Part shown: positions 1-64,000 of the stretch, piece by piece
Layout: each line of letters begins with the position of its first letter
Position numbering within the stretch: position 1 is the stretch's first letter
IMG/VR virus record: IMGVR_UViG_3300044464_000108
Span: 28,034 to 92,033 of that record
Length of the DNA stretch: 64,000 nt
Direction: 5' to 3' (one strand)
DNA from: a virus
Notes under the pieces: generated by a model
The model's database searches: none
Told to the model about the DNA's origin: nothing
Seen by the model: the letters and a program-made list of their open reading frames with translations, nothing else
Translations under genes and position numbers: made by a program

Positions 1-17
1 GGCGGTTGGCGGCAAGT

Positions 18-218
18 GTGAGTCGCAAGCTTTTGAGCTACACGGCGAACCTCGAACCCGAACAAGTCGAACGGTTGCAGGTGATTCGAACGCAGTCCCA
101 AGAGTCGGTCGCGCGTCTCGTTCGCGAGGGCATCGATCTTGTGCTCGCGAAGTACGAAGGGGATGCTGTGAAGCATGCCGGCGATTCAACTCAAGGGTGC
201 GGCGAGCTGGGTCGATAA
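18..218 (+). CDS. Small ribbon-helix-helix-like protein
   Basis: A 66-residue protein at the window edge; the GTG at 18 is preferred to a TTG at 6 because the fold-like segment begins there, but the true start could lie further left. Residues 1-46 show the short beta strand followed by two helices (EPEQVERLQVIR, then ESVARLVREGIDLVLAKY) typical of CopG/Arc-type DNA-binding proteins. Its 3' end overlaps the next gene by 44 bases, which is longer than other overlaps here. It sits at the head-tail junction, an odd place for a regulator; the RHH resemblance is by eye only. Confidence 0.5.
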   Translation: MSRKLLSYTANLEPEQVERLQVIRTQSQESVARLVREGIDLVLAKYEGDAVKHAGDSTQGCGELGR

Positions 219-675
219 GCTCGGGAAGGACATGCATGCTGCCGCGTTGCGCGGACTGCTGAGCGCCGCGAATCGGGGGGTTGGGACCATCGTCTCGGTC
301 ATCATCCCGTCGCGAAGTCCGCAACCGGTCGATCGCGGACTCTACAAGGCGGGGTGGCGAGCTCATCGCGATCCGAACGGGGCGAGCATCGAGAACAATG
401 AGCCGCACGCGCCATTCGTCGAATACGGCGTTCGGGGTGCCAACGTGGCGATCGGTCGAGCCATGATCACGGCGCTCGCCGGATGGGTGGCTCGGAAGCG
501 TCTTGCTCGTTCGGGTCCGGAAGCCATCTCAGCCGCGTGGGCGATTGCGAAGTCGATGAAGGCGCGAGGGATCTTCCGCGGGGGGCGGGGCATGAGGATC
601 CTCGACGAACTGCGCGCGCGCTACCTCGCGACGTTCATCCGCGAAGAGGTCGCTCGAGAGATCAAGCGTCTATAG
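175..675 (+). CDS. HK97 gp10-like head-tail connector protein
   Basis: A 166-residue protein carrying the HAPFVEYG segment (residues about 79-86), which matches the PHAPYVE(F/Y)G signature of HK97 gp10-type head-closure/tail-completion proteins. Those proteins act at the interface between the neck and the tail tube during virion joining. A TGA lies in the same frame just upstream (169-171), so ATG 175 is the first possible start. It is followed closely by a second connector-like gene and then the sheath, the normal order in myoviruses. Confidence 0.7.
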   Translation: MPAIQLKGAASWVDKLGKDMHAAALRGLLSAANRGVGTIVSVIIPSRSPQPVDRGLYKAGWRAHRDPNGASIENNEPHAPFVEYGVRGANVAIGRAMITALAGWVARKRLARSGPEAISAAWAIAKSMKARGIFRGGRGMRILDELRARYLATFIREEVAREIKRL

Positions 676-678
676 ACT
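673..678 (+). promoter_or_regulatory. TANSST-type -10 hexamer (TAGACT)
   Basis: TAGACT lies 7 bases before ATG 686. It is a looser member of the late-gene hexamer set; leaderless transcription is inferred from spacing. Confidence 0.4.
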
Positions 679-685
679 CGCGCGG

Positions 686-1366
686 ATGGGTATCTCGGCA
701 GCAGCGGCGCAGCTTCTCGCGGGCACGACGATCGGCAACGTCTATCCGGCGGCGACCCCGGTACCGCTCGAAGACATCGACGCGCGAACGGCTTCCGTGC
801 GCCGGCTCCGACAGTTCTTCGCGGCGCTCGACTTCTCGCGCATCGGAGCGAAAGGGGCAGCACCGATCGGATTCCGGATCCCCGAGTCGGCGATCTTCGA
901 AGAGCAGCCGGACGACGAAGCGAAGATCGTCTTCCCTTCGCTCGGGATGCTTCCTTCCCCGGGCGTTCACGACGCACCGTTTCTCGGTCCGGCTCAACCG
1001 GACGAATCGACGATCGATGTCTTCGCGCCTCGCACGGTTCTTTACTGGCTTGGCGAGTACACCGAAACGATCACGATCGAAGTGTGGGGGTCGCATAAGG
1101 GGGATCGTCGAGCTCTCATGGCAGGGCTCAAGCAAGCGCTTCGGTCGCAAGAGGACACGATCGGCCTTCGGCTTACGCTTCCCGAGTATTACGACCGGAT
1201 CTGTCAATTCAACTTGCCGGCGTCGCAATACATCGATGATCCGGATGTGGTTCGCGGACGACGGCGCGGACAACTCTCGCTCGAGCTCCGGTGTCCTGAA
1301 GTCGTGCTCGTCGATTACGTGACCATGCGCCTCTACGTGACGTCCGAGATCGTGAACGACCTGTAA
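686..1366 (+). CDS. Probable tail terminator / neck protein
   Basis: A 226-residue protein with no family motif I can name. Its position between a gp10-like connector and the tail sheath is where tail-terminator (neck) proteins are encoded in myoviruses, and the mixed alpha/beta sequence without membrane segments fits a structural role. ATG 686 is 7 bases after a TAGACT hexamer and has no Shine-Dalgarno site. The functional assignment rests on synteny only; it could be another connector or baseplate-proximal protein. Confidence 0.55.
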   Translation: MGISAAAAQLLAGTTIGNVYPAATPVPLEDIDARTASVRRLRQFFAALDFSRIGAKGAAPIGFRIPESAIFEEQPDDEAKIVFPSLGMLPSPGVHDAPFLGPAQPDESTIDVFAPRTVLYWLGEYTETITIEVWGSHKGDRRALMAGLKQALRSQEDTIGLRLTLPEYYDRICQFNLPASQYIDDPDVVRGRRRGQLSLELRCPEVVLVDYVTMRLYVTSEIVNDL

Positions 1367-1406
1367 GCCGCAACCGCTTCACTTGCGACGAGGTGTCACG
1401 GGCGGT

Positions 1407-1412
1407 TAGGCT
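1407..1412 (+). promoter_or_regulatory. Late hexamer TAGGCT with leader, upstream of sheath
   Basis: TAGGCT is about 45 bases before the sheath ATG. Unlike most genes here, the sheath has a predicted leader with a purine-rich AAGAGGGA site ahead of the start. Confidence 0.45.
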
Positions 1413-1456
1413 CCCTCGACATAGGCGCCTTGGAGCGCCCAAGAGGGAACACAACC

Positions 1457-3679
1457 ATGGGCGTAGGGTTTATTAGGCGATTCGATCAGGACCCGGGACT
1501 CGCGGTTCTGACTGCAATCGAAGGCGTCGTCATCATCGATCGGGATCCGCCGGCATCGATCACGGGTGTCGGATCCGGGACCGTGTGCTGTGTTGGCGAG
1601 TTCGAAGACGGCGCGTTCAATACGCCGCTCGAGCTTGCGGGTGGGGGTGACTTCCTCGCGACGTTTGGCGGCTTCGGTTTCAATTATGCCGGAGCTCCGA
1701 GTCAGAACCCATGCGCCCGATCGCGCAAAGCGGATGCCGCAATCAACCCCGAATTCTGGAACGGGAACGGCTTCATCGCGCTCGTGAACAAGCGTTTCTC
1801 GCGCCTCATCTGTGTGCGCGTCGACACGAGCGTTGGATCGGTGCAGTTCACGCGCCTTGCAGCGATCTCGGGCAAGAGTGACTTCAGCTTCGCGCTGACG
1901 ACCGGTCAAACCCTGCTCATCGACATCGGAGCCGGTAACCAAACGGCAACGTTTACCGGGGTTGCAGCCGGGAAGCTGAGCGCCGCGGGGGTCTATCCGA
2001 GCGGGTTCACCGGCGGTGAGAAGACCACGATCATCATCGACAGCGTGTCGTTCAATATCGTGTTCCAAGCGGCCGATTCGACCCAAGCTCAGGTCATGGC
2101 CCGAATGAATTCCTTCTTCGGGTACACGGCAGCGACCGACGGCGGCGGCGGCAAGATCCAACTCACGGGGCGCATCCCGGGGACCGCCGGCAACATTCAG
2201 ATCGTGTCGATCGATGCGGCCGTCGCAACCGCGACGGGGTTTGCTGCAGGTGCTTCGACGCCAGGTACGGGCAACGTCCCGAACTTGAACGCGGTCGTCG
2301 ATGCAGACCTTCAAGCCGTCATCACGGCGATCGGCGGACTCGCGGGGGTTATCACTGATCGCGACGCAACCGGAGCGCTTCGGCTCACGGCAACCGCCTT
2401 GGGTGGCACGGGCACGATCAAGGTTACGAGCGCAAGCACAGCGCTCGCGTTTGGCTTTGCTCCACTCGACACGGTGATCAGCGCTGCATCGGGTACGGCG
2501 GGGTTCATTCCTGCCGGCACGAGGGTGCGTACGGCCGGCGGTGCTGAATGGGTGACCATGCAGACCATCGCGATCACGGCGGCGAGCGCGGGCCCTTACA
2601 GCGTCAAGGTTCGTCCTGCGACGGACGACGGCACATCGCTGACTTCGGGCGTCGGAACCATTGTGAAGGTGCCGTTTGCGATCGGCCTTGGAGCCTTCGC
2701 GGTGACGAATGGGATCGCGGTGACGGCAGCGCTTACCGAAGCGCAGATCGACGCTCAGTACGTCACGGCGATGGCGACCACGGTGAACCTCGCGAACGTT
2801 GTGAAAGAGACGAACACGATCATCTCGGCTCGGCAGTCGAACGTCATGCGTTCGCAGCTCCGACAGAACGTCTTCGACGCGTCGAGCAACGGCTGCTTTG
2901 GCCGCATGACGGTGATCCGTCCCCCGCTCGGAACGACCCGCGTAGCAGCGAAGAGCACGGCAGCACAGCCGGGCGTTGGGACCTATCGGAACAAGCGGGT
3001 CGCGTACGCGTACCCCGGCGGCAACACGTTCGTCCCGCAGATCGCAGCGCTCGGAACGGCCGGCGGGGCAGGCTTCACGGCCGACGGGAACATCGACGTG
3101 GGCATGGACGGTTTTGTCGCTTGCCTCATGTCAAACCTCGCGCCCGAGGAGAACATCGGACAGCAAACGAACTTCATCTCGCTCGTGAATTCGATCGAGG
3201 TGAACAACGCCGACGTGCAGAACCTCACGATCGCCGACTACATCGCGTTCAAGGCGTCGGGCATCGTCGCGCTTCGAATCGACAACGGTGACGTGTTCGT
3301 CGAGTCGAGCATCACGAGCGTGGATCCACTCACGTTCTCGAACCTTGTCCCGCTTGAGCGACAGCGCTTCGCGGACTTCTTGACCGACACGCTGTCGCTT
3401 CGCTTGATGGCGATCTCAAAGAAGCTGCAGACGCGCGACCGTCGAGCGCAAGCCGTCTCGGAGATCGACACGTTCCTCTCCGGGCTGCAGTCGAAAGAGT
3501 TCCCGATCAATCAGAGGATCGACAGCTATCTACTTGATCCGAAGAGCGGCAACACCGCGGCGAGTACGGCGGCCGGCGTGTTCCGCATCATCATGAAGGT
3601 AAAGACCCTCGCGGCATTCCTCGACATCGTGCTTGATGCGACGGTCGGGCCGAGCGTGGTCACGGTGCAGGCGGCCTAA
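1457..3679 (+). CDS. Tail sheath protein
   Basis: A 740-residue structural protein that follows the connectors and precedes the tube, the standard place of the contractile sheath. It begins MGVGFIRRFDQDPG and has the long beta-rich, alanine/glycine/threonine-rich middle that large sheath proteins show, with conserved-looking N- and C-terminal parts (residues 1-140 and about 430-740) around more variable inserted domains. ATG 1457 is chosen over the upstream TTG 1430 because AAGAGGGA sits a proper distance before it. The sheath polymerises around the tube and contracts to drive it through the host envelope. Confidence 0.8.
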   Translation: MGVGFIRRFDQDPGLAVLTAIEGVVIIDRDPPASITGVGSGTVCCVGEFEDGAFNTPLELAGGGDFLATFGGFGFNYAGAPSQNPCARSRKADAAINPEFWNGNGFIALVNKRFSRLICVRVDTSVGSVQFTRLAAISGKSDFSFALTTGQTLLIDIGAGNQTATFTGVAAGKLSAAGVYPSGFTGGEKTTIIIDSVSFNIVFQAADSTQAQVMARMNSFFGYTAATDGGGGKIQLTGRIPGTAGNIQIVSIDAAVATATGFAAGASTPGTGNVPNLNAVVDADLQAVITAIGGLAGVITDRDATGALRLTATALGGTGTIKVTSASTALAFGFAPLDTVISAASGTAGFIPAGTRVRTAGGAEWVTMQTIAITAASAGPYSVKVRPATDDGTSLTSGVGTIVKVPFAIGLGAFAVTNGIAVTAALTEAQIDAQYVTAMATTVNLANVVKETNTIISARQSNVMRSQLRQNVFDASSNGCFGRMTVIRPPLGTTRVAAKSTAAQPGVGTYRNKRVAYAYPGGNTFVPQIAALGTAGGAGFTADGNIDVGMDGFVACLMSNLAPEENIGQQTNFISLVNSIEVNNADVQNLTIADYIAFKASGIVALRIDNGDVFVESSITSVDPLTFSNLVPLERQRFADFLTDTLSLRLMAISKKLQTRDRRAQAVSEIDTFLSGLQSKEFPINQRIDSYLLDPKSGNTAASTAAGVFRIIMKVKTLAAFLDIVLDATVGPSVVTVQAA

Positions 3680-3686
3680 ACCCGCG

Positions 3687-3692
3687 TAGGCT
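3687..3692 (+). promoter_or_regulatory. Late hexamer TAGGCT upstream of tail tube
   Basis: TAGGCT begins 40 bases before ATG 3727. The leader contains AACGGAGGATG, a good Shine-Dalgarno site 9-14 bases ahead of the start. Confidence 0.45.
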
Positions 3693-3726
3693 AGGCAACG
3701 GAACCACGTAACGGAGGATGTAGATC

Positions 3727-4173
3727 ATGGGTGCAGACGCGAGGCTCAAGGGGCAGGAAGTTTCGATCCGAGTGATCCAAGCGGGGACCACGGTGAAGGA
3801 GCTCGATTCAATCGCGAGCTTCAACGACAACACCGTGTTCGAGATCAAAGAGGACGGCTTCCTCGGCGAGTCGGTGAACCGATTCGATACGACGCTCTCG
3901 GGCTACGGCGGCGACTTCGAGTTCCAAACCACGGGGTCGAAGTATTGGAACTTGATCCTCGCGATTGAGAAGAAGGCGACCCGTGAAGATCCGACCTTGA
4001 TCTTCAACGTCGTGCGCACCGACTTCTACGCAAACGGGCAGAGCGCGGTAATCACGTACTCGGACGTGTCATGGGGAGCCTTCCCGACGAACGTGCCGAA
4101 GCGCGACGACTTCGTGAAGATCAAAGCCGAGTTCAAAACATCGAAGCGGACGATTCAGATCGACGCGGTGTGA
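3727..4173 (+). CDS. Tail tube protein
   Basis: A 148-residue protein directly after the sheath. Its size, beta-rich character and position match the myovirus tube protein that forms the inner hollow tail. Residues 100-148 (TYSDVSWGAFPTNVPKRDD and then a strand-rich C-terminus) resemble the tube beta-sandwich. A strong GGAGG site precedes ATG 3727, and a TAGGCT hexamer lies upstream, consistent with very high late expression. The family is inferred from synteny and length. Confidence 0.75.
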   Translation: MGADARLKGQEVSIRVIQAGTTVKELDSIASFNDNTVFEIKEDGFLGESVNRFDTTLSGYGGDFEFQTTGSKYWNLILAIEKKATREDPTLIFNVVRTDFYANGQSAVITYSDVSWGAFPTNVPKRDDFVKIKAEFKTSKRTIQIDAV

Positions 4174-4190
4174 AAAGTTCGTCGCGAGCT

Positions 4191-4297
4191 TAGGTCTCGC
4201 GGCAAAGGAGGACGGCCGGCGCACGAGTTCACGAGCTAGCTACTCGTGATTCCTCCCCTTGGGCGCCCGGTCGTCTTTCACTAGCAGGGAGGACAAC
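4191..4297 (+). promoter_or_regulatory. Structured leader upstream of the tail chaperone
   Basis: A 124-base gap between the tube and the chaperone. It holds a TAGGTC hexamer (4191-4196), an orphan AAAGGAGGA (4204-4212) with no open frame after it, a hairpin CACGAGT/ACTCGTG (4222-4228 with 4242-4248), and TCCTCCCCTT (4251-4260), which could pair with the orphan GGAGG. GACGGCCGGCGC and GCGCCCGGTCGTC flank the hairpin in crossing order, so a pseudoknot is possible. The true ribosome site, AGGGAGGACAAC, follows at about 4286. Confidence 0.4.
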
Positions 4298-4846
4298 GTG
4301 GAAGACAAGAAGCCGGAACAATCACCACAGGAAACGATCACGGATGCGCTCATCAAGGCAGCGACGGCGCAAGCCTCGGTCAACATCCCGAAGCCGCTAC
4401 CAGGAGTAGGCCGCCCGGCGTGGGCAAAGATTCCCGAGGGGCTCGTGCTCCCGCAAAAGCCGATCTACTTCATCCGCTTCCCGAGCGAATGGACCGACCT
4501 TCCGATCAAGGGAGATGTCTACGAGAACCGGCTCTATCGCCAGTGCATTATCTGGACGCTACTCGACGGCGAAGAGCGGGTCGCGATGGAGAAAACCATG
4601 GTCTCGGGAACGGCATCGAGCGCGAACACGCACCTTGCGATGCGCATGATCCGAGCGGTGGACGGGCATAAGGCGGACTGGTCGGGCGAGCGCGATCAGC
4701 CGGGGAGCGTCGAGCAGTATTGGACCGAGCTTGGGAGCAAGTGCCGGAAGATGATGATCGACCTGTACCAAAAGATGCACTTGCTCGACGGAGAAGACCG
4801 CGTTGATTTTTTCGAGAACTGCGTCGCGGCATGGGTCGGCGGCTGA
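4298..4846 (+). CDS. Tail assembly chaperone, short form (gpG-like)
   Basis: A 182-residue protein between the tube and the tape measure, the place of lambda gpG-type chaperones. GTG 4298 is chosen because AGGGAGG lies just before it; the open frame also extends back to 4259. Near its end the sequence TTTTTTC (4807-4813) is read as T TTT TTC in this frame, a textbook -1 slippery heptamer, and the following gene is in the -1 frame. Such chaperones bind the tape measure and recruit tube subunits. The fold is not recognised directly; the assignment comes from place and frameshift. Confidence 0.7.
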   Translation: MEDKKPEQSPQETITDALIKAATAQASVNIPKPLPGVGRPAWAKIPEGLVLPQKPIYFIRFPSEWTDLPIKGDVYENRLYRQCIIWTLLDGEERVAMEKTMVSGTASSANTHLAMRMIRAVDGHKADWSGERDQPGSVEQYWTELGSKCRKMMIDLYQKMHLLDGEDRVDFFENCVAAWVGG

Positions 4847-5142
4847 CGTGGCTCGGAGACGACCCTCGGGTTCTGTGCACGCCTGAGATTCTTCGAACTC
4901 GTCTCTCGATTCTCTCGAACTACTTCGGCGGTCGACACGAGTTCGAGCATCTCGCTCGGGTCATGATGTCGATCGATCCGGCGAAGTGGCTCGAAGGACA
5001 CGCGCATCGACATGCGTACTTAGGCCGTTACATGCATCAGAGCTCGCGTGAGCTCGAGCAGACGGACGCTTATCGGGTGCGCGAATGGGTGCGCGAAGTC
5101 AGCGCGATCGTTTCGGCCGAGAACGAGACGAGTTCGAGCTGA
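4298..5142 (+). CDS. Tail assembly chaperone, predicted frameshift fusion (gpGT-like)
   Basis: A -1 slip at TTTTTTC (4807-4813) would join residues 1-172 of the upstream frame to 109 residues of the downstream frame, giving about 281 residues. The downstream frame is open from the slip site through the separate ATG 4831 to the TGA at 5140. Lambda G/GT and many other tailed phages make a minor fusion this way, and the ratio of forms matters for tail assembly. The slip is inferred; no pseudoknot was modelled. Confidence 0.6.
4807..4813 (+). promoter_or_regulatory. Slippery heptamer for programmed -1 frameshift
   Basis: TTTTTTC is in the register X XXY YYZ of the upstream chaperone, 33 bases before its stop. 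The downstream chaperone segment is exactly in the -1 frame with no stop between. Confidence 0.65.
4831..5142 (+). CDS. Tail assembly chaperone, downstream segment (T domain)
   Basis: A 103-residue open frame overlapping the upstream chaperone by 16 bases in the -1 frame. It may not be translated on its own: ATG 4831 lacks a Shine-Dalgarno site and a late hexamer at proper spacing, and the segment is probably expressed as the C-terminal part of the frameshift fusion. It is rich in Arg and His and begins with MGRRLTWLGDD. It ends 17 bases before the tape measure. Confidence 0.6.
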   Translation: MGRRLTWLGDDPRVLCTPEILRTRLSILSNYFGGRHEFEHLARVMMSIDPAKWLEGHAHRHAYLGRYMHQSSRELEQTDAYRVREWVREVSAIVSAENETSSS

Positions 5143-5147
5143 ACGAG

Positions 5148-5153
5148 TAGCCT
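5148..5153 (+). promoter_or_regulatory. TANSST hexamer (TAGCCT), 6 bases before tape measure start
   Basis: TAGCCT then six bases then ATG 5160. The spacing is that of a -10 element for a leaderless mRNA. Confidence 0.5.
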
Positions 5154-5159
5154 CCCGAC

Positions 5160-7088
5160 ATGGGCGGCGAAGCTGTAGAAGTCAAAGCAAAGCTATCTCT
5201 CGACGACGTTGCATCAAGCGCTCTTGGCAAGATCAAGAAGGGCTTTGAAGAGACGGGTGATGCTGAGAAGAAGGCGCAGCAAGGGCTCGCCGACTACGCA
5301 AAGAACTTCGTAAGCACCTTTGCGGCGATGAACGCTGCACCGCTCGCGTCGAAGATTGTCGGCTTCGGCAAGAGTTTCGTCTCGAGCGCGGCAGACGCGC
5401 AAGAGATGCGACGCGAGATCACGGGGTTGATCGCGGTGTCGCAAAACATGCCGGTCGCGCAAGTGAGCGCGAAGGTCGACATGCTCGGCGAGAAGTTTGC
5501 CGAGACGGGGATCAAGGTCGGCGTCGGGGCGGGAGAGATTCGCGAGGCGTTCAACGTCATGCTCGAGATGGGTCGCAACATGGGCGACTCGACGCGTACA
5601 GCGCAGCAGCTCGCGCAAGTGACGGGCGTCATCGGGGGCAACACCGCTCAGTACGCGCAAGAGTGGGCGTTCATGAGCGAAGGCGTTCTACGAACGCGCG
5701 GGCATCTGTTCCAGCTCTTGAATCAAACGGGCATCTTCGGAAAGGACATCAAGAAGGCTTCGGCATCGTGGGCACTTCTCACGGATGCGCAGCGCACCGA
5801 TCGCTTGAACAAGGGGCTCGAGCAGGTCGGCAACAAGCTCTCGAAGATCCCGCCGGGCTTCAACCAAACCGTCGCGGGTCTCGAAGGCATGTGGAAGTCC
5901 CTCAAGAAGGACGTCGGCGGTCCGATCCTCGATGCGTTGATCCCGATCTTCAAAGACCTGCAACAGCGCTTTGTAGCGATCCGGCCCGAGCTCAAAGCGT
6001 TCGCGAAGAGCATGGGCACCGATGTCGCTTCGGTTGTGAAGGAAGCCGCAAAGCTTGCTTCATCCGCCTTCGAATACTTGAAGACGCATGCCGACGAGAT
6101 CAAGGAAGCGATCTCGGATGCCTACAAGGGGCTCCGTACAACGATCGAATTCATCCTCGCGCACAAGGAAGAGATCGCGCTCATGTTCGGCGGTCTAAAG
6201 GCCTTCCAACTCGGGAGCGCAGTCGGCAAGGCGGACGTTGGGGGCAAAGCCATCGGCGCGGCGCAGCAGCTCGGGGGAATGATGGGCTTCACGGGCAGCG
6301 TGAGCTCTGCCGCAGCAGGGCTTGGCTTGATGGCGCTCGCTCTCGCGGCGGTGACTGCAGCGCTTTGGCAATACGAGAAGCTGCAGAAGGACAAGGAACA
6401 GATCAAAGACGTTCACGGGGGCGCCAAGGGGCATCTCGAAAAGCTTGCGGCGTCGGGTGATTCCGAAAACGTGCAGCGCATGCTCGCGTCGATTCGAGAG
6501 ACGGAAGCGGCTCGAAGCGGATTCTCGAAGATGCTCGACAAGATCGGGATCTTCAACGGGTCGCTTGCAATGACGGGCGCGGAATTCGACAAGTGGTCTC
6601 AGCAACTCGAGTCCACCGCGGGCATGGTGCAGGTGCAGACCGCGCAGCTCGAGCAGCAAGCCGCCGAAGCGAACGCGGCCGGAGCGTTCGAAGAGATCGT
6701 TCTAACCTACAACCAAGCTAGCCAACTCCAGAACTCAGCCGCGCAAGCGTATGCCGCTCAGATGCTCGTGACCTCGGGTCTCACGGTGGACGCGATGAAG
6801 GGTGCCGGCATGGAGATCGCCGGGGACATGGACGAGTTTGCGGCGACGTTCGCGAAGACGGGCGATCAATTCAAAGAGGCGCTCGCAAAGTTTCTCGGAG
6901 GGGACGCGGGCAAAGCGAGCAAGACGCCGGCCCCTCAGGTCAACATGTCGGGCGGGCAGGTTTTCAAGATCAATCAAGACTTTCGGGATCAGGATCCCGA
7001 TCGCGTGGCGGTCGTTCTACGTCGCGAGCTCGGGGCTTCGGCCATCCGTCGCGTGCAAGCGCATACAAGCGGTGCCTTCGGTCAGTGA
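5160..7088 (+). CDS. Tail tape measure protein
   Basis: A 642-residue, Ala/Lys/Glu-rich, mostly helical protein after the chaperones. It has a long heptad-like N-terminus (residues 10-120, with the segment AEKKAQQGLADYAKNF), helical repeats, and a hydrophobic stretch at about residues 372-400 (LGLMALALAAVTAALW) as tape measures commonly have. It sets tail length during assembly and is ejected ahead of DNA. At roughly 0.15 nm per residue, a family rule of thumb, the length predicts a tail a little under 100 nm. ATG 5160 follows TAGCCT by six bases and has no Shine-Dalgarno site. Confidence 0.8.
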   Translation: MGGEAVEVKAKLSLDDVASSALGKIKKGFEETGDAEKKAQQGLADYAKNFVSTFAAMNAAPLASKIVGFGKSFVSSAADAQEMRREITGLIAVSQNMPVAQVSAKVDMLGEKFAETGIKVGVGAGEIREAFNVMLEMGRNMGDSTRTAQQLAQVTGVIGGNTAQYAQEWAFMSEGVLRTRGHLFQLLNQTGIFGKDIKKASASWALLTDAQRTDRLNKGLEQVGNKLSKIPPGFNQTVAGLEGMWKSLKKDVGGPILDALIPIFKDLQQRFVAIRPELKAFAKSMGTDVASVVKEAAKLASSAFEYLKTHADEIKEAISDAYKGLRTTIEFILAHKEEIALMFGGLKAFQLGSAVGKADVGGKAIGAAQQLGGMMGFTGSVSSAAAGLGLMALALAAVTAALWQYEKLQKDKEQIKDVHGGAKGHLEKLAASGDSENVQRMLASIRETEAARSGFSKMLDKIGIFNGSLAMTGAEFDKWSQQLESTAGMVQVQTAQLEQQAAEANAAGAFEEIVLTYNQASQLQNSAAQAYAAQMLVTSGLTVDAMKGAGMEIAGDMDEFAATFAKTGDQFKEALAKFLGGDAGKASKTPAPQVNMSGGQVFKINQDFRDQDPDRVAVVLRRELGASAIRRVQAHTSGAFGQ

Positions 7089-7122
7089 CGGGGGATGCTT
7101 GGGTGTCGTAGAACGAGCGTGC

Positions 7123-7128
7123 TAGCGT
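7123..7128 (+). promoter_or_regulatory. Late hexamer TAGCGT with leader
   Basis: TAGCGT lies 31 bases before ATG 7160; the leader carries AAGGAAAAGGGG ahead of the start. Confidence 0.4.
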
Positions 7129-7159
7129 TCACGTGGACGCAAGGAAAAGGGGTCTACCG

Positions 7160-7927
7160 ATGTCGAGTGATATGCCGATCATGCGCGGTCTCGTGACCGG
7201 ACCGAAGGGGCCCGCCGCCGCTCCGGAGGAAGAGGAAGCGCCGCACTACTCGGTTGAGGATCTCGACGAGCAGACCATCACGCTGCTCGAGCAGCTCGCC
7301 GAAGAGGCGTACACGGCGGGAGCTCTCGAGGTCGATCTAGGCGAAGGGGATGCGGCGGTCGAAGGCGAAGCCGATCCTGCGGAAGCTGCCGAAGCGAGCG
7401 AGACCCCGGCAGATGAAGCAGCGGAACCATCTGACGAGCAGGCTGCAGAACAAGCCGCCGGCACGGAGCAACAGAGCGCGCAGACGTACGCCACGAACGC
7501 GGCGAGTGCAGCGGAAGAGATTGCGAGCTACGCAACGCAGATCGCCGATCTCGAAGATGCGGCCAAAGAGACCGACGACGGCGATCCGAAAGCGATCAAG
7601 AAGCTCGCGAAGGAGTGCGACAAGCTTGCGAAGGAAGCCGAGAAGCTGACTTCGAAGGTCGAGAAAGCCGCCGACAAGGATGATCTTGAAGGCGCGGCCG
7701 AGCTTGCGAAGGAAGTCGACGACCTTTGCACCGAGGCACAAGGGCTGCTCGACGAAGCCAAGCAAGCGGTGGGAACTCCCGCGGCAGCGGAAGGGGCACC
7801 CATGGCTCCCGGGCGTGGGAAGGGACCGCCGGTCGGAGCGAAGATCGAAACGCCTGCCAAGAGCCCGCCGGGGACCCCCGCGAAGGCTTCCCCTCCGCTC
7901 GCGACTTGGGCGAAGCACGCGGGGTGA
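7160..7927 (+). CDS. Acidic Ala/Glu-rich structural protein
   Basis: A 255-residue protein of very low complexity: Glu/Asp/Ala-rich from about residue 20 to 110, a coiled-coil-like helical Lys/Glu block (about 120-205), and a Pro/Gly/Ala/Lys tail (210-255). No family is recognised. Its place between tape measure and baseplate genes suggests a virion or tail-assembly role. ATG 7160 is preferred to GTG 7133 because of the purine-rich AGGAAAAGGGG before it. The next 200 bases hold a dispersed palindrome and a strong terminator, so it ends a transcription unit. Confidence 0.65.
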   Translation: MSSDMPIMRGLVTGPKGPAAAPEEEEAPHYSVEDLDEQTITLLEQLAEEAYTAGALEVDLGEGDAAVEGEADPAEAAEASETPADEAAEPSDEQAAEQAAGTEQQSAQTYATNAASAAEEIASYATQIADLEDAAKETDDGDPKAIKKLAKECDKLAKEAEKLTSKVEKAADKDDLEGAAELAKEVDDLCTEAQGLLDEAKQAVGTPAAAEGAPMAPGRGKGPPVGAKIETPAKSPPGTPAKASPPLATWAKHAG

Positions 7928-7933
7928 ATCCCT

Positions 7934-7953
7934 TCGGAAGATCGATCTTCCGA
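7934..7953. repeat. Dispersed 20-bp palindrome, copy 1
   Basis: Perfect copy of TCGGAAGATCGATCTTCCGA, 7 bases after the acidic protein's stop, with CCCT on the left and a G-run on the right. Intergenic. Confidence 0.9.
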
Positions 7954-7988
7954 GCGGGGGTCGTAACCCCACACAAACACTAACAAAG

Positions 7989-8020
7989 GAAGGCCTCCTA
8001 GTCCGGACTAGGAGGCCTTC
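7989..8020 (+). terminator. Strong hairpin terminator
   Basis: A near-perfect inverted repeat, GAAGGCCTCCTAGT paired with ACTAGGAGGCCTTC around CCGG, followed by AGCTTTTCC. It lies in the gap after the tape measure/acidic protein genes and before the baseplate genes. As the stem is symmetric, it could stop transcription in either direction. Confidence 0.7.
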
Positions 8021-8118
8021 AGCTTTTCCACGAAACACCCACGCGCTTCGCGACTTCGCAGATCAACTGTGGTCGTTCATCCCGAGCTCGGACAGAGGAA
8101 GAATTCTTCCGATCCCGA

Positions 8119-8124
8119 TATCTT
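8119..8124 (+). promoter_or_regulatory. Hexamer TATCTT, 6 bases before the 8131 gene
   Basis: TATCTT-N6-ATG matches the leaderless spacing seen at other genes. A short palindrome GGAAGAATTCTTCC (8097-8110), which shares the outer arms of the dispersed 20-mer, lies just upstream. Confidence 0.45.
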
Positions 8125-8130
8125 GCTCGA

Positions 8131-8463
8131 ATGAACCTGATCCAACTCGAGCCTCGTTTTCTAAGGCATGCGGTCCGGCACGATCATGAATGGTGCGAAG
8201 AGGTTGAGCTAGCCGTGGCGCAAGGGGTGACCTTCCTCTGCCCGAAGTGTTTCGAGCTCAATGGGGGGCCCGTCGGCACGCATTCGGTGCTCGTGTGGTT
8301 TCGTGATCGAGGAGTCGCGGACAACGTGACGCCGGGCCCGGGACGATGGGAGCTCAAGGGCATGACGCTCGCCGACATCACGCTCGCGCCTTCGATCAGT
8401 CTTTCGACGGGGTGCAAGTGGCACGGCTTCGTCACGAACGGGGCGGTCTCAAGCTGCGGATAG
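8131..8463 (+). CDS. Zinc-site protein resembling DUF6527-like phage proteins
   Basis: A 110-residue protein with a CPKCF pair (residues about 37-41), the segment PGPGRWELKG, and a C-terminal LAPSI...CKWHGFVTNGAV signature. Small proteins with this Cys/His/HGFVTNG ending recur in tail and baseplate regions of phages and resemble DUF6527 proteins; their function is not established. It is transcribed with the baseplate genes: the stop is followed 15 bases later by the LysM protein. Confidence 0.6.
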   Translation: MNLIQLEPRFLRHAVRHDHEWCEEVELAVAQGVTFLCPKCFELNGGPVGTHSVLVWFRDRGVADNVTPGPGRWELKGMTLADITLAPSISLSTGCKWHGFVTNGAVSSCG

Positions 8464-8466
8464 CGG

Positions 8467-8472
8467 TATCGT
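8467..8472 (+). promoter_or_regulatory. Hexamer TATCGT, 6 bases before LysM baseplate protein
   Basis: TATCGT-N6-ATG (8479), with no Shine-Dalgarno site; a leaderless start is inferred. Confidence 0.5.
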
Positions 8473-8478
8473 CTCGGC

Positions 8479-9702
8479 ATGGCCGGACCCCCGCCGAGCG
8501 TCGTACGGATCGAAGAGCTCATCTCGTCGAGCTTGAAGGTGAACCGCGTGCTCGAGATGGTTGGACCCGGCGGCCCCTTTCGCGGCGCGGAGTGGGAGAG
8601 CACATACGGTCTCGCGACGTCCTTCTATCCGGGCAACCCGGAAGGAACGCAGCATGTCCTAGGCCCACAAGAAGCGCCGAGCGAGTGGAAAGGCGAGTGG
8701 AAGACGACGCGCATGATCTCCGCGCCGTCGAACTACATCGACGCGGAGGGGGCAACGGAGCGAAAGATCACGATCGCTTTTTCGATGTATCAGATCGTGG
8801 ATTCGTTCCAGCAACGGGGCTCGCTTCTTCGTGTGACGTGGGCAGCCGATCAAGGCCGGCGCATCGTTCGACTCGGGAGGATCAAGAGCCTCAAGATCTC
8901 GCCCGATCGAATCGACGACATCCCATGGTCCATAAGCTTCGAATGGCTCGGGCGCGGGGGACTGCAACAGAAGGTCGCGACCTTCAAGCAAGACAACACG
9001 CTTGCGCAGCAAGGCGCGATCAATCTTGAGATGAACCAACTCGTCGCGGATCTTGAACAATCGAGCTTTGTGAGCTCGGTTCACGGGCTTCCGTTTTCGG
9101 CGAACGACTTCAGCTTGGGGGATCTCGAAGCGCTCGCAAACCTTCCCGGGCAGCTCATGAAGGATCTCAAGCAAGTCGTTACGCGCCTTCTTTCGCAGGT
9201 GAAAAAGGTCGGAGACATCCTCGCGACGGTTGCATCGATCCCGGCGGACATCGCCGATCAAGCGCTCGACATCGCCGAAGAGGTTGCCGCGACGCTTGCG
9301 CAGTTCATTGATCAGATGTCGCGCGAAGTGCCCGAGAAGTACGTAACGACGGGAACGACGAACGTTGGGCAGTTCTTGCAGGTCGCGAAGTTCTACGGCG
9401 GATCGATACGACAAGCGCAGTCGTGTCTCGATGCGGCGGTGAACTTCCGCGAAGCCGTGAAGGCGCGGCGCAGCGCGTACGCATCGAACCGATCAAGCGG
9501 AGACGCGGCGGGGCCGGCGGACATCTTGGGTGTCTACCTCGCGCACTCGGGCGAGACCTTCGCGAGCATCTCGACGAAGTTCTACGGCACGCCTGACAAC
9601 GGGGTTGCCATCGCGAAGGCGAACGGGTTCCCGGGCTATCAAGTCGAGCCGGGCCGGCACTCGCTCATCATCCCGAACTTGCAGGCCTTGAAGAAGCAAT
9701 GA
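8479..9702 (+). CDS. LysM-containing baseplate protein
   Basis: A 407-residue protein with an N-terminal beta-rich domain (residues 1-160) resembling tail-tube initiator/baseplate proteins of contractile phages, a helical middle (170-320), and a C-terminal LysM domain (about 343-404: GVYLAHSGETFASISTKFYG, then IAKANGF and PGRHSLIIP). LysM domains bind peptidoglycan-like glycans. Such baseplate LysM proteins link the tube end to the hub. The gene's 3' end overlaps, tail to tail, the leftward gene that ends at 9668. Confidence 0.75.
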   Translation: MAGPPPSVVRIEELISSSLKVNRVLEMVGPGGPFRGAEWESTYGLATSFYPGNPEGTQHVLGPQEAPSEWKGEWKTTRMISAPSNYIDAEGATERKITIAFSMYQIVDSFQQRGSLLRVTWAADQGRRIVRLGRIKSLKISPDRIDDIPWSISFEWLGRGGLQQKVATFKQDNTLAQQGAINLEMNQLVADLEQSSFVSSVHGLPFSANDFSLGDLEALANLPGQLMKDLKQVVTRLLSQVKKVGDILATVASIPADIADQALDIAEEVAATLAQFIDQMSREVPEKYVTTGTTNVGQFLQVAKFYGGSIRQAQSCLDAAVNFREAVKARRSAYASNRSSGDAAGPADILGVYLAHSGETFASISTKFYGTPDNGVAIAKANGFPGYQVEPGRHSLIIPNLQALKKQ

Positions 9703-9943
9703 ACTGAAGAAGCGGCGCTTCCTCGCTTCGTGCCGCTTGGACTTCGAGCTCTTCGGGTGGACAGCGGAGCTCAGTCGCAGCAAGCGCGCGAGCCTTGTAC
9801 CAAGTTTGCTCTTGGACTTTGCATTGCCTGCCACTCATCCGATGCTGAAAGACCCAATAGACGGGGTGCGCGGAAGACGTCGAGGTCTTCTCGGAGGGTT
9901 CGGCACCATGCTTGATCTTCGTGGGTTTCGTGGGGCGCTTCAT
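9668..9943 (-). CDS. Small leftward protein of unknown function
   Basis: A 91-residue basic protein (MKRPTKPTKIKHGAEPSE...) on the minus strand, one of only two protein genes so oriented. It has its own CATCAT-N6-ATG promoter-like element (9949-9960), and its end overlaps the LysM gene by 35 bases. Its helical stretch YKARALAATELRCPPEELEVQ has the look of a small single-domain protein. It lies just downstream of the Dam-like gene and may be part of the same inserted island. No function is assigned. Confidence 0.6.
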   Translation of the reverse strand: MKRPTKPTKIKHGAEPSEKTSTSSAHPVYWVFQHRMSGRQCKVQEQTWYKARALAATELRCPPEELEVQAARSEEAPLLQFIASSRPASSG

Positions 9944-9948
9944 GATCG

Positions 9949-9960
9949 GATGATGACGCG
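9949..9960 (-). promoter_or_regulatory. CGCGTCATCATC element for leftward small gene
   Basis: On the minus strand this reads CGCGTCATCATC, with CATCAT exactly 6 bases before the ATG at 9943. Its presence in the opposite orientation shows the motif follows genes, not coding strand composition. Confidence 0.6.
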
Positions 9961-10638
9961 CTAGCGCTTCACGTGCCCGATCCCATCGAAGAAATGCTCG
10001 AACCGATCGAACGGGTCGGGCGCTTGATGCGGGTGCACGAACACGATCACGCTGGCGTGTGTGTTGCCGGACTTGGGAGTGAAGAACCCATTCGAATCGA
10101 TCGACAGAAACGAGATGCGACGGGAGGGAATGCAGAGGGGGAAGCGGGCGGCATGGGGAAGGATGCCGCCGGGCCCGCCTCCCAAGAGCTCTTGGGAGGC
10201 GGGATTGACTTGGGTCGTTTGCAGGATCTCGATTGAGAACCCAAGAAAGATCGCGGCGCTGACTCGTCCTAAGTGAAACTCGCTCACGAGCTTGAACCAC
10301 CATGCTTTCGCGCTCGACTGCACGGGCCCTTTGCATTCCGACCCGTCTTCGTAGAAGGCACCCTTGTGACCCTTCACACGGTGGACTTCCACTCCTCGAA
10401 AGTCGCAGATGCCGCCGGGAGGATTGAGAAAGACGCGTCCATGCCAGGGTTGAACGAAGCCGTTGTTCGCCTTCGAGTAGAAGCCTCTTGCCTTGACACT
10501 GATCTCGTTCGCGCGAAGGCACGACGCGGGATCGAGATCGATCGCTCCGAGGGTTGAACGTGCAGCTTCGACAATCTCGGGAGGAGTGAAGTGCTCGTTC
10601 GACTCGGAAGAGTGGCGCGATTTGGTTTTTTGAATCAT
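9961..10638 (-). CDS. Dam-type DNA N6-adenine methyltransferase
   Basis: A 225-residue protein matching the phage Dam family (DNA N-6-adenine-methyltransferase): HFTPPEIVEAA (residues about 16-26), IDLDPAS (33-39) and the catalytic NPPGG (about 71-75). It transfers a methyl group from S-adenosylmethionine to adenine, most often in GATC in this family. It reads against the surrounding baseplate genes and has its own CATCAT-N6-ATG element, so it is a moron-like insertion. A dispersed palindrome with two GATC sites sits just upstream, between it and the rightward baseplate gene. Target specificity is inferred from the family. Confidence 0.8.
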   Translation of the reverse strand: MIQKTKSRHSSESNEHFTPPEIVEAARSTLGAIDLDPASCLRANEISVKARGFYSKANNGFVQPWHGRVFLNPPGGICDFRGVEVHRVKGHKGAFYEDGSECKGPVQSSAKAWWFKLVSEFHLGRVSAAIFLGFSIEILQTTQVNPASQELLGGGPGGILPHAARFPLCIPSRRISFLSIDSNGFFTPKSGNTHASVIVFVHPHQAPDPFDRFEHFFDGIGHVKR

Positions 10639-10643
10639 GCGGA

Positions 10644-10655
10644 GATGATGACGCG
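10644..10655 (-). promoter_or_regulatory. CGCGTCATCATC element for the Dam-like gene
   Basis: Minus-strand CGCGTCATCATC, with CATCAT exactly 6 bases before the ATG at 10638; the same arrangement as the rightward members. Confidence 0.65.
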
Positions 10656-10665
10656 AGGTCTGCGC

Positions 10666-10685
10666 TCGGAAGATCGATCTTCCGA
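10666..10685. repeat. Dispersed 20-bp palindrome, copy 2
   Basis: Perfect 20-mer in the divergent gap between the leftward Dam-like gene and the rightward baseplate hub, between both promoter-like elements. AGGGG flanks the right arm. Confidence 0.9.
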
Positions 10686-10693
10686 AGGGGTGC

Positions 10694-10699
10694 TAGCCT
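10694..10699 (+). promoter_or_regulatory. Hexamer TAGCCT, 7 bases before baseplate hub start
   Basis: TAGCCT-N7-GTG (10707); leaderless spacing. Confidence 0.5.
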
Positions 10700-10706
10700 C
10701 CGAGCC

Positions 10707-12434
10707 GTGCGCGAGTACCCGATTCAAAGCTATTGGCCGTCCTGCAGGCTTCGTTTCATCGTTCGATTCGACGAATTTGCGGCGCACAACCTCCCGCCCG
10801 TTCCGAAAAAACCCCCTCAAGTGCGGGGCGGTAAGTCGAAGGATCCCACGCTGCAGGTGAAGCAAGACGGCAACGCGTTCGTCATCGGGGGCGACACAGC
10901 CGACGGGACGAAGGGGGGACCGCAGAAGGCGACGAGCTCAAGCGACGGTCGCACGTTCGTGATCGATGGGATCATCCCGAAGCGGTGCACGCTTCACCGG
11001 AACGGGATCCGTACCGCGGACACGCTTTCCGCGGAACTCTCGTTCGCCGATCTGCCGTTCGATCCTCGTGTGCTTCGCGCAGTTGCGGTCGAAGCGTTCC
11101 TCGGCTCCCTAAACGAGCAAGACTTTCAACGGGGTGTAGCAGGTGCAGCGCCGGGCGAGCATGGACCGAACGATGCCGAGCCGTTGCTCGTGCTCCCCGA
11201 AACGTTCAAAGACGGTCAAGGGCGCACACGATCCAACCTTCGCTTCCAGGGCTGGATCGATGAATGGGAAACATCGTTCGCCGACGGAACGCCGATGGTG
11301 AAGATCGAGTGCACGGACAACACCCGTTTGCTCATTGAGCAAGAAGCTCCGCCCAAACTCACGATGTCCCCCGACAAGACAATCGATCGAGCCATCGCGG
11401 ATTACTTGTCGAACTTCCCTCAGTTCCGTGGGCTCGCCGTCGAGTATCGCCCGGCGGGAATCTCGATCCCGACGTTGAAAGGTGTGCTCGCGAAGACCGC
11501 CTACAAGCCGACCCTTGGGCCTTCCCCTCAAGGTGGCTCGAGCAAGCTCACGGTCTGGGACTACATCACGGATGTTTGCGGAGCCGTGGGGCACACGGTG
11601 CGGATCGTGGGGATCACAATTGTGATCCAGCGCGCGCGCACGCTGTACGGCTCGAAGTTCGCCGGGCGTCCTGACGATCCCTTTGAGGGACGGATCTTGC
11701 CGAGCGGTCGACAGATCAACAACCGCCTGTTCGTGTACGGCCGCAACATCGACACGCTCTCGTTTAAGCGGAAGATCACGCGCTTCGGTCCGACGAACAT
11801 CGAAGTGCGCTGCTACTCGGGCAAGCGGAAGAAGACGCTCGTCGTGCGCTTTCCGTTGAAGGGAGATCGCGTCGTGAAAGCGATCCCGGGGGATCAGACG
11901 GATCAGAAGTGGAGTGTCGTTCGCGTCACGGGCGTGGACGACGAAGCAACCCTTCGCGTTGTCGCGCAAGGCTATTACGAGAGCTTCGGCCGGAGCGAAC
12001 TCGAGGTGAACTTCTCAACCAAGAACCTCGCGAGCTTTGGCGGAGACTCTTTGGATCCCGATTGCTTTGATGCGGAAGCCGGCGACACGGTGGAGATCGA
12101 AGTCACGCGCGAGCAAGACTCCTACAACACGATCGCGTCCATCGAAGAGCAGGTCTCGACGCGCGCGGCCGACTCGCTCAAAGCCATCGGCTACGACGCG
12201 AAGCTTGCGAACGCGTATCAGTCGGCAGTGAACAACGTCGGGTACCCCACGACGTTCAAGATTCGCGATCTCACGTTCGATTGGGATGACTCCGACGGCG
12301 TGAAGATCCACGGAACTGCGGTGAACTATGTCGAGGTGAGGAGCAACGCAAAGCTCCCCGACGGGGAAGAACCGCCCGAAGCCGGCACGACAACCGCGAA
12401 GCCGGTCAAGGTCACAATCGAGGGCGAACTATGA
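10707..12434 (+). CDS. Baseplate hub protein (gpD/gp27-like)
   Basis: A 575-residue protein directly before the spike/gpV-like gene, the usual place of the hub protein of contractile phages (P2 gpD, T4 gp27). It shows hub-like strand-rich segments: an N-terminal domain (residues 60-200), FQGWIDEWETSFADGTPMVKI (about 180-200), and a long central region with FVYGRNIDTLSFKRK (about 344-358). The hub holds the spike and forms the end of the tube. GTG 10707 is the first start after TAGCCT. It overlaps the next start by 4 bases (ATGA). Confidence 0.7.
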   Translation: MREYPIQSYWPSCRLRFIVRFDEFAAHNLPPVPKKPPQVRGGKSKDPTLQVKQDGNAFVIGGDTADGTKGGPQKATSSSDGRTFVIDGIIPKRCTLHRNGIRTADTLSAELSFADLPFDPRVLRAVAVEAFLGSLNEQDFQRGVAGAAPGEHGPNDAEPLLVLPETFKDGQGRTRSNLRFQGWIDEWETSFADGTPMVKIECTDNTRLLIEQEAPPKLTMSPDKTIDRAIADYLSNFPQFRGLAVEYRPAGISIPTLKGVLAKTAYKPTLGPSPQGGSSKLTVWDYITDVCGAVGHTVRIVGITIVIQRARTLYGSKFAGRPDDPFEGRILPSGRQINNRLFVYGRNIDTLSFKRKITRFGPTNIEVRCYSGKRKKTLVVRFPLKGDRVVKAIPGDQTDQKWSVVRVTGVDDEATLRVVAQGYYESFGRSELEVNFSTKNLASFGGDSLDPDCFDAEAGDTVEIEVTREQDSYNTIASIEEQVSTRAADSLKAIGYDAKLANAYQSAVNNVGYPTTFKIRDLTFDWDDSDGVKIHGTAVNYVEVRSNAKLPDGEEPPEAGTTTAKPVKVTIEGEL

Positions 12435-13480
12435 GGCGCGGTCGTCCCCCGCCGCCCATGGATCAACGGACGATCGCCGAAGCGTTCGTCTTTCCTGGCT
12501 CTGACCCGCGGCAATGGGTGAGCTACGGAACGGTCGACGACGACGACCCCGTGACGTTCGATCCCGACTACGGGCCTTTGGTGGCGGTGACGCTGCAGCC
12601 GTCGAACAAGTCGGTGCATTGTCGCGTCGCAATGCCGTTCGCTGGCAATGGCGAGGGGGAATATCACCCATTCGTCGCGGGGGACGAAGTGATCGTCCTG
12701 ATCCCCGAAGGGGATGAGCGAGCGGATTGCGCGATCGTCGGTCGCTTCACGAACAGCATCGACAAGTTCCCGCTCGAGTCGGTCGGCGGACAAGATCCGA
12801 CGAAGAACAACTTCGGGTTTCGCCGGTACCGCACGCCGTTCGTCGAAGAGGCGGCGGGCCCTTGGATGATTCGGCAGGCGACGACGGGCGCGCTTCTCAG
12901 CATCGACAAGAACGGCTCGCTTACGTTTCGCGATGGGGCGAAGGATGTGCTGCAGATGAGCGCCGACGTGTTCGGCTTTCAGTCCGCGGACTCGAAGTTC
13001 TTGATGCAGCTCGACTTGACCGGGGGACGTCTCACGTTGCAGGTGGACGACGCGTTGCTCACGATGACGAGCTCGCACGCGAGCCCGCAACAGAGCGCGA
13101 TTGCTGTTCCGGGCATGTTCAAGCTGAGCGCGAAGGCGAACCCCGCGGGAGAGCATGTCCTCACGACGGAGGCGCTCGGGAACGTCCTTGCGGCTTTGAT
13201 GACGACGATCTCGACGCTCTTCACGGCAGCGATTGCACCTTTGGTGACCCCCGCTCCCGGTGCGCCGCTCGGAGCTTTGATCTCGGCACCTCTTGCCATT
13301 GCGCTACTTCCCACGACGGTTGCAGCAGCCATGACGACAGCAGCCGCAGCGCCGCTCAATCCAGCCATCGCAGCGGCGATCTTTGCGGCTTTCTCGGCAG
13401 GCGCTCAGAAGCCTCCCCCTGTACCGGGGTCGGGACAGCTCTTGCCGGGTATCGGCTCGCCGGGTTTCTTGACCGGGTGA
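12431..13480 (+). CDS. Baseplate spike protein (gpV / gp5 OB-fold type)
   Basis: A 349-residue protein with an N-terminal OB-fold-like region (residues about 30-100: YGPLVAVTLQ, VAGDEVIVLIPEGDE, CAIVGRF) as in gpV/gp5 spikes, followed by a strand-rich repeat region (120-230) of the spike type (GALLSIDKNGSLTFRDG, LTLQVDDALLTM) and an Ala/Pro-rich hydrophobic C-terminus (255-349). The spike sits at the tip of the tube and pierces the envelope. ATG 12431 overlaps the hub stop. Confidence 0.75.
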   Translation: MRRGRPPPPMDQRTIAEAFVFPGSDPRQWVSYGTVDDDDPVTFDPDYGPLVAVTLQPSNKSVHCRVAMPFAGNGEGEYHPFVAGDEVIVLIPEGDERADCAIVGRFTNSIDKFPLESVGGQDPTKNNFGFRRYRTPFVEEAAGPWMIRQATTGALLSIDKNGSLTFRDGAKDVLQMSADVFGFQSADSKFLMQLDLTGGRLTLQVDDALLTMTSSHASPQQSAIAVPGMFKLSAKANPAGEHVLTTEALGNVLAALMTTISTLFTAAIAPLVTPAPGAPLGALISAPLAIALLPTTVAAAMTTAAAAPLNPAIAAAIFAAFSAGAQKPPPVPGSGQLLPGIGSPGFLTG

Positions 13481-13486
13481 TACCGT
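13481..13486 (+). promoter_or_regulatory. Hexamer TACCGT, 7 bases before HNH gene start
   Basis: TACCGT-N7-GTG (13494). The HNH gene may have taken over a start site that belonged to the following baseplate gene. Confidence 0.4.
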
Positions 13487-13493
13487 TGCCTCT

Positions 13494-13946
13494 GTGAAGC
13501 ACGGGCATGTGAGCATTCGAAGCGGAAAGTGGAAAGCAACGCCGACTTATTCTTCGTGGAAGAGCATGAGAGCGCGATGCATGCACAAATCCAACCCGCG
13601 TTATCACCGCTATGGCGGTCGCGGCATCCGAGTCGCGAAGCGTTGGGATGACTTTCGATTGTTTCTTGCTGATGTTGGCGAACGGCCTTCGCTGCAGCAT
13701 TCGATCGGTCGAATCGATAATGATGGTCATTACGAGCCGGGAAACGTCGAATGGTCGACCGAACATGACCAGCAACGGAATCGATCCAACAACCGTCGGA
13801 TCACGTTCGACGGTAAAACAATGGTTGTGACCGATTGGGCGAAGAAGTTGGGTATCGATCCGAGACGAATCTTCGCTCGGTTGGCGAAGGGATGGTCGGA
13901 AGAAAGAGCCGTAACGACAGTCCGCGCAACGCGGTGGGGAGGGTAG
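13494..13946 (+). CDS. Free-standing HNH homing endonuclease
   Basis: A 150-residue protein with the organisation of phage HNH homing nucleases: SWKSMRARCMHKSNPRYHRYGGRGI (residues about 21-45), then HSIGRIDNDGHYEPGNVEWST (about 69-89), which holds the HNH catalytic residues, and a C-terminal helix-turn-helix-like DNA-binding part (VTDWAKKLGIDPRRIFARL). These enzymes cut an allele lacking them and spread by repair. It interrupts the baseplate cluster between the spike and the 14020 gene, whose N-terminal coding region begins immediately after it. Confidence 0.85.
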   Translation: MKHGHVSIRSGKWKATPTYSSWKSMRARCMHKSNPRYHRYGGRGIRVAKRWDDFRLFLADVGERPSLQHSIGRIDNDGHYEPGNVEWSTEHDQQRNRSNNRRITFDGKTMVVTDWAKKLGIDPRRIFARLAKGWSEERAVTTVRATRWGG

Positions 13947-14019
13947 CGTCATCGGATTCCCCCCGCCGCCGGATGGTCCGTCCCCCGAAATAAAAGCCGG
14001 GATCGATCTTGATGTCTCG

Positions 14020-14250
14020 ATGGCACCGAGTCCTTCGGGCTTCGAACTTTGCGGCTTCAAGTTCCCGCCGATCTTCAACTTCAACATCTCGTTCAACTTC
14101 AGCTTTCCGTTCGACTTTCAGTTCCCTCCGACGTTTTTCTTTGCGATCTCGCTCAAGTGCGATCTGTCGGATCCGCTCGATGTGGACTTCGGTTTCGGCG
14201 GGGGACGCGTTGGATCACGCGATTTGAATGCAGATCCGGAATTCGATTGA
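14020..14250 (+). CDS. Small CGFK-type baseplate protein, start unclear
   Basis: A protein of at least 76 residues with a segment rich in Phe/Pro, CGFKFPPIFNFNISFNF, followed by FPPTFFFAISLKCDLSDPLDV and a GGGR ending, a pattern I recognise from small myovirus baseplate-region proteins. ATG 14020 is the first canonical start, but the same frame is open back to 13915 and reads plausibly as GFPPPPDGPSPEIKAGIDLD just after the HNH gene, with only ATC (13951) as a start. The real N-terminus is probably upstream, by an unusual start codon or through a frame error at the C-run 13959-13964. Confidence 0.6.
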   Translation: MAPSPSGFELCGFKFPPIFNFNISFNFSFPFDFQFPPTFFFAISLKCDLSDPLDVDFGFGGGRVGSRDLNADPEFD

Positions 14251-14303
14251 AGGAGGATCCCGACGTCAAGAATTAGTCGGGGGATGTGCGCAGCGAACGG
14301 GGG

Positions 14304-14309
14304 TAAGCC
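14304..14309 (+). promoter_or_regulatory. Hexamer TAAGCC, 6 bases before 14316 start
   Basis: TAAGCC-N6-ATG; a variant of the late hexamer. Confidence 0.4.
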
Positions 14310-14315
14310 TTGGGG

Positions 14316-14648
14316 ATGGCAAACGCAAACCCAAGAGCACTCGACATCACGCTCGACGACATGTCGCCCGATTGCAGCGCTCCCCGTTACAAGGCGGCTG
14401 CCGATGCGTTGATCGAAGAGTTGAAGGTCATCCAACAATCGCGGGGCACATCCGAGCTTGCGCAAGCGTTTCACAGCAAGGCGATCGAGTATGCGAACGA
14501 CTTCGCAAAGTGGACGCCGGATGCACTCCCCGACCTTGAGAGCCGGAGCCTGACCCAAGCGTCTTTCATCGCGTTCCGGGACAAGGTGCAGAAGTTTCTC
14601 GCGACGTATCGGAGTGGGCTTCGGAAGATCGATCTTCCGAAGGAGTGA
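14316..14648 (+). CDS. Small helical baseplate-region protein
   Basis: A 110-residue, mostly helical protein of unknown function between two baseplate genes. ATG 14316 follows TAAGCC by six bases and is preferred to TTG 14310. Its last codons are made by a copy of the dispersed palindrome, so the protein ends in LRKIDLPKE; that tail is probably an add-on rather than part of the original protein. It is not recognised as a member of a family. Confidence 0.6.
   Translation: MANANPRALDITLDDMSPDCSAPRYKAAADALIEELKVIQQSRGTSELAQAFHSKAIEYANDFAKWTPDALPDLESRSLTQASFIAFRDKVQKFLATYRSGLRKIDLPKE
14621..14640. repeat. Dispersed 20-bp palindrome, copy 3 (in coding sequence)
   Basis: Perfect 20-mer within the last codons of the 14316 gene, read in the frame that gives RKIDLPK. 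Confidence 0.9.
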
Positions 14649-14661
14649 CCCGAGCCGGTGT

Positions 14662-14667
14662 TAGGCT
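14662..14667 (+). promoter_or_regulatory. Hexamer TAGGCT, 9 bases before 14677 start
   Basis: TAGGCT upstream of ATG 14677, with slightly longer spacing than most. Confidence 0.4.
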
Positions 14668-14676
14668 CGGCGCATC

Positions 14677-15456
14677 ATGGCGGTTTCGATCATCATCAAC
14701 CAAGCAGCCGCACCTCCCGGAGTTGCCGGGAAAGCGCGGGAAGATCTCGCAACGGGGGTTGATGTCGCGCTGTCTCTCGCGGGCGGGCCCTTCCTCGCAC
14801 AACAATGGTCGTTCGTTCACAAGCCGATCGACATCTTCGCGGGGGTCGCGAGCTCCGCAGCGCTCGTGACTCCTGCAGCCGCAACGACCCTCGTCTCCCC
14901 GATCAACGTGCCGGGCACGCACTTCGTGCAGGTCGTCGTCAATTCGGGGGCGGGGCTCGGCGCGAGTGCGAACGATATCTCGCGCATCACGTTCTATTGC
15001 GGCCCGACGCTCAACATCGCGCCCGAAAAACTCCCGCGCCGCATTCCTGGGTTTCAAGAAACGACCGAACACAACGTCAATGATGTGATCAGCCCGATCG
15101 GGAATCCCGAGGGATGGTCGCGCGAGTGGTACCGATGGTTTGCAGCAATTCAGCGGCTCTATGACGGGCGCGTTTGGGCCGGCGGCCGGATTGCTCTCAC
15201 GGGTGCAGGCGCTGTCATCACGCGCGCGTTCAACATCACGAGCGCGGTTCGCACGGCGCAAGGTGTCGTCGATCTCACGTTCACCAACCCGATGCTGGAC
15301 GCGCTGTACGGCGTGACGGCGAGCCCGCGCAACGGTGCGGGTTTCATCTCGAACATCTCGGGCGAGACGGTGAACAAGTTCACGCTCACGCGCGCGAATG
15401 CGGCCGGCGCAGCAACGGATCTCGACTTCTCCTTTGCCGTTTTGATGGGGACCTAA
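14677..15456 (+). CDS. Baseplate/tail structural protein
   Basis: A 259-residue, strand-rich protein with Ala/Gly/Thr-rich segments (VSPINVPGTHFVQVVV, then NISGETVNKFTLTRANAAG near the C-terminus). It is placed within the baseplate cluster before the gp25-like gene, and the composition fits a wedge or fibre-attachment protein. I cannot name a family. ATG 14677 lies after TAGGCT. The next gene starts two bases after its stop. Confidence 0.6.
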   Translation: MAVSIIINQAAAPPGVAGKAREDLATGVDVALSLAGGPFLAQQWSFVHKPIDIFAGVASSAALVTPAAATTLVSPINVPGTHFVQVVVNSGAGLGASANDISRITFYCGPTLNIAPEKLPRRIPGFQETTEHNVNDVISPIGNPEGWSREWYRWFAAIQRLYDGRVWAGGRIALTGAGAVITRAFNITSAVRTAQGVVDLTFTNPMLDALYGVTASPRNGAGFISNISGETVNKFTLTRANAAGAATDLDFSFAVLMGT

Positions 15457-15457
15457 C

Positions 15458-16354
15458 GTGGCCGGATGGGGTGCGGGCAGCGGTGCGATCCCGACAACGG
15501 GTTGGGGTGGCACGGGTTGGGGTGGCGGTGGGGCCGGTTCGCAGCTCGAGCTGAATGATGCTTTCGTGATCGCGGAAAACGTGGTTCGACTGCAGTTCAA
15601 TCAAGCGGTTCGGTTCACAAAGTTGCTCGACTACACGGACGCTTCGAATCGAAAGCGTTACTCCCTCGTCGCGGTCGACGGCAGCAAGGGGAACGACGAT
15701 CTACCCGCGCGCCGCGTGAACCCTTCGGAAGCCGAGCAAGCCGGTGGGGGTGGCACCCTGATCGATCTCACGACGGATCGATTCTTCAGCCCGTTCCCTG
15801 CTCAATATCAAGTCAGCGTGAACGGGCTTGTCTCGAGTTCGGGGAACATCTTGAGTGCGACTTTCACGTCTCGCGTGTTCTTTGCGGTGCAGCGCGGGAT
15901 CAAGCCGCCGAGCGCCGACAATGCCGTCCCGCGCCGCGACTTCGCGAACCCGCAAACGTTGCAAGCGCTCATTGGGCTTCCGAGTCTCGACCCTGCTTTG
16001 CTCGGCTCGTTCACGGTCGACGGGACGGGGGATTACGCGGCCGATCAAGGAAGCGTGAGCTACAAGAAGCGCCTCTTCCGCCGGCTCACGACACGCAAGG
16101 GAGCCTTTGCGCATCTGCCGACGTACGGCGTAGGGCTTCCCGACGACGTGAAGAAGCTCGGGCGCGCGGGATTCGTGCAAGCGCTCGCGTCGGATTGTGA
16201 AGCGCAGATTCGCCAAGAGCCGGAGACGCTCGACGTTGGTGTTCTCGTCGTGCAGGCGACCACGCCGGGGCTTTGGTTCTTGAGGGTGCGAGCTCGCACG
16301 AACACCGGCGACGATCAAAACCTTGATGTGCCGATCCTGGTAGGAGCTAGCTGA
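15458..16354 (+). CDS. Baseplate wedge protein with gp25-like C-terminus
   Basis: A 298-residue protein. The first 28 residues are a Trp/Gly repeat (GWGGTGWGGGG), then a strand-rich domain (residues 30-180). The C-terminal 110 residues (from GDYAADQGSVSYKKRLFRRL through LPTYGVGLPDDV and AQIRQEPETLDVGVLVV) match the gp25/GPW baseplate wedge fold. In gp25 proteins this domain begins sheath assembly. It is directly followed by the baseplate J gene, the normal order. GTG start. Confidence 0.75.
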   Translation: MAGWGAGSGAIPTTGWGGTGWGGGGAGSQLELNDAFVIAENVVRLQFNQAVRFTKLLDYTDASNRKRYSLVAVDGSKGNDDLPARRVNPSEAEQAGGGGTLIDLTTDRFFSPFPAQYQVSVNGLVSSSGNILSATFTSRVFFAVQRGIKPPSADNAVPRRDFANPQTLQALIGLPSLDPALLGSFTVDGTGDYAADQGSVSYKKRLFRRLTTRKGAFAHLPTYGVGLPDDVKKLGRAGFVQALASDCEAQIRQEPETLDVGVLVVQATTPGLWFLRVRARTNTGDDQNLDVPILVGAS

Positions 16355-16357
16355 GCA

Positions 16358-17461
16358 ATGCCCGAGATCCTCTCTCGACTCGACTGCTACCAGATCGGGC
16401 GCAGCTACCTCGTAGCGCGCGCGAAGAAGATCGATCCAACCCGGGTCGACGTCGCGGGCAGCGATGCGAACTTGTTCGTCGGATCGCAATCGTTCGTCGC
16501 GGCAGCGATTGCGCAGCAGCTCGCCGACAGACTCGACGCGGTGTTTCTCGCGAGCGCTGTCGGTGAAGATCTCGATCGATGGGGTTTCGACCGCTACGAG
16601 ATGACCCGCAAGGGAGCGCAAGCAGCGGTGACACCGGTGCGTTTTTATCGAACGACGGCGCTTGCCGGGGGAGGTTCGATCCCGCTCGGCACAAAGATCG
16701 TGAGCTTGTCGAACATCGAATACATCACGACGACGACGGCAACGTTTGCCGCGTCCGACCTTTCGCAAACGGCGAACGCTCGCGCGGTGCAAGCGGGGCG
16801 CGACTTCCAAGTCGGCAAAAACCAGATCCAGCGAATCCAGAAGCCGGCGGCGCTCTTCGATCCGTCGATGCAGGTCAACAATGATGTTCCGAGCTCGGGC
16901 GGTGACGATCGCGAGCTCGACCCCGACTACAAGCAACGGCTTCGCAAGTTCTGGCGCGCGCAACGGCGGGGGACGAAGGGAGCGATCGAGTTTGGGGCAA
17001 CAACGGTTGTTGCGAGTGCGAACGCGACGGAGGCTCTTAACGGGCTCGGACAACCCGCGCGCGTCGTGACTCTCTTCATCGCGGATGCCGCCGGGGTTGC
17101 CAACGCAGCGCTCGCGAAAGAGGTCGACAATGTGCTCCTCGATTGGCGTGCGTGCGGCATCGCAGTGATCACGTCGACAAGCGTTCCGCAGATCGTCCCG
17201 CTACAGCTTCGACTCGCGTTCGGTGCAGCCGTGGACACCGAGTCGCTCACCGAGTCGATCGTTGCTGCGCTCGTCGAATACGTGAACTCGCTCCCCGTGA
17301 ACGGGATCCTGTACCGCGGCAACCTCTTCAGCGTGCTTTCGCGCTTCAAGAGCTCGGGGCTTCTGCCCGATCAGGGGACGATCGTTTTGCCGAGTGGGGA
17401 TCTTGTGCCGGCGGTGGGGCGCACGCTTCGGACGACGGTCGGCAACGTGACTGTGCTTTAA
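16358..17461 (+). CDS. Baseplate J-like protein
   Basis: A 367-residue protein with typical Baseplate_J features: helical N-terminus (residues 1-80), then the strand segment AGGGSIPLGTKIVSLSNIEYITTTTATF (about 106-133), a VQAGRDFQVGKNQIQ block, a DPDYKQRLRKFW segment (about 187-198), and a C-terminal helical domain. It forms the core wedge (T4 gp6-like) that triggers sheath contraction. It directly follows the gp25-like gene. Confidence 0.8.
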   Translation: MPEILSRLDCYQIGRSYLVARAKKIDPTRVDVAGSDANLFVGSQSFVAAAIAQQLADRLDAVFLASAVGEDLDRWGFDRYEMTRKGAQAAVTPVRFYRTTALAGGGSIPLGTKIVSLSNIEYITTTTATFAASDLSQTANARAVQAGRDFQVGKNQIQRIQKPAALFDPSMQVNNDVPSSGGDDRELDPDYKQRLRKFWRAQRRGTKGAIEFGATTVVASANATEALNGLGQPARVVTLFIADAAGVANAALAKEVDNVLLDWRACGIAVITSTSVPQIVPLQLRLAFGAAVDTESLTESIVAALVEYVNSLPVNGILYRGNLFSVLSRFKSSGLLPDQGTIVLPSGDLVPAVGRTLRTTVGNVTVL

Positions 17462-17464
17462 GCT
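17459..17464 (+). promoter_or_regulatory. Hexamer TAAGCT, 7 bases before 17472 start
   Basis: TAAGCT-N7-ATG; it overlaps the stop of the preceding baseplate J gene. Confidence 0.45.
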
Positions 17465-17471
17465 TCGCTGC

Positions 17472-19301
17472 ATGGCAGTAGAACCGAAGACGGGCCCGCT
17501 CTCGATTGCGGAGCTGGAAGCACTTTGGAAGAGCGTTACGGATCAAGGCTATTGGCGGCCCCTCGTCGAGAAAGGCGAAGGCACGGGTTACGAGGCACAC
17601 ACCCAAGCGTTCGCCCAATTCGCACGCGTGAGCGAAGCGGTAGATCGAACGACGCAAGCTCTCTTCATCCGCCCATGGTCGGGACAGAGCGGCGAGCCGG
17701 CGGGGGGGCAGCAGAACGCGACGGTGGCGATTACGTTCACGCGCACGGGTAACTTTCAGCGACCGATCACGATCGCGAAGGGGTTGCTCGTCGAACAGGT
17801 GACGACCGACTACAGCACGACGGGCCCGATCGAAGTGACGACGGGACGTGCTTACGTCCTCGCATCGGACGTGATCTTCGGTGTCGGCGAGCCTGGCCCG
17901 ATCACGGTGACAGCTCTCGCCGATCGTCCGGGCTACGGTTACAACCTCCCGCCGCCGGGGGACATCTCGCGGCTTGTGCAGGTTGCAGCCGGAGCGACGA
18001 ACGACTTCGCAACGGTCGTCGTTGGGGTTGCAGCGCATCGGCTGCAGGTGGGCATCGATCCGGACGTCGTGCTCCCCGAACACGTTGGGCAATACGTGCA
18101 GTTCGTGTCAGGCGCGAACCTCGGGCAGGTGCGGAGGATCGTGGGGTACGAAGAGCCAACGGTTGGTGTGAACGGCGGAACGGCTTTGCTAGCGCCGACG
18201 GGCGTCTTCCACATCAGTGCGAGTGCCGGTACTCCCATCGTCGGCGAGCCGGTGATCCAGAACGTGACCCTCGCGACCGGCTTCTTTACGAAGCGCGCGA
18301 ATGGCTACCTCGTGATCGAAAAGACAGGAGGCACCTTCGACGCGACGCACGCGATCATTGGGCAGCTCAGCGGAGCGAGCACGACCCCGGATGCCATTGT
18401 GCAATCCCCCAATCTCGTGGCCGAAGTGGGGACCGCTTCGTGGGTAATCCTCGATTGGGTTTCCGACTTGCAGATCATCACGACGAATGCCGCCTCTCCG
18501 ACGGGAGGAAGGTCGGCGATGCTCGATCAGGTCGGTGATGAGCGTGAGACCTATCGGACCTCGGGTGAGGACGACGACACGTATCGCGAGCGCGTGGCGA
18601 CAGCCCCTGATGTCGTGAGTCCGCCGGCAATCCAACGCGCGGCGAACCGTGTACTTGCTCCGATTGGAGCGACGGCGTGTTTGCGCGAAGTCGGGCTCGA
18701 GCGGATGCGCGGTTTCTTCTATGACGGCAACCCTTCGAGTGCAGCGCTCGAGCTCGCGTTCGCTTACGACCTCGACTTCGTGTTCATGGTTTGCGCTGGC
18801 GCATTCTTGGAAGGGGAGCTCATCACGCAAACGGTGGCCGGAGTGGTCGCAAGCGGACGCGCGGTGCTCGACCTCCAAACAGCGGTGCCGCCTCTTCCCG
18901 CACCGATTCCTTCCGTGACTCTTGGCGGGGTTGTGGGGGTGCACGGAACGTTCGTCGCAGGCCAACCCATCGTGGGGCACGACTCCGGAACGGTGGCCAT
19001 CCCGGCGATCGTTGTGAGCTTCCCCGTGCAGCCTTTGCACAAGTGGCTCACCTATTTCGATTACACGGAGATGCGCGCGTTCTTTTTGATCGGGGTGCCG
19101 GAGCTCGGGATCGGGGACTTCGGTTTCGCCTTTGACACGGGGGTGAGCAACGCCTACGACGCGAACCCTTTCCCGGCGTTCTTCGATGGGAGTCCGACCG
19201 GAAACGCGAGTGTTTATCGCGCGGTGTGGCAAGCGGTAGATCCCGCTCGAGCGTATGGGGTCGGCTTCGATCTCTACATCGAGCGGTTCGGCTGCACGTA
19301 G
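17472..19301 (+). CDS. Second large baseplate protein (J-like or adhesin-support)
   Basis: A 609-residue protein with a J-like segment of its own (ITFTRTGNFQRPITIAKGLLVEQ, then a region of DDDTYRERVATAPDVVSPPAIQRAAN), suggesting a second gp6-like wedge protein with added strand-rich insertions. The C-terminus ends in FDLYIERFGCT. It closes the baseplate cluster, before the lysis genes. It might instead be the next baseplate component (P2 gpI-like). No receptor-binding fibre gene is obvious after it in this window. Confidence 0.6.
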   Translation: MAVEPKTGPLSIAELEALWKSVTDQGYWRPLVEKGEGTGYEAHTQAFAQFARVSEAVDRTTQALFIRPWSGQSGEPAGGQQNATVAITFTRTGNFQRPITIAKGLLVEQVTTDYSTTGPIEVTTGRAYVLASDVIFGVGEPGPITVTALADRPGYGYNLPPPGDISRLVQVAAGATNDFATVVVGVAAHRLQVGIDPDVVLPEHVGQYVQFVSGANLGQVRRIVGYEEPTVGVNGGTALLAPTGVFHISASAGTPIVGEPVIQNVTLATGFFTKRANGYLVIEKTGGTFDATHAIIGQLSGASTTPDAIVQSPNLVAEVGTASWVILDWVSDLQIITTNAASPTGGRSAMLDQVGDERETYRTSGEDDDTYRERVATAPDVVSPPAIQRAANRVLAPIGATACLREVGLERMRGFFYDGNPSSAALELAFAYDLDFVFMVCAGAFLEGELITQTVAGVVASGRAVLDLQTAVPPLPAPIPSVTLGGVVGVHGTFVAGQPIVGHDSGTVAIPAIVVSFPVQPLHKWLTYFDYTEMRAFFLIGVPELGIGDFGFAFDTGVSNAYDANPFPAFFDGSPTGNASVYRAVWQAVDPARAYGVGFDLYIERFGCT

Positions 19302-19399
19302 GGAGTCCCCCGAATCCGGGCAATCGATGGTCGAGATCGGGCAACGCGATCCCGACACCATGCAAAAGAAGAGACGAAGTTCGCCGGCATACCGAGTGC

Positions 19400-19405
19400 T
19401 AAGGT
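19400..19405 (+). promoter_or_regulatory. Hexamer TAAGGT, 6 bases before 19412 start
   Basis: TAAGGT-N6-ATG; first gene of the lysis set. Confidence 0.5.
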
Positions 19406-19411
19406 TCGCCT

Positions 19412-19813
19412 ATGGATGACTACGAGGACTTGCCGAACACGAACGGGAGCAAGCTCGATCGAATCCTGTCAAAGCTCGATGACGCGCGCGAAGGTCGTGG
19501 CGCGATGAACGAGAAGCTCGACGATATCAGCCGCGACCTCGCGAGCCATCGAGCCGAGTTCGCCAAGCACGACGGTGAGGATCGCGAATTCCGCAAGGCG
19601 ACGGAACGCCGCGTTGACAAGCTCGAGCGTAAGAGCGAGACGGACATGCGCGAGCGCCTCAATCAAGAACGCGAAGCGGCCAAGGGTGTAACGGCCGACA
19701 AGAAGGATTCGTCGAAGCATTGGACGCGAACGATCGCAGCGGTTGCGATTGGGATCGTGGCTTCGGTGATCGCGGCGGTCATCACGGCAATCGTGACAGG
19801 ACACGTGAAGTAG
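19412..19813 (+). CDS. Coiled-coil protein with C-terminal membrane segment (holin-like)
   Basis: A 133-residue protein: a long charged coiled coil (residues 10-100, with SKLDDAREGRGAMNEKLDDI) and a single C-terminal transmembrane helix (about 108-130, AAVAIGIVASVIAAVITAIV). The layout resembles XhlA-type holin partners and other phage lysis proteins that anchor in the inner membrane. It lies before a second membrane protein and the amidase, so a lysis role is likely. Confidence 0.65.
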   Translation: MDDYEDLPNTNGSKLDRILSKLDDAREGRGAMNEKLDDISRDLASHRAEFAKHDGEDREFRKATERRVDKLERKSETDMRERLNQEREAAKGVTADKKDSSKHWTRTIAAVAIGIVASVIAAVITAIVTGHVK

Positions 19814-19819
19814 TAAGCT
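19814..19819 (+). promoter_or_regulatory. Hexamer TAAGCT, 8 bases before 19828 start
   Basis: TAAGCT-N8-ATG at the junction of the two membrane-protein genes. Confidence 0.4.
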
Positions 19820-19827
19820 CGCCTCCT

Positions 19828-20130
19828 ATGGTGGAGCTCCTACTCAAGAATCCCGCGCTCGTGACCTTTCTTTGGGCGACGGTGCTTTGGCCCGTCGGTT
19901 CGGGAATCGTCAACTTGATCTTCGATCGGTTCATCCCGAATACGGACGCCGGTTGGGACCTTTGGTTCGCGTCCAACCCCGGGCGTGCAGCGCTCGCGAA
20001 GTTGCTCCGGCAATGGGGGGTAAACCTCCCCGGCGGCTTCCGAACCATCCGCGCCTTCTTCTCGGGCCCTGCCCCTAAATTCCCGGCAAAAACGGAAGAG
20101 CCGGTTAAAGACCCTCCCAAGCCCGTTTAA
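19828..20130 (+). CDS. Small membrane protein, possible holin
   Basis: A 100-residue protein with one clear hydrophobic span (residues about 9-31, ALVTFLWATVLWPVGSGIVNLIF) and a basic, proline-rich tail (FPAKTEEPVKDPPKPV). ATG 19828 lies 14 bases after the preceding stop and 8 after TAAGCT. Position between a coiled-coil membrane protein and the amidase makes it a holin or holin-partner candidate. No holin family signature is visible. Confidence 0.6.
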   Translation: MVELLLKNPALVTFLWATVLWPVGSGIVNLIFDRFIPNTDAGWDLWFASNPGRAALAKLLRQWGVNLPGGFRTIRAFFSGPAPKFPAKTEEPVKDPPKPV

Positions 20131-20285
20131 GACGTCTTTGGGTTTCCAACACCCTCCCGGGTGATCTGACCCGTGCGGACTTCGTAAAGGTCAACGTCGA
20201 CAGACTGAGATGGGGTTTCACTTCCAGGATGCGGACAGGATCCCACACCCGAGTCATTCCAGAAGAGTCAAAGGTCTAGCTCATC

Positions 20286-20305
20286 TCGGAAGATCGATCT
20301 TCCGA
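20286..20305. repeat. Dispersed 20-bp palindrome, copy 4
   Basis: Perfect 20-mer in the 213-base gap before the amidase, with AGGGA on the right. The rest of that gap shows no gene. Confidence 0.9.
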
Positions 20306-20330
20306 AGGGATTCCAATCCGAGCGACCTGT

Positions 20331-20336
20331 TACCGT
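20331..20336 (+). promoter_or_regulatory. Hexamer TACCGT, 7 bases before the amidase start
   Basis: TACCGT-N7-ATG (20344). The gap upstream gives the lysin an apparently separate promoter. Confidence 0.5.
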
Positions 20337-20343
20337 TTGGGAC

Positions 20344-21675
20344 ATGCGTGCTTCCGATTACATCGAGCAGCTTCCCGAACAAGCCGGACCCGAGCGGGAA
20401 CGGAAGATCCTCGAATGGGCAATCAAGGGGCAGCTCCGCCCGATCGAATGGGCCCAAGTGCGGTCAGGGCGCGCGGTGTTTCAAGTGTCCGCCGACGGGC
20501 TCAAGGTCGGCGATGAGAACGATTCCGTTCGATTGAACGCCTGCCACGCGACGGCGCAGCAGCTCGCCGACATCCTTGGTGTGAGGCTTCCGACGACGAA
20601 GATTGAAGACCTCGCTTGGGCTCAAGCGCCGCTCAGGATCAAGCCGCAGATCCAAACGCCGGACGCGGCGATGAGCAACACGAGTCGCATGGTGCAGCAC
20701 AGCCGGGCGATCGATGCGATTCAGGCGTCGATCCAATCAATGCCCGAAAGCCAGAAGCAGTTTCTGCGAACCGCCGGCAAGGTTTGGGCGCTGACGAATC
20801 GACTCGAAGGCAACCCCGGGCGAGCCGCAAACTACGGTTGGCACGATCGCGGTGCTCCGAACGGCAAGTGTTGGCAACCGCTCGGACTCGCGCACAACCT
20901 CCGGCACGTCGACTATTCGCAAAACCTCTTTTTCGTACACCCGCTCGTCGACATCGAAGGGGTGAACTACGGCTACGAAGAAGTCCTAACGACTCCCGCG
21001 TTCGCTCAATACGCGAGCGATGAAGGCGTGCTTCGGATCACGCGACATCCCGGCGTGAGTCCGGACCATGGCGACATCCTGCATACGCTTCTCCCGCCGC
21101 CCTTGCTTGGGTGCGAGGGGCCCGCCGAAGACCCGGGGGTTATCCCGTTCGTGCAGGCGTTTCACTACCGCAAGGCGGATCGCAAGGACGTGCGCGTGCT
21201 CGTCGTGCACGACACCGAGACCCCGCAAACTGTCACAAGCGCCGAAGTCATTGCCGCGACGTTCGCAAGCAAAGCTTCGCCCATGGCTTCCCCGACGTAC
21301 GCCGTCGATGTGGATTCGTGCGTGCAGATGGTGCGCGACGAAGACGTGGCTTTCCACGTCGGAGCTCCCGCAAACGATTGGAGCGTCGGGATCGAGCATG
21401 CCGGCTATGCGCGATACTCCGCGGAGGATTGGGGGAGCATCTACTCGAGAGCGATGCTCCGTCGGTCCGCTGGACTTGCGGCTCGCATCTGCCGCAAGTG
21501 GGGGATCCCGCCGGTGTTCCTAACGGCCGCCCAACTCCGAGATCCTTCGGCGCGCGGCATCACGACGCACAAGCAGATCAGCGATGCGTTTCACGGGTCG
21601 AACCATTGGGATCCCGGTCCGGGCTTCCCGATCCTTTGGTACGTGAACGCGGTCGCTTGCGCTCTCGCGGCGTAG
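20344..21675 (+). CDS. Endolysin: N-acetylmuramoyl-L-alanine amidase
   Basis: A 443-residue lysin. The C-terminal 160 residues (about 285-443) form an Amidase_2/PGRP-type zinc amidase: VVHDTE (first His, about 290), the MASPTYAVDVD strand, VAFHVGAP, NDWSVGIEHAGY, and HWDPGPGF holding the final His. It cuts the bond between muramic acid and L-alanine in peptidoglycan. The N-terminal 280 residues are not a known cell-wall binding domain by eye and may be a host-specific targeting domain. It follows two membrane proteins in the lysis set. Confidence 0.85.
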   Translation: MRASDYIEQLPEQAGPERERKILEWAIKGQLRPIEWAQVRSGRAVFQVSADGLKVGDENDSVRLNACHATAQQLADILGVRLPTTKIEDLAWAQAPLRIKPQIQTPDAAMSNTSRMVQHSRAIDAIQASIQSMPESQKQFLRTAGKVWALTNRLEGNPGRAANYGWHDRGAPNGKCWQPLGLAHNLRHVDYSQNLFFVHPLVDIEGVNYGYEEVLTTPAFAQYASDEGVLRITRHPGVSPDHGDILHTLLPPPLLGCEGPAEDPGVIPFVQAFHYRKADRKDVRVLVVHDTETPQTVTSAEVIAATFASKASPMASPTYAVDVDSCVQMVRDEDVAFHVGAPANDWSVGIEHAGYARYSAEDWGSIYSRAMLRRSAGLAARICRKWGIPPVFLTAAQLRDPSARGITTHKQISDAFHGSNHWDPGPGFPILWYVNAVACALAA

Positions 21676-21698
21676 CAAAAAGATCCATCGACGTGTTT

Positions 21699-21737
21699 GC
21701 GGGCGCTTTGCGCCTGCAGTGACACCGAAGGTGTCAC
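21699..21737 (+). terminator. Tandem hairpins after the lysis genes
   Basis: Two stems in a row: GCGGGCGC/GCGCCTGC around TTT (21699-21717) and GTGACACC/GGTGTCAC around GAA (21719-21737), followed by CACAAACAAACTATTTT. They lie at the boundary between late structural/lysis genes and the replication genes and probably end late transcription. Confidence 0.6.
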
Positions 21738-21772
21738 CACAAACAAACTATTTTCATCTCCAGCGATCCGTC

Positions 21773-21784
21773 CGCGTCATGAGA
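21773..21784 (+). promoter_or_regulatory. CGCGTCATGAGA element at the start of the second half
   Basis: A partial member of the CGCGTCATSAT set in the gap after the lysin; no start codon lies 6 bases after it. Confidence 0.3.
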
Positions 21785-21825
21785 TCAGAAAAGAAAGGGA
21801 ATGGGGGGTAAGGGGGGATCTGAAT

Positions 21826-21975
21826 TTGATCCAAGGATCAACGTATCTGCACAAAGTAGATCGCGCGCGCGAGACGGACGCCGAGTCCGCGCCGGACATG
21901 CAGCCGACGGACTGGGAACGGGTTGAGCGATTCGTCCAGCTCGAGCCGCGGGAAGAACCCGAACAGAAGATCTAG
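21826..21975 (+). CDS. Possible small gene in the gap after the lysin
   Basis: A 49-residue frame from TTG 21826 preceded by AAGGGGGGAT at a suitable distance. The peptide is hydrophilic with TDWERVERFVQLEPREEPEQ at its end. It is supported only by the ribosome site and composition; it may be a leader-region artefact. Confidence 0.3.
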   Translation: MIQGSTYLHKVDRARETDAESAPDMQPTDWERVERFVQLEPREEPEQKI

Positions 21976-21994
21976 ATCCTCCCGATGCATCGCT

Positions 21995-22006
21995 CGCGTC
22001 ATGATC
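21995..22006 (+). promoter_or_regulatory. CGCGTCATGATC element with leader, upstream of 22027 gene
   Basis: Followed by GAAGGAGGATCGACC and ATG 22027: a leadered member of the CATSAT class, with TAGATC about 20 bases upstream. Confidence 0.45.
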
Positions 22007-22026
22007 CGCCCGAAGGAGGATCGACC

Positions 22027-22458
22027 ATGGCAGGCGTAGCGAAACGGTTTCGAATCGAGGAGTGCGGAACGGGGCGGGTGATCTGGCAAAACCTACCCGC
22101 GTTGAACGGGGGGATCACGGGCTCGGAGGTCAAGGTCATCGGGAAGAAACCCGAGACGCTCGAGATCGGCGAGACGACGGTGCTCGAGTACAAGTTGATC
22201 GGTCGGTGCGCACAATACGTGCTTCGACGAACCGACGATGAGGTCTCGAACAAGAAAGAGCCGGCTCAAGCTCGCGACCCGGGGGACCCGAACGCTGACA
22301 TCCCGGTGAAGCCGCAAGCCGAGGTGCTCCCCTTCGAGCCTCCGACGAAAGCCAAAAGGCAGCGGACTCGGGTGAACGCGATCAACCGGGCGGCGAGTCG
22401 TATGCCGGCGGATGGCAACGTGCTCGCCGGTCGAGATCCCGAGGGCGAAGTCTCGTGA
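22027..22458 (+). CDS. Unknown protein at head of the replication region
   Basis: A 143-residue protein with a strand-rich N-terminal half (residues 1-75, FRIEECGTGRVIWQN...VLEYKLIGRCAQYVLRR) and a low-complexity basic C-terminal half. ATG 22027 is chosen for the GAAGGAGG site before it. It is the first gene of a long run of overlapping genes (next start overlaps by 4 bases). No family recognised. Confidence 0.6.
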   Translation: MAGVAKRFRIEECGTGRVIWQNLPALNGGITGSEVKVIGKKPETLEIGETTVLEYKLIGRCAQYVLRRTDDEVSNKKEPAQARDPGDPNADIPVKPQAEVLPFEPPTKAKRQRTRVNAINRAASRMPADGNVLAGRDPEGEVS

Positions 22459-22976
22459 GAGGCAGGACCTTCAAAGACTTCATTGGAACCGCTGACGATC
22501 AACGCGCGAAAGATCTTCAGATGCTCAAGATGGCAGCCGCGGGGCTGCCCGATGAGAAACCCGGGCGACATGGGTGCCGAGGGGATGGGCCGTTGGTTCC
22601 GAACGCCGCGAAGGAAGCGTTCGCCGACATGAAAGAACGGCTCGAGAGCATGCCGGGGCGTGTGCTCACCGAGAAACAACGGGGGTGGCTCAAGCGTGAG
22701 CTCGACAGCGAGAGCATTGAATACGAATCGCCTGCCGAGCGGAACGCGTCAGTCCCTCGCGGGAAGGAAGTAGCACCCGCTTACGACACGAACATCCCGA
22801 AAAGGCCGCCGGCACGGGGTTCCAATGTGCCCGTTCTAAGTGGCCGGAATGATGCCGAAAAAAACACCGCTCGGAAGATCGATCTTCCGAAGGGTGGGAC
22901 CATGCTTGCGGGTGACGTCTCGCTCGAATCGCTCTTTGATTCCTACGCCGACGATCCGGACGATCTGCCGTTTTGA
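22455..22976 (+). CDS. Unknown protein carrying an in-frame palindrome insert
   Basis: A 173-residue protein starting at GTG 22455, overlapping the previous stop. The sequence is charged and disordered-looking with a central LTEKQRGWLKRELDSE helix. Residues about 139-145 (RKIDLPK) are encoded by a copy of the dispersed palindrome, inside a low-complexity stretch. The end, SLFDSYADDPDDLPF, is a short acidic tail that could be a protein-docking peptide (inference; single-strand binding proteins have comparable acidic tails). Confidence 0.55.
   Translation: MRGRTFKDFIGTADDQRAKDLQMLKMAAAGLPDEKPGRHGCRGDGPLVPNAAKEAFADMKERLESMPGRVLTEKQRGWLKRELDSESIEYESPAERNASVPRGKEVAPAYDTNIPKRPPARGSNVPVLSGRNDAEKNTARKIDLPKGGTMLAGDVSLESLFDSYADDPDDLPF
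22870..22889. repeat. Dispersed 20-bp palindrome, copy 5 (in coding sequence)
   Basis: Perfect 20-mer inside the 22455 gene, read as RKIDLPK, with AAGGG on the right. Confidence 0.9.
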
Positions 22977-22986
22977 AGGGGATGCG

Positions 22987-23628
22987 ATGCAAGACTACGA
23001 CGAGATCATCAACCGACCTCCCATGCCGATTCCGTTAACGCCCTTGCAGCCCATCGGCTTCGAATCGGCAGACGGGGATTGCTTACGACTGCAGCAGTAC
23101 ATCGACACCCATCCTTCGGTAGAGGGAGCTTTTCAACAGCGACAACTTCTCGCACGAGCTGGATGTTTCGGCAGGGTGGAGCGCTCGCAGCATCGGGGGA
23201 GCATCGAATATGAACTCGTCGTGTCGCTTCTTCAGGCTGTGAGGATTCGGGGGTTTCCGATCCCGATTGAGTTTCTCGTCGTCGACTTGGCCAAGCCTGG
23301 GTCGAAAGAAAACTTCGGCTGTATTGAGGTCGAGGTTGTGATCCATGTCCTTCATCGCGACACGGGGGAGCCGACCCGTGTCACTTCACGGAATTCGATC
23401 TCGGTCGATCTAATCCACAGAAGTACAGCCCAAGAGATCTTGGATCGGATGATCCTCTTCACGGTTCGCGAGCTCGTGATTCACGAGCTTGAAGAGTGCA
23501 CGTACTTCGATGGGCACCGATTGAGCGAACCTCACACCGACTCGGTAATGCCGACAGAGAACCAACTTGACCCGGTTGCGGCGTGGGAGCGCCGTCGGGC
23601 TCAAACCAACATCAAGGGAGGCCCGTAG
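22987..23628 (+). CDS. Unknown protein upstream of ParB-like gene
   Basis: A 213-residue soluble alpha/beta protein; ATG 22987 lies ten bases after the previous stop. Its middle has alternating strands and helices (IEYELVVSLLQAVRIRGFP, IEVEVVIHVLHRDTGEP) and a helical block with DRMILFTVRELVIHELEEC. It could be a small enzyme or regulator, but I see no catalytic motif. It is two bases upstream of the ParB-like protein. Confidence 0.55.
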   Translation: MQDYDEIINRPPMPIPLTPLQPIGFESADGDCLRLQQYIDTHPSVEGAFQQRQLLARAGCFGRVERSQHRGSIEYELVVSLLQAVRIRGFPIPIEFLVVDLAKPGSKENFGCIEVEVVIHVLHRDTGEPTRVTSRNSISVDLIHRSTAQEILDRMILFTVRELVIHELEECTYFDGHRLSEPHTDSVMPTENQLDPVAAWERRRAQTNIKGGP

Positions 23629-23630
23629 CC

Positions 23631-25340
23631 ATGCAAGAGACCTATATCGATGCTGCCGTTTGCAGCATCCAAGAATCCCCGACGAACCCGCGCAAACATT
23701 ACGACCCGGCGAAGATGACCGAGCTCATCGCGAGCGTGAAAGAGCACGGCATCATCACACCCGTTGTCGCGCGCTACGTGCGCGGAAGCACAGATATGCT
23801 CGAGCTCGTCTTCGGGCATCGACGACTTCGTGCCGCTCGCGCAGCGAAGCTCGATCACATCCCGACCATCATCCGGGAGATGACCGACAAGGCCGTTCTC
23901 GAAGCGCAGCTCGTCGAGAACAGCCAACGCGAGGACGTGCACCCGCTCGAAGAGGCGGAAGGGTATCGGCAGCTCAAAGAGGTGCACGACTACACGATCG
24001 AAGATATCGCGCTCAAGGTCGGAAAAGACGCGAGCTACGTCTATTCGCGAATCAAATTGCTCGGTCTCTCCGACCTCGGCAAGCAAGCTTTCTTTGACGG
24101 GAAGATCAATGCATCGGTCGCGCTTCTCGTCGCGCGGATGCCGAGCTTCGAGCTTCAAGACAAGGCGCTGAAAGACATCGTGGGCGAAGGCGACGACGAG
24201 CCGATGAACGTGCAAGAGGCGCGGCGTTTTATTACCGCGCACTTCATGCTTCGGCTTGTGGACGCTCCCTTTCGAAAGGACGATCCAACCCTTGTCGAAG
24301 CGGCCGGCGCTTGCACGAAGTGTCCGAAGCGCACGGGCAATCAGAAGGAACTGTTTGCTGACGTCGAAGCGAAGGACACGTGCACCGACCCGAAGTGCTT
24401 CGAGTTGAAGCGGGGCGCGCATTGGGAGCGTGAGAAGGCGAAGGCAAAGCAGGAAGGCCGAAAGGTGCTTTCACCCGTCGAGACGAAACGACTCTTTCCC
24501 TACAACAACGGCTTGATGCCTCATAACTCCCCGTATGTGGCGCTCGACGAGCGCCCGATCGGCGAAGAGGCTGACAAGCCGTGGAAAGACATTCTCGGTA
24601 AGGACACCCCAAAGAGCGTGCTCGTGCTCGACCCGCTCGGCAACCCGCGCAACCTTGTTCTCAAGGCTGACGTGCTCGCAACCGAGAAGGTGCCCGAGCA
24701 CATCCTTGACAGCGGAGCTCTGTCGACGGTCGTGCCGACGACACGACAGCAACGCGCGAAGGAGCGCGAACGGCTCGAGCAGGTGCAGACGATGAACGAT
24801 GAGTCCATCGCCGATCTCATGAGTGCGATCGGCGGTCGGGGCATTCAGCTCGAGGGCTTCAAGATGCTCTTGAGTTCAATCCTTGAGAGCTCGCATTGGG
24901 CGAGCGTGCTTCGCGACATCACGCGGCGTCGAGGGCTCACGACGTCGAAGGATCTCATGCCTCGGGATGCCGTGCGCGAGTACATCGAGCGGATGACCAC
25001 GATCGAGGAATGCTTTGGGTTGCTTGTCGAAGCGACGGTCTTGCATGACTTGACCGGGGGTGTACCGCTGCAGAGCGTCGAGCTCATCGAAGGGTTTCGA
25101 AAGGTTTACAAGAACGAGGCTTTCGGTGTCGTGGGAACCCCGCCGAAGGCATCGAAGAAGAAGTCCCCCAAAGAGCTTTTTGCATGCGGCACGGTGCTTC
25201 CCAAGGCCGTCAAGACGGTCAAGATTCTTCTGTCCAAAGTCGCCGCTAAGCCGCCCAAGGCGAAAGCCAAAGCAAAGAAGAAGGCGAAGCCTGCATCGCC
25301 CAAGGGCAAGGCCTCAAAAGGCAAACCGAAGAAGCCTTAG
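23631..25340 (+). CDS. ParB-like DNA-binding protein
   Basis: A 569-residue protein with a classic ParB/Spo0J N-terminal domain: SPTNPRKHYDPAKMTELIASV (residues about 15-35), FGHRRLRAAR (60-69) and ENSQREDVHPLEEAEGY (about 97-113), then a helix-turn-helix (IEDIALKVGKDASYVYSRI). A four-Cys zinc site follows (CTKCPKRTG ... CTDPKCFE, about 226-264). The C-terminus is a Lys/Ala/Pro-rich basic tail (500-569). ParB proteins bind parS-like sites and, in the presence of CTP, slide on DNA. Possible roles are genome partition, packaging or gene control. A GGGAGG site precedes ATG 23631. Confidence 0.8.
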   Translation: MQETYIDAAVCSIQESPTNPRKHYDPAKMTELIASVKEHGIITPVVARYVRGSTDMLELVFGHRRLRAARAAKLDHIPTIIREMTDKAVLEAQLVENSQREDVHPLEEAEGYRQLKEVHDYTIEDIALKVGKDASYVYSRIKLLGLSDLGKQAFFDGKINASVALLVARMPSFELQDKALKDIVGEGDDEPMNVQEARRFITAHFMLRLVDAPFRKDDPTLVEAAGACTKCPKRTGNQKELFADVEAKDTCTDPKCFELKRGAHWEREKAKAKQEGRKVLSPVETKRLFPYNNGLMPHNSPYVALDERPIGEEADKPWKDILGKDTPKSVLVLDPLGNPRNLVLKADVLATEKVPEHILDSGALSTVVPTTRQQRAKERERLEQVQTMNDESIADLMSAIGGRGIQLEGFKMLLSSILESSHWASVLRDITRRRGLTTSKDLMPRDAVREYIERMTTIEECFGLLVEATVLHDLTGGVPLQSVELIEGFRKVYKNEAFGVVGTPPKASKKKSPKELFACGTVLPKAVKTVKILLSKVAAKPPKAKAKAKKKAKPASPKGKASKGKPKKP

Positions 25341-25344
25341 TAAC

Positions 25345-25356
25345 CGCGTCATGATG
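25345..25356 (+). promoter_or_regulatory. CGCGTCATGATG element before the helicase
   Basis: CATGAT sits exactly 6 bases before GTG 25362; leaderless spacing. Confidence 0.6.
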
Positions 25357-25361
25357 CGGGT

Positions 25362-27767
25362 GTGCTCACAATCACCGTCGACAACAGAATCCGGATCCGA
25401 GCGGCCGATGTACCGCTCGAGCTCGCGACGGCGCTACGCGAAGAGTTCACGCACCCCAACCCAGATCAGAGAAACATCGCGTCGCTCGAGCAGCTCGTGC
25501 AGCGCTTACGGAACGGCAAGAAGGACGACCGTAAGCGCGCGGGGCGCTACATGGGAATGCTCGCCATCGCGAAGAAGGCCCCTAAGACGATCTGCACGTG
25601 GGCGCACGAGAAGGGTGCTCTCACGTTCCCGCGGGGCGGCATGCAGCGGGTGCGCGATCGACTTGGTGAAGCGGGGATCGAATTCGAAGTCATCGACGCT
25701 CGCACCGAAGGATCAAAAGCACTTGCTCGCGAGCTGAAGCATTCGCGCGCGCTGTACGACTTCCAGGAAGAGATCGTCGAAGTTGGCATCACGCGCGAGA
25801 ACTGTCTCGCGCGTTCCCCGACGGGATGTCTCGCGGGTGATTCGATCATCGGTGTGAACCGAGCTGGGAAGAGCTTTCAGATCGAGATCTCTGAGCTCGT
25901 TCGTAGACATGAGGGTGGCCTAACGAAGAGTCGAACGTGGGACCGAGAGATCCCGACGACTGTCCGAGCCCGATGTGCCGACGGAACCATTCGGTTGTGT
26001 CGGCTTGTCGATGCGTATGTGAGCGGTGAAAAGCAGGTTTACGAGGTCGTGACGTCCAGCGGGCGAAAGCTGCGGGCGACGGCAGAGCATCGGTTTTTAA
26101 CCCCGAAGGGCTGGCGTGTCCTTGGTGGTTTGCATGTGGGGGATCTGCTTTTCTGTGAGGCTCGGACGCGAAGGCATGGTGTTCGTCCAAAGACTTGGTA
26201 TCGGCTCGTTTCCGGCTTGAAGAGTCATCCGTATGCGGGAAGACTTGGCGTGAAGCCTGGGAAGGGTGGGACGAGTGTTCCAATGCACCGTCTTGTTGTC
26301 GAAGCGGTGTTGAACGGTTGCGATTACGAGTCCTTCATCGCCGAACTTCGGAGCGGTGAGATTCCGCGACATTGGACGTTTCTCGATCCTTCCAAGTGGA
26401 TTGTTCATCATCGAGACGAGAACCCGAGAAACAACACACTCGAGAACCTTGTCGTGATGACTGACGGGGAGCACAAGCAAGAGCATGCGGCAGCAAACAC
26501 TGTGAATGTTCTCCCCCGCACGGTCGAAGAGGAGATCGTTGCCATCTCAAAGTGTGGTGTCGAGATGACTTACGATCTCTCGCTCGAGTCACCTCACAAC
26601 TTTCTTGCAAATGGGATCGTTGTACACAACAGCGGCAAGACGACGGCGGCTCTTGCCTACGCGGCAGCAACCGGGCTCGCAACCCTCGTGATCGTGGCGA
26701 ATCAACATCTGCTCGATCAGTGGATCGAACGGTGTGAGCTCGAGCTAGGCATGAACCGAAAGGACGTCGGCATCATCGGCGGCTCGAAGTTCAAGCTCGG
26801 AGCGATGACGATCGCGATGCAGCAAAGTCTCGCGAAGCTCTTCGAACGCGAGGACGACCCGCGCCGCGAAGAGGTGCTCTCGAGCTTTGGCACGGTGATC
26901 GCCGACGAGGTTCACCTGTTCGCCGCAAAGACGTTCCTCGCGGTGATCGATCGCATACCCGCGCGCTATCGCCTTGGTGTGTCCGCCGACGAGCGCCGCA
27001 AAGACAAGAAACAGTTCCTGCTTTACGACGTCTTCGGACCCGTGGCGGTCGACGTGAAAGAGAGCGAGCTCGTCGAGCGGAAGATCATTCTTGACGTCGA
27101 AGTGCGCGTCGTGCCGACGGGCTTCGACATGCCTTGGTACCAAGAGACTCCCGAGACCGAGCGAGGGATGGTCTTTGATCGGGTGCTCGATGGGCTTACA
27201 GCTTCGGCCGAGCGGAACACCATCATCCACCGCATCGCGGCCGAAGAGTGTGATGCCGAACAGATCTTAGTCTTCTCGCATCGGGTCGAGCATTGTCAGC
27301 GACTCGAAGCGGACTTCCGGTGTGACTACTCCGATCACACGAACACTGGTTTGCTGCTTGGGGGTGACCTCCAAGCCACGGAATTCAAGCGCACGGTCAA
27401 AGGCCTTCGAGCAAAGACGGTGAGTGTTGCTTACGGCACGTACCAAGCCATTGCGGCGAGCTTGGACTTCCCAAGCATCGCGGTGGGCATCGCGACGACC
27501 CCCATCCACAACAACCCCCAGACCATTCGACAAGTCAAAGGGAGGCTCTGTCGTACGGCAGCGGGCAAAGGAGAAGCACGTCTTTACGCTCTTTGGGATG
27601 AAGCCATTCAAGGGCGGCGGTTTTTGCGTAACCTGATCGTTCGCGCTCGGAGGGTTTTGGTTCGCGTTGGAGAGGAGTGGGTTGATGGTCGGGCTCATCT
27701 CGCGAGGCTCGACGAAGAGGCAAGGAAGCACGACACGACAACGGGCACGGGCGATCTTTTTCAATAA
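25362..27767 (+). CDS. SF2 helicase (UvsW-like) interrupted by an intein
   Basis: An 801-residue precursor. Removing the intein (residues 156-423) leaves a 533-residue SF2 helicase: the Walker A site SPTG/SGKTT is split by the intein, DEVH lies at residues 515-518 (VIADEVHLF), and later motifs include VFSHRVEHCQRLE and QVKGRLCRTAAGKGE (motif VI-like). Such phage helicases unwind branched recombination and replication intermediates (T4 UvsW). GTG 25362 follows a CATGAT element by six bases. It is active only after protein splicing, because the ATP site is broken in the precursor. Confidence 0.85.
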   Translation: MLTITVDNRIRIRAADVPLELATALREEFTHPNPDQRNIASLEQLVQRLRNGKKDDRKRAGRYMGMLAIAKKAPKTICTWAHEKGALTFPRGGMQRVRDRLGEAGIEFEVIDARTEGSKALARELKHSRALYDFQEEIVEVGITRENCLARSPTGCLAGDSIIGVNRAGKSFQIEISELVRRHEGGLTKSRTWDREIPTTVRARCADGTIRLCRLVDAYVSGEKQVYEVVTSSGRKLRATAEHRFLTPKGWRVLGGLHVGDLLFCEARTRRHGVRPKTWYRLVSGLKSHPYAGRLGVKPGKGGTSVPMHRLVVEAVLNGCDYESFIAELRSGEIPRHWTFLDPSKWIVHHRDENPRNNTLENLVVMTDGEHKQEHAAANTVNVLPRTVEEEIVAISKCGVEMTYDLSLESPHNFLANGIVVHNSGKTTAALAYAAATGLATLVIVANQHLLDQWIERCELELGMNRKDVGIIGGSKFKLGAMTIAMQQSLAKLFEREDDPRREEVLSSFGTVIADEVHLFAAKTFLAVIDRIPARYRLGVSADERRKDKKQFLLYDVFGPVAVDVKESELVERKIILDVEVRVVPTGFDMPWYQETPETERGMVFDRVLDGLTASAERNTIIHRIAAEECDAEQILVFSHRVEHCQRLEADFRCDYSDHTNTGLLLGGDLQATEFKRTVKGLRAKTVSVAYGTYQAIAASLDFPSIAVGIATTPIHNNPQTIRQVKGRLCRTAAGKGEARLYALWDEAIQGRRFLRNLIVRARRVLVRVGEEWVDGRAHLARLDEEARKHDTTTGTGDLFQ
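25827..26630 (+). mobile_element. Intein with HNH homing endonuclease inside the helicase P-loop
   Basis: 268 residues from Cys1 (CLAGDSIIG, block A) to the terminal VVHN, with Ser as the +1 residue, all as expected for a splicing intein. Block B is visible as RATAEHRFLT (about intein residue 85), and block F as LSLESPHNFLANGIVVHN. A middle domain holds an HNH nuclease (IVHHRDENPRNNTLENL). It is inserted between G and S of the Walker A motif PTG/SGKTT, a favoured intein site because that codon string is highly conserved. Confidence 0.9.
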
Positions 27768-27777
27768 GGGGAGCGGC

Positions 27778-28308
27778 ATGGCACGTGTGCAGATGACATC
27801 CGGGTACAAGGACGAGATCTTGACTTCAGCTCGACTCGAAAGTGATCCGAGTCAGCTAGCGCGGGCGACAGCTCTATCGGATTGGGTCGGGGTAGGTAAG
27901 TCGAAGCCGAAGAGCAAACCGAGTCCGGTGACTTGCTTCAAGCGTGCAAAGCACGAGCTCGAGCAATTCCTTTTGGAAGGTCCGCTCGATGACAGGATGA
28001 AGGGTCGTCACTTCGTCGCGCTCTATGCACGCTTGCATGAAAAAACTTATGGGGTGGCTCCCGCCGAGCTTGAAGGAACGGTTTTCTTTGGGGCTGTGAG
28101 TGCTGCGGATCGAATGCTTCGCGTCGAGTTCGACGGCAAAGCCGAAGCGATGATCGACTTCATTCGATGGGTTTGGGTGCGCGAGCGCTCGCGCGAGAAG
28201 GGTCGTCGAGCTCGTGAGGAAGCGACGGCTTTTCGCATTCAGTGGCGTCTTCAGTTCGTTCGACGTGAGTTGCTCGTCGACTTCCGCGTCATGACTAGAG
28301 CACGATGA
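27778..28308 (+). CDS. Unknown protein between the helicase genes
   Basis: A 176-residue protein starting at ATG 27778 after AAGGGGAG, overlapping the DnaB-like start by 4 bases. It has a helical core (CFKRAKHELEQFLLEGP, ALYARLHEKTYG) and a basic helix (VWVRERSREKGRRAREEA) near the end. Its place between two helicase genes suggests a replication accessory, perhaps a helicase loader, but no motif supports that. Confidence 0.6.
   Translation: MARVQMTSGYKDEILTSARLESDPSQLARATALSDWVGVGKSKPKSKPSPVTCFKRAKHELEQFLLEGPLDDRMKGRHFVALYARLHEKTYGVAPAELEGTVFFGAVSAADRMLRVEFDGKAEAMIDFIRWVWVRERSREKGRRAREEATAFRIQWRLQFVRRELLVDFRVMTRAR
28285..28296 (+). promoter_or_regulatory. CGCGTCATGACT element before the DnaB-like gene
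   Basis: A near-match to the CGCGTCATSAT set, 8 bases before ATG 28305, inside the 3' end of the preceding gene. Confidence 0.35.
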
Positions 28309-29849
28309 AACGATCGGCGGCTCCTCGGAAGGTTGAAGATCCCAAGGCAAAGGTCCAACCAAAGAAGATTCCCCCGAAGCCGCCGCTCCTCACATCCAAG
28401 GTACCCACCAAGGCATCCACTAAAGGCGAGATCGTCAAGATCACACACGATGCCGTGAACGAGCAGGTGCTCATTGCGGCGGCGATTGTGGATCATCCGA
28501 TGCGGCGCAAGCTGCTCGGCATGGTGAAACCCGATGCACTCTTTGCAAAGGGGCACCCTGAGATCTGGACTGTGATCGGAGAGCTCGAATCGCGCGGGCT
28601 TGGCTACGACCCCGCGACGGTGCGGCAGCTCTCGAATGGTGCGGTTGATACCGAGTACCTCGACGACCTCATCCGTCAACGTCCGGCGCTCCCGCCGAAC
28701 TTGATGCATCACGTGGACTGTCTGCAATGGGACCGTGCTCGCGTTGAAGCCACGCGCGGTCCCATTGCATCGCTCCTCGATTGCCTTCGTGATCCGACGT
28801 CGGATCAAGAGCGGGTGCGCTCTCTCGCGCGGCAGGTGGCCCAATGCTTTGATGGGTACGGCTCGACGAAGTACTTGCGCGATCCGGTGCAGCTCGTCGC
28901 GGAACAGATGGCGATTATTCGTGCGCGACGCGAGGGGATTGCTTGCTACCCGTTCGGGCTCCCCGGCTTCGATCACTACACGAGCGGACCCAAAGAGGGC
29001 GAGTGGCGAGTCCTTCCCGGACTCGCGCCGAAGATGGTCACACTCATTACGGGGCTCTCGGGTTCGGGCAAGACGACGGTGACAGCGCAGATTGCGCTCG
29101 CCCAGATCAACGCCGGGCGAAAGGTTCTCTATGGGGCTTGGGAACAAGGCGACGGCATGACGCTCGAGCTGCTCGCATCGATCAGCCTCGGACTCTCACG
29201 CTCGCGCCTCACGTCGGGCAGCATCACGGACGAAGAGGAAACCATGCTTCGCGAGGAGATGGATCGGATCACGGGGCTCGTTCGCTTCTTCGCGATGCCC
29301 TTTGGTAGGGTCAAAGGTGAGAAGCAACAGAACGACAAGAACCTTGATCTGATCCATCAATACGTTGCGGAGTCCGGGTGTGAGATCTTCATTGCCGACC
29401 TTTGGCGGTACGCGCTTCGTCAGTACGAACCGGACGAAGAAGAGCACGCGCTGAAAAGGCAGAAGGCAATAGCGGTCGAGACGAATACGCATCACATCTT
29501 GATCCATCAACTGCGCGGGAAGGAGCTCGAGAACCGACCCGACAAGCGACCGACCCGCGAAGGCATCAAAGGGACGGGGGCATGGATCGAAGTGCCCGAC
29601 AACATCCTTGGTGTTCATCGTCCGGCGCTTTGGAAGAACGTGGACGACGTGATCCTTGAGTCGATCTTGCTCAAGCAACGTCACGGGATCTGGCCGCTGG
29701 CCGTCGAGTTCGATTGGGATCCCGACCTCGGCACGATCACGAACGGGCGCGGCGTCGACTACGCGCGCCCGGGTGAAGAAACGTCGATGGACGACTTCTT
29801 GGACGAGACACGAACGCGCAAACGACCGCGGAAGGGGAAAGCATCATGA
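28305..29849 (+). CDS. DnaB-like replicative helicase
   Basis: A 514-residue RecA-fold helicase. The N-terminal domain (residues 45-165) has DnaB-like helices (LIAAAIVDHPMRRKLLGM). Walker A is GLSGSGKTT (about 250-258), the motif 1a region is GAWEQGD, Walker B is IFIADLW (about 360-366), and HILIHQLRGKE resembles motif 3/4. It unwinds DNA 5' to 3' ahead of the polymerase and partners with the primase encoded just downstream. The start overlaps the previous gene's stop. Confidence 0.85.
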   Translation: MKRSAAPRKVEDPKAKVQPKKIPPKPPLLTSKVPTKASTKGEIVKITHDAVNEQVLIAAAIVDHPMRRKLLGMVKPDALFAKGHPEIWTVIGELESRGLGYDPATVRQLSNGAVDTEYLDDLIRQRPALPPNLMHHVDCLQWDRARVEATRGPIASLLDCLRDPTSDQERVRSLARQVAQCFDGYGSTKYLRDPVQLVAEQMAIIRARREGIACYPFGLPGFDHYTSGPKEGEWRVLPGLAPKMVTLITGLSGSGKTTVTAQIALAQINAGRKVLYGAWEQGDGMTLELLASISLGLSRSRLTSGSITDEEETMLREEMDRITGLVRFFAMPFGRVKGEKQQNDKNLDLIHQYVAESGCEIFIADLWRYALRQYEPDEEEHALKRQKAIAVETNTHHILIHQLRGKELENRPDKRPTREGIKGTGAWIEVPDNILGVHRPALWKNVDDVILESILLKQRHGIWPLAVEFDWDPDLGTITNGRGVDYARPGEETSMDDFLDETRTRKRPRKGKAS

Positions 29850-30193
29850 GCACACCGATCGACCGATTGCAGAACTCGCTCGAAGAGATCCGAGAAGAGA
29901 TCCTCGACTATGACCCGGACGCGAAGAAGGGGCGCGATGCGTGGGACGAACGCCGAATCGACCTCGACGTACGTCTCCGGCTTGCGCTCGAGTATGTCGA
30001 GCGGATCCGGGAGGTTTACGAGCGCCCTTCGGAAGATCGATCTTCCGAGAGCCCGCAAGAATTCGAAGAAGGCACGGCGGAACGTTGGCAAAAGGGACCG
30101 GGCGAGCATCTCGCCAAGTATCTCGAAGAGAGCCGGCGGCAGGCGTTCATTGACGAGATGAACGGGAAGTACAGGAATCCCCGTGCGGGTTGA
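29846..30193 (+). CDS. Unknown acidic helical protein with in-frame palindrome insert
   Basis: A 115-residue, highly charged helical protein between the helicase and primase genes, overlapping both (4 and 11 bases). Residues about 62-68 (SEDRSSE) are encoded by the dispersed palindrome, splitting two predicted helices (VRLRLALEYVERIREVYE and then TAERWQKGPGEHLAKYLEE). The insert probably forms a flexible loop. No function is assigned. Confidence 0.6.
   Translation: MSTPIDRLQNSLEEIREEILDYDPDAKKGRDAWDERRIDLDVRLRLALEYVERIREVYERPSEDRSSESPQEFEEGTAERWQKGPGEHLAKYLEESRRQAFIDEMNGKYRNPRAG
30029..30048. repeat. Dispersed 20-bp palindrome, copy 6 (in coding sequence)
   Basis: Perfect 20-mer inside the 29846 gene, read as SEDRSSE; CCCT flanks the left arm. 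Confidence 0.9.
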
Positions 30194-31169
30194 TATCCCG
30201 AAGTTGCTCGAGCGGCTCGGCATCGACGCGGAGCTCCGGGGGCAATCGTGGTGGGCTTGTTGCCCCTACCACACGGAGCGGACCCCGAGTTGGGAGATCA
30301 AAGACGAGCCGACGAGCACGAAGCACGGCTTCCACCGTTGCTATGGGTGCGGGTCAGGCGGCGGTGTGCTCGGGCTTGTCGCCCAAGTCATCGGCGCGGA
30401 CATCGAGCAACGCGAGGGGCTCAAGGCGTCGATCACGTGGCTCAAGGATGCCGGCGCTCAAGTCGAGCGGCCCCCCGTCATCGAAGCGCACGTCATCTGC
30501 AAGCTACCCCGGCGAGCCTTCACGCTTCCCGCCGGGGTCGTCTTTGCTCCGTTCCAGCGATGGGTGTCGACCGCGCGGCGCTACCTTGAGACTCGAAAGA
30601 TCATGAGCGAGCAGGTCGAGCGTTGGGGGCTCGGCTATGCCGTCGATGGTCGTCTCGCGGGACGCATCGTCATTCCGGTGCGCAACTCGCTCGGGCGCGT
30701 GATCAGCTACGCCGCTCGAGCATTCACGGATGCGAAAAAGAAGTACCTCGCACCCGACAAGAGCGAGGGGTCAACACCCGGTGCGGTGTTCGGCGAGCAG
30801 CATTGGCCCGCTGTCGGCGAGCGAAAGCTGCTCGTGTTGTGCGAAGGCGGCTTCGATGCAATCGCGGTGCACAACGTCACGGGGGGAAGCGTGGCGGCGA
30901 TCTTTGGCTCCGAGCTTTTGCCGGCGCATCTCGCGAAGCTGTCGACGTTCGAGGAGATCGTCAACGCGAGCGACCCCGATGCCGCGGGTGAGAAGGTTTG
31001 GAAAGCTCTCTCGATGGCACTCGCGCGTTGGGTGCGCATGCGTCGCGTCGAGATGCCGACGGGGCTCGATGCAGCCAAGCTCTATCAAGACGATCCGGAG
31101 CGTCTTCGGAGGTTGTTCGATGGCAAAGAGAGCAACGGGCCTGTATCGCTTCCTCGCGTCGCAGGGTGA
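30183..31169 (+). CDS. DnaG-like primase
   Basis: A 328-residue primase with an N-terminal CHC2 zinc site (CCPYHTERTPSW at about residues 24-35, then CYGCGSGG at 54-61) and a Toprim domain with LVLCEGGFDAIA (about 217-228) and NASDPDAAGEKVW (about 260-272). It makes RNA primers on the lagging strand and would work with the DnaB-like helicase upstream. GTG 30183 overlaps the previous gene. It is shorter than full DnaG (about 580) and lacks the helicase-binding C-terminal domain. Confidence 0.85.
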   Translation: MRVDIPKLLERLGIDAELRGQSWWACCPYHTERTPSWEIKDEPTSTKHGFHRCYGCGSGGGVLGLVAQVIGADIEQREGLKASITWLKDAGAQVERPPVIEAHVICKLPRRAFTLPAGVVFAPFQRWVSTARRYLETRKIMSEQVERWGLGYAVDGRLAGRIVIPVRNSLGRVISYAARAFTDAKKKYLAPDKSEGSTPGAVFGEQHWPAVGERKLLVLCEGGFDAIAVHNVTGGSVAAIFGSELLPAHLAKLSTFEEIVNASDPDAAGEKVWKALSMALARWVRMRRVEMPTGLDAAKLYQDDPERLRRLFDGKESNGPVSLPRVAG

Positions 31170-31449
31170 AGCCGCTTGGCGGCAGCACATTCTCGACGTG
31201 CTCGAGCTTGCGCAAGGCAACGTCACGCGAGCGGCGTACGTGCTCGACATCTCTCGCCGACAATTGATCCGCCTGATCAAGCGTGCGACTCTCCTTTCGG
31301 AGCTCGAGCGGATTCGCGTCGAGAGCTGGAACGACATCGATCAAGCGATCGTGAAACTAGGAGGAACGCCGTGGACGAAGACACAAAGAACATGGTTAAG
31401 GCCATCTTCGGCGGCAAAGATGCCGCCCAGATCGAAGCCGAGCTTTTAA
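31120..31449 (+). CDS. Fis-type helix-turn-helix protein
   Basis: A 109-residue protein beginning inside the primase gene (50-base overlap in another frame). Residues about 19-55 (HILDVLELAQGNVTRAAYVLDISRRQLIRLIKR) are a close match to the Fis/NtrC-type C-terminal DNA-binding helix-turn-helix: NVTRAAYVLDISRRQLIRLIKR is the recognition unit. It may bind DNA as a dimer and bend it or regulate phage genes. Its end overlaps the next small gene by 79 bases, an unusual amount, so the tail of one of the two may be wrong. Confidence 0.6.
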   Translation: MAKRATGLYRFLASQGEAAWRQHILDVLELAQGNVTRAAYVLDISRRQLIRLIKRATLLSELERIRVESWNDIDQAIVKLGGTPWTKTQRTWLRPSSAAKMPPRSKPSF

Positions 31450-31529
31450 CGAGTTCGCACGCCGGGACGATCAAAAGCCCAAAGGTTCTCGCGGCATATC
31501 TCGCGAGCGTGGCAAACGGCGACGAGTGA
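31371..31529 (+). CDS. Small unknown protein
   Basis: A 52-residue protein from GTG 31371 with ACTAGGAGGAACGCC just before it, a very good ribosome site. The sequence is MDEDTKNMVKAIFGGKDAAQ, followed by a helical LAAYLASVANGDE end. It overlaps the Fis-like gene in another frame. The ribosome site makes it likely to be made; no function is assigned. Confidence 0.6.
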   Translation: MDEDTKNMVKAIFGGKDAAQIEAELLTSSHAGTIKSPKVLAAYLASVANGDE

Positions 31530-31536
31530 TTCGGTT

Positions 31537-31548
31537 CGCGTCATGATG
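31537..31548 (+). promoter_or_regulatory. CGCGTCATGATG element before 31555 gene
   Basis: CATGAT sits 7 bases before ATG 31555. The position also decides between ATG 31543 (inside the element) and 31555. Confidence 0.55.
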
Positions 31549-31554
31549 TGGGTG

Positions 31555-31881
31555 ATGAGTACTTCACGCGCAAAAACCGAAGAGAAGGGTGGCTTCCGAT
31601 TCACCGTGATCGGGGCTCTCATCCCTCATGACCCGAAGGAAGCCGCAAAACAGCTCCAAGCCGTCTACGACGCCGAGCTTGCGAAGAAGGATGTTCACTT
31701 CAACGGGGTGGGCGTCCGGGTCGCAAAGGTGCTCGGCATTGGCTATGCGACCCTGCAGCGCTGGCTTCTACGCCTCGAAGAAGCCAAGTGCCCGGTCAAT
31801 ACGGGGCGCGATGCCTGTCAAGCCAAGCACGCGGCAGCGAAGCCGGTGAAGCGCTCTACGAAGCGTTCCCGAGCAGCTTGA
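31555..31881 (+). CDS. Small helix-turn-helix-like protein
   Basis: A 108-residue protein. ATG 31555 follows CATGAT by seven bases. Residues about 55-75 (VRVAKVLGIGYATLQRWLLRL) form a likely helix-turn-helix, and the C-terminus is basic (AAKPVKRSTKRSRAA). It may be a DNA-binding regulator. No better family match is visible. Confidence 0.55.
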   Translation: MSTSRAKTEEKGGFRFTVIGALIPHDPKEAAKQLQAVYDAELAKKDVHFNGVGVRVAKVLGIGYATLQRWLLRLEEAKCPVNTGRDACQAKHAAAKPVKRSTKRSRAA

Positions 31882-31948
31882 AAGAACTTCCCTGACCGCG
31901 GAAACCGACCCTTCCCGAAAATAGTTCAGGACGATCACCTTTTCCCTA

Positions 31949-31976
31949 TTGCGTCTAACTCATCATGAGATATATC
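31949..31976 (+). promoter_or_regulatory. Promoter with operator-like palindrome in the spacer (copy 1)
   Basis: TTGCGT, 16 bases, TATATC. The spacer carries TAACTCATCATGAGATA (31956-31972), an imperfect version of the palindrome TAGCTCATCATGAGCTA seen at 61.9 and 63.7 kb. It lies 43 bases before ATG 32019, with a leader that contains GAAGAAAGAGAG. A spacer operator would allow repression by steric block. Confidence 0.55.
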
Positions 31977-32018
31977 TCTTTCACCGGTCGGGCAGACCGA
32001 GAAGAAAGAGAGACCTCG

Positions 32019-32621
32019 ATGAGCTACGAAAACGCACCCGGGACCGAGTTGATCGCGACAAGCTGCGCATGTTGTGCGCGCCCCTTGCTCGATGCCGTTT
32101 CGGTCGAGACGGGTGTCGGGCCCGATTGCCGGCGCAAGTTCGGCTTTAACGAGGCGCAACAACCGGCGGATATGCAAGGGGCCTTTGCTCTACTCGCGAG
32201 CCTTGCGACGACCGAAACGGCCGAAACGTTCCTTGCTCCGTTTCGATGCGGCGAGGCTTCACCCCGTGAGCTTTCCAACCTGCTGGTGCATCGCATTGCG
32301 GCAGCGCAGATCGGCGAGCACGTGAACGCCTACACGAACGCGATACGCGCTCTCGGCTTCGTGAAGCTTGCCGATCGGATTGCGGAGCGGATCGCGAAGG
32401 TCGTGATCGAAGCGGACGCGAACGAGCTCACGGTCAAGGTGCCTTACTCCGAGGAAGCGGTGCACGCGTTCCGCAAGGTGCCCGGTCGACGTTGGGACCG
32501 CGAAGCGAAGGTCTATCGCCTGCCGGCGACGTCGAAGCGTGCTCTCTTCAACGTGCTTCGTGACTTGTTCCCCGGCGTGACGGCACGCGGCCCGAAGGGC
32601 GTCTTCGTTCTCGCCATCTGA
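32019..32621 (+). CDS. Zinc-site and HARP-like domain protein
   Basis: A 200-residue protein starting at ATG 32019 after a GAAGAAAGAGAG ribosome site. Residues about 14-42 hold a four-residue metal site (CACCARPL...VGPDCRRKFG) as in small phage zinc proteins. The C-terminal 70 residues (VKVPYSEEAVHAFRKVPGRR, WDREAKVYRLP) resemble the HARP domain of SMARCAL1-type annealing helicases, here without a helicase. It could bind DNA forks, but that is inference from the domain look-alike. Confidence 0.55.
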   Translation: MSYENAPGTELIATSCACCARPLLDAVSVETGVGPDCRRKFGFNEAQQPADMQGAFALLASLATTETAETFLAPFRCGEASPRELSNLLVHRIAAAQIGEHVNAYTNAIRALGFVKLADRIAERIAKVVIEADANELTVKVPYSEEAVHAFRKVPGRRWDREAKVYRLPATSKRALFNVLRDLFPGVTARGPKGVFVLAI

Positions 32622-32635
32622 TCGCGCGTCGGTTC

Positions 32636-32661
32636 GAGCTCACGAGCCATTTCGTGAGCTC
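32636..32661 (+). terminator. Hairpin between HARP-like and sigma-like genes
   Basis: A perfect ten-base stem, GAGCTCACGA and TCGTGAGCTC, around GCCATT, in the 86-base gap 14 bases after the stop. There is no T-run, so it is either a weak terminator or an RNA structure. Confidence 0.4.
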
Positions 32662-32707
32662 CGGCAGGCGCGGGGGAAGAGAGACCCGCGAGAGAGACAG
32701 GGGCAAC

Positions 32708-33367
32708 ATGCGACGAATACCGATTGAGCTTTGTAGGCTCGCGAGTGGGGAGATTCGATTCACTGAGTTCGTGACGTTGACGCTCGACGAGTGGAAGCGT
32801 TACGCGGCGAGCCTCTTGAAACGTTGGCAGGTTCCCGCCGCCGTCGAAGTGTCCGACGTCGTGCAAGAGCTGCTCATGAGCGTGTCGCGGCATCTCGCGA
32901 TCTGGGATTCGACGCGCGCGGCGGCGGACAAGTTCCTCGTGTGGAGCGCGACGACGGAGACGAAGCGCTGGCTGCATCGTCAGCGCAGCGCGAAGCGATT
33001 GGATGATCGATCCCCGAGTCGACATCCGTTCTCGTTCTCGACCTTTCCTTGGACAGAGCGATCGACTTCGAAGAGCAGTGACGATCTCTTTACCGCTTCG
33101 GATATCAGCGCTTCGCTTGAGGTCGAAGCCGATCAAGATCAGAACATCGAACGATCGGAGTCGATCACTCGAGTGCTCAAGGCACTCAATGCGAGCGATC
33201 AATACTGTGTGATCGCGCTCGTCAGCAAAGGGTCTGTCGACGAAGCGGCTCGAGTCGTATACGACGATGCGGGCTTTCGTCTCGCGTGTCGATTCCGCGG
33301 TCCCGTGGATGCTCGACGCCGGGTGATGCAAGCGGCTTCGAGAGCTGCACACGTTGCGGCTTCGTGA
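32708..33367 (+). CDS. Sigma-70-family-like transcription factor
   Basis: A 219-residue protein with a sigma region-2-like block (residues about 20-85: EWKRYAASLLKRW, then DVVQELLMSVSRHLAIWD, FLVWSATTETKRWLHRQ) and a weaker region-4-like block at the C-terminus (ALNASDQYCVIALVSKGSVDEAARVVYDDA). The linker is Ser-rich and variable. A phage-borne sigma factor could direct host polymerase to the CGCGTCATSAT or TANSST elements, shifting transcription over time. ATG 32708 follows GACAGGGGCAAC. The family call is by pattern only; the C-terminal half is divergent. Confidence 0.6.
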   Translation: MRRIPIELCRLASGEIRFTEFVTLTLDEWKRYAASLLKRWQVPAAVEVSDVVQELLMSVSRHLAIWDSTRAAADKFLVWSATTETKRWLHRQRSAKRLDDRSPSRHPFSFSTFPWTERSTSKSSDDLFTASDISASLEVEADQDQNIERSESITRVLKALNASDQYCVIALVSKGSVDEAARVVYDDAGFRLACRFRGPVDARRRVMQAASRAAHVAAS

Positions 33368-33397
33368 ATGTTTTTCGCAAAGGAGAGATAGACCACC

Positions 33398-34672
33398 ATG
33401 ACAACCAACACGCCCGTGAACCATTCGTCGAAGAAGGACAAGACAGAAGCCGACGTCGCAGCGGCGGTCAAAGCTGTACCGCCGAAAGCCGACTACACGA
33501 GGATCGATGAAGCGGTGCTCAATGCGGCGCTTACGGTTCGACAGCTCGGACTCGAGGGAACTCCGCGCGAACGCGCTCAACGTCTGATTATGGATCTGGC
33601 CGAGAAGGTTCCCGATGGACGTCTCGTCGTGTGCTCCGAGTGCGGGTTCTTCTCGGACACACAAGATCCCGCGTGCACGTTCTGTGGTACCGGGGACGAA
33701 CCGAAAACCGCCACGACGAAGGAAGCTTCCGTCGCAGCCGATCCGAAGACAGGACAGAAGCTCGTGAAGCGACCGAAGACGACGAAGAAGATCAAGTCCG
33801 CTCCGAACAGTGCGCCTTCAATTGAAGGCGAGATCGTTGATGCGCCGGCCGGTTCGGGGGCGATCGTGCTACGTGATCCGACCATGATCACGACGACGCA
33901 CGTGAACGGGAAGTCGAACGGCAAGATCACGCACGCGAACGGCAGCGATCAACTTGATGCCGCCGTGGCTGAAGTGAAGCGTCTCAAGCTCGAGACGGTC
34001 AAGAGCGCTTGGCAACTAGGGATCCAGTTGAAGAAGATCTTCGACGAGAAGCTCTTCCTGCAACGCCGGGACTCGAAGGGTGTGCCGGTCTATAAGACGT
34101 GGCCCCAGTTCTGTGCGGCAGAGCTCGACCTCACATCGCAACACGCTTTCAAGCTCATGGACGTGGCGGCGATCTACTCCGAGAAGCAGATCATGCAGCA
34201 TGGGATCGCCCGGCTTGGGATCGCGATCCGAGTACCCGAAGCGGATCGACAGAAGTTCGTCGACGACGCGGCAAAGAAGGGGCTCAACTTGAAGCAATTC
34301 AAGGATGCGGCGAGCACGTTGACGGCGGGGCAATCCGCACGTGATACGGGGCGCGGCAAGGGCAATAGCAACCTTGCCAAGGCTAAGGCCGGGGCGAAGG
34401 CAAAGCAGCCGCACAAGGGCACGGCACCTGCCGCGAAAGCACAGCCGGACGCGCGCCCGAAGATCACGGTTGCGATGGTGCTCGGTCGCACGAAAGTGCC
34501 GCTTTTCGGTCGCCCGAAGAAGAAGGGTGCGGAACCCGTACGCGCGAAGAGCCTCAAGGAAGACCCGCGTGGATCGGAGATCTCGCCGAACGGAGTAGAG
34601 ACGACGTACGTGCTGCAAGCCGATGCAAAGGGACAGCTCTTTCTTGTCATCGATCGACATCGCTCGACTTAG
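33398..34672 (+). CDS. Large zinc-ribbon protein of the DUF3102-like type
   Basis: A 424-residue protein with a zinc ribbon at about residues 75-94 (CSECGFF...CTFCGTGD), low-complexity Lys/Thr linkers, and a helical domain at 185-300 (KSAWQLGIQLKKIFDEKLFL, then AAELDLTSQHAFKLMDVAAIY) that resembles DUF3102-type DNA-binding proteins found near phage and plasmid replication or partition genes. The C-terminal part is basic and Ala-rich. AAAGGAGAG precedes ATG 33398. A role in partition or transcription is possible but unproven. Confidence 0.55.
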   Translation: MTTNTPVNHSSKKDKTEADVAAAVKAVPPKADYTRIDEAVLNAALTVRQLGLEGTPRERAQRLIMDLAEKVPDGRLVVCSECGFFSDTQDPACTFCGTGDEPKTATTKEASVAADPKTGQKLVKRPKTTKKIKSAPNSAPSIEGEIVDAPAGSGAIVLRDPTMITTTHVNGKSNGKITHANGSDQLDAAVAEVKRLKLETVKSAWQLGIQLKKIFDEKLFLQRRDSKGVPVYKTWPQFCAAELDLTSQHAFKLMDVAAIYSEKQIMQHGIARLGIAIRVPEADRQKFVDDAAKKGLNLKQFKDAASTLTAGQSARDTGRGKGNSNLAKAKAGAKAKQPHKGTAPAAKAQPDARPKITVAMVLGRTKVPLFGRPKKKGAEPVRAKSLKEDPRGSEISPNGVETTYVLQADAKGQLFLVIDRHRST

Positions 34673-34679
34673 ATAGACT

Positions 34680-34691
34680 CGCGCCATGATG
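34680..34691 (+). promoter_or_regulatory. CGCGCCATGATG element before DNA polymerase
   Basis: CATGAT exactly 6 bases before ATG 34697; one base differs from the core CGCGTCATSAT. Confidence 0.55.
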
Positions 34692-34696
34692 AGCGC

Positions 34697-37429
34697 ATGA
34701 AGCGCTCGCAAGTCCGTATCGGTTCGAAGCCAGCCCATCCGCCGGCACCTCTGCCCGAGGTCTCTCTTCAACCGGCAGGTGGGTTGCCTTCGAACCGATA
34801 CGTGAACGCGTTTGCGAATGGGGGGCTACTCGTCACCCTGGCTCGAGCGCCGGACGGGAAGTTGGTTCGCAAGAGTCAGCACGCCGAATATTCGGCCTTC
34901 CTTCGCAAAGCCGATCTCACACCCACACTTCAAAGAGAGTTTCGAAACACGAGCTTCGTCACGGGGATGCGTGACGAAGGGAGCTACGTACGGCTTACTT
35001 TTCGTGATCGCCACATCCGCCGGTCCCTTGTCGAGACGAACGGGTGGTTTGCCTCGCAAGGGATCGATGTCTTTGAAGGGGACATCGATCCGGTCCGGCG
35101 GTGGATCACCGATCAGAAGATCGAGATCGCTCGACCGCGCCGCGTGTACTTTGACCTTGAGACCGATTCACGCGTGTCGGTGTCCCGTGCGATCACGGGA
35201 GAGGCGCGAGTCCTTTGCTGGTCTCTCGTCGATGATGCGGGCAATTCAATTGCGGCGAAGGTGCTCGAGTCGGACAGCGATCAAGCCGAGCGACAGCTTC
35301 TCGTCGAGTTCTTCCGTGCGATCGAACCTTACGATCAGGTGCTCGCGTGGAACTTAGACCGCTTCGACAAGCCCGTGCTCGAAGGCCGGAGTTACCGCCT
35401 TCGGTTGCCGATCGAGTTCCGCACGTGGCTATGGCTCGACCACATGCCCTTGTTCCTCAGGATGAACATGAGCTCGAGCGAGTCGGGGGACGAGAAGCAA
35501 TATGCCGGATTGAACGCGGTCGCTGAATCCTTGGGCGTGGGGCAGAAGCTCGAAGGGGTGGACGCTTCGAAGGCCTATGAGCTTTGGCAAGAGAACCCGA
35601 AGAAGCTGCTTGAGTACTGCATTCAAGACACGAAGTTGATGCATGGGATCGAAGCCGAGACAGGGTACATCGAGCTACTGCAAACGCTTTGCGAGAGCTG
35701 CAACGTGTTCCCCGACTCGCGCGGCATCCGCCCTCTAAGGCAGGTCGAAGGCTTCCTCTTGCGCCTCGGCTCTGAGCGCGACACACGCTTCGCGACGAAG
35801 TGTTACGACGCGGTTGAGACGACCTCGGACGATGACGAGGAAGAAGAGGAAGAAGGGCAGTTCAAAGGGGCTTACTGCATGGCGCCTAAGAAGGGTGTTC
35901 ATCAGAAGGTCCACGTCGCGGACTTCGCACGCCTGTACCCGTCAATCATCCTGAGTTGGAACATGAGCGCCGAGACGTGGCGGCCCGATGTGAGGATCAA
36001 AGAGAGTGAGTTCTCTCGACCTGTCTACCTGTCTCACATCCCACTGAAGACTTTTCCACTTCCGCCGGGCCATTGCATCGCGGCGATCACCGACACCGTG
36101 TTCGCGAATGAGCCGAGGGGCATTCTCGCGGATGCTCTTGAAGAGATGCTTCGGCTTCGCGTGCATTGGGACGACGTGAAGACGGCGAGCGTTCCCGGCT
36201 CGCATGCCTGGAAGGAAGCGGATCGCCGGAGTGCTGCTTACAAGATCGCGGCGAACAGTTTTTTCGGTGTCGTGGGGTCTCCCTTTGCGCGGTTCTTCGT
36301 GCGCGAGATCGCCGAAGCGATCACACAGTGCGGCGTCTTTCTGCTCGAAGAGACCATCAAGGCGGCCGAAGTGCGGGGGATGAACGTGGTCTATGGGGAC
36401 ACGGATTCTTTCTTCGCGACGGGGTGCACGCGCGAAGAGTTCCAAGTCTTCGTGAAGTGGTGCAACACGGAGCTTTACCCGAGGCTTCTCAAGGAAAAGG
36501 GAGTCACGAGGAATCGGATCAAGCTCGCTTACGAGAAGGCGTTTCACGTCATCGTCTTCACCAAGAAGAAGCGCTACATCGGGCGCTACTGGCATTACAA
36601 GAACACCGATGCGACGGACGATTCGAAGCCTGAGATCAAGGGTCTCGAATACAAGCGCGGCGATACTGCGCGTCTCGCAAGGCAGCTCATGAAAGAAGTG
36701 ATCGATCTGCTCGTCGCATACGAGCGGCCGGTCGCAGAGTGCGCGACGGATCCGAATCGCTTCGTCGAGCTGCTCAACGCGTGGAAGAGCCGTGTGCTCG
36801 ACAGTGAGCTCGAGCGAGCGGACTTCGTGATGAGCAAGCGGCTCAACCGTGGGATCAACGGGTACGCCATGAAGGTGAAGAAGGCGCTCAAGCTTGCGGA
36901 CCGGGCGAGCGTGAAGCTCATCGGTGAGATCGTCGAAGTCTTACGGACTGATGGGAAGATGATGCACGGATTGCTCGAGCACATCGGCGGGACTTATATC
37001 GGGCTGCTCGACCGGAAGGGGCTCGAAAGCAAGCTTGTCGAGCAGAAGCTCGTCGACACGGTGGCCGGCTACCGTGCTCAACCCATCCACGTGACGGTCG
37101 CGCGCATGATGCAAGAGAGGGGTGAGGACGTCGGGCAGGGGGTGCGGATCGAGTACGTGATCGTCGATGGGGCTTCGACGCCGCAGAAGGCCATCCCGGC
37201 GGCGGACTTCGGGCCGGGGGTTGCGATCGATCGGTTCTACCTTTGGGAGGATCTCGTCTTCGCGCCGACGTGCCGGCTCTTGCAAGCCGCCTTCCCGGCG
37301 TTCGATTGGACGCCTTGGGCGAAAGTTCGTCCTGTGAAGCCAAAGCCCGTCCAGGGGGCAAAGCGAGCCGGGAACAGTTCTTCCACCGCACGACGGGCCA
37401 AGCCGACGAATCAACGTAGCCTTTTCTGA
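34697..37429 (+). CDS. Family B DNA polymerase
   Basis: A 910-residue replicative polymerase. The 3'-5' exonuclease domain begins with VYFDLETDS (about residue 150), polymerase motif A is DFARLYPSIILSWNMS (about 409), motif B is YKIAANSFFGVVG (about 515), and motif C is YGDTDSFF (about 566). An acidic loop with TSDDDEEEEEEG sits between the exonuclease and palm (about 376-390). It synthesises the phage genome with the helicase, primase and putative SSB encoded nearby. ATG 34697 is directly after the CATGAT element with a leaderless spacing. Confidence 0.92.
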   Translation: MKRSQVRIGSKPAHPPAPLPEVSLQPAGGLPSNRYVNAFANGGLLVTLARAPDGKLVRKSQHAEYSAFLRKADLTPTLQREFRNTSFVTGMRDEGSYVRLTFRDRHIRRSLVETNGWFASQGIDVFEGDIDPVRRWITDQKIEIARPRRVYFDLETDSRVSVSRAITGEARVLCWSLVDDAGNSIAAKVLESDSDQAERQLLVEFFRAIEPYDQVLAWNLDRFDKPVLEGRSYRLRLPIEFRTWLWLDHMPLFLRMNMSSSESGDEKQYAGLNAVAESLGVGQKLEGVDASKAYELWQENPKKLLEYCIQDTKLMHGIEAETGYIELLQTLCESCNVFPDSRGIRPLRQVEGFLLRLGSERDTRFATKCYDAVETTSDDDEEEEEEGQFKGAYCMAPKKGVHQKVHVADFARLYPSIILSWNMSAETWRPDVRIKESEFSRPVYLSHIPLKTFPLPPGHCIAAITDTVFANEPRGILADALEEMLRLRVHWDDVKTASVPGSHAWKEADRRSAAYKIAANSFFGVVGSPFARFFVREIAEAITQCGVFLLEETIKAAEVRGMNVVYGDTDSFFATGCTREEFQVFVKWCNTELYPRLLKEKGVTRNRIKLAYEKAFHVIVFTKKKRYIGRYWHYKNTDATDDSKPEIKGLEYKRGDTARLARQLMKEVIDLLVAYERPVAECATDPNRFVELLNAWKSRVLDSELERADFVMSKRLNRGINGYAMKVKKALKLADRASVKLIGEIVEVLRTDGKMMHGLLEHIGGTYIGLLDRKGLESKLVEQKLVDTVAGYRAQPIHVTVARMMQERGEDVGQGVRIEYVIVDGASTPQKAIPAADFGPGVAIDRFYLWEDLVFAPTCRLLQAAFPAFDWTPWAKVRPVKPKPVQGAKRAGNSSSTARRAKPTNQRSLF

Positions 37430-37451
37430 CTTGGGCGAACCCTGACGGGCT

Positions 37452-37463
37452 CGCGTCATGATG
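37452..37463 (+). promoter_or_regulatory. CGCGTCATGATG element with leader
   Basis: Followed by TCAAAGGGAGG and ATG 37487; a leadered member of the class. Confidence 0.5.
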
Positions 37464-37486
37464 GGGTCAAAGGGAGGCTACGAGCG

Positions 37487-38101
37487 ATGCGACGGAGCGA
37501 AGCGGGTGGACGTAAAAAGCCGGACTTCTTAGGGAATCTCCGAATCCCTTCGGAAGATCGATCTTCCGAGGATTCGACCGACCGGCCGGCTAGTTCGATT
37601 GAGGGGGCGGTGTTACGCGGCAAGCTCCGGGGGCTCGATCAGGTCGTCGAGCGAATCTTTGAGATCGGGGTCGACGAAAGCAAGTTTCTCGAGCTCAAGC
37701 GATGTTTGAAGTTTGGCAAGCCGGCATCACAGATGTCTTACGGCGAGCTCGTCGACGAGCTCGACTTAGGCGAGGATCGGGCGCGAGAAGCGCACGAACT
37801 GTTCATCAACGCGGAGTATGCGCTTCGGGCGTACGAAGCGGACTCAATGCCCGGGGACTCCGACATGCGAGAGCAGGCTCTCGCGGCGCTGACGAGCGAG
37901 AAGGAGTCCGGCGCACGGAAAAAGCAGATAGCGGAAGCGGACGTCGAAGCGAAGGTTTCGAGTCTCTTCCCCGACGAGTTCCGTTCCCGCGTGCACGAGC
38001 GCGCGAAGTTGAAGGGTGCCGTCAAACACTTGGAGCATCTTGCGGACCTTTGGAAACAACGGTGTCGCGAGCTCCAAACAATGGTCTCCGGTGCTCGTTA
38101 A
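37487..38101 (+). CDS. Unknown coiled-coil protein with in-frame palindrome insert
   Basis: A 204-residue, largely helical protein. Residues 22-28 (SEDRSSE) come from the dispersed palindrome near the N-terminus. The helical body (residues 40-204, VERIFEIGVDESKFLELK, then AHELFINAEYALRAYEAD) looks like a four-helix or coiled-coil scaffold. It lies between polymerase and the putative SSB and may be a replication accessory or a recombination mediator, but no motif shows that. AAAGGGAGG precedes ATG 37487. Confidence 0.55.
   Translation: MRRSEAGGRKKPDFLGNLRIPSEDRSSEDSTDRPASSIEGAVLRGKLRGLDQVVERIFEIGVDESKFLELKRCLKFGKPASQMSYGELVDELDLGEDRAREAHELFINAEYALRAYEADSMPGDSDMREQALAALTSEKESGARKKQIAEADVEAKVSSLFPDEFRSRVHERAKLKGAVKHLEHLADLWKQRCRELQTMVSGAR
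37550..37569. repeat. Dispersed 20-bp palindrome, copy 7 (in coding sequence)
   Basis: Perfect 20-mer within the N-terminal codons of the 37487 gene, read as SEDRSSE; CCCT flanks the left arm. Confidence 0.9.
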
Positions 38102-38146
38102 GACACGCGGCGACGATGAAACAATAGGGAACCAAAAAGGGATCAC

Positions 38147-39571
38147 ATGACAAAGAACAGGCATGCGCTCGGGATGACCGAGTTTCTCAACCACAAGGGC
38201 AGCGGTAAGGGCGGCGGACAGTATCTCGACAACTGGAAGGACAACAAACGGATCCTTGTCTACCTCCACACGCAAAGCAGCTTCATCCCGTACTGGTTTC
38301 ACGGATGGTCAAAGGTCATTCCTTTTGAGGATCGTGAGACGGGCTCGAAGGGTCTCAAGGTCATCCCGCACAAGTTCGGTTGCCTTGAGAAGGAGTCGAT
38401 CCTCAAGAAGCAAAGCTATCGCGACGATGACGATGCGCGCGAGCTACCGCCGGAAGTCTGCCCGATGTGCATCTACATCGAGCACGTGCGCAAGCTTGTG
38501 CGGTCGAAGGCGATCAGTTGGGTTGACGAGGTTCTCAAGTTCGAAGGGGACGACCCCGAGAAGATGGTGGTCTGTCATGCCGGCGGCATTTACAAGCACT
38601 TCAGCAAAGACGACCTCGACAAGGCTGAGATTGCGGAGCTCCGACAGCATCACATCAACCGGAAGGATTCCTTCAAAGAGAACCTGTACGCGCGCATGAA
38701 CTACGTTTTCGCAGTTGTGAACGCGGAAGCACCCGAAGGCGTACAGGTCGCGCAAGAAGCGCCGGCACTCGGGGACAAGTTGAAGTTTGCGATTCGAGAC
38801 GAGATCGCAAAGCTCCGCTCGAAGCAAGATCCCGACGGCAGGGCAGGCAACCCGATGTTGAATCCCTACCCGTTCGAGTGGCTTTACGACGACTCGCAAA
38901 ACTTCGACAAGAAGTACCACGTGCGCCGAGGTCCCATCCTTGAGCTCACGGATGACATCCGCGATCTGATCACGGATGCCGAGCAGCTTCCCGACCTCGA
39001 AGCGGTAACAACGCAGGGCAACTGTGTGACGCTCCGCTCGGAGCTCGAGACCCATTCGACTCTTGATTTGCCTTGGGACGAGATCTTCGCGCCGGCAAAG
39101 AAAGCCGGGCTCATGAAGATGGCAGAGTCAGCCGAGAAGCACGACCGCGTGCCCGAGGTCGGGAAGTACTCCGAAGCGGATGCCGCGACCGAAGCTGCTG
39201 AAGCTGAAGCCAAAGCCGAAGAGGACGATGGGATCACGTGTGATCATTGTGATGCCCCAATGGCGGATGATGATGTCGTGTGCGCGTCGTGCGGCGCGAC
39301 GTACGAAGAGGTCAATGGTGTGCTCGCTCTCGGCACGCGGCCTTGTCTCAACCCCGAGTGTGACAAGCAAGTCGACGTTGCCGGAGCGGAAACGAAGGAC
39401 GGCGCAGCGGTGTCGATCTGTGGGAAGTGCGCGACGATTCACGAAGTGCGCGACGGCGTGTGGGGCATCGTGAAGCCTGCAGCGAAACCGGCGGCAAAGC
39501 GTGCAGCGAAGGCAACCCCAAAGGTCGAGCCTGAGAAGAAGCCTGCCGCGAAGCGCACCCCAAAAGCCTAA
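38147..39571 (+). CDS. Putative single-strand DNA-binding protein (gp32-like role)
   Basis: A 474-residue protein upstream of the RecA-like gene. The N-terminal 300 residues contain GQYLDNWKDNKRILVYLHT, a CPMCIYIEHVRKL zinc half-site, and a strand-rich core (NYVFAVVNAEAPE, PILELTDDIRDLITDAEQ) that resembles phage SSB proteins, in which a zinc-stabilised OB-type core binds single strands. A C-terminal pair of zinc ribbons (CDHCDAPM...CASCGATY; CLNPECDKQ...CGKC) and a basic Lys/Ala/Pro tail are unusual for this role. The assignment is inferred from neighbourhood and general layout. Confidence 0.6.
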   Translation: MTKNRHALGMTEFLNHKGSGKGGGQYLDNWKDNKRILVYLHTQSSFIPYWFHGWSKVIPFEDRETGSKGLKVIPHKFGCLEKESILKKQSYRDDDDARELPPEVCPMCIYIEHVRKLVRSKAISWVDEVLKFEGDDPEKMVVCHAGGIYKHFSKDDLDKAEIAELRQHHINRKDSFKENLYARMNYVFAVVNAEAPEGVQVAQEAPALGDKLKFAIRDEIAKLRSKQDPDGRAGNPMLNPYPFEWLYDDSQNFDKKYHVRRGPILELTDDIRDLITDAEQLPDLEAVTTQGNCVTLRSELETHSTLDLPWDEIFAPAKKAGLMKMAESAEKHDRVPEVGKYSEADAATEAAEAEAKAEEDDGITCDHCDAPMADDDVVCASCGATYEEVNGVLALGTRPCLNPECDKQVDVAGAETKDGAAVSICGKCATIHEVRDGVWGIVKPAAKPAAKRAAKATPKVEPEKKPAAKRTPKA

Positions 39572-39647
39572 CGGGTTCGACGACCTTAGCCGTACGAACC
39601 CCGACGAAACGTGATCCGATACCTTTCTGATTGAGGAGAATCGAACG

Positions 39648-40850
39648 ATGGCAAGGCAGGCAATCAAAGCCGCCGACGTCCCCTCGTTCGCCGGGACTCG
39701 CGACCGACTGCGGCAGATGGCCGTAGTCGCGTCGCAGCTTGGCGGCATCGGGTGGGCATCTGCGACCGACGTACTTCATGCGGTGCGAGCTGTGCAAACA
39801 CGGTTCATCCAGATCGACTTTGCGGCGCGCGTGGGAGGGTGGCCCATCGAGCGCGTTGCCGTGCTTCATGGTCCGAGCAATGAGGGCAAGACGGAGTTCG
39901 CCTTAGGCTTAGGTGCATCCTTTCTCGAGCGAGGACACTTCTTTGCTTTGATCGATGCCGAGTACACAACGCCGGCTCCGTGGCTTCGAACCATCATGGG
40001 GGGCTACGACAAGCATCCGGGCTTTCGTGCGCTTCGACCGACGAACTACGAAGAGGCGATCGATCTCGTTCGCAAGTTCTGCACCACGATCGCCGAAGCC
40101 AAGTTGAAGGGGAATCTTCAGCCCGATACCTCGGGTCTCATCGTCGTCGATTCGATTCAAAGGCTGCAACCGAAGCGCTTGCTTGATGCGATTCTGAAAG
40201 AGGGAGCCGAGGAGTCTGTCGAGGACACCGGCAAGAAGGGGCGCTTCGGCAAGAAGAAGAAGGGTGCAGGCGCCGACGGAATGCGAGGCCGGGGCGGTAT
40301 GTACAAGGCGGCCGTCACGGGCGCTTGGCTCGGGGAGCTCGTCCCGCTCCTCGCGAAGTCAGGGTGCGCGGCGCTCATTATTACGCGCGAGACGGTCGAG
40401 ATCGAAACGAGCTCGTTCGTTAAACAGATCATCACGATCGGAGGGGGCAAGGATCTTGTCTTCGATGCTTCGATCCTCGCGAGGATCCAGCGGGTCGGAT
40501 GGGTGGCTGAGAAGGACTCGACGGTCTATGGCGAGCGACACATGGTCGAGATCAGGAAGACGAAAATCGGACCGAAGGAAGCGAAGCATCCAGTCGGCTA
40601 CTACCACACGAGCAACGGGGTGCTTGTGCCCGAGGGGTTTGATCGTGCGCGAGACGTGCTCGAGATGGCGATCGATCATGGTCTCGTCGCTGTCGGGGGT
40701 GCCGGGCATTACTCGTGGGGGAAGGTGAAGCTAGGGCAGGGGGAACACAACGTCGTGCGCAAGCTGTACGACGATCCGGAGCGACTCGACACGCTCGAGC
40801 TCGAAGTGCGTGAAGCGTTTAAGCCGAACCTCGTAGGGAAGGAGGTCTAG
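39648..40850 (+). CDS. RecA/UvsX-like recombinase
   Basis: A 400-residue RecA-fold protein. Walker A is GPSNEGKTEFALGLG (about residues 75-89), and the catalytic segment is AEYTTPAPWLRTIM (about 104-117), comparable with the RecA Glu-96 region. Walker B is GLIVVDSIQRL (about 163-173), and a Lys/Gly loop with KKGRFGKKKKGAGADGMRGRGG may form L2. It catalyses strand exchange in recombination-dependent replication together with the SSB and SbcCD-like genes nearby. GAGGAGAATCGAACG precedes ATG 39648. Confidence 0.85.
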   Translation: MARQAIKAADVPSFAGTRDRLRQMAVVASQLGGIGWASATDVLHAVRAVQTRFIQIDFAARVGGWPIERVAVLHGPSNEGKTEFALGLGASFLERGHFFALIDAEYTTPAPWLRTIMGGYDKHPGFRALRPTNYEEAIDLVRKFCTTIAEAKLKGNLQPDTSGLIVVDSIQRLQPKRLLDAILKEGAEESVEDTGKKGRFGKKKKGAGADGMRGRGGMYKAAVTGAWLGELVPLLAKSGCAALIITRETVEIETSSFVKQIITIGGGKDLVFDASILARIQRVGWVAEKDSTVYGERHMVEIRKTKIGPKEAKHPVGYYHTSNGVLVPEGFDRARDVLEMAIDHGLVAVGGAGHYSWGKVKLGQGEHNVVRKLYDDPERLDTLELEVREAFKPNLVGKEV

Positions 40851-40852
40851 CC

Positions 40853-41074
40853 GTGTGGCTCACGAAAGACGTGGAGCTTGCGCAGCGCTTCCTCGCGGCA
40901 AACAACACGCGGCTTGCTCTGTGTCAGCACAAGGGCGTGCCGGAACCCGAGCGATACCGGGCTGTCGAAGCTCACAACGCGGCGTGGGGCGCTCTGCTCG
41001 AGCTGCATCGGGGCTCGCGCGATGCATGCATCCGGTCGATCGAAGTGGCGATCTCGTCCGAAGCCGATGCTTGA
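40853..41074 (+). CDS. Small unknown protein
   Basis: A 73-residue helical protein from GTG 40853, two bases after the recombinase stop, with GGGAAGGAGG upstream. Residues 20-50 (RLALCQHKGVPEPERYRAVE) have no known motif. Likely translated with the recombinase gene. Function unknown. Confidence 0.55.
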   Translation: MWLTKDVELAQRFLAANNTRLALCQHKGVPEPERYRAVEAHNAAWGALLELHRGSRDACIRSIEVAISSEADA

Positions 41075-41086
41075 AAGGGACGATCA

Positions 41087-41386
41087 ATGAATGATGAATC
41101 GAGGATGGGAGCACTGATCTTTTTCATGACGCTTGCTGTCTTTTGCGGGTGCCTCTTCATGGCGGCTCGAGCAAGCGAGGATGTTGAAAAGCCGGAGCGT
41201 GCACTCAAAGCCGCCGGTTATGCAGATATTGCGGTGAAGCCGGGATCCCTCGTCGGTGAGTGGGTCGGGTGTGCGAAGGAAGAGATCGCGTACGAAGCGA
41301 CGGCAACCAACGTACGCGGCGAGCATGTGCCCTTGCTTGTATGTTGTGGAGCCTTCATCAAAGGTTGCACGGTGCGGTCGCGGTGA
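41087..41386 (+). CDS. Small membrane-anchored protein
   Basis: A 99-residue protein with a hydrophobic N-terminal helix (residues about 8-28, GALIFFMTLAVFCGCLFMAA), possibly a single anchor or an uncleaved signal. The remainder is soluble with several Cys residues near the end (VCCGAFIKGC), which could form disulfides outside the cytoplasm. It starts 12 bases after the previous stop. No family is recognised. Confidence 0.55.
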   Translation: MNDESRMGALIFFMTLAVFCGCLFMAARASEDVEKPERALKAAGYADIAVKPGSLVGEWVGCAKEEIAYEATATNVRGEHVPLLVCCGAFIKGCTVRSR

Positions 41387-41394
41387 TGAGCCTT

Positions 41395-41406
41395 CGCGTC
41401 ATCATC
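41395..41406 (+). promoter_or_regulatory. CGCGTCATCATC element before the SbcD-like gene
   Basis: CATCAT exactly 6 bases before ATG 41412. Confidence 0.6.
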
Positions 41407-41411
41407 CCTGC

Positions 41412-42152
41412 ATGAAGCTACTAGTCACGAGTGATTGGCATCTTGATTGGGCAACGGCAGGCGTCGAGCGGTACAGCGACCTTACGATGCATGTCGAGCA
41501 AACGGTGCAGGTCGCCAAGGAAGAGAAGGTCGACCTTTACCTCTTCCTTGGCGACCTCACAGATCCCGAGCCGGTGCGCTCGCATCTATCAACGGCGTTC
41601 GTCGCATCGGTTGCGCAACGGCTCGCTTCGGCGGACATCATGAGCCGTTGGCTCGTCGGCAACCATGATGTGATCGAGGATGGTCACGGAGTCTCAACCC
41701 TCGGAGCCATCAAGGCGGCGGGCCCGTGGCGGCAGAAAGCCGAGATGGTGCGCGTATATTCGGCACCCACGCTCGAAGACTTCGACCATAACGTCTCTCT
41801 GCTTGCGCTTCCCTTCACACCGAGGTCGCACACCTACGACCCCGCGGAAGTCGTGAAAGCCTTCGCAAAGGATATTGATCCTGCCGCGCACGTCATTGTC
41901 GCGGGGCACCTGAACATTGCCGGCATCGAACCGGGGTCGGAAACCGAGGACATGCCTCGCGGTCGCGACGTCATGTTTCCACTTGCCGCGTGCAAAGAGC
42001 TCTTCAAAGCGGAGCGCTCGACGCTCTTCAACGGGCATTACCATCGAGCCCAACTTTTCGAAGGGATCCACATCCCCGGCTCGCTTGACCGCCTGACCTT
42101 CGGCGAAGCGAAGAACGAGCCGGGCTTTCTCGTCGTCGAGGTGTTCGCGTGA
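41412..42152 (+). CDS. SbcD/gp47-like metallophosphoesterase
   Basis: A 246-residue calcineurin-type phosphoesterase: SDWHLD (residues 6-11), LFLGDLTDP (about 46-54), VGNHD (about 83-87), VIVAGHLN and NGHYHRA (about 209-215) give the five metal-binding motifs. With the SbcC-like ATPase encoded two genes on, it would form a nuclease that processes DNA ends for recombination (T4 gp46/47, SbcCD). It is shorter than SbcD, lacking most of the capping domain. Its stop overlaps the next start by 4 bases. Confidence 0.85.
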   Translation: MKLLVTSDWHLDWATAGVERYSDLTMHVEQTVQVAKEEKVDLYLFLGDLTDPEPVRSHLSTAFVASVAQRLASADIMSRWLVGNHDVIEDGHGVSTLGAIKAAGPWRQKAEMVRVYSAPTLEDFDHNVSLLALPFTPRSHTYDPAEVVKAFAKDIDPAAHVIVAGHLNIAGIEPGSETEDMPRGRDVMFPLAACKELFKAERSTLFNGHYHRAQLFEGIHIPGSLDRLTFGEAKNEPGFLVVEVFA

Positions 42153-42631
42153 AGCGCTCGCAAGTCAAAGTTCCAAGCGCTTACGACCGCGTGTGCATGC
42201 CAAAGGTTACCCATAAACCCGTGGCAGGACCCGGCGTGGTTGTTTACGAGCGCAATGGTATTCCGTGGGTCGCTCGACAAGTGCGCGAGTTCAAGACGAA
42301 GGCGAGCCCGATGCTCGACGTCACACTCGACGCGAAGGGGATGCATCCCTCGCGCATTCCCCCCGGTGCGTTCATCCGCTTGCGACCCGGCGTCGATGCC
42401 TCCGACGAGATGATTGCGGCGGCGGTGCAGAAGCTTCGAACGATCGCGAAGGCCGTGCGCGTGCTTCCGCGCGAAGCGGTGGATGCGTTGCTTCCGAAGC
42501 TCGAGCTCCCGACTGCAGTGAATCACACCGCTCGGCAGGTCGTGCTCGAGCTCGGGGAGGTTGCGAAGGTGACCGACAAGGCAAAGCTCATTGAGCATCT
42601 ATCTCAAGTGTGTGACGAGGTTGGACTATGA
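42149..42631 (+). CDS. Unknown protein between SbcD- and SbcC-like genes
   Basis: A 160-residue protein in tight overlap with both neighbours, so co-translated with the nuclease pair. The first residues, MKRSQV, and the 15 bases AAGCGCTCGCAAGTC are the same as those at the start of the DNA polymerase gene. The C-terminal half is helical (LPTAVNHTARQVVLELGEV). It could be an accessory subunit of the SbcCD-like complex, but no motif confirms that. Confidence 0.55.
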   Translation: MKRSQVKVPSAYDRVCMPKVTHKPVAGPGVVVYERNGIPWVARQVREFKTKASPMLDVTLDAKGMHPSRIPPGAFIRLRPGVDASDEMIAAAVQKLRTIAKAVRVLPREAVDALLPKLELPTAVNHTARQVVLELGEVAKVTDKAKLIEHLSQVCDEVGL

Positions 42632-44583
42632 GGATCGCTCAATTGCAGTTGAACAACTGGATCCGCTTCAAGGGCCCGCATGACGTCCGATTCGAGAATG
42701 CGGTGCATGCTGTGGTCGCGAGCATGAAGGATGACCCCGAGCGATCAAACTGGATCGGCAAGTCGAGCTTCCTCGAAGCGTTTGCGTTCGTGCTCTATGG
42801 CTGGCATCGCTTCCGTACCGAGGACGAATGGATCACCCGAGGCGAGAGCGAAGGATCGGTTGGGGTGCTGCTCACCGATGGTACTTCGATCATGCGCGTC
42901 CGAAAGCGAGGGAAGAGCACGCAACTCATGGTGTCGTCCGGTGGTGATTCGAAGACAGCCGCGGGTGAAACAGCACAGAAGCTCATCGTGGAAAAGCTTG
43001 GGCTTACGCAAGAGGACTTCTTTGCAACGTGCTTCTTTGAGCAAAAGAAGATGTCCGGCTTCATCACGGCGAAGCCTGCCGATCGCATGGCTTTGATCGC
43101 GGGATGGTTCGGGCTCGAGCGCCTGCAGAAGGCCGAAGAGGTCGAACGCGCAAAGCTCTCGGAGCTGACGAAGGCGGACGCGGCGTGCATGGCCCGACGT
43201 GGGCTCTTGCAGATGCACGCTGAAGAGCTCCGCTCAACTCACGAGCTCAAGGGCAGCACTGAGGCGGCCGTCGAGCAGGAACTTCTTGCTCGAGAGACGA
43301 CCCTTGCAGCGAAGCGCGACACGGCGCGCGCGGAAGTCGAAGCCATGCGCTGCAAGGTGGCAGCGGTGGAAGCTGCAGCGAAGGTCGCCGCTCAGCGCGA
43401 ATCGTACAATCGGAACAAGGCGGACCTCGACGCGCTCGACAAGAAGGTCAAGGGCTTGCCGAAGCCGACGCTTGCCGATCTCGAAGCCGCGCGAGCTCGC
43501 GCGAAGCAAGCTTCAGAGCAGAACTACCATGCGATCAAAGAGCTCGAGCTTGCCAAGCGGCTCGCATGCGGGCAGTTCGGGGGGCAATGCCCGGTCGATC
43601 AACAGCCTTGTCCGGTGGCGCTCGAGATCAATCAGCGCGGCGTCGAGAACAAGGAACGACAGCAGAAGATTGCGAAGGTCGCGAACGAAGTGAATGTCGA
43701 CTTTCGAACGAAGGATCTCGAGCTCAAGCAACTCGAAGATGATGCACGGGCAGCCGATGCAATGCGCGCGCGGTACGACGCGAATAAGCAGTATCTCGCC
43801 ATGCAAGCCAAGTTGCTCGAGCCTGAAGTGCACGTCGTGACGGATGCTCAAGCCGGTGATGTTTACGCTCTGCAGCGCGAAGCCGACGAAGCCGAGCAAC
43901 TCCTTCGCAACGTCATCGCGACCCGCGCGACCCTTGCGAGGAATTGGAAGGAGCAAGAGAAGATCGCCGGCGATCGACACGAAGTTCTGAAAGCCATCGA
44001 GACGCATCGGGCAGCTCTTGCGATCTTCGGGCGCAACGGGGCGCAGCGGCGGATTGCAGAGCGCGCACTCGCCGACATCACGACCGATGCAAACCGCCGG
44101 CTTCGCGATGCGGGTATCGACCTCGAGGTTTCGATCACGTGGGCGCGCGAGACGAAGGGGCTCGCGACGGCGTGCGATGAATGCGGGGTAGCCTTCCCGT
44201 CGAGCACGAAGGTGCGGGAGTGCGAACGGTGCTCGGCTCCGAGGGGCCCGAAGCTCGACGAGCGGCTCGATGTCGAGCTCAGCGATCGGAGCGGGGCAGC
44301 CGAGGATCTCGCGGGGGTGGCTCTCAACCTCGCGGCGGGGGCGTGGCTTCGTCGGACGCGTGGAAGCTCTTGGGGGGTGGCGTTCATCGACGAGCCCTTT
44401 GGCGCCCTCGATGCGGCGAACCGTCGAGCCTTCGCAACGCATCTCGCGACGATGCTCCGGGGCGACTACGGATTCGAACAAGCCTTTGTCATCGCGCACG
44501 ATGTCGGCGTCATGAATGCATTACCGGCACGCGTGCAGATCGTAGGGGACGCGGACAGCTCAAGAATCGAGGGGTATATATGA
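42628..44583 (+). CDS. SbcC/gp46-like ATPase
   Basis: A 651-residue ABC-type ATPase: an N-terminal half with a divergent P-loop (ERSNWIGKSSFLEAF, residues about 38-52), a long coiled coil (175-480) with Cys clusters (GGQCPVDQQPCP at about 317-328) in the place of a zinc hook, a second Cys cluster (ACDECGVAF ... CERCSAP, about 516-540), and the C-terminal Walker B FIDEPFGALD (about 585-594). With the SbcD-like protein it resects or trims DNA ends. The canonical GxNGxGKS is altered to SNWIGKSS. Confidence 0.85.
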   Translation: MRIAQLQLNNWIRFKGPHDVRFENAVHAVVASMKDDPERSNWIGKSSFLEAFAFVLYGWHRFRTEDEWITRGESEGSVGVLLTDGTSIMRVRKRGKSTQLMVSSGGDSKTAAGETAQKLIVEKLGLTQEDFFATCFFEQKKMSGFITAKPADRMALIAGWFGLERLQKAEEVERAKLSELTKADAACMARRGLLQMHAEELRSTHELKGSTEAAVEQELLARETTLAAKRDTARAEVEAMRCKVAAVEAAAKVAAQRESYNRNKADLDALDKKVKGLPKPTLADLEAARARAKQASEQNYHAIKELELAKRLACGQFGGQCPVDQQPCPVALEINQRGVENKERQQKIAKVANEVNVDFRTKDLELKQLEDDARAADAMRARYDANKQYLAMQAKLLEPEVHVVTDAQAGDVYALQREADEAEQLLRNVIATRATLARNWKEQEKIAGDRHEVLKAIETHRAALAIFGRNGAQRRIAERALADITTDANRRLRDAGIDLEVSITWARETKGLATACDECGVAFPSSTKVRECERCSAPRGPKLDERLDVELSDRSGAAEDLAGVALNLAAGAWLRRTRGSSWGVAFIDEPFGALDAANRRAFATHLATMLRGDYGFEQAFVIAHDVGVMNALPARVQIVGDADSSRIEGYI

Positions 44584-44804
44584 GCCAGATCGTTCACATC
44601 CTTGCGGAAGAGTTGAGTCCGGAAGGCCGAATCGTGCACACGATGCGATGCGGCGCACAATGCATGTGCTTCCTCGATGGGACGACGATCCCTTCGATGG
44701 ACTACTTCTTCGAACCCGACGGTTGGAAGTCGAATTGCGAAGCCTGCAGAGCGGCGCAAACAAGCAAGGATCATCACATCGAACGAAGGATCGAGGTCCG
44801 ATGA
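44580..44804 (+). CDS. Small Cys-rich protein after SbcC-like gene
   Basis: A 74-residue protein starting at ATG 44580, overlapping the ATPase stop by 4 bases and the next start by 4. Cysteines at CGAQCMC and NCEACRAA suggest a zinc site. It is likely an accessory to the recombination set; no family is recognised. Confidence 0.6.
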   Translation: MSQIVHILAEELSPEGRIVHTMRCGAQCMCFLDGTTIPSMDYFFEPDGWKSNCEACRAAQTSKDHHIERRIEVR

Positions 44805-45337
44805 CGCAAGCAAGGCCGAAGGGGAACGCGGGGGAGCGTGAGGTAGCACGCCTTCTCGCGTCATGGTGGGGAGCGCTCGAGCCCGGTGCCGAGTTCGTGC
44901 GCACGCCTTCAAGCGGTGGATGGTCGACCCCCATCATCCGCGCCGCGTTTAGCGCATCGGGCGACATCATGACCACCGCTCAGCTCTTCCCCTTCGAAGT
45001 CGAGGTCAAGCGCCGGGAGAAGTGGACGCTCGAGAACTTGATCGAGGGCAAGCGCTCGCCGGTATGGTCATGGTGGCGACAGACGCTCAAGGCTGCAGCC
45101 GAGGGATCACGCGAACCAATGTTGTGGTTTCGTCAATCGCGCAAGACGTGGCTTGTCATGTTGCGCGAGCAGCTTGCACCGTCGATCGGTGCTCTGTGCA
45201 TATGGCATCAATGGCACGAGCCGTATGGGCTCGGAGTGGATGACGGTGGGGTTCGACCTTTGATCGTGCATGCCCACGTTCTTTTGAAGCTCGAGCCTTC
45301 GTGCTTCGCCTTACGACGCATCAAGAAAACAGCATGA
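44801..45337 (+). CDS. Holliday-junction-resolvase-like nuclease
   Basis: A 178-residue protein with the layout of PD-(D/E)XK junction resolvases of the Hjc type: NAGEREVARLLASWW (residues about 7-21), RTPSSGGWS (about 34-42), SGDIM (the first acidic residue, about 51-55) and FPFEVEVKRREKW (the E-x-K pair, about 62-74). It would resolve branched DNA before packaging. It overlaps both neighbours by 4 bases. The assignment is by motif order, not by close similarity. Confidence 0.65.
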   Translation: MTQARPKGNAGEREVARLLASWWGALEPGAEFVRTPSSGGWSTPIIRAAFSASGDIMTTAQLFPFEVEVKRREKWTLENLIEGKRSPVWSWWRQTLKAAAEGSREPMLWFRQSRKTWLVMLREQLAPSIGALCIWHQWHEPYGLGVDDGGVRPLIVHAHVLLKLEPSCFALRRIKKTA

Positions 45338-46170
45338 ACCACGACATTATCGCTCCGCAGCGTTGCAGCACAGATCGCTACACGATGATTCACGGCGAGT
45401 GCATTGCGGAGCTCGTCAAGATGCGAGCGGCTTCGGTTGCTGCCGTGTTCGCCGACCCGCCGTATTCATCCGGCGGGCAGTACCGAGGGGACCGCAGCAA
45501 GCCCGTCACGACGAAGTACTTCAAGCATGGGGGCGAAGGGCCGAGCTTTACGGGGGACAACCGCGACCAACGGTCCTTTCTCATGTGGGCCAAGCTTTGG
45601 CTCGAAGAATGTCTTCGGGTCTCGGAAGACGGAGCACCGATCGGGATCTTTGCGGACTGGCGGCAGGTGCCCATCATGACGGACGCGCTGCAGATCGCCG
45701 GGTGGATGTGGCGGGGGATCGTGCCGTGGGACAAAGAGAACGCGCGCCCGATGCCGGGACGCTTCTCGGCGCAATGCGAGTTTATCCTGTGGGGCTCGAA
45801 GGGGGCGATGCCGCTCCGTCACGAGCTCGGGTATCAGCCGGGGATCTTCCGCGGGAAGCTCTTACAGCAAGAGCGCTTTCACATCACGGGCAAGCCTTCG
45901 AGCCTCATGCAAGAGCTCGTCAAGGTTGTGCCGAAGGATGGCATCGTGCTCGACCCCTTCGCGGGCAGCGGGTCAACGGGTGTCGGAGCGCTTCGCGAGG
46001 GACGTCGCTTCCTCGGCATTGAGCTCGACGCCGAGTACTACGCGCGAGCGTGCGATCGGTTGAACCGGTGGAAGTGCGACGACGATCAATATCTCCGGCT
46101 CGTCAGCAAGCTGACGAAGAAGCCGCTCCAACTCGGAAGGAAGAAGACCCGTGAAACCCAAGAGTCCTAA
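45334..46170 (+). CDS. Site-specific DNA methyltransferase (N6-adenine or N4-cytosine)
   Basis: A 278-residue methylase with motif IV DPPY (residues 41-44, VFADPPYSSGG) before motif I DPFAGSGSTG (about 207-216), the beta-type order shared by N6-adenine and N4-cytosine enzymes. ATG 45334 overlaps the resolvase stop. The target cannot be read from the sequence. It lies directly before a ParB-domain gene; methylase plus ParB-like domain is a known phage pairing. It may protect the phage genome from restriction. It is independent of the Dam-like gene at 10 kb. Confidence 0.85.
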   Translation: MNHDIIAPQRCSTDRYTMIHGECIAELVKMRAASVAAVFADPPYSSGGQYRGDRSKPVTTKYFKHGGEGPSFTGDNRDQRSFLMWAKLWLEECLRVSEDGAPIGIFADWRQVPIMTDALQIAGWMWRGIVPWDKENARPMPGRFSAQCEFILWGSKGAMPLRHELGYQPGIFRGKLLQQERFHITGKPSSLMQELVKVVPKDGIVLDPFAGSGSTGVGALREGRRFLGIELDAEYYARACDRLNRWKCDDDQYLRLVSKLTKKPLQLGRKKTRETQES

Positions 46171-46837
46171 GAAGCGTTCCCTTCACATCGTGTCGGCAAA
46201 GACCCCCATCCCGGCGGGGCTTATCCTTCCGGACCCCGAGCAGGTGAAGATCTCAGAGATCAACTTCGCGACGTACAACCCGCGTGTGATGAGCGCGAAG
46301 AAGATGAAGCAACTCAAGGCTTCGCTTCTCAAGCACGGGCTCGTCTTGAACCTCGTCATCCAAAAGAAGAACCGAACGCTCATCGGCGGTCATCAACGGG
46401 TGACAGCGATCCGTGAGATCTGTGCTGAGCGGGGTTGGATCGTGCCCGACCTCGCATGGGCGACGGTGCTCGACATCGACGATGCGAGCGCGAAGATGCT
46501 GAACGTCTCGCTCAATAAGATCGACGGCGACTTCGATCCTTACAAGCTTGGCGAGCTCTTCAAGTCGCTTCCGAAGCTCGAGCTCGACGGCATTCTCTCA
46601 ATGGGCTTCGAGCCTGAGGGTGTTGAAGAGCTCATCAAGTTCATCGATCCAGTCGACGACAGCACCGGCAAAGAGGTGAAGACCTTCGCGAAGGCAGCGA
46701 CTCTCTCTGTTGAGTTCGCGACGGCAGAACAACGCGATCAAGCAAAGGCTCTGCTCATCGAGCATTCCGACAAGAAGGGCAAGAAGCCGGGCGTCTTCCT
46801 CTTGAGCCTCTTGAAGACGCATCGAGCGGTTGCTTGA
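46151..46837 (+). CDS. ParB-domain nuclease-like protein
   Basis: A 228-residue protein with a ParB/Srx-fold N-terminal domain (residues about 33-105: ISEINFATYNPRVMSAKKMK, then LIGGHQRVTAIREI). The GGHQR box matches ParB-like nuclease domains that accompany phage methylases. The C-terminal half is variable with FEPEGVEELIKFI. It overlaps the methylase by 20 bases and may act with it (inference). It is a second, unrelated ParB-type protein besides the one at 23.6 kb. Confidence 0.75.
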   Translation: MKPKSPKKRSLHIVSAKTPIPAGLILPDPEQVKISEINFATYNPRVMSAKKMKQLKASLLKHGLVLNLVIQKKNRTLIGGHQRVTAIREICAERGWIVPDLAWATVLDIDDASAKMLNVSLNKIDGDFDPYKLGELFKSLPKLELDGILSMGFEPEGVEELIKFIDPVDDSTGKEVKTFAKAATLSVEFATAEQRDQAKALLIEHSDKKGKKPGVFLLSLLKTHRAVA

Positions 46838-47274
46838 ACCCCGGGTCGAAGGGACTCCGGCGCTTCTTCGAAAAGATCCTTGAACGCTTCTACGAGGGAC
46901 CGCGCGCGCCCGAGCGCTACGCGGAAGAGGCTCGGATCTTTGCGATGATGAACGTCGATGCGGGTCCCTTCGATTGGGAGGACTACGCCATCGCGCTCGC
47001 GTCGAAGGCTTACGAAGAGGGTTACGTCCGAGGGCTCGAGCGAGCCGAGCGCGATCTCGAAGGTCGCGAGATGGCCGAAGAGGAGGCGCAGCGCGAACGC
47101 GAGCGGCACGAGTGGAAGCCGAGCGATGACCCGCAACTCCGCGTGTTGCTCGAAGGGGGAGGTGACCCGCGTGATCCGCTCTTCGGTGTGCCGCTCGAGC
47201 AACGCGCGGAGTACTTCGACGCCTTAGGGCTCGAAGCCGGAACGCATACCGTTCTGATCCCCGATGAGGAATAG
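46834..47274 (+). CDS. Unknown acidic helical protein
   Basis: A 146-residue protein starting at TTG 46834, overlapping the previous stop. Charged helical segments (RAERDLEGREMAEEEAQRER) suggest a coiled coil, then a Pro/Gly linker and a short C-terminal domain with GVPLEQRAEYFDALGLEAGT. No family is recognised; the TTG start is chosen for the overlap with TGA and could be wrong. Confidence 0.5.
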   Translation: MNPGSKGLRRFFEKILERFYEGPRAPERYAEEARIFAMMNVDAGPFDWEDYAIALASKAYEEGYVRGLERAERDLEGREMAEEEAQRERERHEWKPSDDPQLRVLLEGGGDPRDPLFGVPLEQRAEYFDALGLEAGTHTVLIPDEE

Positions 47275-47376
47275 GGGCGACGTCACCCACACCCTTCGAC
47301 CGTTCGAAGAGTCGCGACCCCTTGCGGAGCGGCGGGTGGTCCTACCGATGTTCGGTTGTCGCGATGGACTGCAGCT

Positions 47377-47450
47377 TGGAAGCGCACCTTGGAGTTGAAC
47401 CAAGTTCTGCAGGTTATGAGCCTGCCGGGTTGCCGTTTCCCCCGCGCGCT
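47377..47450 (-). tRNA. tRNA with CAT anticodon (Met or lysidine-modified Ile)
   Basis: The minus strand folds as a standard cloverleaf of 74 bases with an encoded CCA: acceptor AGCGCGC/GTGCGCT (seven pairs, one G-T), D arm GGG/CCC around AAACGGCAA, anticodon stem GCAGG/CCTGC with loop CTCATAA, T arm CTTGG/CCAAG with loop TTCAACT. The base before CCA is T, unusual for tRNA-Met. It stands alone in a 274-base gap and reads against all neighbouring genes. Confidence 0.85.
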
Positions 47451-47548
47451 GCAGCAACCCTAACACGACCCACGAAGGACGCCACTTGCACTAGGGACGT
47501 GTCGTCGTTCTTGCTCGAGTCTCGGGAGAGTCGTGCTACGCCGGCCGG

Positions 47549-48214
47549 ATGCCTGTTACGACAATTGGGGCTTGGGCCCTTGCGATGATGGTGTGGAAGG
47601 CGGATCCCGGAAGGCTCTCGAAGCTCCCGGGTGCTGGTGAGAACGAAGCGGACCGACGAGCACGCTACGAGCAGATCGCCGAAGCGGCGGTCTCGGTTGC
47701 CTTCGACCCGGCGACACCTCCGATCTACGGAGGGAAGTACGCGCGATCGCATACCCTTGCGGCACTCCTCGGGATTGCTCTGCACGAGTCGGGGTATCGG
47801 CGTGACGTGGATCTCGGACCGTGCAAGCCGGGGGAGTGCGATGGGGGCAAATCCGCTTGCATCATGCAGATCCAAGTCGGGTCCGGGAAGACATCCGAGG
47901 GGTGGACGAAGGCGGATCTGTTCGGGGATCGTGACAAGTGCTTTCGCGCGGGGCTCCGACTTCTACGTCGCTCGTTCATCACGTGTTCGAAGGTCGGGCC
48001 CGAGTTCCTTTTTGACGGGTACGCCGGGGGATCATGCGGGGGGATCGGGGTGCACAAGACGGGGCTCGAGCTGCTCGCGAGCGTAGGGATGCTCTATGGG
48101 CATGCGAGACCCCCCATCCCGGATGCTGCATTCCTGCCACGGAGCGAGCCCAAGAAAGCGCCCGAGGCATTCCCGACGACCGAGACCCTGCCCCGAACGG
48201 CATCGAACCCTTAA
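47549..48214 (+). CDS. Lytic-transglycosylase-like protein
   Basis: A 221-residue protein with SLT-type features: ALLGIALHESGYRRD (residues about 73-87), with the likely catalytic Glu in HESGY, followed by SACIMQIQVG (about 104-113) comparable with the usual MQ(V/I) segment. It may cleave peptidoglycan glycan strands on entry or at lysis. It is placed far from both tail and lysin genes. The C-terminus is disordered. No signal peptide is clear; the first 16 residues are mildly hydrophobic. Confidence 0.65.
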   Translation: MPVTTIGAWALAMMVWKADPGRLSKLPGAGENEADRRARYEQIAEAAVSVAFDPATPPIYGGKYARSHTLAALLGIALHESGYRRDVDLGPCKPGECDGGKSACIMQIQVGSGKTSEGWTKADLFGDRDKCFRAGLRLLRRSFITCSKVGPEFLFDGYAGGSCGGIGVHKTGLELLASVGMLYGHARPPIPDAAFLPRSEPKKAPEAFPTTETLPRTASNP

Positions 48215-48228
48215 AGGGGCAAACACGC

Positions 48229-48240
48229 GGCGTCATGATG
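48229..48240 (+). promoter_or_regulatory. GGCGTCATGATG element
   Basis: A variant of the CGCGTCATSAT set in the 90-base gap before 48305, with a palindrome copy directly after it. No start lies 6 bases downstream. Confidence 0.4.
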
Positions 48241-48260
48241 GGGTCGTTCATTCCACTCCT

Positions 48261-48280
48261 TCGGAAGATCGATCTTCCGA
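48261..48280. repeat. Dispersed 20-bp palindrome, copy 8
   Basis: Perfect 20-mer between a promoter-like element and ATG 48305; intergenic. Confidence 0.9.
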
Positions 48281-48304
48281 GAACACAACCCGGAGCACAC
48301 CCCC

Positions 48305-48748
48305 ATGACCCCCCTACAACTCAAAGCCCAGAACGCTCTCGTCGCGGTTGCCGACTTTGGCGGACAGCTCGCCTTCGATCTGAATGCCGAGATCGTTGCG
48401 AAGTCGCAGCTCATCGAAGAGCTCATGAAGCAACTCAAGGAAGCGGCGACCTCGACGAGAAAGCACATCGAAGAACGTGCTGCGATCGTGGTAGAGCTTG
48501 GCGGAGAACGAGACCGCCTTCGAGCGGCCTTAGTAGCGATCGAGTCTGGGAAGGTTGCCGATGGGCGCAAAGGCGATAGCTTGGATCTGAGGCTTCGTGA
48601 GTTTGCTCGGAATGTTTTGCAATCTTCTCGTTCCGGCGTCGATGGTGTGGATCTTTACGATGACCCCGAGATCCCACATCTTAAAACTTGCGGCACGAAG
48701 TATCCCGGTTGTGACCCCACATGCTCTAGTCCGAAGGAGATCGAATAG
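48305..48748 (+). CDS. Unknown protein with N-terminal coiled coil
   Basis: A 147-residue protein: helical residues 20-80 (LIEELMKQLKEAATSTRKHIEERAAIVVEL region) form a coiled coil, and the C-terminal segment has a Cys cluster (CGTKYPGCDPTC). It resembles small phage proteins of unknown function with helical N-termini and metal-like C-termini. The stop is two bases before the next start. Confidence 0.5.
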   Translation: MTPLQLKAQNALVAVADFGGQLAFDLNAEIVAKSQLIEELMKQLKEAATSTRKHIEERAAIVVELGGERDRLRAALVAIESGKVADGRKGDSLDLRLREFARNVLQSSRSGVDGVDLYDDPEIPHLKTCGTKYPGCDPTCSSPKEIE

Positions 48749-48750
48749 AA

Positions 48751-49005
48751 GTGCAAGCGATAGCGTGGGAGGAATGGTCACCCGATTGGGCGACCCACAT
48801 CAAAGCGCGGTATACGGCACGTGAATACGACCATCACACGAAGATGTTTGAAGCGCAGCAGGTCGAAGGTGTCTGCTCGGTCTGCAACACGCAATGGAAG
48901 ACAACTTGCTCGAGCGGGCATCCGCGCGAGCGCATCGCGACCTTTGCGCGTGTCCACCTTCATCGCGATCCTCTGACTCCGACCCGAATCGAAAAAGCTC
49001 GATGA
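48751..49005 (+). CDS. Small Cys/His protein
   Basis: An 84-residue protein from GTG 48751, with a CSVCNTQWKTTCSSGH metal-like site (residues about 41-56) and a basic surface. It may bind zinc and nucleic acid. It starts two bases after the previous stop, with CGAAGGAGATCG upstream. Function unknown. Confidence 0.5.
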   Translation: MQAIAWEEWSPDWATHIKARYTAREYDHHTKMFEAQQVEGVCSVCNTQWKTTCSSGHPRERIATFARVHLHRDPLTPTRIEKAR

Positions 49006-49020
49006 GCTAGATCGATCCTC

Positions 49021-49032
49021 CGCGTCATGATG
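49021..49032 (+). promoter_or_regulatory. CGCGTCATGATG element before the DinG-like helicase
   Basis: CATGAT 8 bases before ATG 49040. Upstream, an imperfect AGCTCGATGAGCT half-palindrome resembles the operator at 61.9 kb. Confidence 0.5.
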
Positions 49033-49039
49033 CGGACAG

Positions 49040-51031
49040 ATGAGCGACTACATCGATCAGGTCTTCGGCCGCACGGGCATCCTCGCAAAGGCATTCAAAG
49101 GCTACGAACCACGCGAAGGGCAGGTGAAGCTCGCGCGAGCCGTGGAGTCGGCGATCGTCAGCGGCTCGGCTCTGCTTGCCGAAGCGCCGACGGGCACGGG
49201 CAAGAGCGTTGCCTACGCCGTGCCGGCGACGTTTCACGCGAGCAAGAACAACCCTCTCCGGGGCGAGCTCCCATGTCGTCGAGTTTGCATCGTGACAGCG
49301 AACATCGCCCTGCAAGAGCAGCTCGTCGAAAAGGATCTTCCCCTTTTGCAGAAGCTCTTGCCGTGGGAGTTCACCTTTGCTCTCGCGAAGGGTCGCGGGA
49401 ATTACCTCTGTCTCGATCGCTTCGACGATTACGCGGGTGACATCTTCGGCGAGCGCGACCCCGCGCTTCGTGAGCAGTGGGAACAGATCGTCCATTGGAG
49501 CGTCTCGACCGAGAAAGGCGATCTCTCCGAGCTCCCCTTTGAGCCGAGCGCCGCGCTTCGCTCGAAGTTTACGATCACGAGCGACGATTGCACGGCCAAG
49601 AAGTGCAACCGGTACCTGGATTGCTTTGCGGAAAAGGCTCGCAAAGAGTTCGCAAAAGCCGACGTGATCGTCACGAACTATCACATGCTGTTCGCGCATC
49701 TCGTCGTGCTCGACGCGACCGAAGGAACGGCCGGCGTGCTCCCGCCCTTCGACCTCGTGATCTGCGACGAGGGGCACAAGATGGCCGATGTGGCTCGCGA
49801 CTTTTTCGGGGCAAAGGTGACGCATGGGGCGATTCGATGGGCAACGCGATTGCTCGCCGGCACGGACAAAGCATCGCGCTCGAAGAAGTCACCCATCCCG
49901 GCGATTGCACCTGAGCTCCGGGACAAGATTCGAACGCTCTCGGACAACTTTTTCGGAGCGCTTCGCCTCTATAAGAACGGAGAGGACTACAAAGCCCGGC
50001 TCAAGGTCAAAGAGCCGGTCGAATGGGAAGAGCTTTGCAAGGCTCTCGTCCAAGCGGCGAACGCCTACCTCAAGGCGAGCGAGGATTCAGCGATTGCGAT
50101 CGACCGGCGGGAAGAGCTCCGTAAGACGGCGATACGTACCGGAGTGCAGGCGGTCGCCATCGAGCACGCGATGAAGCTCACGAGCCCCGACGTCGTGCAT
50201 TACATTGAAGAGGAAGGCGAGAAGGTGATTCTCTGCTCGCGACCCGTGCACGTCGCGGCGAAGCTTCGAGAGCAGCTCTTCGACGCACACCATTCGACGA
50301 CCGTCACGAGTGCGACCCTGACGACCTCGGGTGCATCTTTTGACTTCGTGGCGTGTGAGCTCGGATGCGAAGAGGCCGAAGAGCTCGTCGCTCCGAGTCC
50401 TTTCAATTGGCAAGAGCAAGCAACGCTCATCTTGCCGACGGGCATCTGCGATCCGAACGACAAGCGCTTTGCTGAGATGGTTGCGGAGATCTGCGAAGAG
50501 GTCGTCGAGCGTGCGCATGGTCGAACGCTCGGGCTCTTCACGTCATATCGGATCCTCAATGCCGTGCATAAGCATCTCATGCAATCGCACGGATCGAAGT
50601 ACACGATCCTAAGGCACGGAACGGCACCCCGATCGCAGCTCATCGCACAGTTTCGCGAAGACATCTCGAGCGTGCTCCTCGGGACTGAAAGCTTTTGGGC
50701 CGGCGTCGATGTGCCGGGCGAAGCGCTCAGCGCCGTCGTGATCGATCGCATTCCGTTTCCGACACCCGACGATCCCGTGCTCGACGCAATTCAAGGGCGA
50801 GACCCATCGGGGTGGTTCAAGAACTACAGCATCCCGCGCGCGACCATCGCGCTACGCCAAGGGTTCGGCCGGCTCATTCGTTCGACGCGCGATCGTGGTG
50901 TGGTTGTCTGCTGTGATCGAAGGCTCGTCGACAAGCCTTATGGCAAGACGATCCTTCGAAGCCTCCCGCCGGTGCGCGTCTCGCGCGACCTTGCTGACGT
51001 GAGCCGAGTACTCGACGAAAGGAACCCGTAA
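49040..51031 (+). CDS. DinG/XPD-like SF2 helicase
   Basis: A 663-residue helicase with Walker A EAPTGTGKS (residues about 47-55), a Walker B/DEAH box read as CDEGHK (about 241-246), Cys residues of a likely iron-sulfur cluster (YLCLDRF near 123, then CTAKKCNRYLDC, about 183-194), NYHMLF as the following motif, and C-terminal GTESFWAGVDVPG and ALRQGFGRLIRS (motifs V/VI). DinG-type helicases unwind 5' to 3' and clear R-loops or G-quadruplexes. The start follows CATGAT by eight bases, and the stop overlaps the ThyX start by one base. Confidence 0.85.
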   Translation: MSDYIDQVFGRTGILAKAFKGYEPREGQVKLARAVESAIVSGSALLAEAPTGTGKSVAYAVPATFHASKNNPLRGELPCRRVCIVTANIALQEQLVEKDLPLLQKLLPWEFTFALAKGRGNYLCLDRFDDYAGDIFGERDPALREQWEQIVHWSVSTEKGDLSELPFEPSAALRSKFTITSDDCTAKKCNRYLDCFAEKARKEFAKADVIVTNYHMLFAHLVVLDATEGTAGVLPPFDLVICDEGHKMADVARDFFGAKVTHGAIRWATRLLAGTDKASRSKKSPIPAIAPELRDKIRTLSDNFFGALRLYKNGEDYKARLKVKEPVEWEELCKALVQAANAYLKASEDSAIAIDRREELRKTAIRTGVQAVAIEHAMKLTSPDVVHYIEEEGEKVILCSRPVHVAAKLREQLFDAHHSTTVTSATLTTSGASFDFVACELGCEEAEELVAPSPFNWQEQATLILPTGICDPNDKRFAEMVAEICEEVVERAHGRTLGLFTSYRILNAVHKHLMQSHGSKYTILRHGTAPRSQLIAQFREDISSVLLGTESFWAGVDVPGEALSAVVIDRIPFPTPDDPVLDAIQGRDPSGWFKNYSIPRATIALRQGFGRLIRSTRDRGVVVCCDRRLVDKPYGKTILRSLPPVRVSRDLADVSRVLDERNP

Positions 51032-51852
51032 TGCGACCGACCGAAGGTGATCAGATCAAGCTGTTAGATCATGGCTATGTGCGCTTCATCGAAGCTTGGG
51101 GAGGGGACGAGCGGATTATCGAAGCGGCTCGCATGTCGACGGGGAAGGGCTTCCTTGGATGGGGGCCCATGTGTGGCAAGTGCCGAAGCAAGAATCACAG
51201 CCCGGCTACGGACTTGAGTGATCATCCCGGCGTGATCCGTTGTAACGACTGCGGCGCGGTGGGCAGCGATGACGCGGGGGACGAGAAGCTTCTTCGCTAC
51301 CTTCGAGACAATCGGCACGACACCCCGTTCGAGTTCGCCGGCATGGTGCTCGAAGTGCAAGCCCCGATCATGGTCTTTCGGGAATGGCACCGACATCGCA
51401 CACAGTCTTATAACGAGATGTCGGCTCGCTACACTCCACTCCCCGACAGCAACTATGTTCCGACTCCCGCGCGCTGCATGCTCCAAGTGCAGGGGCACAC
51501 ACAGAACAAGCAAGCGACGAAGGCCGCCGGGGCTGCCGACCTGACCCACGACGCGGTGCTCGATTGGCTCGAAGCACTCGAGGGGGTCTACACCCATGCC
51601 GAAGCGGTCTATCAGCACGGGCTTCGAGTCGGCATCCCAAAGGAGCTCGCTCGGCTTCCTGTGCCGGTTGGCCGTTACTCGCGGATGCGAGTCCACACGT
51701 GCCTTCGGAACTGGCTCGCCTTCATGACGTTGCGGTCAGAGAAGAACCTCAATGCTCAATGGGAGATCCGACAGTATGCGAATGCTGTCGGGGGGTTCTT
51801 GTCGCAGTCGTTCCCGAGGACATGGGAGCTCTTTGCACGAGGTGGCTCGTGA
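51031..51852 (+). CDS. thyX: Flavin-dependent thymidylate synthase with zinc-ribbon insert
   Basis: A 273-residue ThyX. The signature RHR-x2-S-x-NE-x-S-x-RY is fully present (RHRTQSYNEMSARY, residues about 120-133), and the C-terminal arginines at RYSRMRVHTCLRNWLAFM match the substrate-binding region. It makes dTMP from dUMP using FAD, NADPH and methylene-tetrahydrofolate. Between ARMSTGKGF (about 32-40) and LLRYLRDNRHDTPFEF (about 87-102) lies an added zinc-ribbon-like segment with CGKC and CNDCG, absent from ordinary ThyX proteins. The next gene starts at the stop (overlap 4 bases). Confidence 0.85.
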   Translation: MRPTEGDQIKLLDHGYVRFIEAWGGDERIIEAARMSTGKGFLGWGPMCGKCRSKNHSPATDLSDHPGVIRCNDCGAVGSDDAGDEKLLRYLRDNRHDTPFEFAGMVLEVQAPIMVFREWHRHRTQSYNEMSARYTPLPDSNYVPTPARCMLQVQGHTQNKQATKAAGAADLTHDAVLDWLEALEGVYTHAEAVYQHGLRVGIPKELARLPVPVGRYSRMRVHTCLRNWLAFMTLRSEKNLNAQWEIRQYANAVGGFLSQSFPRTWELFARGGS

Positions 51853-52349
51853 GCAAGCACGACCTCACGATCCGCAAAGCGACCTTTGCCGATCTGATCA
51901 TCCCTGCCGATCCTCCCTACGATCAAAAGGATGACCCGGCGGGAGTGCGCATCCTTGATGCCTTCACGGCGCTTCGCGCGCTCGTTCTTCGGGGTGCCTT
52001 GCTCGATCAATCCCAGATCAAGCGGGTCAACATCAAGGTTGAATCGGGTCAAGGATCAGCGTGGAAGGTGACGGTCATCCTCGATGTGAGCGATGATCTG
52101 CATTCGCAGCAAGCCGAGCAACCCACCGTCGAGCAGGCGGTCAACGCTTTGATCACGCACTTCGCCCAACGTCTCGAGTTGAGAATCAAGAGCGACTGCG
52201 GAGCGCTCGAGCTCGCCGGACGTCCCTTCGATTGGAGCGGGGCAGCAGCGAAGCGGGTGCCGATGCCTTGGGCGGAACGCGAGGTTGTTGACTCGCCCGT
52301 CGAATCTCGCTCAAGCTCGAGCGATATGATCCGTTCGTCCAAACCATGA
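51849..52349 (+). CDS. Unknown protein after ThyX
   Basis: A 166-residue protein from GTG 51849 (overlapping the ThyX stop). The alpha/beta sequence (RVNIKVESGQGSAWKVTVILDV) and a C-terminal disordered tail carry no known motif. It is translated with the nucleotide-metabolism genes, so a role there is possible, but unsupported. Confidence 0.55.
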   Translation: MSKHDLTIRKATFADLIIPADPPYDQKDDPAGVRILDAFTALRALVLRGALLDQSQIKRVNIKVESGQGSAWKVTVILDVSDDLHSQQAEQPTVEQAVNALITHFAQRLELRIKSDCGALELAGRPFDWSGAAAKRVPMPWAEREVVDSPVESRSSSSDMIRSSKP

Positions 52350-52576
52350 ACCACGACAAGCAAGCCGCTCCCGAGGTCGTCAAGCACCGTTGCTCGTGCG
52401 GCAAGGCCTACACCGCGAAGGCGTGGGAAGCTCTCCCGAACCTCGGGACCGTGGCTTACCCGGGCTACGGCATCACGCTCGAATACCGCAATTGTTCATG
52501 CGGTTCGACATGCACGATCGAAGTCATTGAAGGCGCTCGACCGCTGTACGTGTCGAGCGCCATGATGCGGGATTGA
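52346..52576 (+). CDS. Small zinc-ribbon-like protein
   Basis: A 76-residue protein with CSCGKAYTAKAW (residues about 16-27) and CSCGSTCTIEV (about 50-60), a paired-Cys layout that suggests a zinc ribbon. It overlaps both neighbours by 4 bases. Function unknown. Confidence 0.55.
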   Translation: MNHDKQAAPEVVKHRCSCGKAYTAKAWEALPNLGTVAYPGYGITLEYRNCSCGSTCTIEVIEGARPLYVSSAMMRD

Positions 52577-53076
52577 TTATGCGCGTCCCTCGCAAGCGTG
52601 TGCCCTCGCGATTCAGCAAGACGGACGTCGAGCACCGTCGACAGTTCGCGCTCAAGCTCTTCGAAGCTTCCGCCACGCTCGAGATGTTCATTGACGCGTT
52701 CAAGACGAAGCTTCATCTCGGGCCCGCGACGGCGCGCAAGTATTACCTTATGGTCCGAGGCGAAGCCGGTGAAGAGTTTCAGGCGATGCGCTTGACCTTC
52801 AAGGCCGAACAGATCTCAGTCCTCCGAGCGATCACGGCGCGCGCCATCACGCAAAAGCAATACTCGGCAGCCGTCGGAGCGCAGCGCCTTCTTGCGCAGA
52901 TCATGGGCACGCTCGCGCCCGTTCGACTCGAGATCAGTACGGGCGATGTGCAGCGCGACGCGATGGTGACGATCGTGTCGAACGTGTCGGATGAAGAGAT
53001 GGATCAACTCGTCGGCGAGCAAGCCGAGTTCGAGCGCCGCGCACGTGCAGCGCTCCCCGTGAAAGGCGACCCGTGA
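52573..53076 (+). CDS. Putative terminase small subunit-like DNA-binding protein
   Basis: A 167-residue protein starting at TTG 52573 (in ATTGA overlap) or ATG 52579. The first 50 residues hold a helix-turn-helix-like segment (FIDAFKTKLHLGPATARKYYLMVRGE), followed by a helical body and a short C-terminal oligomerisation-like helix (EEMDQLVGEQAEFERRARAA), the layout of small terminase subunits. The large subunit lies 4.8 kb downstream, not adjacent, which weakens the call. CATGAT with six-base spacing precedes the TTG. Confidence 0.4.
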   Translation: MIMRVPRKRVPSRFSKTDVEHRRQFALKLFEASATLEMFIDAFKTKLHLGPATARKYYLMVRGEAGEEFQAMRLTFKAEQISVLRAITARAITQKQYSAAVGAQRLLAQIMGTLAPVRLEISTGDVQRDAMVTIVSNVSDEEMDQLVGEQAEFERRARAALPVKGDP

Positions 53077-53246
53077 AGAAGGACGATCGATTGTTCGTTT
53101 GGGAAGATCCCTCGAATGTGACGGTTGCGAGGCAGCACCCCAAACCGGGTGAAGTCGAAGCGGCGAGCTCCCATGCACGCATGCGACACGACCTTGCACC
53201 ATCGGTCTGCACGTCGTGTTCTCTGTGCTTGGGGCGTGCTCAATGA
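53073..53246 (+). CDS. Small Cys-containing protein
   Basis: A 57-residue protein from GTG 53073, overlapping the previous stop and the next start (4 bases each). The sequence reads VKKDDRLFVWEDPSNVTVAR and ends with CTSCSLCLGRAQ, a Cys cluster that could bind metal. The double overlap supports it as a real gene. Confidence 0.55.
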   Translation: MKKDDRLFVWEDPSNVTVARQHPKPGEVEAASSHARMRHDLAPSVCTSCSLCLGRAQ

Positions 53247-53728
53247 GTGACAGCCATACCCACCGCGACGACCTGCATCGAGCTCAGATCGGGCAACGTC
53301 CTTCGTTCGAATCGATCTACACGGCTCTTGCCTTGGGACTCTCGCTTCGTTCGACCTGCCGTCGTCTCAATGTTGGGACCGTGATCACGAGCTTCGATCA
53401 CAGGTACGTCTTCGGGGTCGGTTACAACGGCAACGCCGTCGGACTCCCGAACGATTGTGATAGCGAAGTGCCGGGATCGTGCGGGTGCATTCACTCGGAA
53501 GAGAACGCGATCATCAACTGCAAGGCCTCGCGCGGCGAGCCGAAGAACGTCTACATGACCCATTCGCCTTGCATGGGGTGCGCGAAGAAGCTCATCAACC
53601 TCGGAGGGGTGATCGTTGTTCGGTACATCAATGAGTATCGCAAGACGGATGCGATCGAGCTCCTTCGAAGCCAGGGCATCGACATCGCAAAGGGCACCGA
53701 CATCGCGCGGGACTTCCCGATGCGGTAG
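53243..53728 (+). CDS. dCMP deaminase
   Basis: A 161-residue cytidine-deaminase-family protein with HSEEN (His and catalytic Glu, residues about 83-87) and PCMGCAKK (about 108-115), the zinc ligands, plus an N-terminal Gly/Tyr segment (GVGYNGNAVG). It converts dCMP to dUMP, the substrate of the ThyX encoded upstream, so the pair raises dTMP supply during phage replication. ATG 53243 overlaps the previous gene. Confidence 0.9.
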   Translation: MSDSHTHRDDLHRAQIGQRPSFESIYTALALGLSLRSTCRRLNVGTVITSFDHRYVFGVGYNGNAVGLPNDCDSEVPGSCGCIHSEENAIINCKASRGEPKNVYMTHSPCMGCAKKLINLGGVIVVRYINEYRKTDAIELLRSQGIDIAKGTDIARDFPMR

Positions 53729-53731
53729 CGT
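53726..53731 (+). promoter_or_regulatory. Hexamer TAGCGT, 6 bases before C39-like peptidase
   Basis: TAGCGT-N6-ATG (53738). It is of the TANSST class although the gene lies outside the structural cluster, so the peptidase may be a late gene. Confidence 0.5.
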
Positions 53732-53737
53732 CGGCGA

Positions 53738-54337
53738 ATGAAGAAGCTTAGCCCCCTTGCTACGTGGGCAACGGGTGCCGCTGTCGAAGAGCTCCCCGTT
53801 CCTGACGTCGTGCAGCACACGGGTTACACGTGCGGCCCGAGCGCTCTGCTTGCCGTGTGCACCTACTTCGGGATCCCGACTTCGGAGGAAGAGCTAGCCG
53901 AGTTCGCTGACACGACTCCCGCCGGCACGGGACCCGATGAGCTTGCCAAGGCGGCTCGCGCGGTGGGGCTCGGCGCGGAGGTGCGCGAGGACATGTCGAC
54001 CGACGACCTCAAGGCAGCTCTCGACGATGGACACCCGGTGCTCGTCGCTCTGCAGGCGTGGCACCCTCAGGAGGGGGCTACAGAGCACGACTACGGGGAC
54101 GAGTGGGGTGACGGCCATTGGGTTGTCGCAACGGCCGTAAAAGGCAACGTCGCCCTATTCGAGGATCCCAGCGTGCGCGGGCGCGTCCTGCTCACGTTGA
54201 ACGAGCTCGACGAACGGTGGCATGACATCGATTCGGGCAAAGAGCGGCAGGGTATCGGCATCGTGTTCACGAGCGATATCCACGAAGAACCGGCTCCCGA
54301 GGCTCGACCGCTCGACGACATTGAGCCGATGGGATGA
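53738..54337 (+). CDS. C39-like cysteine peptidase
   Basis: A 199-residue protein of the peptidase C39-like fold: GYTCGPSALLAVCTYFG (Cys about residue 32), PDELAKAARAVGLGAEV, GHPVLVALQAW, then GDGHWVVA (His about 127) and FEDPSVRG (Asp about 142) give the catalytic triad of papain-like C39 proteases. Relatives cleave leader peptides at double-glycine sites; in phages a small C39-like protein could mature a virion protein or act on a host peptide. A late-type TAGCGT hexamer lies before it, which hints at a virion role. Confidence 0.75.
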   Translation: MKKLSPLATWATGAAVEELPVPDVVQHTGYTCGPSALLAVCTYFGIPTSEEELAEFADTTPAGTGPDELAKAARAVGLGAEVREDMSTDDLKAALDDGHPVLVALQAWHPQEGATEHDYGDEWGDGHWVVATAVKGNVALFEDPSVRGRVLLTLNELDERWHDIDSGKERQGIGIVFTSDIHEEPAPEARPLDDIEPMG

Positions 54338-54429
54338 TCGAGTCTGATCTGCCCAAGTACGGGATACTGCACTCGTTTCCTTGCTTCGACGAGTTCCTTC
54401 GGCTTGAGCAGCTCGAGCTCGAAATCCCT

Positions 54430-54449
54430 TCGGAAGATCGATCTTCCGA
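54430..54449. repeat. Dispersed 20-bp palindrome, copy 9
   Basis: Perfect 20-mer in the 222-base stretch between the peptidase and the secreted protein. An ATG-started frame from 54334 runs through it (SEDRSSE) but continues over the start of the next gene and is not convincing. Confidence 0.9.
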
Positions 54450-54522
54450 GGATGAAGCTAAGTGCTTGAAACCATTCAAGTCACGATCGAGCGTCAAGAA
54501 ACGTTCGGATCCCCACAGTTTC

Positions 54523-54534
54523 AGCGTCATCATG
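54523..54534 (+). promoter_or_regulatory. AGCGTCATCATG element with leader before the secreted protein
   Basis: CATCAT 26 bases before ATG 54560; the leader has AAGGGGAGAACC. A leadered member of the CATSAT class. Confidence 0.45.
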
Positions 54535-54559
54535 GGCACAACCAAGGGGAGAACCACCC

Positions 54560-56626
54560 ATGAGATTGTTACGAATCGTTCTTGGATTGATGCTCTGCAC
54601 GATCGTCTCGCCGGCATCGGCAACGGTCTTCGCTCGCGATACGTTCAACCTTGCCGTACCGGGGGGCTCGCCGGGCTATTCCGTCGGCAAGATTCACGGA
54701 CAGGGGTTTGGTACCGGATGGTCGGCCGACACCCAAGTGCAAGGGAGCCTTTGCACATCGAGCTCGAACACCGCGACCGGCGGTGGACGAAGCGGTTTCA
54801 ATTGGGTGGACGGCTATTCCGGAAGCTCGACGACCGCTGACGTCATTGCGCCCAACGTCTTCACCTTCCCCGGGCTCGTGCTCGGAACGGGGATGCTCTC
54901 TTCAAAGAAGAGCTCGAGCGATATCCGAGCCTTTCGCACCTTCGACGTGACGCAAGCGGCGCTCGACGCCTTCCGAAAGGGATCGAGCAGCATTGGCAAT
55001 GGGACGATCTTTCTTGGGGTGATGACCCGACTCAACACGCCGGGGACCGCGACCGGACATTGCGGGGTTCACCTTTACGAAACTCTCCCCGGTCCCTTGA
55101 GCTCGTGCCAAGCCGGCAAGGCTGGCGAACGCTTGTACTTCGGGGATCGCAACTTTAAGGGAGCAGTTGCATCCACCGTTTACAACGTTGGGCGCACAAC
55201 TCAGGGCGGCAATGGGGCAGCCATCTTCGACACGATGACGCAGTTCGACAGCACGGCTCACCTTGAGGTGCTTCGCATTCGCTTCAACGTCTCGAGTGCG
55301 TGCGATGCAGGCGTCAATGGTCCGGCGAACTGCACCAAGTGTCCGATCGATCCGGCGACGAATCTCCCTTCGCTCTGCAATGACGAGATCACCTACTGGC
55401 TTGATCCTCCCGCGGGCCCCCTCCCTCCGACGCTTGCCACGCAAGGTCCGCATCCTGTGCAGGACTTCGCCTTCGATTCGGTTTCGATTGGATCCGGGCA
55501 AGGCAGCGGCGGGGGGCAAGAAGGATGCGACTTCGGCGCGCTTACGCTCACCGATAGCTATGCCGATCTCTTCGAGCTTCCGGCAAACGATTCGTGCTTG
55601 AACGCCGAAGCGATCGATCTCGAGCCGGATCTTCCGGTCGATGTCTATGGCACGACCATCGGCGCGCTCGACGACTACCAAACGTTTTGCGCTGATATGA
55701 CCCCTGCAGCCGATAGCCCCGACGTCGTGTATCAGCTCAACGTTGCAGCCCCTGGCACCCTTTACATGTCTTTGAACGACGGGAGCGGAGCGCACCCTTT
55801 TAATGGTGCGCTCGAGCTTCGGACCTCGGCATGCGCTGACGAGCACAACGGGCAGAACATGCGGACGCTTTGCTACAACCAACACAGCGTAGGTGCCGGC
55901 GAAGGTGATGCGATCGACATCGCAGCGGGAACCTTTTGGGTCGTCGTCGACAGTATTGGAGCACCTGGGGACTTTTCTCTTTCCTTTGACCTCGCGCCTG
56001 CTCTTTGCGGGGACGGCGTGGTCAATGAGAGCGTCGGCGAGACGTGCGAACCGACAAGCTCGAACGATCCGGGATGCTTCGGGATCGATGACGAATTCCC
56101 GTGCAAGGTGAAGCCGCAACCCATGCAGCTCGAAGCGTGCCCGGGGTTGCCCGAGGTCATTGCCGCGGGAGAGTCTTTGGTGTGGGGGCCCTTCACAACC
56201 ATGGGTGCGCTTGATGACACGATCGGTTCATGCCTCGGAGGCAATCGGCACGGCTCCGATCAAGTCATTCAAGTTACCCCGAGTGCGAGCGGCTCTCTCA
56301 CGCTGACGATCGGCGTCGATCCAGCGACCGGTGTTGCTTACTGTCTCGAGCCTTCGACGTGTTGGAACTCCGGCATTGGTTGTCCCGCGGAATGCTGGGC
56401 CGGTGCGATCTACGTGCGAACCACGTGCGCCGATGCAGCAACACAGACAGCATGTGATTGGGCTTATTCATCGCCGTGGGATGGCCCAACCCCGACGTTC
56501 TTCGTCGAGCACGTCACAATTCCGGTGACGGCCGGCGTTCCCTACTTCGTGTTCGTCGATGGTATCTCGAGCTCTTCACTTCCTCATTCGGCGGGCCCGT
56601 ACTTTGTGGAGGCGAATTTACAATGA
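54560..56626 (+). CDS. Large secreted protein with a host-like Cys-rich motif
   Basis: A 688-residue exported protein: a typical signal peptide (residues 1-21, MRLLRIVLGLMLCTIVSPASA) is followed by a beta-rich body with repeated extracellular-looking modules (about 345-475, NDSCLNAEAIDLEPDLPVDV, then FWVVVDSIGAPGDFSLSF, and similar at 560-680). Near residue 482 is CGDGVVNESVGETCEP, the DUF4215-like motif typical of secreted myxobacterial proteins. The final domain repeats a TVPAGTYYV-type strand pattern (VTAGVPYFVFVDGISS). It is a very unusual phage product; a likely origin is host DNA. It could alter the host surface or adsorption. Confidence 0.75.
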   Translation: MRLLRIVLGLMLCTIVSPASATVFARDTFNLAVPGGSPGYSVGKIHGQGFGTGWSADTQVQGSLCTSSSNTATGGGRSGFNWVDGYSGSSTTADVIAPNVFTFPGLVLGTGMLSSKKSSSDIRAFRTFDVTQAALDAFRKGSSSIGNGTIFLGVMTRLNTPGTATGHCGVHLYETLPGPLSSCQAGKAGERLYFGDRNFKGAVASTVYNVGRTTQGGNGAAIFDTMTQFDSTAHLEVLRIRFNVSSACDAGVNGPANCTKCPIDPATNLPSLCNDEITYWLDPPAGPLPPTLATQGPHPVQDFAFDSVSIGSGQGSGGGQEGCDFGALTLTDSYADLFELPANDSCLNAEAIDLEPDLPVDVYGTTIGALDDYQTFCADMTPAADSPDVVYQLNVAAPGTLYMSLNDGSGAHPFNGALELRTSACADEHNGQNMRTLCYNQHSVGAGEGDAIDIAAGTFWVVVDSIGAPGDFSLSFDLAPALCGDGVVNESVGETCEPTSSNDPGCFGIDDEFPCKVKPQPMQLEACPGLPEVIAAGESLVWGPFTTMGALDDTIGSCLGGNRHGSDQVIQVTPSASGSLTLTIGVDPATGVAYCLEPSTCWNSGIGCPAECWAGAIYVRTTCADAATQTACDWAYSSPWDGPTPTFFVEHVTIPVTAGVPYFVFVDGISSSSLPHSAGPYFVEANLQ

Positions 56627-56853
56627 AGAAGACCATCTCGATTGTGCTGTTAGTCCTTGTTGGATGTGGTGGACCTGTCCCTGTTCTTGAACAGGGTGCT
56701 AAGAAAGTACTGTCGTCCGACATACCCCCCGATGAACAGCTCACGCTCGATATACCTCCCGACGAGCAGCTCAAAGACATCCCGCCTGACGAGCAGCTCA
56801 CGGGTGACGCTGGAACGCGGAAACCTCCCGTGTGCGTCAACTGCTTCCAGTGA
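56623..56853 (+). CDS. Small lipoprotein with three IPPDEQL repeats
   Basis: A 76-residue lipoprotein: a signal with lipobox LVGC (Cys 15) and a mature region with three tandem copies of DIPPDEQL, separated by one or two residues (residues about 33-58), then a short Cys-containing tail (CVNCFQ). It starts at ATG 56623, overlapping the secreted protein's stop by 4 bases, so the two are co-expressed. Surface lipoproteins in phages often act in superinfection exclusion; here that is only a possibility. Confidence 0.7.
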   Translation: MKKTISIVLLVLVGCGGPVPVLEQGAKKVLSSDIPPDEQLTLDIPPDEQLKDIPPDEQLTGDAGTRKPPVCVNCFQ

Positions 56854-56876
56854 ACTGACTCTCGCCGCCTAGGCTT

Positions 56877-56888
56877 CGCGTCATGATC
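56877..56888 (+). promoter_or_regulatory. CGCGTCATGATC element before 56894 gene
   Basis: CATGAT exactly 6 bases before ATG 56894. Confidence 0.6.
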
Positions 56889-56893
56889 CCAGC

Positions 56894-57097
56894 ATGGCGA
56901 TCCACGACGCTCCGACATCCCAAAACATCGAACAACTAACCATCCTCCGCGTTTCGAGCGTGCTCGGACAAGTGAGTGAGAACACCCTCAAACGGTTGGT
57001 TCAATCGCACATCACGCCGAAAGGCTTGCTCTTGCTTGGTCGTGCCGCGTCGCACGAGCTCGACCGCCGCTTTGACCTCGAGAAAGGAACACGATGA
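56894..57097 (+). CDS. Small unknown helical protein
   Basis: A 67-residue protein with two helices (QNIEQLTILRVSSVLGQVSE; KGLLLLGRAASHELDRRF). It starts 6 bases after CATGAT. The next gene overlaps by 4 bases. No function is assigned. Confidence 0.6.
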   Translation: MAIHDAPTSQNIEQLTILRVSSVLGQVSENTLKRLVQSHITPKGLLLLGRAASHELDRRFDLEKGTR

Positions 57098-57444
57098 TCC
57101 ATCCGAATGCTCGCCCGATGAATGGGCTCTTCACGCGCCTTGCGTCCGCACTCGCGGTCCCTTGGCAAACGAGCTACACGGCTCCCGCCGCCCGCACCCT
57201 CGACGCTCTCGTTCACGTCGCGAAAGGCTACGACGTCTTTTGGACGCCCGTCGGCTTCGACGAGAAGGACGACTCACGAGAGCCGGCATCCGTTTGCTAC
57301 CGCATCTTCAAGGTCATCAAAGGCGAGCGCATCACGAGCCACGCCGTCGAAGTCGATCACACCTTGCCAACTTGGATCTACCGAGCCGAGCACAAGCTTC
57401 GCGAGAACCTTCGAGCTCTTCTCTTCTTCGGGTTCGTCCGATGA
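57094..57444 (+). CDS. Unknown protein
   Basis: A 116-residue protein; AGAAAGGAACACG lies before ATG 57094, which overlaps the previous stop. The alpha/beta sequence includes VWTPVGFDE and ITSHAVEVDHTLP. No family recognised. It is upstream of the terminase, co-translated with the next small gene (ATGA overlap). Confidence 0.55.
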   Translation: MIHPNARPMNGLFTRLASALAVPWQTSYTAPAARTLDALVHVAKGYDVFWTPVGFDEKDDSREPASVCYRIFKVIKGERITSHAVEVDHTLPTWIYRAEHKLRENLRALLFFGFVR

Positions 57445-57734
57445 TCACGCCGAAGGAATGCGTTTCCCCGACGCCGCAAGATCTCGAGATGGCGAGCATG
57501 CTCGAACATGAGATCGACGACTGTTTGCGAAAAGCCGCCGGTGCAGATGCGGTTTACAACGTGACATCCGCCATTACTGATCGAGCCATTCGAATCGTGA
57601 TCGATCGATACCGAGCCGCTGGTTGGTGTGTCGAGCTCATCACGATCCGCCCCCCATCCGAAGATCGATACGAGCGACACCCGAAGCGAACCCTCCGCTT
57701 TGAAGTCCCCTCGACGACCGCGTTCGATCGATAA
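57441..57734 (+). CDS. Unknown small protein before terminase
   Basis: A 97-residue protein from ATG 57441. A helical body (MASMLEHEIDDCLRKAAGAD) is followed by an alpha/beta segment (RAIRIVIDRYRAAGWCVELI) that resembles a small regulatory or structural phage protein. The terminase start follows after about 135 bases, a gap with no other gene. Confidence 0.55.
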   Translation: MITPKECVSPTPQDLEMASMLEHEIDDCLRKAAGADAVYNVTSAITDRAIRIVIDRYRAAGWCVELITIRPPSEDRYERHPKRTLRFEVPSTTAFDR

Positions 57735-57868
57735 GCCCCCAACGTTTGACCCGACCCCCATCCCTCCGTCATCCTCTCTCGTAGGAAGGCCGTACCAGCG
57801 CAGCAACCCCAGGCTTGGGAGAGCCATCAAGGGGCCGCTTCGCTCAAGGGTCCGAGACGAGATCCCCC

Positions 57869-59689
57869 ATGACAACCCAGTCCCCTCTTTCACCCCAACG
57901 CACCCTCACGCCTGCCCAACTCCAAGAGCGCTCCCTACTCCTCCAACGCTCTCTACTCCGACGTGCTTACGCGGCTCGACTCGACCCCGCTGACTTTCTC
58001 GAGTTCGTCGTCCGCGAAGAGACCACACGACAACGGCTCAAGTGTGCCCCGCACCAACGCGTTGTCCTCGACTTTGTAATGTCACACGCGCGGTCCGTTG
58101 TGAGGCTTCCAGTAGGCTTTTCGAAGACGTATCTCATGGCCACGCTCAGCATGTTCAACCTCGGACTCGATTGCACGGAGCGTGGTGCAATCATCTCGAG
58201 CACGGCCGAGCAAGCCTCGAAACCCCTCGGCATGGTGCGCGACTACATCGCGAACAAGGACAACCAACACCCCGAGCTCCGTCTCGTGTTCCCCGAGCTG
58301 CAGCAGTCCCCACACGAGGACGATCCGTGGACGCAAACAAAGATCGTCGTCAAGCGCCCGTCAGGCATTCGCGATCCTTCCCTCAAGGCCGTCGGAGTCG
58401 GGGGAGCTCTCCCCGGCTCGCGTCTGCGCTGGATCAACGTGGACGACATCCTCGACGAGGAGAACACCCGAAACCACGACGGGCGCTCGCGCGTAAACGG
58501 ATGGTTCATGAGCACCGTGCTCTCGCGCGCCGATGCGAAGGACTCCCGCCTATGCGTGACGAACACGCCTTGGCATCGTGAAGACCTCACGTACAAACTC
58601 GAAGAGGCCGGGTTTCCCACGCTCGAGATGAACATCGAAGGGCAGGTCTCGATCACCAACACCGATTGGGACACCGACGAGGTTCGCCCGAGCTACGCGA
58701 TACGGGGCTCCGTGTGCCGTCTCGCTTCGCACGACTCCGAGAGCTACGGCGCACCCGAGGCGATTCGACTACGCGCTGACGACCCCCTGGAAGAGAAGGG
58801 CGAGCACATCCTGTTCGAGGGCAACGCTTCGCTAGGCCGACCCGTTGAGCCGTTCGATGTTGCGGAGTCGATCCCGCTTTGGCCCGAGCGCTACGACCGC
58901 GAAGTCATCGACAAGAAGAAGGTCGATTACAAGAACAGCATGCACGAATACAACCGCCTCTTCATGCTCCGCACACGGAGCGAAGAAGGCGCGCGCGTGC
59001 AGAAGGAATGGATCGAGCGCGCGAAGCTGCTCGGTCGCACGCTCGGCATGTATCACTTCGTTTCCGAGTACCTCGGACCGAACCTCACCGTGACGGGTGT
59101 CGACCTCGCGGTATCGCGCAAGAAGGGATCGGACTTCACGTGCTTCGTCACCGTCGAGCTCGTGCCGAACATCACGTTCGACTTGCGCGAGGATGGCGTC
59201 GTTCGAAGCATCACGCTTCGAAACGCTCGCCGGATTCTCGAGGTTGATATCGGGCGGTGGAAGGGGCGCACGATCGTCGACAAGTTGATCGACAAGTGCA
59301 AACGCTACAACTCAATCGCGCGGGTCGAGACGAACGCGGCGCAAGACTTCCTCAGGCAATGGACGATCGATGAGGACACGAGCGTGCCGGTCAAGGCGCA
59401 CAACACGGGGAGGAACAAGATCGATCCTCGATATGGTGTCGAGAGCGTGTTCGTCGAGCTCGAGAACGGCGCTTGGATCTTTCCCTCGGACATCGGCGGT
59501 GCTGCACCCGAAGCGCTGCAAGTCGTGATCGACGATTGCCTTTACTACAACCCGACGGCGCATACGGGCGATGGGCTAATGGCAACGTGGCTCGCTCGAG
59601 AACAGATACGAGCAATCACGGGCGACTCGAGGGACTACGACGGGGCGGCCCAACCTTCGAGCCTCGGCGCGTCTCTTACGGCTCGCTAG
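57869..59689 (+). CDS. Terminase large subunit
   Basis: A 606-residue protein (from ATG 57869; an in-frame ATG at 57815 would add 18). The ATPase part has a divergent Walker A, LPVGFSKTYLMA (residues about 80-91), and Walker B with INVDDILDEEN (about 190-200). The nuclease domain has the RNaseH-like acidic residues GVDLAVSRKKGSD (about 410-422), RVETNAAQDFLRQW, and HTGDGLMATW near the end. It cuts and pumps DNA into the prohead. It is the only packaging gene certain in the window; portal and capsid genes are not found downstream to the window end. Confidence 0.85.
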   Translation: MTTQSPLSPQRTLTPAQLQERSLLLQRSLLRRAYAARLDPADFLEFVVREETTRQRLKCAPHQRVVLDFVMSHARSVVRLPVGFSKTYLMATLSMFNLGLDCTERGAIISSTAEQASKPLGMVRDYIANKDNQHPELRLVFPELQQSPHEDDPWTQTKIVVKRPSGIRDPSLKAVGVGGALPGSRLRWINVDDILDEENTRNHDGRSRVNGWFMSTVLSRADAKDSRLCVTNTPWHREDLTYKLEEAGFPTLEMNIEGQVSITNTDWDTDEVRPSYAIRGSVCRLASHDSESYGAPEAIRLRADDPLEEKGEHILFEGNASLGRPVEPFDVAESIPLWPERYDREVIDKKKVDYKNSMHEYNRLFMLRTRSEEGARVQKEWIERAKLLGRTLGMYHFVSEYLGPNLTVTGVDLAVSRKKGSDFTCFVTVELVPNITFDLREDGVVRSITLRNARRILEVDIGRWKGRTIVDKLIDKCKRYNSIARVETNAAQDFLRQWTIDEDTSVPVKAHNTGRNKIDPRYGVESVFVELENGAWIFPSDIGGAAPEALQVVIDDCLYYNPTAHTGDGLMATWLAREQIRAITGDSRDYDGAAQPSSLGASLTAR

Positions 59690-59693
59690 GCTT

Positions 59694-59705
59694 CGCGTCA
59701 TCATC
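59694..59705 (+). promoter_or_regulatory. CGCGTCATCATC element before a micro-gene
   Basis: CATCAT exactly 6 bases before ATG 59711. Confidence 0.6.
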
Positions 59706-59710
59706 CGGAC

Positions 59711-59782
59711 ATGAGCGAGCAAGAGTCCGAGGAAGAACGAAGTGCGGCGATGGATCTCACGTCCCTTGTCGACGTGTCGTGA
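59711..59782 (+). CDS. Possible 23-residue micro-gene
   Basis: ATG 59711 to TGA 59782 encodes MSEQESEEERSAAMDLTSLV and DVS. Support is the precise promoter spacing and the overlap of its stop with the next GTG start (4-base overlap), a pattern used by real gene pairs here. It may be a translated leader that couples the following gene, rather than a functional peptide. Confidence 0.45.
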   Translation: MSEQESEEERSAAMDLTSLVDVS

Positions 59783-60252
59783 AGACCACGATCGATCTTA
59801 CTGACGACGCATCCCCGTGCGAGCCGATGGCGATCGGTGATCCGAGCAGCCTTTGCGTTGATGGCGATGACGTCGTGATCCAGCTTCGCGAAGTCGAGCT
59901 TCGGATGACAACCCCTCAATTCGTCACCTTCGCGGAAGCCGTGAGCGAGTTTCTCTTCCGCGACTTCAGAGGGGAACTCGACATCAACGATCCGAATCGC
60001 TGTCCCGAGCGTGAGCATCACGAGCTTCGCGAGCTCTATCGAAAGATCTTGAGCGGTGTAGTGGGTGGCGAATTCGTACCGGATGCACTCCGATGGTCAA
60101 TCATGTCCGAACTCGTGAGGCGGCGGATTGACCCCGAGCTTTGGATCGATCTCAAAGAACAACTTCGTCGAGCGCACGAAGAGATCGAATCAAAGGGATC
60201 CAAGGGATCCAAACCACGTCGAACACGAACGAAGAGCGGAGGAAACCCATGA
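59779..60252 (+). CDS. Unknown protein downstream of terminase
   Basis: A 157-residue protein from GTG 59779, overlapping the micro-gene's stop. It contains strand-rich DDVVIQLREVELRMTT and a helical middle (CPEREHHELRELYRKIL) with a basic, Lys-rich C-terminus (ESKGSKGSKPRRTRTKSGG). It overlaps the lipoprotein start by 4 bases. No function assigned. Confidence 0.55.
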   Translation: MKTTIDLTDDASPCEPMAIGDPSSLCVDGDDVVIQLREVELRMTTPQFVTFAEAVSEFLFRDFRGELDINDPNRCPEREHHELRELYRKILSGVVGGEFVPDALRWSIMSELVRRRIDPELWIDLKEQLRRAHEEIESKGSKGSKPRRTRTKSGGNP

Positions 60253-60893
60253 AGATCTTTCTCGCATTGATGGGCATGTGCATCGGTTGCAGCGCGGAAA
60301 GCTTAGGAACGTCGGCCGCCGAATCGAGCAACGGACTTCGCTTCGTCGATGTCTCCGAGCTCGACGTAAACGAGGGATGGATCAACGTGTGTCCGCCGTC
60401 CGTCTCTGTCCCGAAGATGCGCGCGACCTTCCCGGCATCCACCGCGCAACTCGCCGACCTTCGGTTCATCTATCGAGGCCCGACGGCGGACAGTATCCCG
60501 CTCGCGTCGGGCGAGTTTCGAACTCAGCTCGGGCTGAAGCTCAGAGCGCAAAACGAATGCAACATCGTTTATGTGATGTGGCGTTTCGCTCCGACTCCGG
60601 GGATCGTCGTGCAGGTGAAAAGCAATCCCGGCATGAGCACGAGTGCGGCTTGTGGGAACGGGGGCTACACGACGATCAAGTCATCGAGCTCGATGCCGGT
60701 CCCTTCCGTCGCAGTCGATTCGTCTCACGCCATTCGCGCGACCCTCGACGCTCGAGCTCTCACCGTCGAAGTGGATGGGGCGACGGTTTGGCAAGGTGAC
60801 GTTGGACCCGCGGCGATGCTCTTTGACGGCCCCATCGGCATCCGCTCCGACGATGCTGCCTTCGAGTTCGGGCTGCTCGCCGTGGCACCCTGA
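60249..60893 (+). CDS. Lipoprotein with lectin-like fold
   Basis: A 214-residue protein with a lipobox (CIGC, Cys 14; MKIFLALMGMCIGCSAES). The mature part is beta-rich and ends with a run of strands (AIRATLDARALTVEVDGATV, then FDGPIGIRSDD) similar to concanavalin-like jelly-roll carbohydrate-binding proteins. It would sit in the host envelope, the third such exported protein in the window. ATG 60249 overlaps the preceding stop by 4 bases. Likely host-derived or involved in surface modification (inference). Confidence 0.65.
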   Translation: MKIFLALMGMCIGCSAESLGTSAAESSNGLRFVDVSELDVNEGWINVCPPSVSVPKMRATFPASTAQLADLRFIYRGPTADSIPLASGEFRTQLGLKLRAQNECNIVYVMWRFAPTPGIVVQVKSNPGMSTSAACGNGGYTTIKSSSSMPVPSVAVDSSHAIRATLDARALTVEVDGATVWQGDVGPAAMLFDGPIGIRSDDAAFEFGLLAVAP

Positions 60894-60939
60894 ATCTTTT
60901 TCGACAATGAGCTAGATCCTTTTCTCGATCTGAGGCGCT

Positions 60940-60951
60940 CGCGTCATCATG
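60940..60951 (+). promoter_or_regulatory. CGCGTCATCATG element before 60957 gene
   Basis: CATCAT exactly 6 bases before ATG 60957. Confidence 0.6.
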
Positions 60952-60956
60952 GGGTC

Positions 60957-61391
60957 ATGACGAAGCTCGCCGACAATCTCGCCGATCACATTCGCACCTA
61001 CGAAGAGGACCGAGCCAAGCGCTACGAGGGACGGCAGTACACCCCCGACGTCGGGCTCTCGTTCACCGTGCATCTCGAGCAGGGTAAGGTGCTCCGCATC
61101 GTTCGCACCGATGGCATTCAAGCCGAGGCGACGACCGACAAGCTCGAAGAGCAGCTTGCAAACGGAACGCTCATCCTGACCGAGCACCTTGTCGGGATCA
61201 TGGCTCGCACGCTTGCAGGCATGCCGGGGCTCGATCGGGTCTCGCTTGAAGAACGATCGGTCATGGTCCGGCGGGAGCTCGCAAGGCAAGAGGCAAAGCA
61301 AATGACAATGCTCGCGATGATTGGACCCGTCGGATGCGAGCCGACGTTGATAACGGGGGTTCCGCCCGTCACTCGATGGGAAGACACGTGA
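60957..61391 (+). CDS. Unknown protein
   Basis: A 144-residue protein; the N-terminal part (residues 1-55) is helical and charged, and the middle forms strands (LSFTVHLEQGKVLRIVRTDG). A helical segment near the end (ERSVMVRRELARQEAKQMTMLAM) may dimerise. It starts directly after the CATCAT element. No function assigned. Confidence 0.55.
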   Translation: MTKLADNLADHIRTYEEDRAKRYEGRQYTPDVGLSFTVHLEQGKVLRIVRTDGIQAEATTDKLEEQLANGTLILTEHLVGIMARTLAGMPGLDRVSLEERSVMVRRELARQEAKQMTMLAMIGPVGCEPTLITGVPPVTRWEDT

Positions 61392-61422
61392 CGTGATGAT
61401 CGCTTGAAAGGGGGGTTGGGCG

Positions 61423-61659
61423 ATGTGGACGTTCGAAACGCTGGTCCGGGCTATTGAGTTCGCTGCGGTCTTCGCGAGCTACACGCTTGCGCTTCGCGGC
61501 TTGGCGAACTGGCTTGATGCGGTTGACGATCTGGAACGCGAGATCGGGTGGCGGTTCTATCGGCTTGAGCAACGGCGCGCGGGTCAAGCGCAGCTCGCCG
61601 GGGGGCTACTCGGGTTCGTGTCATCCGTCACGACCGTGATTCTCAGTTGGAAGTTTTAA
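61423..61659 (+). CDS. Small two-span membrane protein
   Basis: A 78-residue protein with hydrophobic spans at about residues 10-28 (AIEFAAVFASYTLALRGLA) and 58-76 (AGGLLGFVSSVTTVILSW). A charged linker lies between. The small size and two spans resemble class II holins, though the lysis genes lie elsewhere. AAGGGGGGTTGG precedes ATG 61423. Confidence 0.6.
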   Translation: MWTFETLVRAIEFAAVFASYTLALRGLANWLDAVDDLEREIGWRFYRLEQRRAGQAQLAGGLLGFVSSVTTVILSWKF

Positions 61660-61683
61660 CCGCAAACCGAAGGAGACAATCGA

Positions 61684-61863
61684 ATGCTGAATGACGATGA
61701 GAAGTTCTGTTCCCGCTGCGGAGTCTCGAAGGAGGAAGAGGGGCCCGACGAGGACGATGAAGACGAAGAGACGAGTCCGTTGGTCGTGCTCTCGAACCTC
61801 GGGCTTGTGTTTGGTGCCATGGTCGGCATCGGCTTGACCCTGGTTCTTGGCTTGAAGTTGTAG
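61684..61863 (+). CDS. Small zinc-ribbon membrane protein
   Basis: A 59-residue protein: FCSRCGVSKEEEGPDEDDED (residues about 8-27) gives an N-terminal Cys pair and acidic stretch, followed by a transmembrane helix (about 36-57, LSNLGLVFGAMVGIGLTLVL). It has a fair ribosome site (CGAAGGAGACAATCG) and lies just before a strong terminator, so it ends the unit begun at 60957. No function assigned. Confidence 0.6.
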   Translation: MLNDDEKFCSRCGVSKEEEGPDEDDEDEETSPLVVLSNLGLVFGAMVGIGLTLVLGLKL

Positions 61864-61868
61864 CCCTT

Positions 61869-61905
61869 CGACGGGGCTCGATCGCTTTCTGATCGAGCCC
61901 CGTCG
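61869..61905 (+). terminator. Rho-independent terminator
   Basis: A 15-bp stem with a 7-base loop: CGACGGGGCTCGATC, GCTTTCT, GATCGAGCCCCGTCG, followed by ATTCTTCCTT. It lies 5 bases after the small zinc-ribbon gene and before a spacer-operator promoter. Confidence 0.75.
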
Positions 61906-61913
61906 ATTCTTCC

Positions 61914-61941
61914 TTGTATCTAGCTCATCATGAGCTAGATT
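61914..61941 (+). promoter_or_regulatory. Promoter with palindromic spacer operator (copy 2)
   Basis: TTGTAT, 16 bases, TAGATT, then 7 bases to ATG 61949. The perfect palindrome TAGCTCATCATGAGCTA (61921-61937) lies in the spacer and overlaps the -10, extending outward to 61919-61939. A protein dimer bound there would block polymerase. Confidence 0.65.
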
Positions 61942-61948
61942 GTTTCCC

Positions 61949-62284
61949 ATGACGAACGAGACGACGGCGAGCAAGTGGTGGTCAACCGAGATGGTGATGC
62001 ACTACGCGTCCGTGACGGGTGGGCTATCCGGCGAGTCGCGCATGTTCAACTATCCGGCGAGCTATTACGCGACGCACATCGTCGAGAACGACGGTTGGCG
62101 CTTGATGAACCCGACCATGGCAAAGCGGGTTGCAGCTCTTCTCAAGAAGGGCTGGATCGAACGGCGCGAGACGACGCGCGATTACCCGGAAGAGCCGAAC
62201 ATGTTCGGGCCCGGCATGCATCCGGCGCACACCACGACGCGAGCAACTTACTTCGCGACCGAAGCCGGACGACAAGCCAAGTAG
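61949..62284 (+). CDS. Unknown protein under operator control
   Basis: A 111-residue protein from ATG 61949, 7 bases after a TAGATT -10-like element with an operator palindrome. It contains MAKRVAALLKKGWIERRETTRDY (residues about 51-73), reminiscent of a winged-helix recognition part, then GMHPAHTTTRATYFATEAG. It could be a DNA-binding protein, maybe even the operator's binder, but that is inference from the position. Confidence 0.55.
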   Translation: MTNETTASKWWSTEMVMHYASVTGGLSGESRMFNYPASYYATHIVENDGWRLMNPTMAKRVAALLKKGWIERRETTRDYPEEPNMFGPGMHPAHTTTRATYFATEAGRQAK

Positions 62285-62352
62285 CTTGAACCGAACCTGC
62301 TCGAAAAGCTCGAACAGGTGGCCGGGTGCTTAGCGGCCCCCATGCGGGTAGC

Positions 62353-62850
62353 ATGCGTGGTACGATTCCTCGAACCCGTCGCATCCCTGGAGCAGTCTCG
62401 GTGATCCCTCTCCTTCTCATCAATGACGAGATCGACCAGCTCTACAGCCGCGTAACGGCAGCAATCTTGCTCGCCGAGAAAGCGGAGACGACTGGAAGCA
62501 AGATACAAGCAGCGACGGCCTACCTTGAGGTCTCGTTCTTGGAGGAGGAGATCGCCAAGTTGCTTCCTGCGACCGATCCTGAAGGCGAGATTGCTCGCCG
62601 CGGCGTGATCACAGCGGCGACAAGCGCCGGCCAGTTCGTGCGAGCCGTAGAGATGGCGAACACGTACGCCTCGGATCCATATGCCGGCGTGGCGCTGAAG
62701 AACCAGCTCGCTGCTCTCCGCGACTACGCGGAGCGCGAGGCGCGGTCGGTGCTCCGTGGCCCCGTCCTCGTGCACCCTCGAGCGAAGTTCCGGTTGCTGA
62801 CCCTAGTTCTTCGCCGGTACATAAGATTGATCAGAATGGACCAGTCCTAA
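62353..62850 (+). CDS. Helical protein of likely foreign origin
   Basis: A protein of 149-174 residues depending on the start: GTG 62326, ATG 62353 (used here) or GTG 62401; none has a clear ribosome site or one of the phage hexamers. The body is helical (AATAYLEVSFLEEEIAKLL), repetitive and TPR-like. Codon use looks different from its neighbours (more GCC/GGC/CTG, fewer TCG-centred codons), and no overlap joins it to either side. It may be a recent acquisition; function unknown. Confidence 0.5.
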   Translation: MRGTIPRTRRIPGAVSVIPLLLINDEIDQLYSRVTAAILLAEKAETTGSKIQAATAYLEVSFLEEEIAKLLPATDPEGEIARRGVITAATSAGQFVRAVEMANTYASDPYAGVALKNQLAALRDYAEREARSVLRGPVLVHPRAKFRLLTLVLRRYIRLIRMDQS

Positions 62851-63178
62851 GTGGCCGCCGAAGTCCACCACCGCGAGCAGGCGCCGCAGCGCCTCCGTGT
62901 CGAACTCCGAGCCGAGGCGTAACGCGTTCACGCGCGAGGTGGTCGAAGCGGCGACGTCGCGCGAGGTTTTGGGTTCGTGGCAAAGCGCGGTGCTCTGCAT
63001 CGGCGCGATGCGGGGTCGTTCGGCGACGGTTGCAGCGGTCTGAGTACGCCGACTGGTTACTAGTTGACGCGGCCGGTGGTCGCGTCGCACTCGAAGTCAG
63101 CGGGACTGACGACGGTGACGCAAGGGGACGGATGCGCGAAAAGCTCGCACTCGAAAGGGTGACGGGCATTCGGCGGTC
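62851..63178. other. 328-base stretch without a convincing gene
   Basis: No rightward gene is evident. A leftward frame (62803-63090) carries a plausible-looking segment, TSRVNALRLGSEFDTEALRR, at its C-terminal half that could be a remnant of a foreign protein, but it lacks a promoter-like element, and I do not annotate it as a gene. Composition differs from the phage genes around it, in line with the preceding gene. Confidence 0.4.
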
Positions 63179-63655
63179 ATGAACACTTCCACCGCTCGCA
63201 AGTCGAACCCGCACCTCCGCATCGTTCGAGCTTCCGCGTCGAAGCCTTCAACCCCGCCGGCACCCCTTGGCGTCGTCGAGCAGGTGCGCCAAGCCTTCCG
63301 CCCGGCGAACCGCCTTGCAACGTTCGTAGGGTTCCTTCTAGGCGGCTTCGTGCCCTTGGCAACGTACGTGGTCGCCCACTACGAGCACGACCTTTCTAGG
63401 CCCCTCTACGCGCAACTAACGACCCTTCTCGTTTTCGGGGGCCTCTTCTACTCCGCGCGCACCGTCTTCGCGTGGGGCAACCTGGCATTCAGGGCACCCA
63501 TCAAGGCGATCGGGTTCGTCGTCCTGATCGAGGGGGTCATGGTCTCGAGCGCGACCCCGTGGCTTCGCGTCGCGGCGCTCGCCTATCTCGTCATGATCAA
63601 CGGCATCGCAACCGGCGTGACGCTCTCGCTCGACCGGACGAAACGAAGTCGGTGA
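63179..63655 (+). CDS. Multi-span membrane protein
   Basis: A 158-residue protein with a charged N-terminus (residues 1-45) and four hydrophobic spans (about 46-66, 79-95, 105-125 and 130-148; FVGFLLGGFVPLATYVVAHY, then LLVFGGLFYSARTVFAWG, AIGFVVLIEGVMVSSATPW and ALAYLVMINGIATGVTLSL). No family is recognised. It may be a transporter-like or exclusion protein. The start lacks a phage hexamer. Confidence 0.6.
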   Translation: MNTSTARKSNPHLRIVRASASKPSTPPAPLGVVEQVRQAFRPANRLATFVGFLLGGFVPLATYVVAHYEHDLSRPLYAQLTTLLVFGGLFYSARTVFAWGNLAFRAPIKAIGFVVLIEGVMVSSATPWLRVAALAYLVMINGIATGVTLSLDRTKRSR

Positions 63656-63686
63656 GGACAATCGACTGGCCGGTGTCGTTCGTCCC

Positions 63687-63714
63687 TTGTATCTAGCTCA
63701 TCATGAGCTATACC
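63687..63714 (+). promoter_or_regulatory. Promoter with palindromic spacer operator (copy 3)
   Basis: TTGTAT, 16 bases, TATACC, with the palindrome TAGCTCATCATGAGCTA (63694-63710) in the spacer, as at 61.9 kb. A leader with GAAAAGGAAGAGAGACC precedes ATG 63759. Confidence 0.6.
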
Positions 63715-63758
63715 TATTGAACGGAGTCGGGCAGCTCCGGAGAAAAGGAAGAGAGACC

Positions 63759-63929
63759 ATGGGCACATTCGATAGCTGGAAGACGACGGACACGAACGAG
63801 ACGGGCGAGAGCTTCGAGCTCCTTCCCAAGTGCGCGTGCTGCGGTTCGCCGCGCGTTCCCGTCATGGCTTTTGAGCCTCGCTACGTGTCGACGTGCGACT
63901 GCGATTCGCAAGCTCAGGCGGCTGAGTAA
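63759..63929 (+). CDS. Small Cys-rich protein under operator control
   Basis: A 56-residue protein from ATG 63759 (ribosome site AAAAGGAAGAGAG). It contains CACCGSPRV (residues about 28-36) and CDCDSQ (about 48-53), a probable zinc ligand set. Similar to other small zinc proteins in this genome; the spacer-operator promoter upstream suggests early control. Function unknown. Confidence 0.6.
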   Translation: MGTFDSWKTTDTNETGESFELLPKCACCGSPRVPVMAFEPRYVSTCDCDSQAQAAE

Positions 63930-63952
63930 TTCCAAACACTTAGGGGGTCCCT

Positions 63953-63972
63953 TCGGAAGATCGATCTTCCGA
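63953..63972. repeat. Dispersed 20-bp palindrome, copy 10
   Basis: Perfect 20-mer near the window end, here extended on both arms (CCCT...AGGG) and followed by a C-run. Intergenic. Confidence 0.9.
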
Positions 63973-64000
63973 AGGGCCCCCCCGATACCCGGAGAGAACC

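Follow-up and report, generated by a model that had tools for sequence, protein, structure and literature searches.

Control of phage early promoters by an overlying operator is a known principle, and what is new here is the virus. In lambda-type repressor systems, a dyad operator lies inside the core promoter of early phage genes. Cluster A mycobacteriophages carry stoperators, more than 20 asymmetric 13-mers that are bound by a monomer and lie in some cases at promoters, in others between genes away from promoters (PMC9283540). In RK2, the 12-bp KorA operator OA adjoins or overlaps core promoters, and the OB sites, which serve a ParB-family protein, may be far from promoters (PMC11790492). 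The sigma70 similarity of T4 gp55 is confined to domain 2, and its late promoters have no -35 element (PMC2988020).

The phage described here resembles each of these systems in part. As in the lambda type, a dyad lies inside putative early core promoters, and a dimeric HTH repressor would be expected; unlike the lambda type, there is one operator per promoter at four scattered promoters, no integrase was found and no cI-like gene was recognised. Like cluster A stoperators, one site is repeated across the phage genome and oriented with transcription. Unlike them, the sites are four symmetric 17-23-mers found at promoters only, which places them outside the stoperator class. In outline, the combination of promoter-bound dyads, a second palindrome dispersed over the genome and a ParB protein is reminiscent of KorA and KorB of RK2, although no KorA homologue was recognised here and any connection of the two palindrome families would be conjecture.

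The window analysed is a stretch of 64,000 bp, corresponding to bases 28,034-92,033 of the 92,033-bp record of an uncultivated phage (IMGVR_UViG_3300044464_000108). The record encodes a major head protein, an endolysin, a DnaB-like helicase, a primase, a family B-like DNA polymerase, a RecA-type recombinase, an SbcC-like nuclease, ThyX, thymidylate kinase and ParB. A search of the record for an integrase found none, and the ParA profile PF13614 had no match in it, though the record may be incomplete. Its first and last ~72 nt form an imperfect repeat with 6 mismatches, which suggests a circular map. The DNA polymerase identified no close kin, with identities of only 22-26%, and the HARP-like, sigma-like, ParB and 61949 proteins identified none in IMG/VR or the phage collection.

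The sites are as follows, with positions counted from the start of the window unless stated otherwise:

Site 1, 31949..31976, + strand: TTGCGT-16-TATATC, with the dyad TAACTCATCATGAGATA at 31956-31972
Site 2, 61914..61941, + strand: TTGTAT-16-TAGATT, with the 23-bp perfect dyad ATCTAGCTCATCATGAGCTAGAT at 61918-61940
Site 3, 63687..63714, + strand: TTGTAT-16-TATACC, with the exact 17-mer at 63694-63710
Site 4, record positions 151-178 (outside the window), + strand: TTGTAT-16-TAGATT, with the exact 17-mer at record 158-174

An earlier note on this DNA had described the first three as promoters of the layout TTGNNT, 16 bp, TANNNN with a palindrome in the spacer. All three are present in the sequence with that layout, and the palindrome is imperfect in the first, as claimed: 61921 and 63694 carry the exact 17-mer, and the copy at 31956 departs from it by 2 mismatches. 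Three is not the total, however, since the search for further copies that the note had proposed recovered one more, the exact copy of site 4, in the full 92,033-bp record, where the reversed-pattern control gave 0. All four sites are intergenic, on the + strand and in one register. A scan of the window allowing up to 3 mismatches returned 6 strand-matches (3 sites) against 0.10 expected, and none of 100 shuffles gave as many. The 24-mer TTGTATCTAGCTCATCATGAGCTA occurs 3 times, against an expectation of 1e-11.

The dyad TA-N-CTCAT-C-ATGAG-N-TA is invariant in all four sites, which share the pattern TTGNNTCTA[GA]CTCATCATGAG[CA]TA in one orientation. In two copies, perfect 11-bp arms surround the central C (ATCTAGCTCAT-C-ATGAGCTAGAT). 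Both base changes of site 1 fall at dyad-equivalent positions (+/-6), as a random pair of changes would about 1 time in 15. This symmetric divergence is modest evidence in support of symmetric recognition. The central C is identical in all four copies; a symmetric binder would not need it, which speaks against an operator. A constant central C would also follow from recent duplication of a promoter module.

Isolated halves of the dyad occur elsewhere in the window:

49002..49013, + strand: right half-site ATGAGCTAGATC (12 nt), followed 20 nt downstream by a GCGTCATGAT element
60907..60918, + strand: right half-site ATGAGCTAGATC (12 nt), followed 34 nt downstream by a GCGTCATCAT element
20275..20285, + strand: left half-site TCTAGCTCATC

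The partial versions reported near 49002 and 60907 thus proved to be exact right halves, with 0.005 expected by chance. Neither has a TTG at the right place, which again counts against the operator reading.

We scored the four sites with a generic sigma70 matrix that takes no account of the dyad. With this matrix, built from approximate E. coli frequencies, their ranks are 1, 2, 15 and 73 when the 20,418 intergenic positions are compared, and 4, 5, 77 and 348 over all 183,986 positions. The spacer is 16 bp in every site, within the 16-18 bp of sigma70-type promoters; the -35 boxes agree with the consensus at just 3 of 6 positions, a point against the operator reading. Sites 2 and 4 have a start codon exactly 7 nt behind the -10 (TAGATT-N7-ATG), and therefore their mRNAs would be leaderless from that ATG. 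Sites 1 and 3 have a common leader before the ATG, GTCGGGCAG..CC.GAG..AAG.AAGAGAGACC, whose alignment scores 15.5 against a best of 9.0 in 2,000 shuffles. In Myxococcus phage Mx1, TTGACA-17-TAGAGT lies ~35 nt before the ATG of the gene homologous to the one behind site 1, and the dyad is absent from that phage. In this single distant relative, promoter position agrees and the operator does not.

At all four sites the dyad overlaps the core promoter elements (-35/-10), the geometry of an operator. This overlap is consistent with an operator that serves a single dimeric protein, and so is the symmetric divergence of site 1. Of the promoters with operators proposed earlier, the promoter identity is supported by the matrix ranks, the start geometry, the leaders and, as a single case, Mx1; a protein bound at the dyad would act as a putative repressor.

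The following genes lie behind the sites:

32019..32621, + strand: site-1 gene, 200 aa, with a DUF6011 zinc-ribbon (PF19474, E 4e-11) and a HARP-like domain (PF07443, E 3e-4, below the cut-off)
32708..33367, + strand: second gene after site 1, sigma70 region-2-like, 219 aa (PF04542, E 8.8e-5, 22.7 bits, cut-off 24)
61949..62284, + strand: site-2 gene, 111 aa, possible winged helix with a sub-threshold MarR match, leaderless
63759..63929, + strand: site-3 gene, 56 aa, zinc-binding-like by its CxxC and CxC sequence motifs

The site-1 gene starts at 32019 after the ribosome-binding-like AAGAGAGACC, and its HARP-like product finds its best match in Mx1 (36.5% identity). The earlier assignment of a HARP-like protein to this promoter holds with that start, which is not inside the site. 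The zinc protein at site 3 is likewise plausible from its cysteine motifs, although its 56-aa product had no match in the family profile search. The winged helix at site 2 has the MarR match and no fold support. The 32708 protein matches a PHROG sigma factor at E 0.035 and had no sigma70 region 4 match in the family profile search.

Two proteins of the record come into question as binders of palindromes:

31120..31449, + strand: Fis-family HTH_8 protein (P0007), 109 aa (PF02954, 33.3 bits, cut-off 22)
23631..25340, + strand: ParB, with ParB_N plus HTH_ParB, the second candidate

Dimers of Fis and of NtrC-type HTH_8 proteins bind dyads of 15-17 bp. The gene at 31120 has GGAGG 7 nt before its ATG and shares 50 nt with the primase gene; its coding score is positive in the part outside this overlap, and its further Fis matches are weak. 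The repressor candidates named earlier were the proteins at 61949, 31555 and 31120, without ParB. Only 31120, with a true HTH_8 domain, stands as the best candidate of the three; given that a phage protein binds the dyad, it is a tentative choice. The 61949 protein falls short of the MarR family (17.8 bits against a cut-off of 24.6, E 0.0032; low-confidence model), and the top structure matches of its predicted fold include no winged-helix protein. The predicted folds of the 61949 and sigma-like 32708 proteins are of low confidence and were excluded from the evidence. The protein at 31543/31555 has a weak HTH_29 match (E 0.005), weaker than that of 61949.

The record contains a second class of putative promoters, YCGCGTCATSATNNSNNCA. 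Its exact core GCGTCATSAT occurs 16 times against 0.8 expected, always intergenic and gene-oriented, on both strands. Measured from its first G, the core has an ATG at exactly 16 nt in 7 of the 16 copies and a GTG there in one more. The consensus ends in CA, and the CA of GCGTCATSATNNSNNCA sites would be the putative transcription start. This class has no -35 box, because no position upstream of the core's own edge exceeds 0.45 bits, and YCGCGTCATSATNNSNNCA looks like a phage-specific promoter without that element. Copies of GCGTCATSAT precede replication genes and others, with variants before DnaB (56319) and DNA polymerase (62714), and hardly occur in the structural-gene half of the record. 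Mx1, Aval and VarioGold lack the core, and Kromp has a single copy. We hypothesise that the sigma70 region-2-like protein at 32708-33367 reads this class. The arrangement would then resemble the late promoters of T4 gp55 in its candidate domain-2-only factor and its lack of a -35 element, and would differ from them in the motif, GCGTCATSAT, with recognition by the 32708 protein as a candidate link.

A 20-bp palindrome, TCGGAAGATCGATCTTCCGA, is present in 14 exact copies along the record, mostly intergenic, with two inside genes. The copies are even-centred and have no T-run. A looser count of the family (2 pair mismatches) gave a signal not separable from chance, which exact-match expectations do separate. 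The nearest ParB phages, Aval and VarioGold, contain scattered even 16-bp palindromes, GTGCA-N6-TGCAC, in 5 and 6 copies, where the best of 60 Markov simulations gave 4 and 5; the VarioGold paper mentions no palindromes, inverted repeats or parS. These resemble TCGGAAGATCGATCTTCCGA in being even-centred and genome-wide, with some inside genes. By analogy with its nearest relatives, the ParB proteins in Aval and VarioGold, which occur alongside such palindromes, the phage ParB is more likely to act on TCGGAAGATCGATCTTCCGA than on the 17-mer: TCGGAAGATCGATCTTCCGA may be its target, and a target other than the 17-mer dyad is the more probable.

The full-site pattern with TTG and the 20-bp palindrome TCGGAAGATCGATCTTCCGA each had 0 matches in IMG/VR. 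Seven exact 16-mer matches in IMG/VR were attributed to chance, none having promoter context, and the single match among genomes of GTDB proved to be a terminator hairpin.

We hold with moderate confidence that the four sites are sigma70-type phage promoters of small, probably early genes, closed by a dimeric phage repressor. They would be read as host-sigma70-type promoters, with a dyad operator of 17-23 bp that begins at the end of the -35 and reaches the -10 hexamer. From this layout we infer that a phage-coded homodimer would occupy the dyad, with a subunit on each CTCAT half, and keep RNA polymerase out, and that all four promoters would be closed together once enough homodimer is made. 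The most probable binder would be the Fis-type protein at 31120, a product of the replication operon whose end lies ~0.5 kb upstream of site 1. The replication genes, including the operon of this protein, would be read from the second promoter class, and the most probable role would be to shut off early transcription when the replication genes take over. The small regulon with one repressor suggested in the earlier note is upheld in its shared dyad and geometry; repression, and a single binder, would follow by inference from these.

The dyad might instead bind an activator, or a regulator of the host such as a repressor of the LexA type. Phages borrow host repressors, and a dyad of this kind would suit any dimeric HTH protein. 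An activator, however, normally lies upstream of the -35 or within a spacer lengthened to 19-20 bp, and here the spacer is 16 bp and both hexamers are partly covered; we consider this explanation doubtful. It is unlikely that the phage ParB binds the dyads, which would then form a dispersed centromere or a silencer set of the KorB kind and give repression as a by-product. ParB proteins do bind palindromes dispersed over a replicon, and the record has a true ParB_N plus HTH_ParB protein, but the dyads occur only at promoters in a single orientation and register, no ParA was found in the record, and the palindromes of Aval and VarioGold resemble the even-centred TCGGAAGATCGATCTTCCGA family.

Recent duplication of promoter modules could have produced the copies, with a symmetry that has no function. 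Pairs of sites have common leaders, and on a circular record a stretch of 2.3 kb would contain sites 2, 3 and 4. Against this, two copies have perfect 11-bp arms, and the diverged site 1 keeps its dyad with changes at symmetric positions, so that duplication without function appears quite unlikely. As RNA, the palindrome could form a stem of ~10 bp, and a hairpin or terminator at the end of the upstream genes might be considered. Such a stem would be A+T-rich, and no T-run follows it (TTGTTT, TCTCTG, ACCTAT); an intrinsic terminator was rejected at the four sites, which lack a G+C-rich stem followed by a T-run. A hairpin would also leave the fixed TTG at -35 and the fixed distance to the ATG unexplained, and is extremely improbable.

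Beyond the repressor-closed promoters that we favour, a three-layer programme can be imagined. In it, the dyad would close sigma70 early promoters, the phage sigma-like factor would read the -35-less, mostly leaderless GCGTCATSAT replication promoters, and a ParA-less ParB at the 14 palindromes would aid silencing by the promoter-bound protein, as KorB helps KorA on RK2. We regard this complete scheme as very unlikely.

If confirmed, the operators and -35-less promoters would be small, orthogonal parts. For a phage without a close relative in the collections searched, the analysis provides a testable control map, comprising four co-regulated promoters, a candidate repressor, a second promoter class and a candidate sigma factor behind one site. 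It suggests that one phage-made DNA-binding protein could turn off four sets of small genes together.

The intergenic sequence YCGCGTCATSATNNSNNCA forms a second family resembling promoters. Its exact core occurs 16 times in the whole record against 0.8 expected, every copy lies between genes, and the first G and the start codon are often precisely 16 nt apart. No conservation of a -35 element was found upstream of the copies in the record.

Exact YCGCGTCATSATNNSNNCA cores, by record position (subtract 28033 for the window position)
1526, 3012, 50029, 53379, 59571, 65486, 69429, 76263, 77055, 82557, 84911, 87728, 88974
Minus strand: 21614, 37992, 38687

The tetranucleotide CTAG is strongly under-represented in the record (57 observed, ∼329 expected from composition); the long dyad, the 23-bp palindromic putative operator, holds it twice despite this depletion.

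The HARP-like and sigma-like genes are separated by a perfect 10-bp inverted repeat, GAGCTCACGA..TCGTGAGCTC (window 32636-32661), which lacks a T-run. The homologue of the HARP-like protein in Myxococcus phage Mx1 (L019:8010-8528) is annotated as 'capsid decoration protein', a label at odds with its DUF6011/HARP-like composition.

An imperfect repeat of ∼72 nt occupies both ends of the record (1-71 and 91963-92033), which is classified as linear. The repeat suggests a circular map, or else an unpolished contig end.

A 20-bp palindrome, TCGGAAGATCGATCTTCCGA, is scattered along the record in 14 exact copies, two of them within genes; no T-run was found at any copy.

TCGGAAGATCGATCTTCCGA copies
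Window: 7934, 10666, 14621, 20286, 22871, 30029, 37550, 48261, 54430, 63953
Upstream of the window (record): 6521, 16419, 21925, 27115

The two phages encoding the nearest relative of this phage's ParB, Acidovorax phage Aval (L025) and Variovorax phage VarioGold (L026), carry a dispersed 16-bp palindrome, GTGCA-N6-TGCAC, in five and six copies, respectively; the VarioGold paper does not describe those of VarioGold. The TCGGAAGATCGATCTTCCGA palindromes are candidate sites for the phage ParB.

What the first reader, a model, noticed from the sequence alone, without database searches (positions are those of the whole stretch)
54560..60893. Three exported proteins of host style around the terminase
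A 688-residue secreted protein with a CGDGVVN...GETCEP motif, a lipoprotein with three IPPDEQL repeats and a second lipoprotein with a jelly-roll-like body all lie within 6.4 kb. Each is joined to its neighbour by 4-base overlaps, so they belong to the phage units. Phages rarely encode such surface proteins. They may change the host envelope, block superinfection or alter predation by the host.
Basis: partly seen in the sequence, partly recalled or inferred. Interest (0 to 1): 0.55.

Follow-up and report, generated by a model that had tools for sequence, protein, structure and literature searches.

The report
Phage-borne myxobacteria-like surface proteins
A virus that probably infects myxobacteria carries several proteins built for the bacterial surface, one of them a relative of a protein often encoded beside a bacterial polysaccharide synthase, which suggests that the virus remodels the surface of the cell it infects.

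Summary
The observation largely holds. Exported proteins A (688 aa) and B (76 aa) lie on one side of a real large-terminase gene and C (214 aa) on the other. A/B, and an upstream ORF/C, overlap by 4 bases; the other junctions are gaps. The 92-kb virus record encodes two more lipoprotein-like products outside the window.

C is the informative one. It has 9 clear relatives in 377 Myxococcota genomes (31-47% local identity) and none found in viral contigs, phage or plasmid records. In 6 of the 9 places it lies beside a NodC-like polysaccharide synthase, an inner-membrane coiled-coil protein and a weakly TolC-like protein; twice it is fused to the last. Its C-terminal part resembles DUF1080 (ConA-like jelly-roll) domains. 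A has a PPC-like domain with weak Myxococcota relatives and a CGDG motif found mainly there.

Best reading: host-derived exported cargo made during infection of a myxobacterium-like host; C probably binds, trims or competes at a surface polysaccharide. Export is well supported by sequence, host origin reasonably; the benefit (superinfection block, release, jamming of export) is inferred. No spanin arrangement was found for B. New variant of a known kind.

The parts
54430..54449 (.). Perfect 20-base palindrome TCGGAAGATCGATCTTCCGA, 110 bases upstream of A; one of 14 exact copies in the record
   Evidence: RNA hairpin z-score -3.0
54560..56626 (+). A: 688-aa secreted protein; signal sequence, N-terminal part of unknown family, PPC-like domain about 324-480, CGDG motif 483-498, weak second PPC-like copy about 545-681
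   Evidence: own codon-based caller preferred a start at 54590
56623..56853 (+). B: 76-aa lipoprotein with three IPPDEQL repeats, overlapping A by 4 bases
   Evidence: no supported relative
56871..56889 (+). Intergenic repeat AGGCTTCGCGTCATGATCC before the start codon at 56894, so a new unit may begin after B
57869..59689 (+). Terminase large subunit (ORF opens at 57815 with TTG; ATG at 57869)
   Evidence: phrog_38 E 8e-46
59688..59706 (+). Second copy of the intergenic repeat, ahead of the short gene chain that leads to C
59779..60252 (+). 157-aa ORF of unknown function, overlapping C by ATGA
60249..60893 (+). C: 214-aa lipoprotein-like exported protein; member of a Myxococcota family linked to a polysaccharide-synthase cluster; C-terminal part DUF1080/ConA-like

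Best explanation
A, B and C are exported proteins of host type carried by a probably virulent phage of a Myxococcota-like host. They are made in the infected cell and sent by the Sec (A) or lipoprotein (B, C) route to the envelope or outside. C is a phage copy of a family whose chromosomal members often sit beside, or are fused to, parts of a NodC/PgaC-like polysaccharide synthase and export cluster. C most likely binds, trims or competes at a surface polysaccharide. The phage most likely gains either a coat that no longer captures phage (infected cell or debris) or easier escape of progeny from the matrix. Shown by computation: genes, signal sequences, family and gene neighbourhood of C, phage context. 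Inferred: host, final location, glycan target, benefit.
For: Signal sequences above shuffled expectation. C: 9 of 377 Myxococcota genomes at E <= 1e-17, the same 9 at E <= 1e-59 with the profile; 2 of 246 genomes of a control phylum, both marginal. In 6 of 9 loci a GT2 synthase, an inner-membrane coiled-coil protein and an exported coiled-coil protein lie next to C, the synthase nearest NodC, E 6e-53 but below the model's cut-off; 2 of 9 are fused. C-terminal part related to PF06439 domains. A: 22 of 377 Myxococcota genomes at E <= 0.01, best 3e-8; motif mainly in Myxococcota titles.
Against: C itself passes no Pfam model. 3 of 9 relatives lack the synthase neighbours. Only 9 of 377 genomes have the family, so the host need not own the cluster. 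The TolC-like label is weak: 1 of 6 members, E 0.0037. The phage's terminase does not place the host. Other phyla than the one control were not searched. No activity or location was measured.
Confidence: 0.5

Rival explanations
1. Superinfection-exclusion lipoproteins in the manner of T5 Llp or T1 Cor: B and/or C bind an outer-membrane protein receptor and block further adsorption, with no glycan role.
For: Both carry lipoprotein signals; such lipoproteins are common in coliphages (passages of PMC9586334).
Against: Llp lies next to the receptor-binding protein gene in T5; here the tail/baseplate genes found lie at about 5-19 kb of the window, far from B and C. C's family is tied to a polysaccharide synthase.
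Confidence: 0.18
2. B is a lysis protein (outer-membrane spanin) and A and C are unrelated passengers.
For: B is a small proline-rich lipoprotein.
Against: No neighbour with an N-terminal membrane segment and coiled coil was seen; the endolysin with membrane proteins beside it lies at 19412-21675, 33 kb away; B has no PHROG match to a spanin.
Confidence: 0.1
3. A and C are virion proteins, for example displayed adhesins, whose N-termini only resemble signal sequences.
For: They lie next to the terminase; C's relatives are ConA-like, a fold also used on virions (recalled).
Against: The signal sequences exceed shuffled expectation; C's relatives carry signal sequences too; A is cysteine-rich, 25 Cys, which fits an oxidising compartment; the head and tail genes lie elsewhere.
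Confidence: 0.08
4. The genes serve the host cell while infected or carrying the phage (adhesion, predation, matrix), as auxiliary genes.
For: ConA-like auxiliary genes have been proposed to aid adhesion in Patescibacteriota phages (abstract and passages of PMC12911398).
Against: No tyrosine integrase in the record, so a long-lived carrier state is less likely; serine integrases were not searched.
Confidence: 0.1
5. Assembly chimera: host DNA joined to a phage contig.
For: The families are cellular and were not found in other viruses.
Against: The genes stand on both sides of the terminase, use the phage's overlaps and repeat elements, and have GC 0.55-0.61, like the record and below the 0.63-0.76 of the loci with C relatives. 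Further exported genes lie elsewhere in the record.
Confidence: 0.04

Closest known systems
DUF1080 / PF06439 (3-keto-disaccharide hydrolase) ConA-like domains, including the Thermogutta endo-xanthanase
   Same: C-terminal part of the C family aligns to them (96.7% over 55 columns); the five weakest profile hits all carry PF06439 there
   Different: C matches no Pfam model itself; its N-terminal part does not align; enzyme activity unknown; the phage protein is lipoprotein-like
Unnamed Myxococcota cluster: NodC-like GT2 synthase, inner-membrane coiled-coil protein, TolC-like protein, C protein
   Same: C is a full family member by sequence
   Different: No synthase or other partner of the cluster was recognised in the phage among the genes scanned; 3 of 9 chromosomal members also stand alone
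Phage superinfection-exclusion lipoproteins (T5 Llp, Cor)
   Same: Phage-encoded lipoproteins aimed at the envelope
   Different: Larger (C) or repetitive (B), not seen beside a receptor-binding protein gene; no sequence link sought or shown
Myxococcota secreted proteins with PPC (PF04151) and CGDG cysteine motifs
   Same: A's domain aligns to them; 2 of 6 scanned relatives hit PPC above its cut-off
   Different: A has its own domain order and passes no Pfam or NCBIfam cut-off

Membership tests
C-protein family of Myxococcota (defined here) | near full-length similarity with shared invariant residues, two Cys included | tested here: met
   31-47% local identity; Cys104 and Cys135 invariant in 8 of 8 rows
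C-protein family of Myxococcota (defined here) | neighbouring GT2 synthase cluster | tested here: not met
   met in 6 of 9 chromosomal loci; in the phage the neighbours of C are a 157-aa ORF and a 144-aa ORF without PHROG match or unscanned, so the cluster is absent there; 3 of 9 chromosomal members lack it too
PF06439 3-keto-disaccharide hydrolase (DUF1080) | Pfam score above the gathering cut-off | tested here: not met
   0 families for C at E <= 1
PF06439 3-keto-disaccharide hydrolase (DUF1080) | ConA-like jelly-roll fold | tested here: inconclusive
   profile link over 55 columns; structure model pLDDT 38
Polysaccharide hydrolase or lectin | glycan cleavage or binding | not testable with these tools
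   needs an assay
PPC domain PF04151 | Pfam score above cut-off in A | tested here: not met
   only relatives of A hit it
Myxococcus cysteine-rich repeat (name recalled) | NCBIfam or Pfam match in A | tested here: not met
   only the short pattern is shared
Llp/Cor superinfection-exclusion lipoproteins | lipoprotein signal | tested here: met
   for B and C, by a consensus rule
Llp/Cor superinfection-exclusion lipoproteins | blocks adsorption through an outer-membrane receptor | not testable with these tools
   needs an experiment; no phage relative of B or C found
Outer-membrane spanin (for B) | next to or inside an inner-membrane spanin gene | tested here: not met
   no such neighbour; lysis genes 33 kb away

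The most novel reading that the evidence does not exclude
The phage has captured the outermost piece of a myxobacterial synthase-dependent polysaccharide machine (GT2 synthase, inner-membrane coiled-coil protein, TolC-like protein, C) and uses it, perhaps with A and B, as a stand-in that jams or redirects export of the coat polysaccharide, closing the cell to other phages or freeing progeny from the matrix.
Probability: 0.15. Interest if true: 0.72.

Novelty: new variant of a known kind. Interest (0 to 1): 0.5.

Why it matters
Few myxobacterial phages have been described, and how they deal with the polysaccharide coat of these bacteria is little known (the review PMC6070905, passages, raises the question that exopolysaccharide may impede phage attachment). 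Here one phage carries at least five exported proteins, and one of them belongs to an unnamed family tied to a polysaccharide-synthase cluster; the paper searches listed no description of it. That makes a direct test possible: does a phage change the glycan coat of its host with a piece of the host's own export system? It also gives function-linked relatives to a protein that looked like an orphan.

Tried and rejected
Single-sequence scans for relatives of A, B, C and the terminase in viral contigs gave nothing; the C-family alignment found none there either. Phage tblastn for A and C: none at E <= 1. Plasmids: none for C. PDB by sequence: none for A or C; the C profile gave only one weak match, to CD4, at E 1. 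AlphaFold of mature C without an alignment: pLDDT 38, so no fold search was made. The second fold job was not used, because the relatives come from the genome search, which the fold tool does not list as an allowed source.

Spanin, virion and chimera readings were considered and ranked low (see rivals). Temperate lifestyle: no PF00589 integrase in the record, 14 of 14 control genomes rang; serine integrases were not searched. Host link through the terminase: 6 of 377 Myxococcota genomes at E <= 0.001, best 7e-19 at 30% identity, too weak to place the host. The palindrome was absent from the 9 genomes with C relatives. A FastTree of C and its 9 relatives is unresolved around the phage branch (supports 0.41-0.68); the IQ-TREE step failed. 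B in the same 9 genomes: one match at E 0.06, ignored. The outer-membrane efflux label rests on 1 of 6 members at E 0.0037, below Pfam's cut-off, and no PDB match at E <= 0.1. The inner-membrane protein has no convincing family. A paper search on phage lipoproteins in myxobacteria listed one unrelated paper.
Full report
Where it lies. The window is bases 28,034-92,033 of a 92,033-base virus record. The rest was read as two pieces. It is a tailed phage: terminase, major head protein and amidase endolysin, baseplate wedge, DNA polymerase and helicase. No tyrosine integrase was found with PF00589, while 14 of 14 control genomes rang, so it is probably virulent; serine integrases were not sought.

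The observation. A (54560-56626), B (56623-56853) and C (60249-60893) are as described, with the terminase (57869-59689) between B and C. A/B, and the ORF 59779-60252/C, overlap by ATGA. The other junctions are gaps, so 'each joined to its neighbour' is only half right. My own codon-based caller put A's start at 54590; I keep 54560, because a GGGGAG lies ahead of it and it gives the full signal sequence. B carries IPPDEQL at residues 34, 44 and 53. With one explicit lipoprotein rule 4 of 115 called genes match (B, C and two genes outside the window); shuffled N-termini give a mean of 0.08 and at most 2 in 1000 rounds. With a Sec rule 2 of 115 match (A and one of the former), mean 0.29, and 31 of 1000 rounds reach 2. 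The rules were written after seeing the proteins, so these figures flatter the result somewhat.

Protein C. Alone, C matches nothing in Pfam, PHROGs, NCBIfam, phages, plasmids or viral contigs, and its family alignment finds nothing in viral contigs. Against 377 genomes drawn from the phylum of a Paraliomyxa miuraensis genome (L005), 61 match at E <= 0.1, most of them weak, and 9 match at E <= 1e-17. With a profile of C and seven relatives the same 9 match at E <= 1e-59 and 3 more marginally. As a control, 2 of 246 genomes from the phylum of a genome titled Planctomycetota match, at E about 1e-3 over 47-55 positions. Local identities are 36-48% for eight relatives and 31% for the ninth. Two cysteines, Cys104 and Cys135, are invariant in the eight-row alignment, as are Asn105, Trp111, Lys124, Asn126, Asp176 and Asp201.

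Neighbours of C's relatives. In 6 of 9 loci tblastn finds the same three partners: a GT2 synthase, an inner-membrane coiled-coil protein of about 360 residues and an exported coiled-coil protein. The synthase of L144 is nearest NodC (E 6e-53) and PgaC (E 1.5e-35), both below those models' cut-offs, with strong Pfam GT2 matches. In L142, L144 and L147 the genes run in one direction; in L141, L143 and L145 the synthase is divergent. In L144 and L147 C is the C-terminal part of the exported protein. That protein resembles outer-membrane efflux proteins only weakly (1 of 6 members, E 0.0037), and the inner-membrane protein has no convincing family. L140, L146 and L148 show no such partners in 10.6-11 kb. 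I read this as a synthase-dependent polysaccharide cluster with C as an optional outer piece. The synthase is shown by profile; the path through the envelope is inferred.

Fold of C. The five weakest profile hits (three Myxococcota, two from the control phylum) match only the C-terminal part of C. All five hit PF06439, at E 8e-39, 1.5e-6, 1.7e-5, 3.4e-4 and 0.034; two of them pass its cut-off. An alignment of these five against the C family gives 96.7% over 55 columns. The set was chosen by its match to C, so this comparison is not independent. That alignment itself reaches LamG, lectin and glycosylhydrolase structures. One DUF1080 protein is a polysaccharide hydrolase with GH16-like structure (passages of PMC10881899). 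The jelly-roll guess is likely, not proven; the structure model without an alignment was useless.

Protein A. A has no family above cut-off. In 377 Myxococcota genomes 22 match at E <= 0.01, best 3e-8, most often over residues about 324-480; several relatives are proteins made of repeats of that domain. Of six relatives scanned, two hit PPC (PF04151) above its cut-off and one below. A profile of the Myxococcota copies finds a second, weak copy in A at about 545-681. Some low hits look like noise (L105, L115). The pattern CGDGVVNxxxGExC occurs in 96 stretches of genome contigs; of the 80 listed, 47 titles name Myxococcota taxa, 13 'Deltaproteobacteria', 12 other groups, 4 'proteobacterium' or 'Proteobacteria' and 4 only 'bacterium' (my count). 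The same pattern gives 0 in viral contigs, where this record itself may be left out.

Protein B and other exported genes. B has no supported relative. It looks like a small lipoprotein; no spanin arrangement is visible. Outside the window, L002:6575-7138 (187 aa, lipobox, cysteine-rich) has weak matches in 19 of 207 Myxococcota genomes (best 8e-5), and L003:12148-12465 (105 aa) also carries a lipobox.

Regulatory context. The palindrome TCGGAAGATCGATCTTCCGA occurs 14 times exactly in the record; 11 of 14 lie outside called genes, although 8.5% of positions are outside (P about 5e-10). Three of the five exported genes directly follow a copy, 13-110 bases on (P about 0.01, a test thought of afterwards). 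A second repeat, TCGCGTCATNATCC and variants, ends just before start codons at 41412, 56894 and 60957 and lies ahead of the short chain leading to C. So A-B and C seem to belong to separate phage units.

How it works. Most likely the proteins are made in the infected cell and exported, and C acts on or beside a surface polysaccharide, as its relatives' neighbours suggest. The benefit could be less re-adsorption, as with T5 Llp but by another route (passages of PMC9586334), or better release. A review of M. xanthus phages notes that exopolysaccharide may impede phage attachment (passage of PMC6070905). My estimates: export 0.85, host-type origin 0.75, glycan role of C 0.4, exclusion as the benefit 0.25.

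Novelty. ConA-like auxiliary genes have been reported in Patescibacteriota phages (abstract and passages of PMC12911398), and phage lipoproteins are well known. New here, as far as the searches go, are the family, its synthase link and the number of exported proteins in one probable myxobacterial phage. Paper searches: (listings); none of the listings described it.

Noticed in passing
window 7934, 10666, 14621, 20286, 22871, 30029, 37550, 48261, 54430, 63953; L002 6521; L003 1419, 6925, 12115: Perfect 20-base palindrome TCGGAAGATCGATCTTCCGA, 14 exact copies in 92 kb, 11 of 14 outside called genes, often 13-180 bases before a gene start; none in other viral contigs or in 9 Myxococcota genomes. 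Operator, processing hairpin or partition site are all open.
   Followed up: partly
window 41394-41415, 56876-56897, 59693-59714, 60939-60960: Second intergenic repeat TCGCGTCATCATCC...CATG that ends at start codons; a candidate phage promoter or leader.
   Followed up: partly
L002 6575-7138 and L003 12148-12465: Two more lipoprotein-like genes outside the window, each directly after a palindrome; the first has a cysteine-rich part with weak Myxococcota matches.
   Followed up: partly
window 53738-54337: C39-like papain-fold peptidase without an apparent signal sequence, just upstream of A's unit (Pfam E 3e-11); role unknown.
   Followed up: no
L140-L148: Myxococcota gene cluster of NodC-like synthase, inner-membrane coiled-coil protein, TolC-like protein and C family, apparently an undescribed polysaccharide system.
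   Followed up: partly
window 56001-59000: GC skew turns negative (about -0.11 to -0.13) from B to the terminase, against a positive or near-zero skew in the rest of the window.
   Followed up: no
window 23631-25340 and 46151-46837: Two proteins with ParB-like N-terminal sequence (by eye, no family search), possible binders of the palindrome.
   Followed up: no
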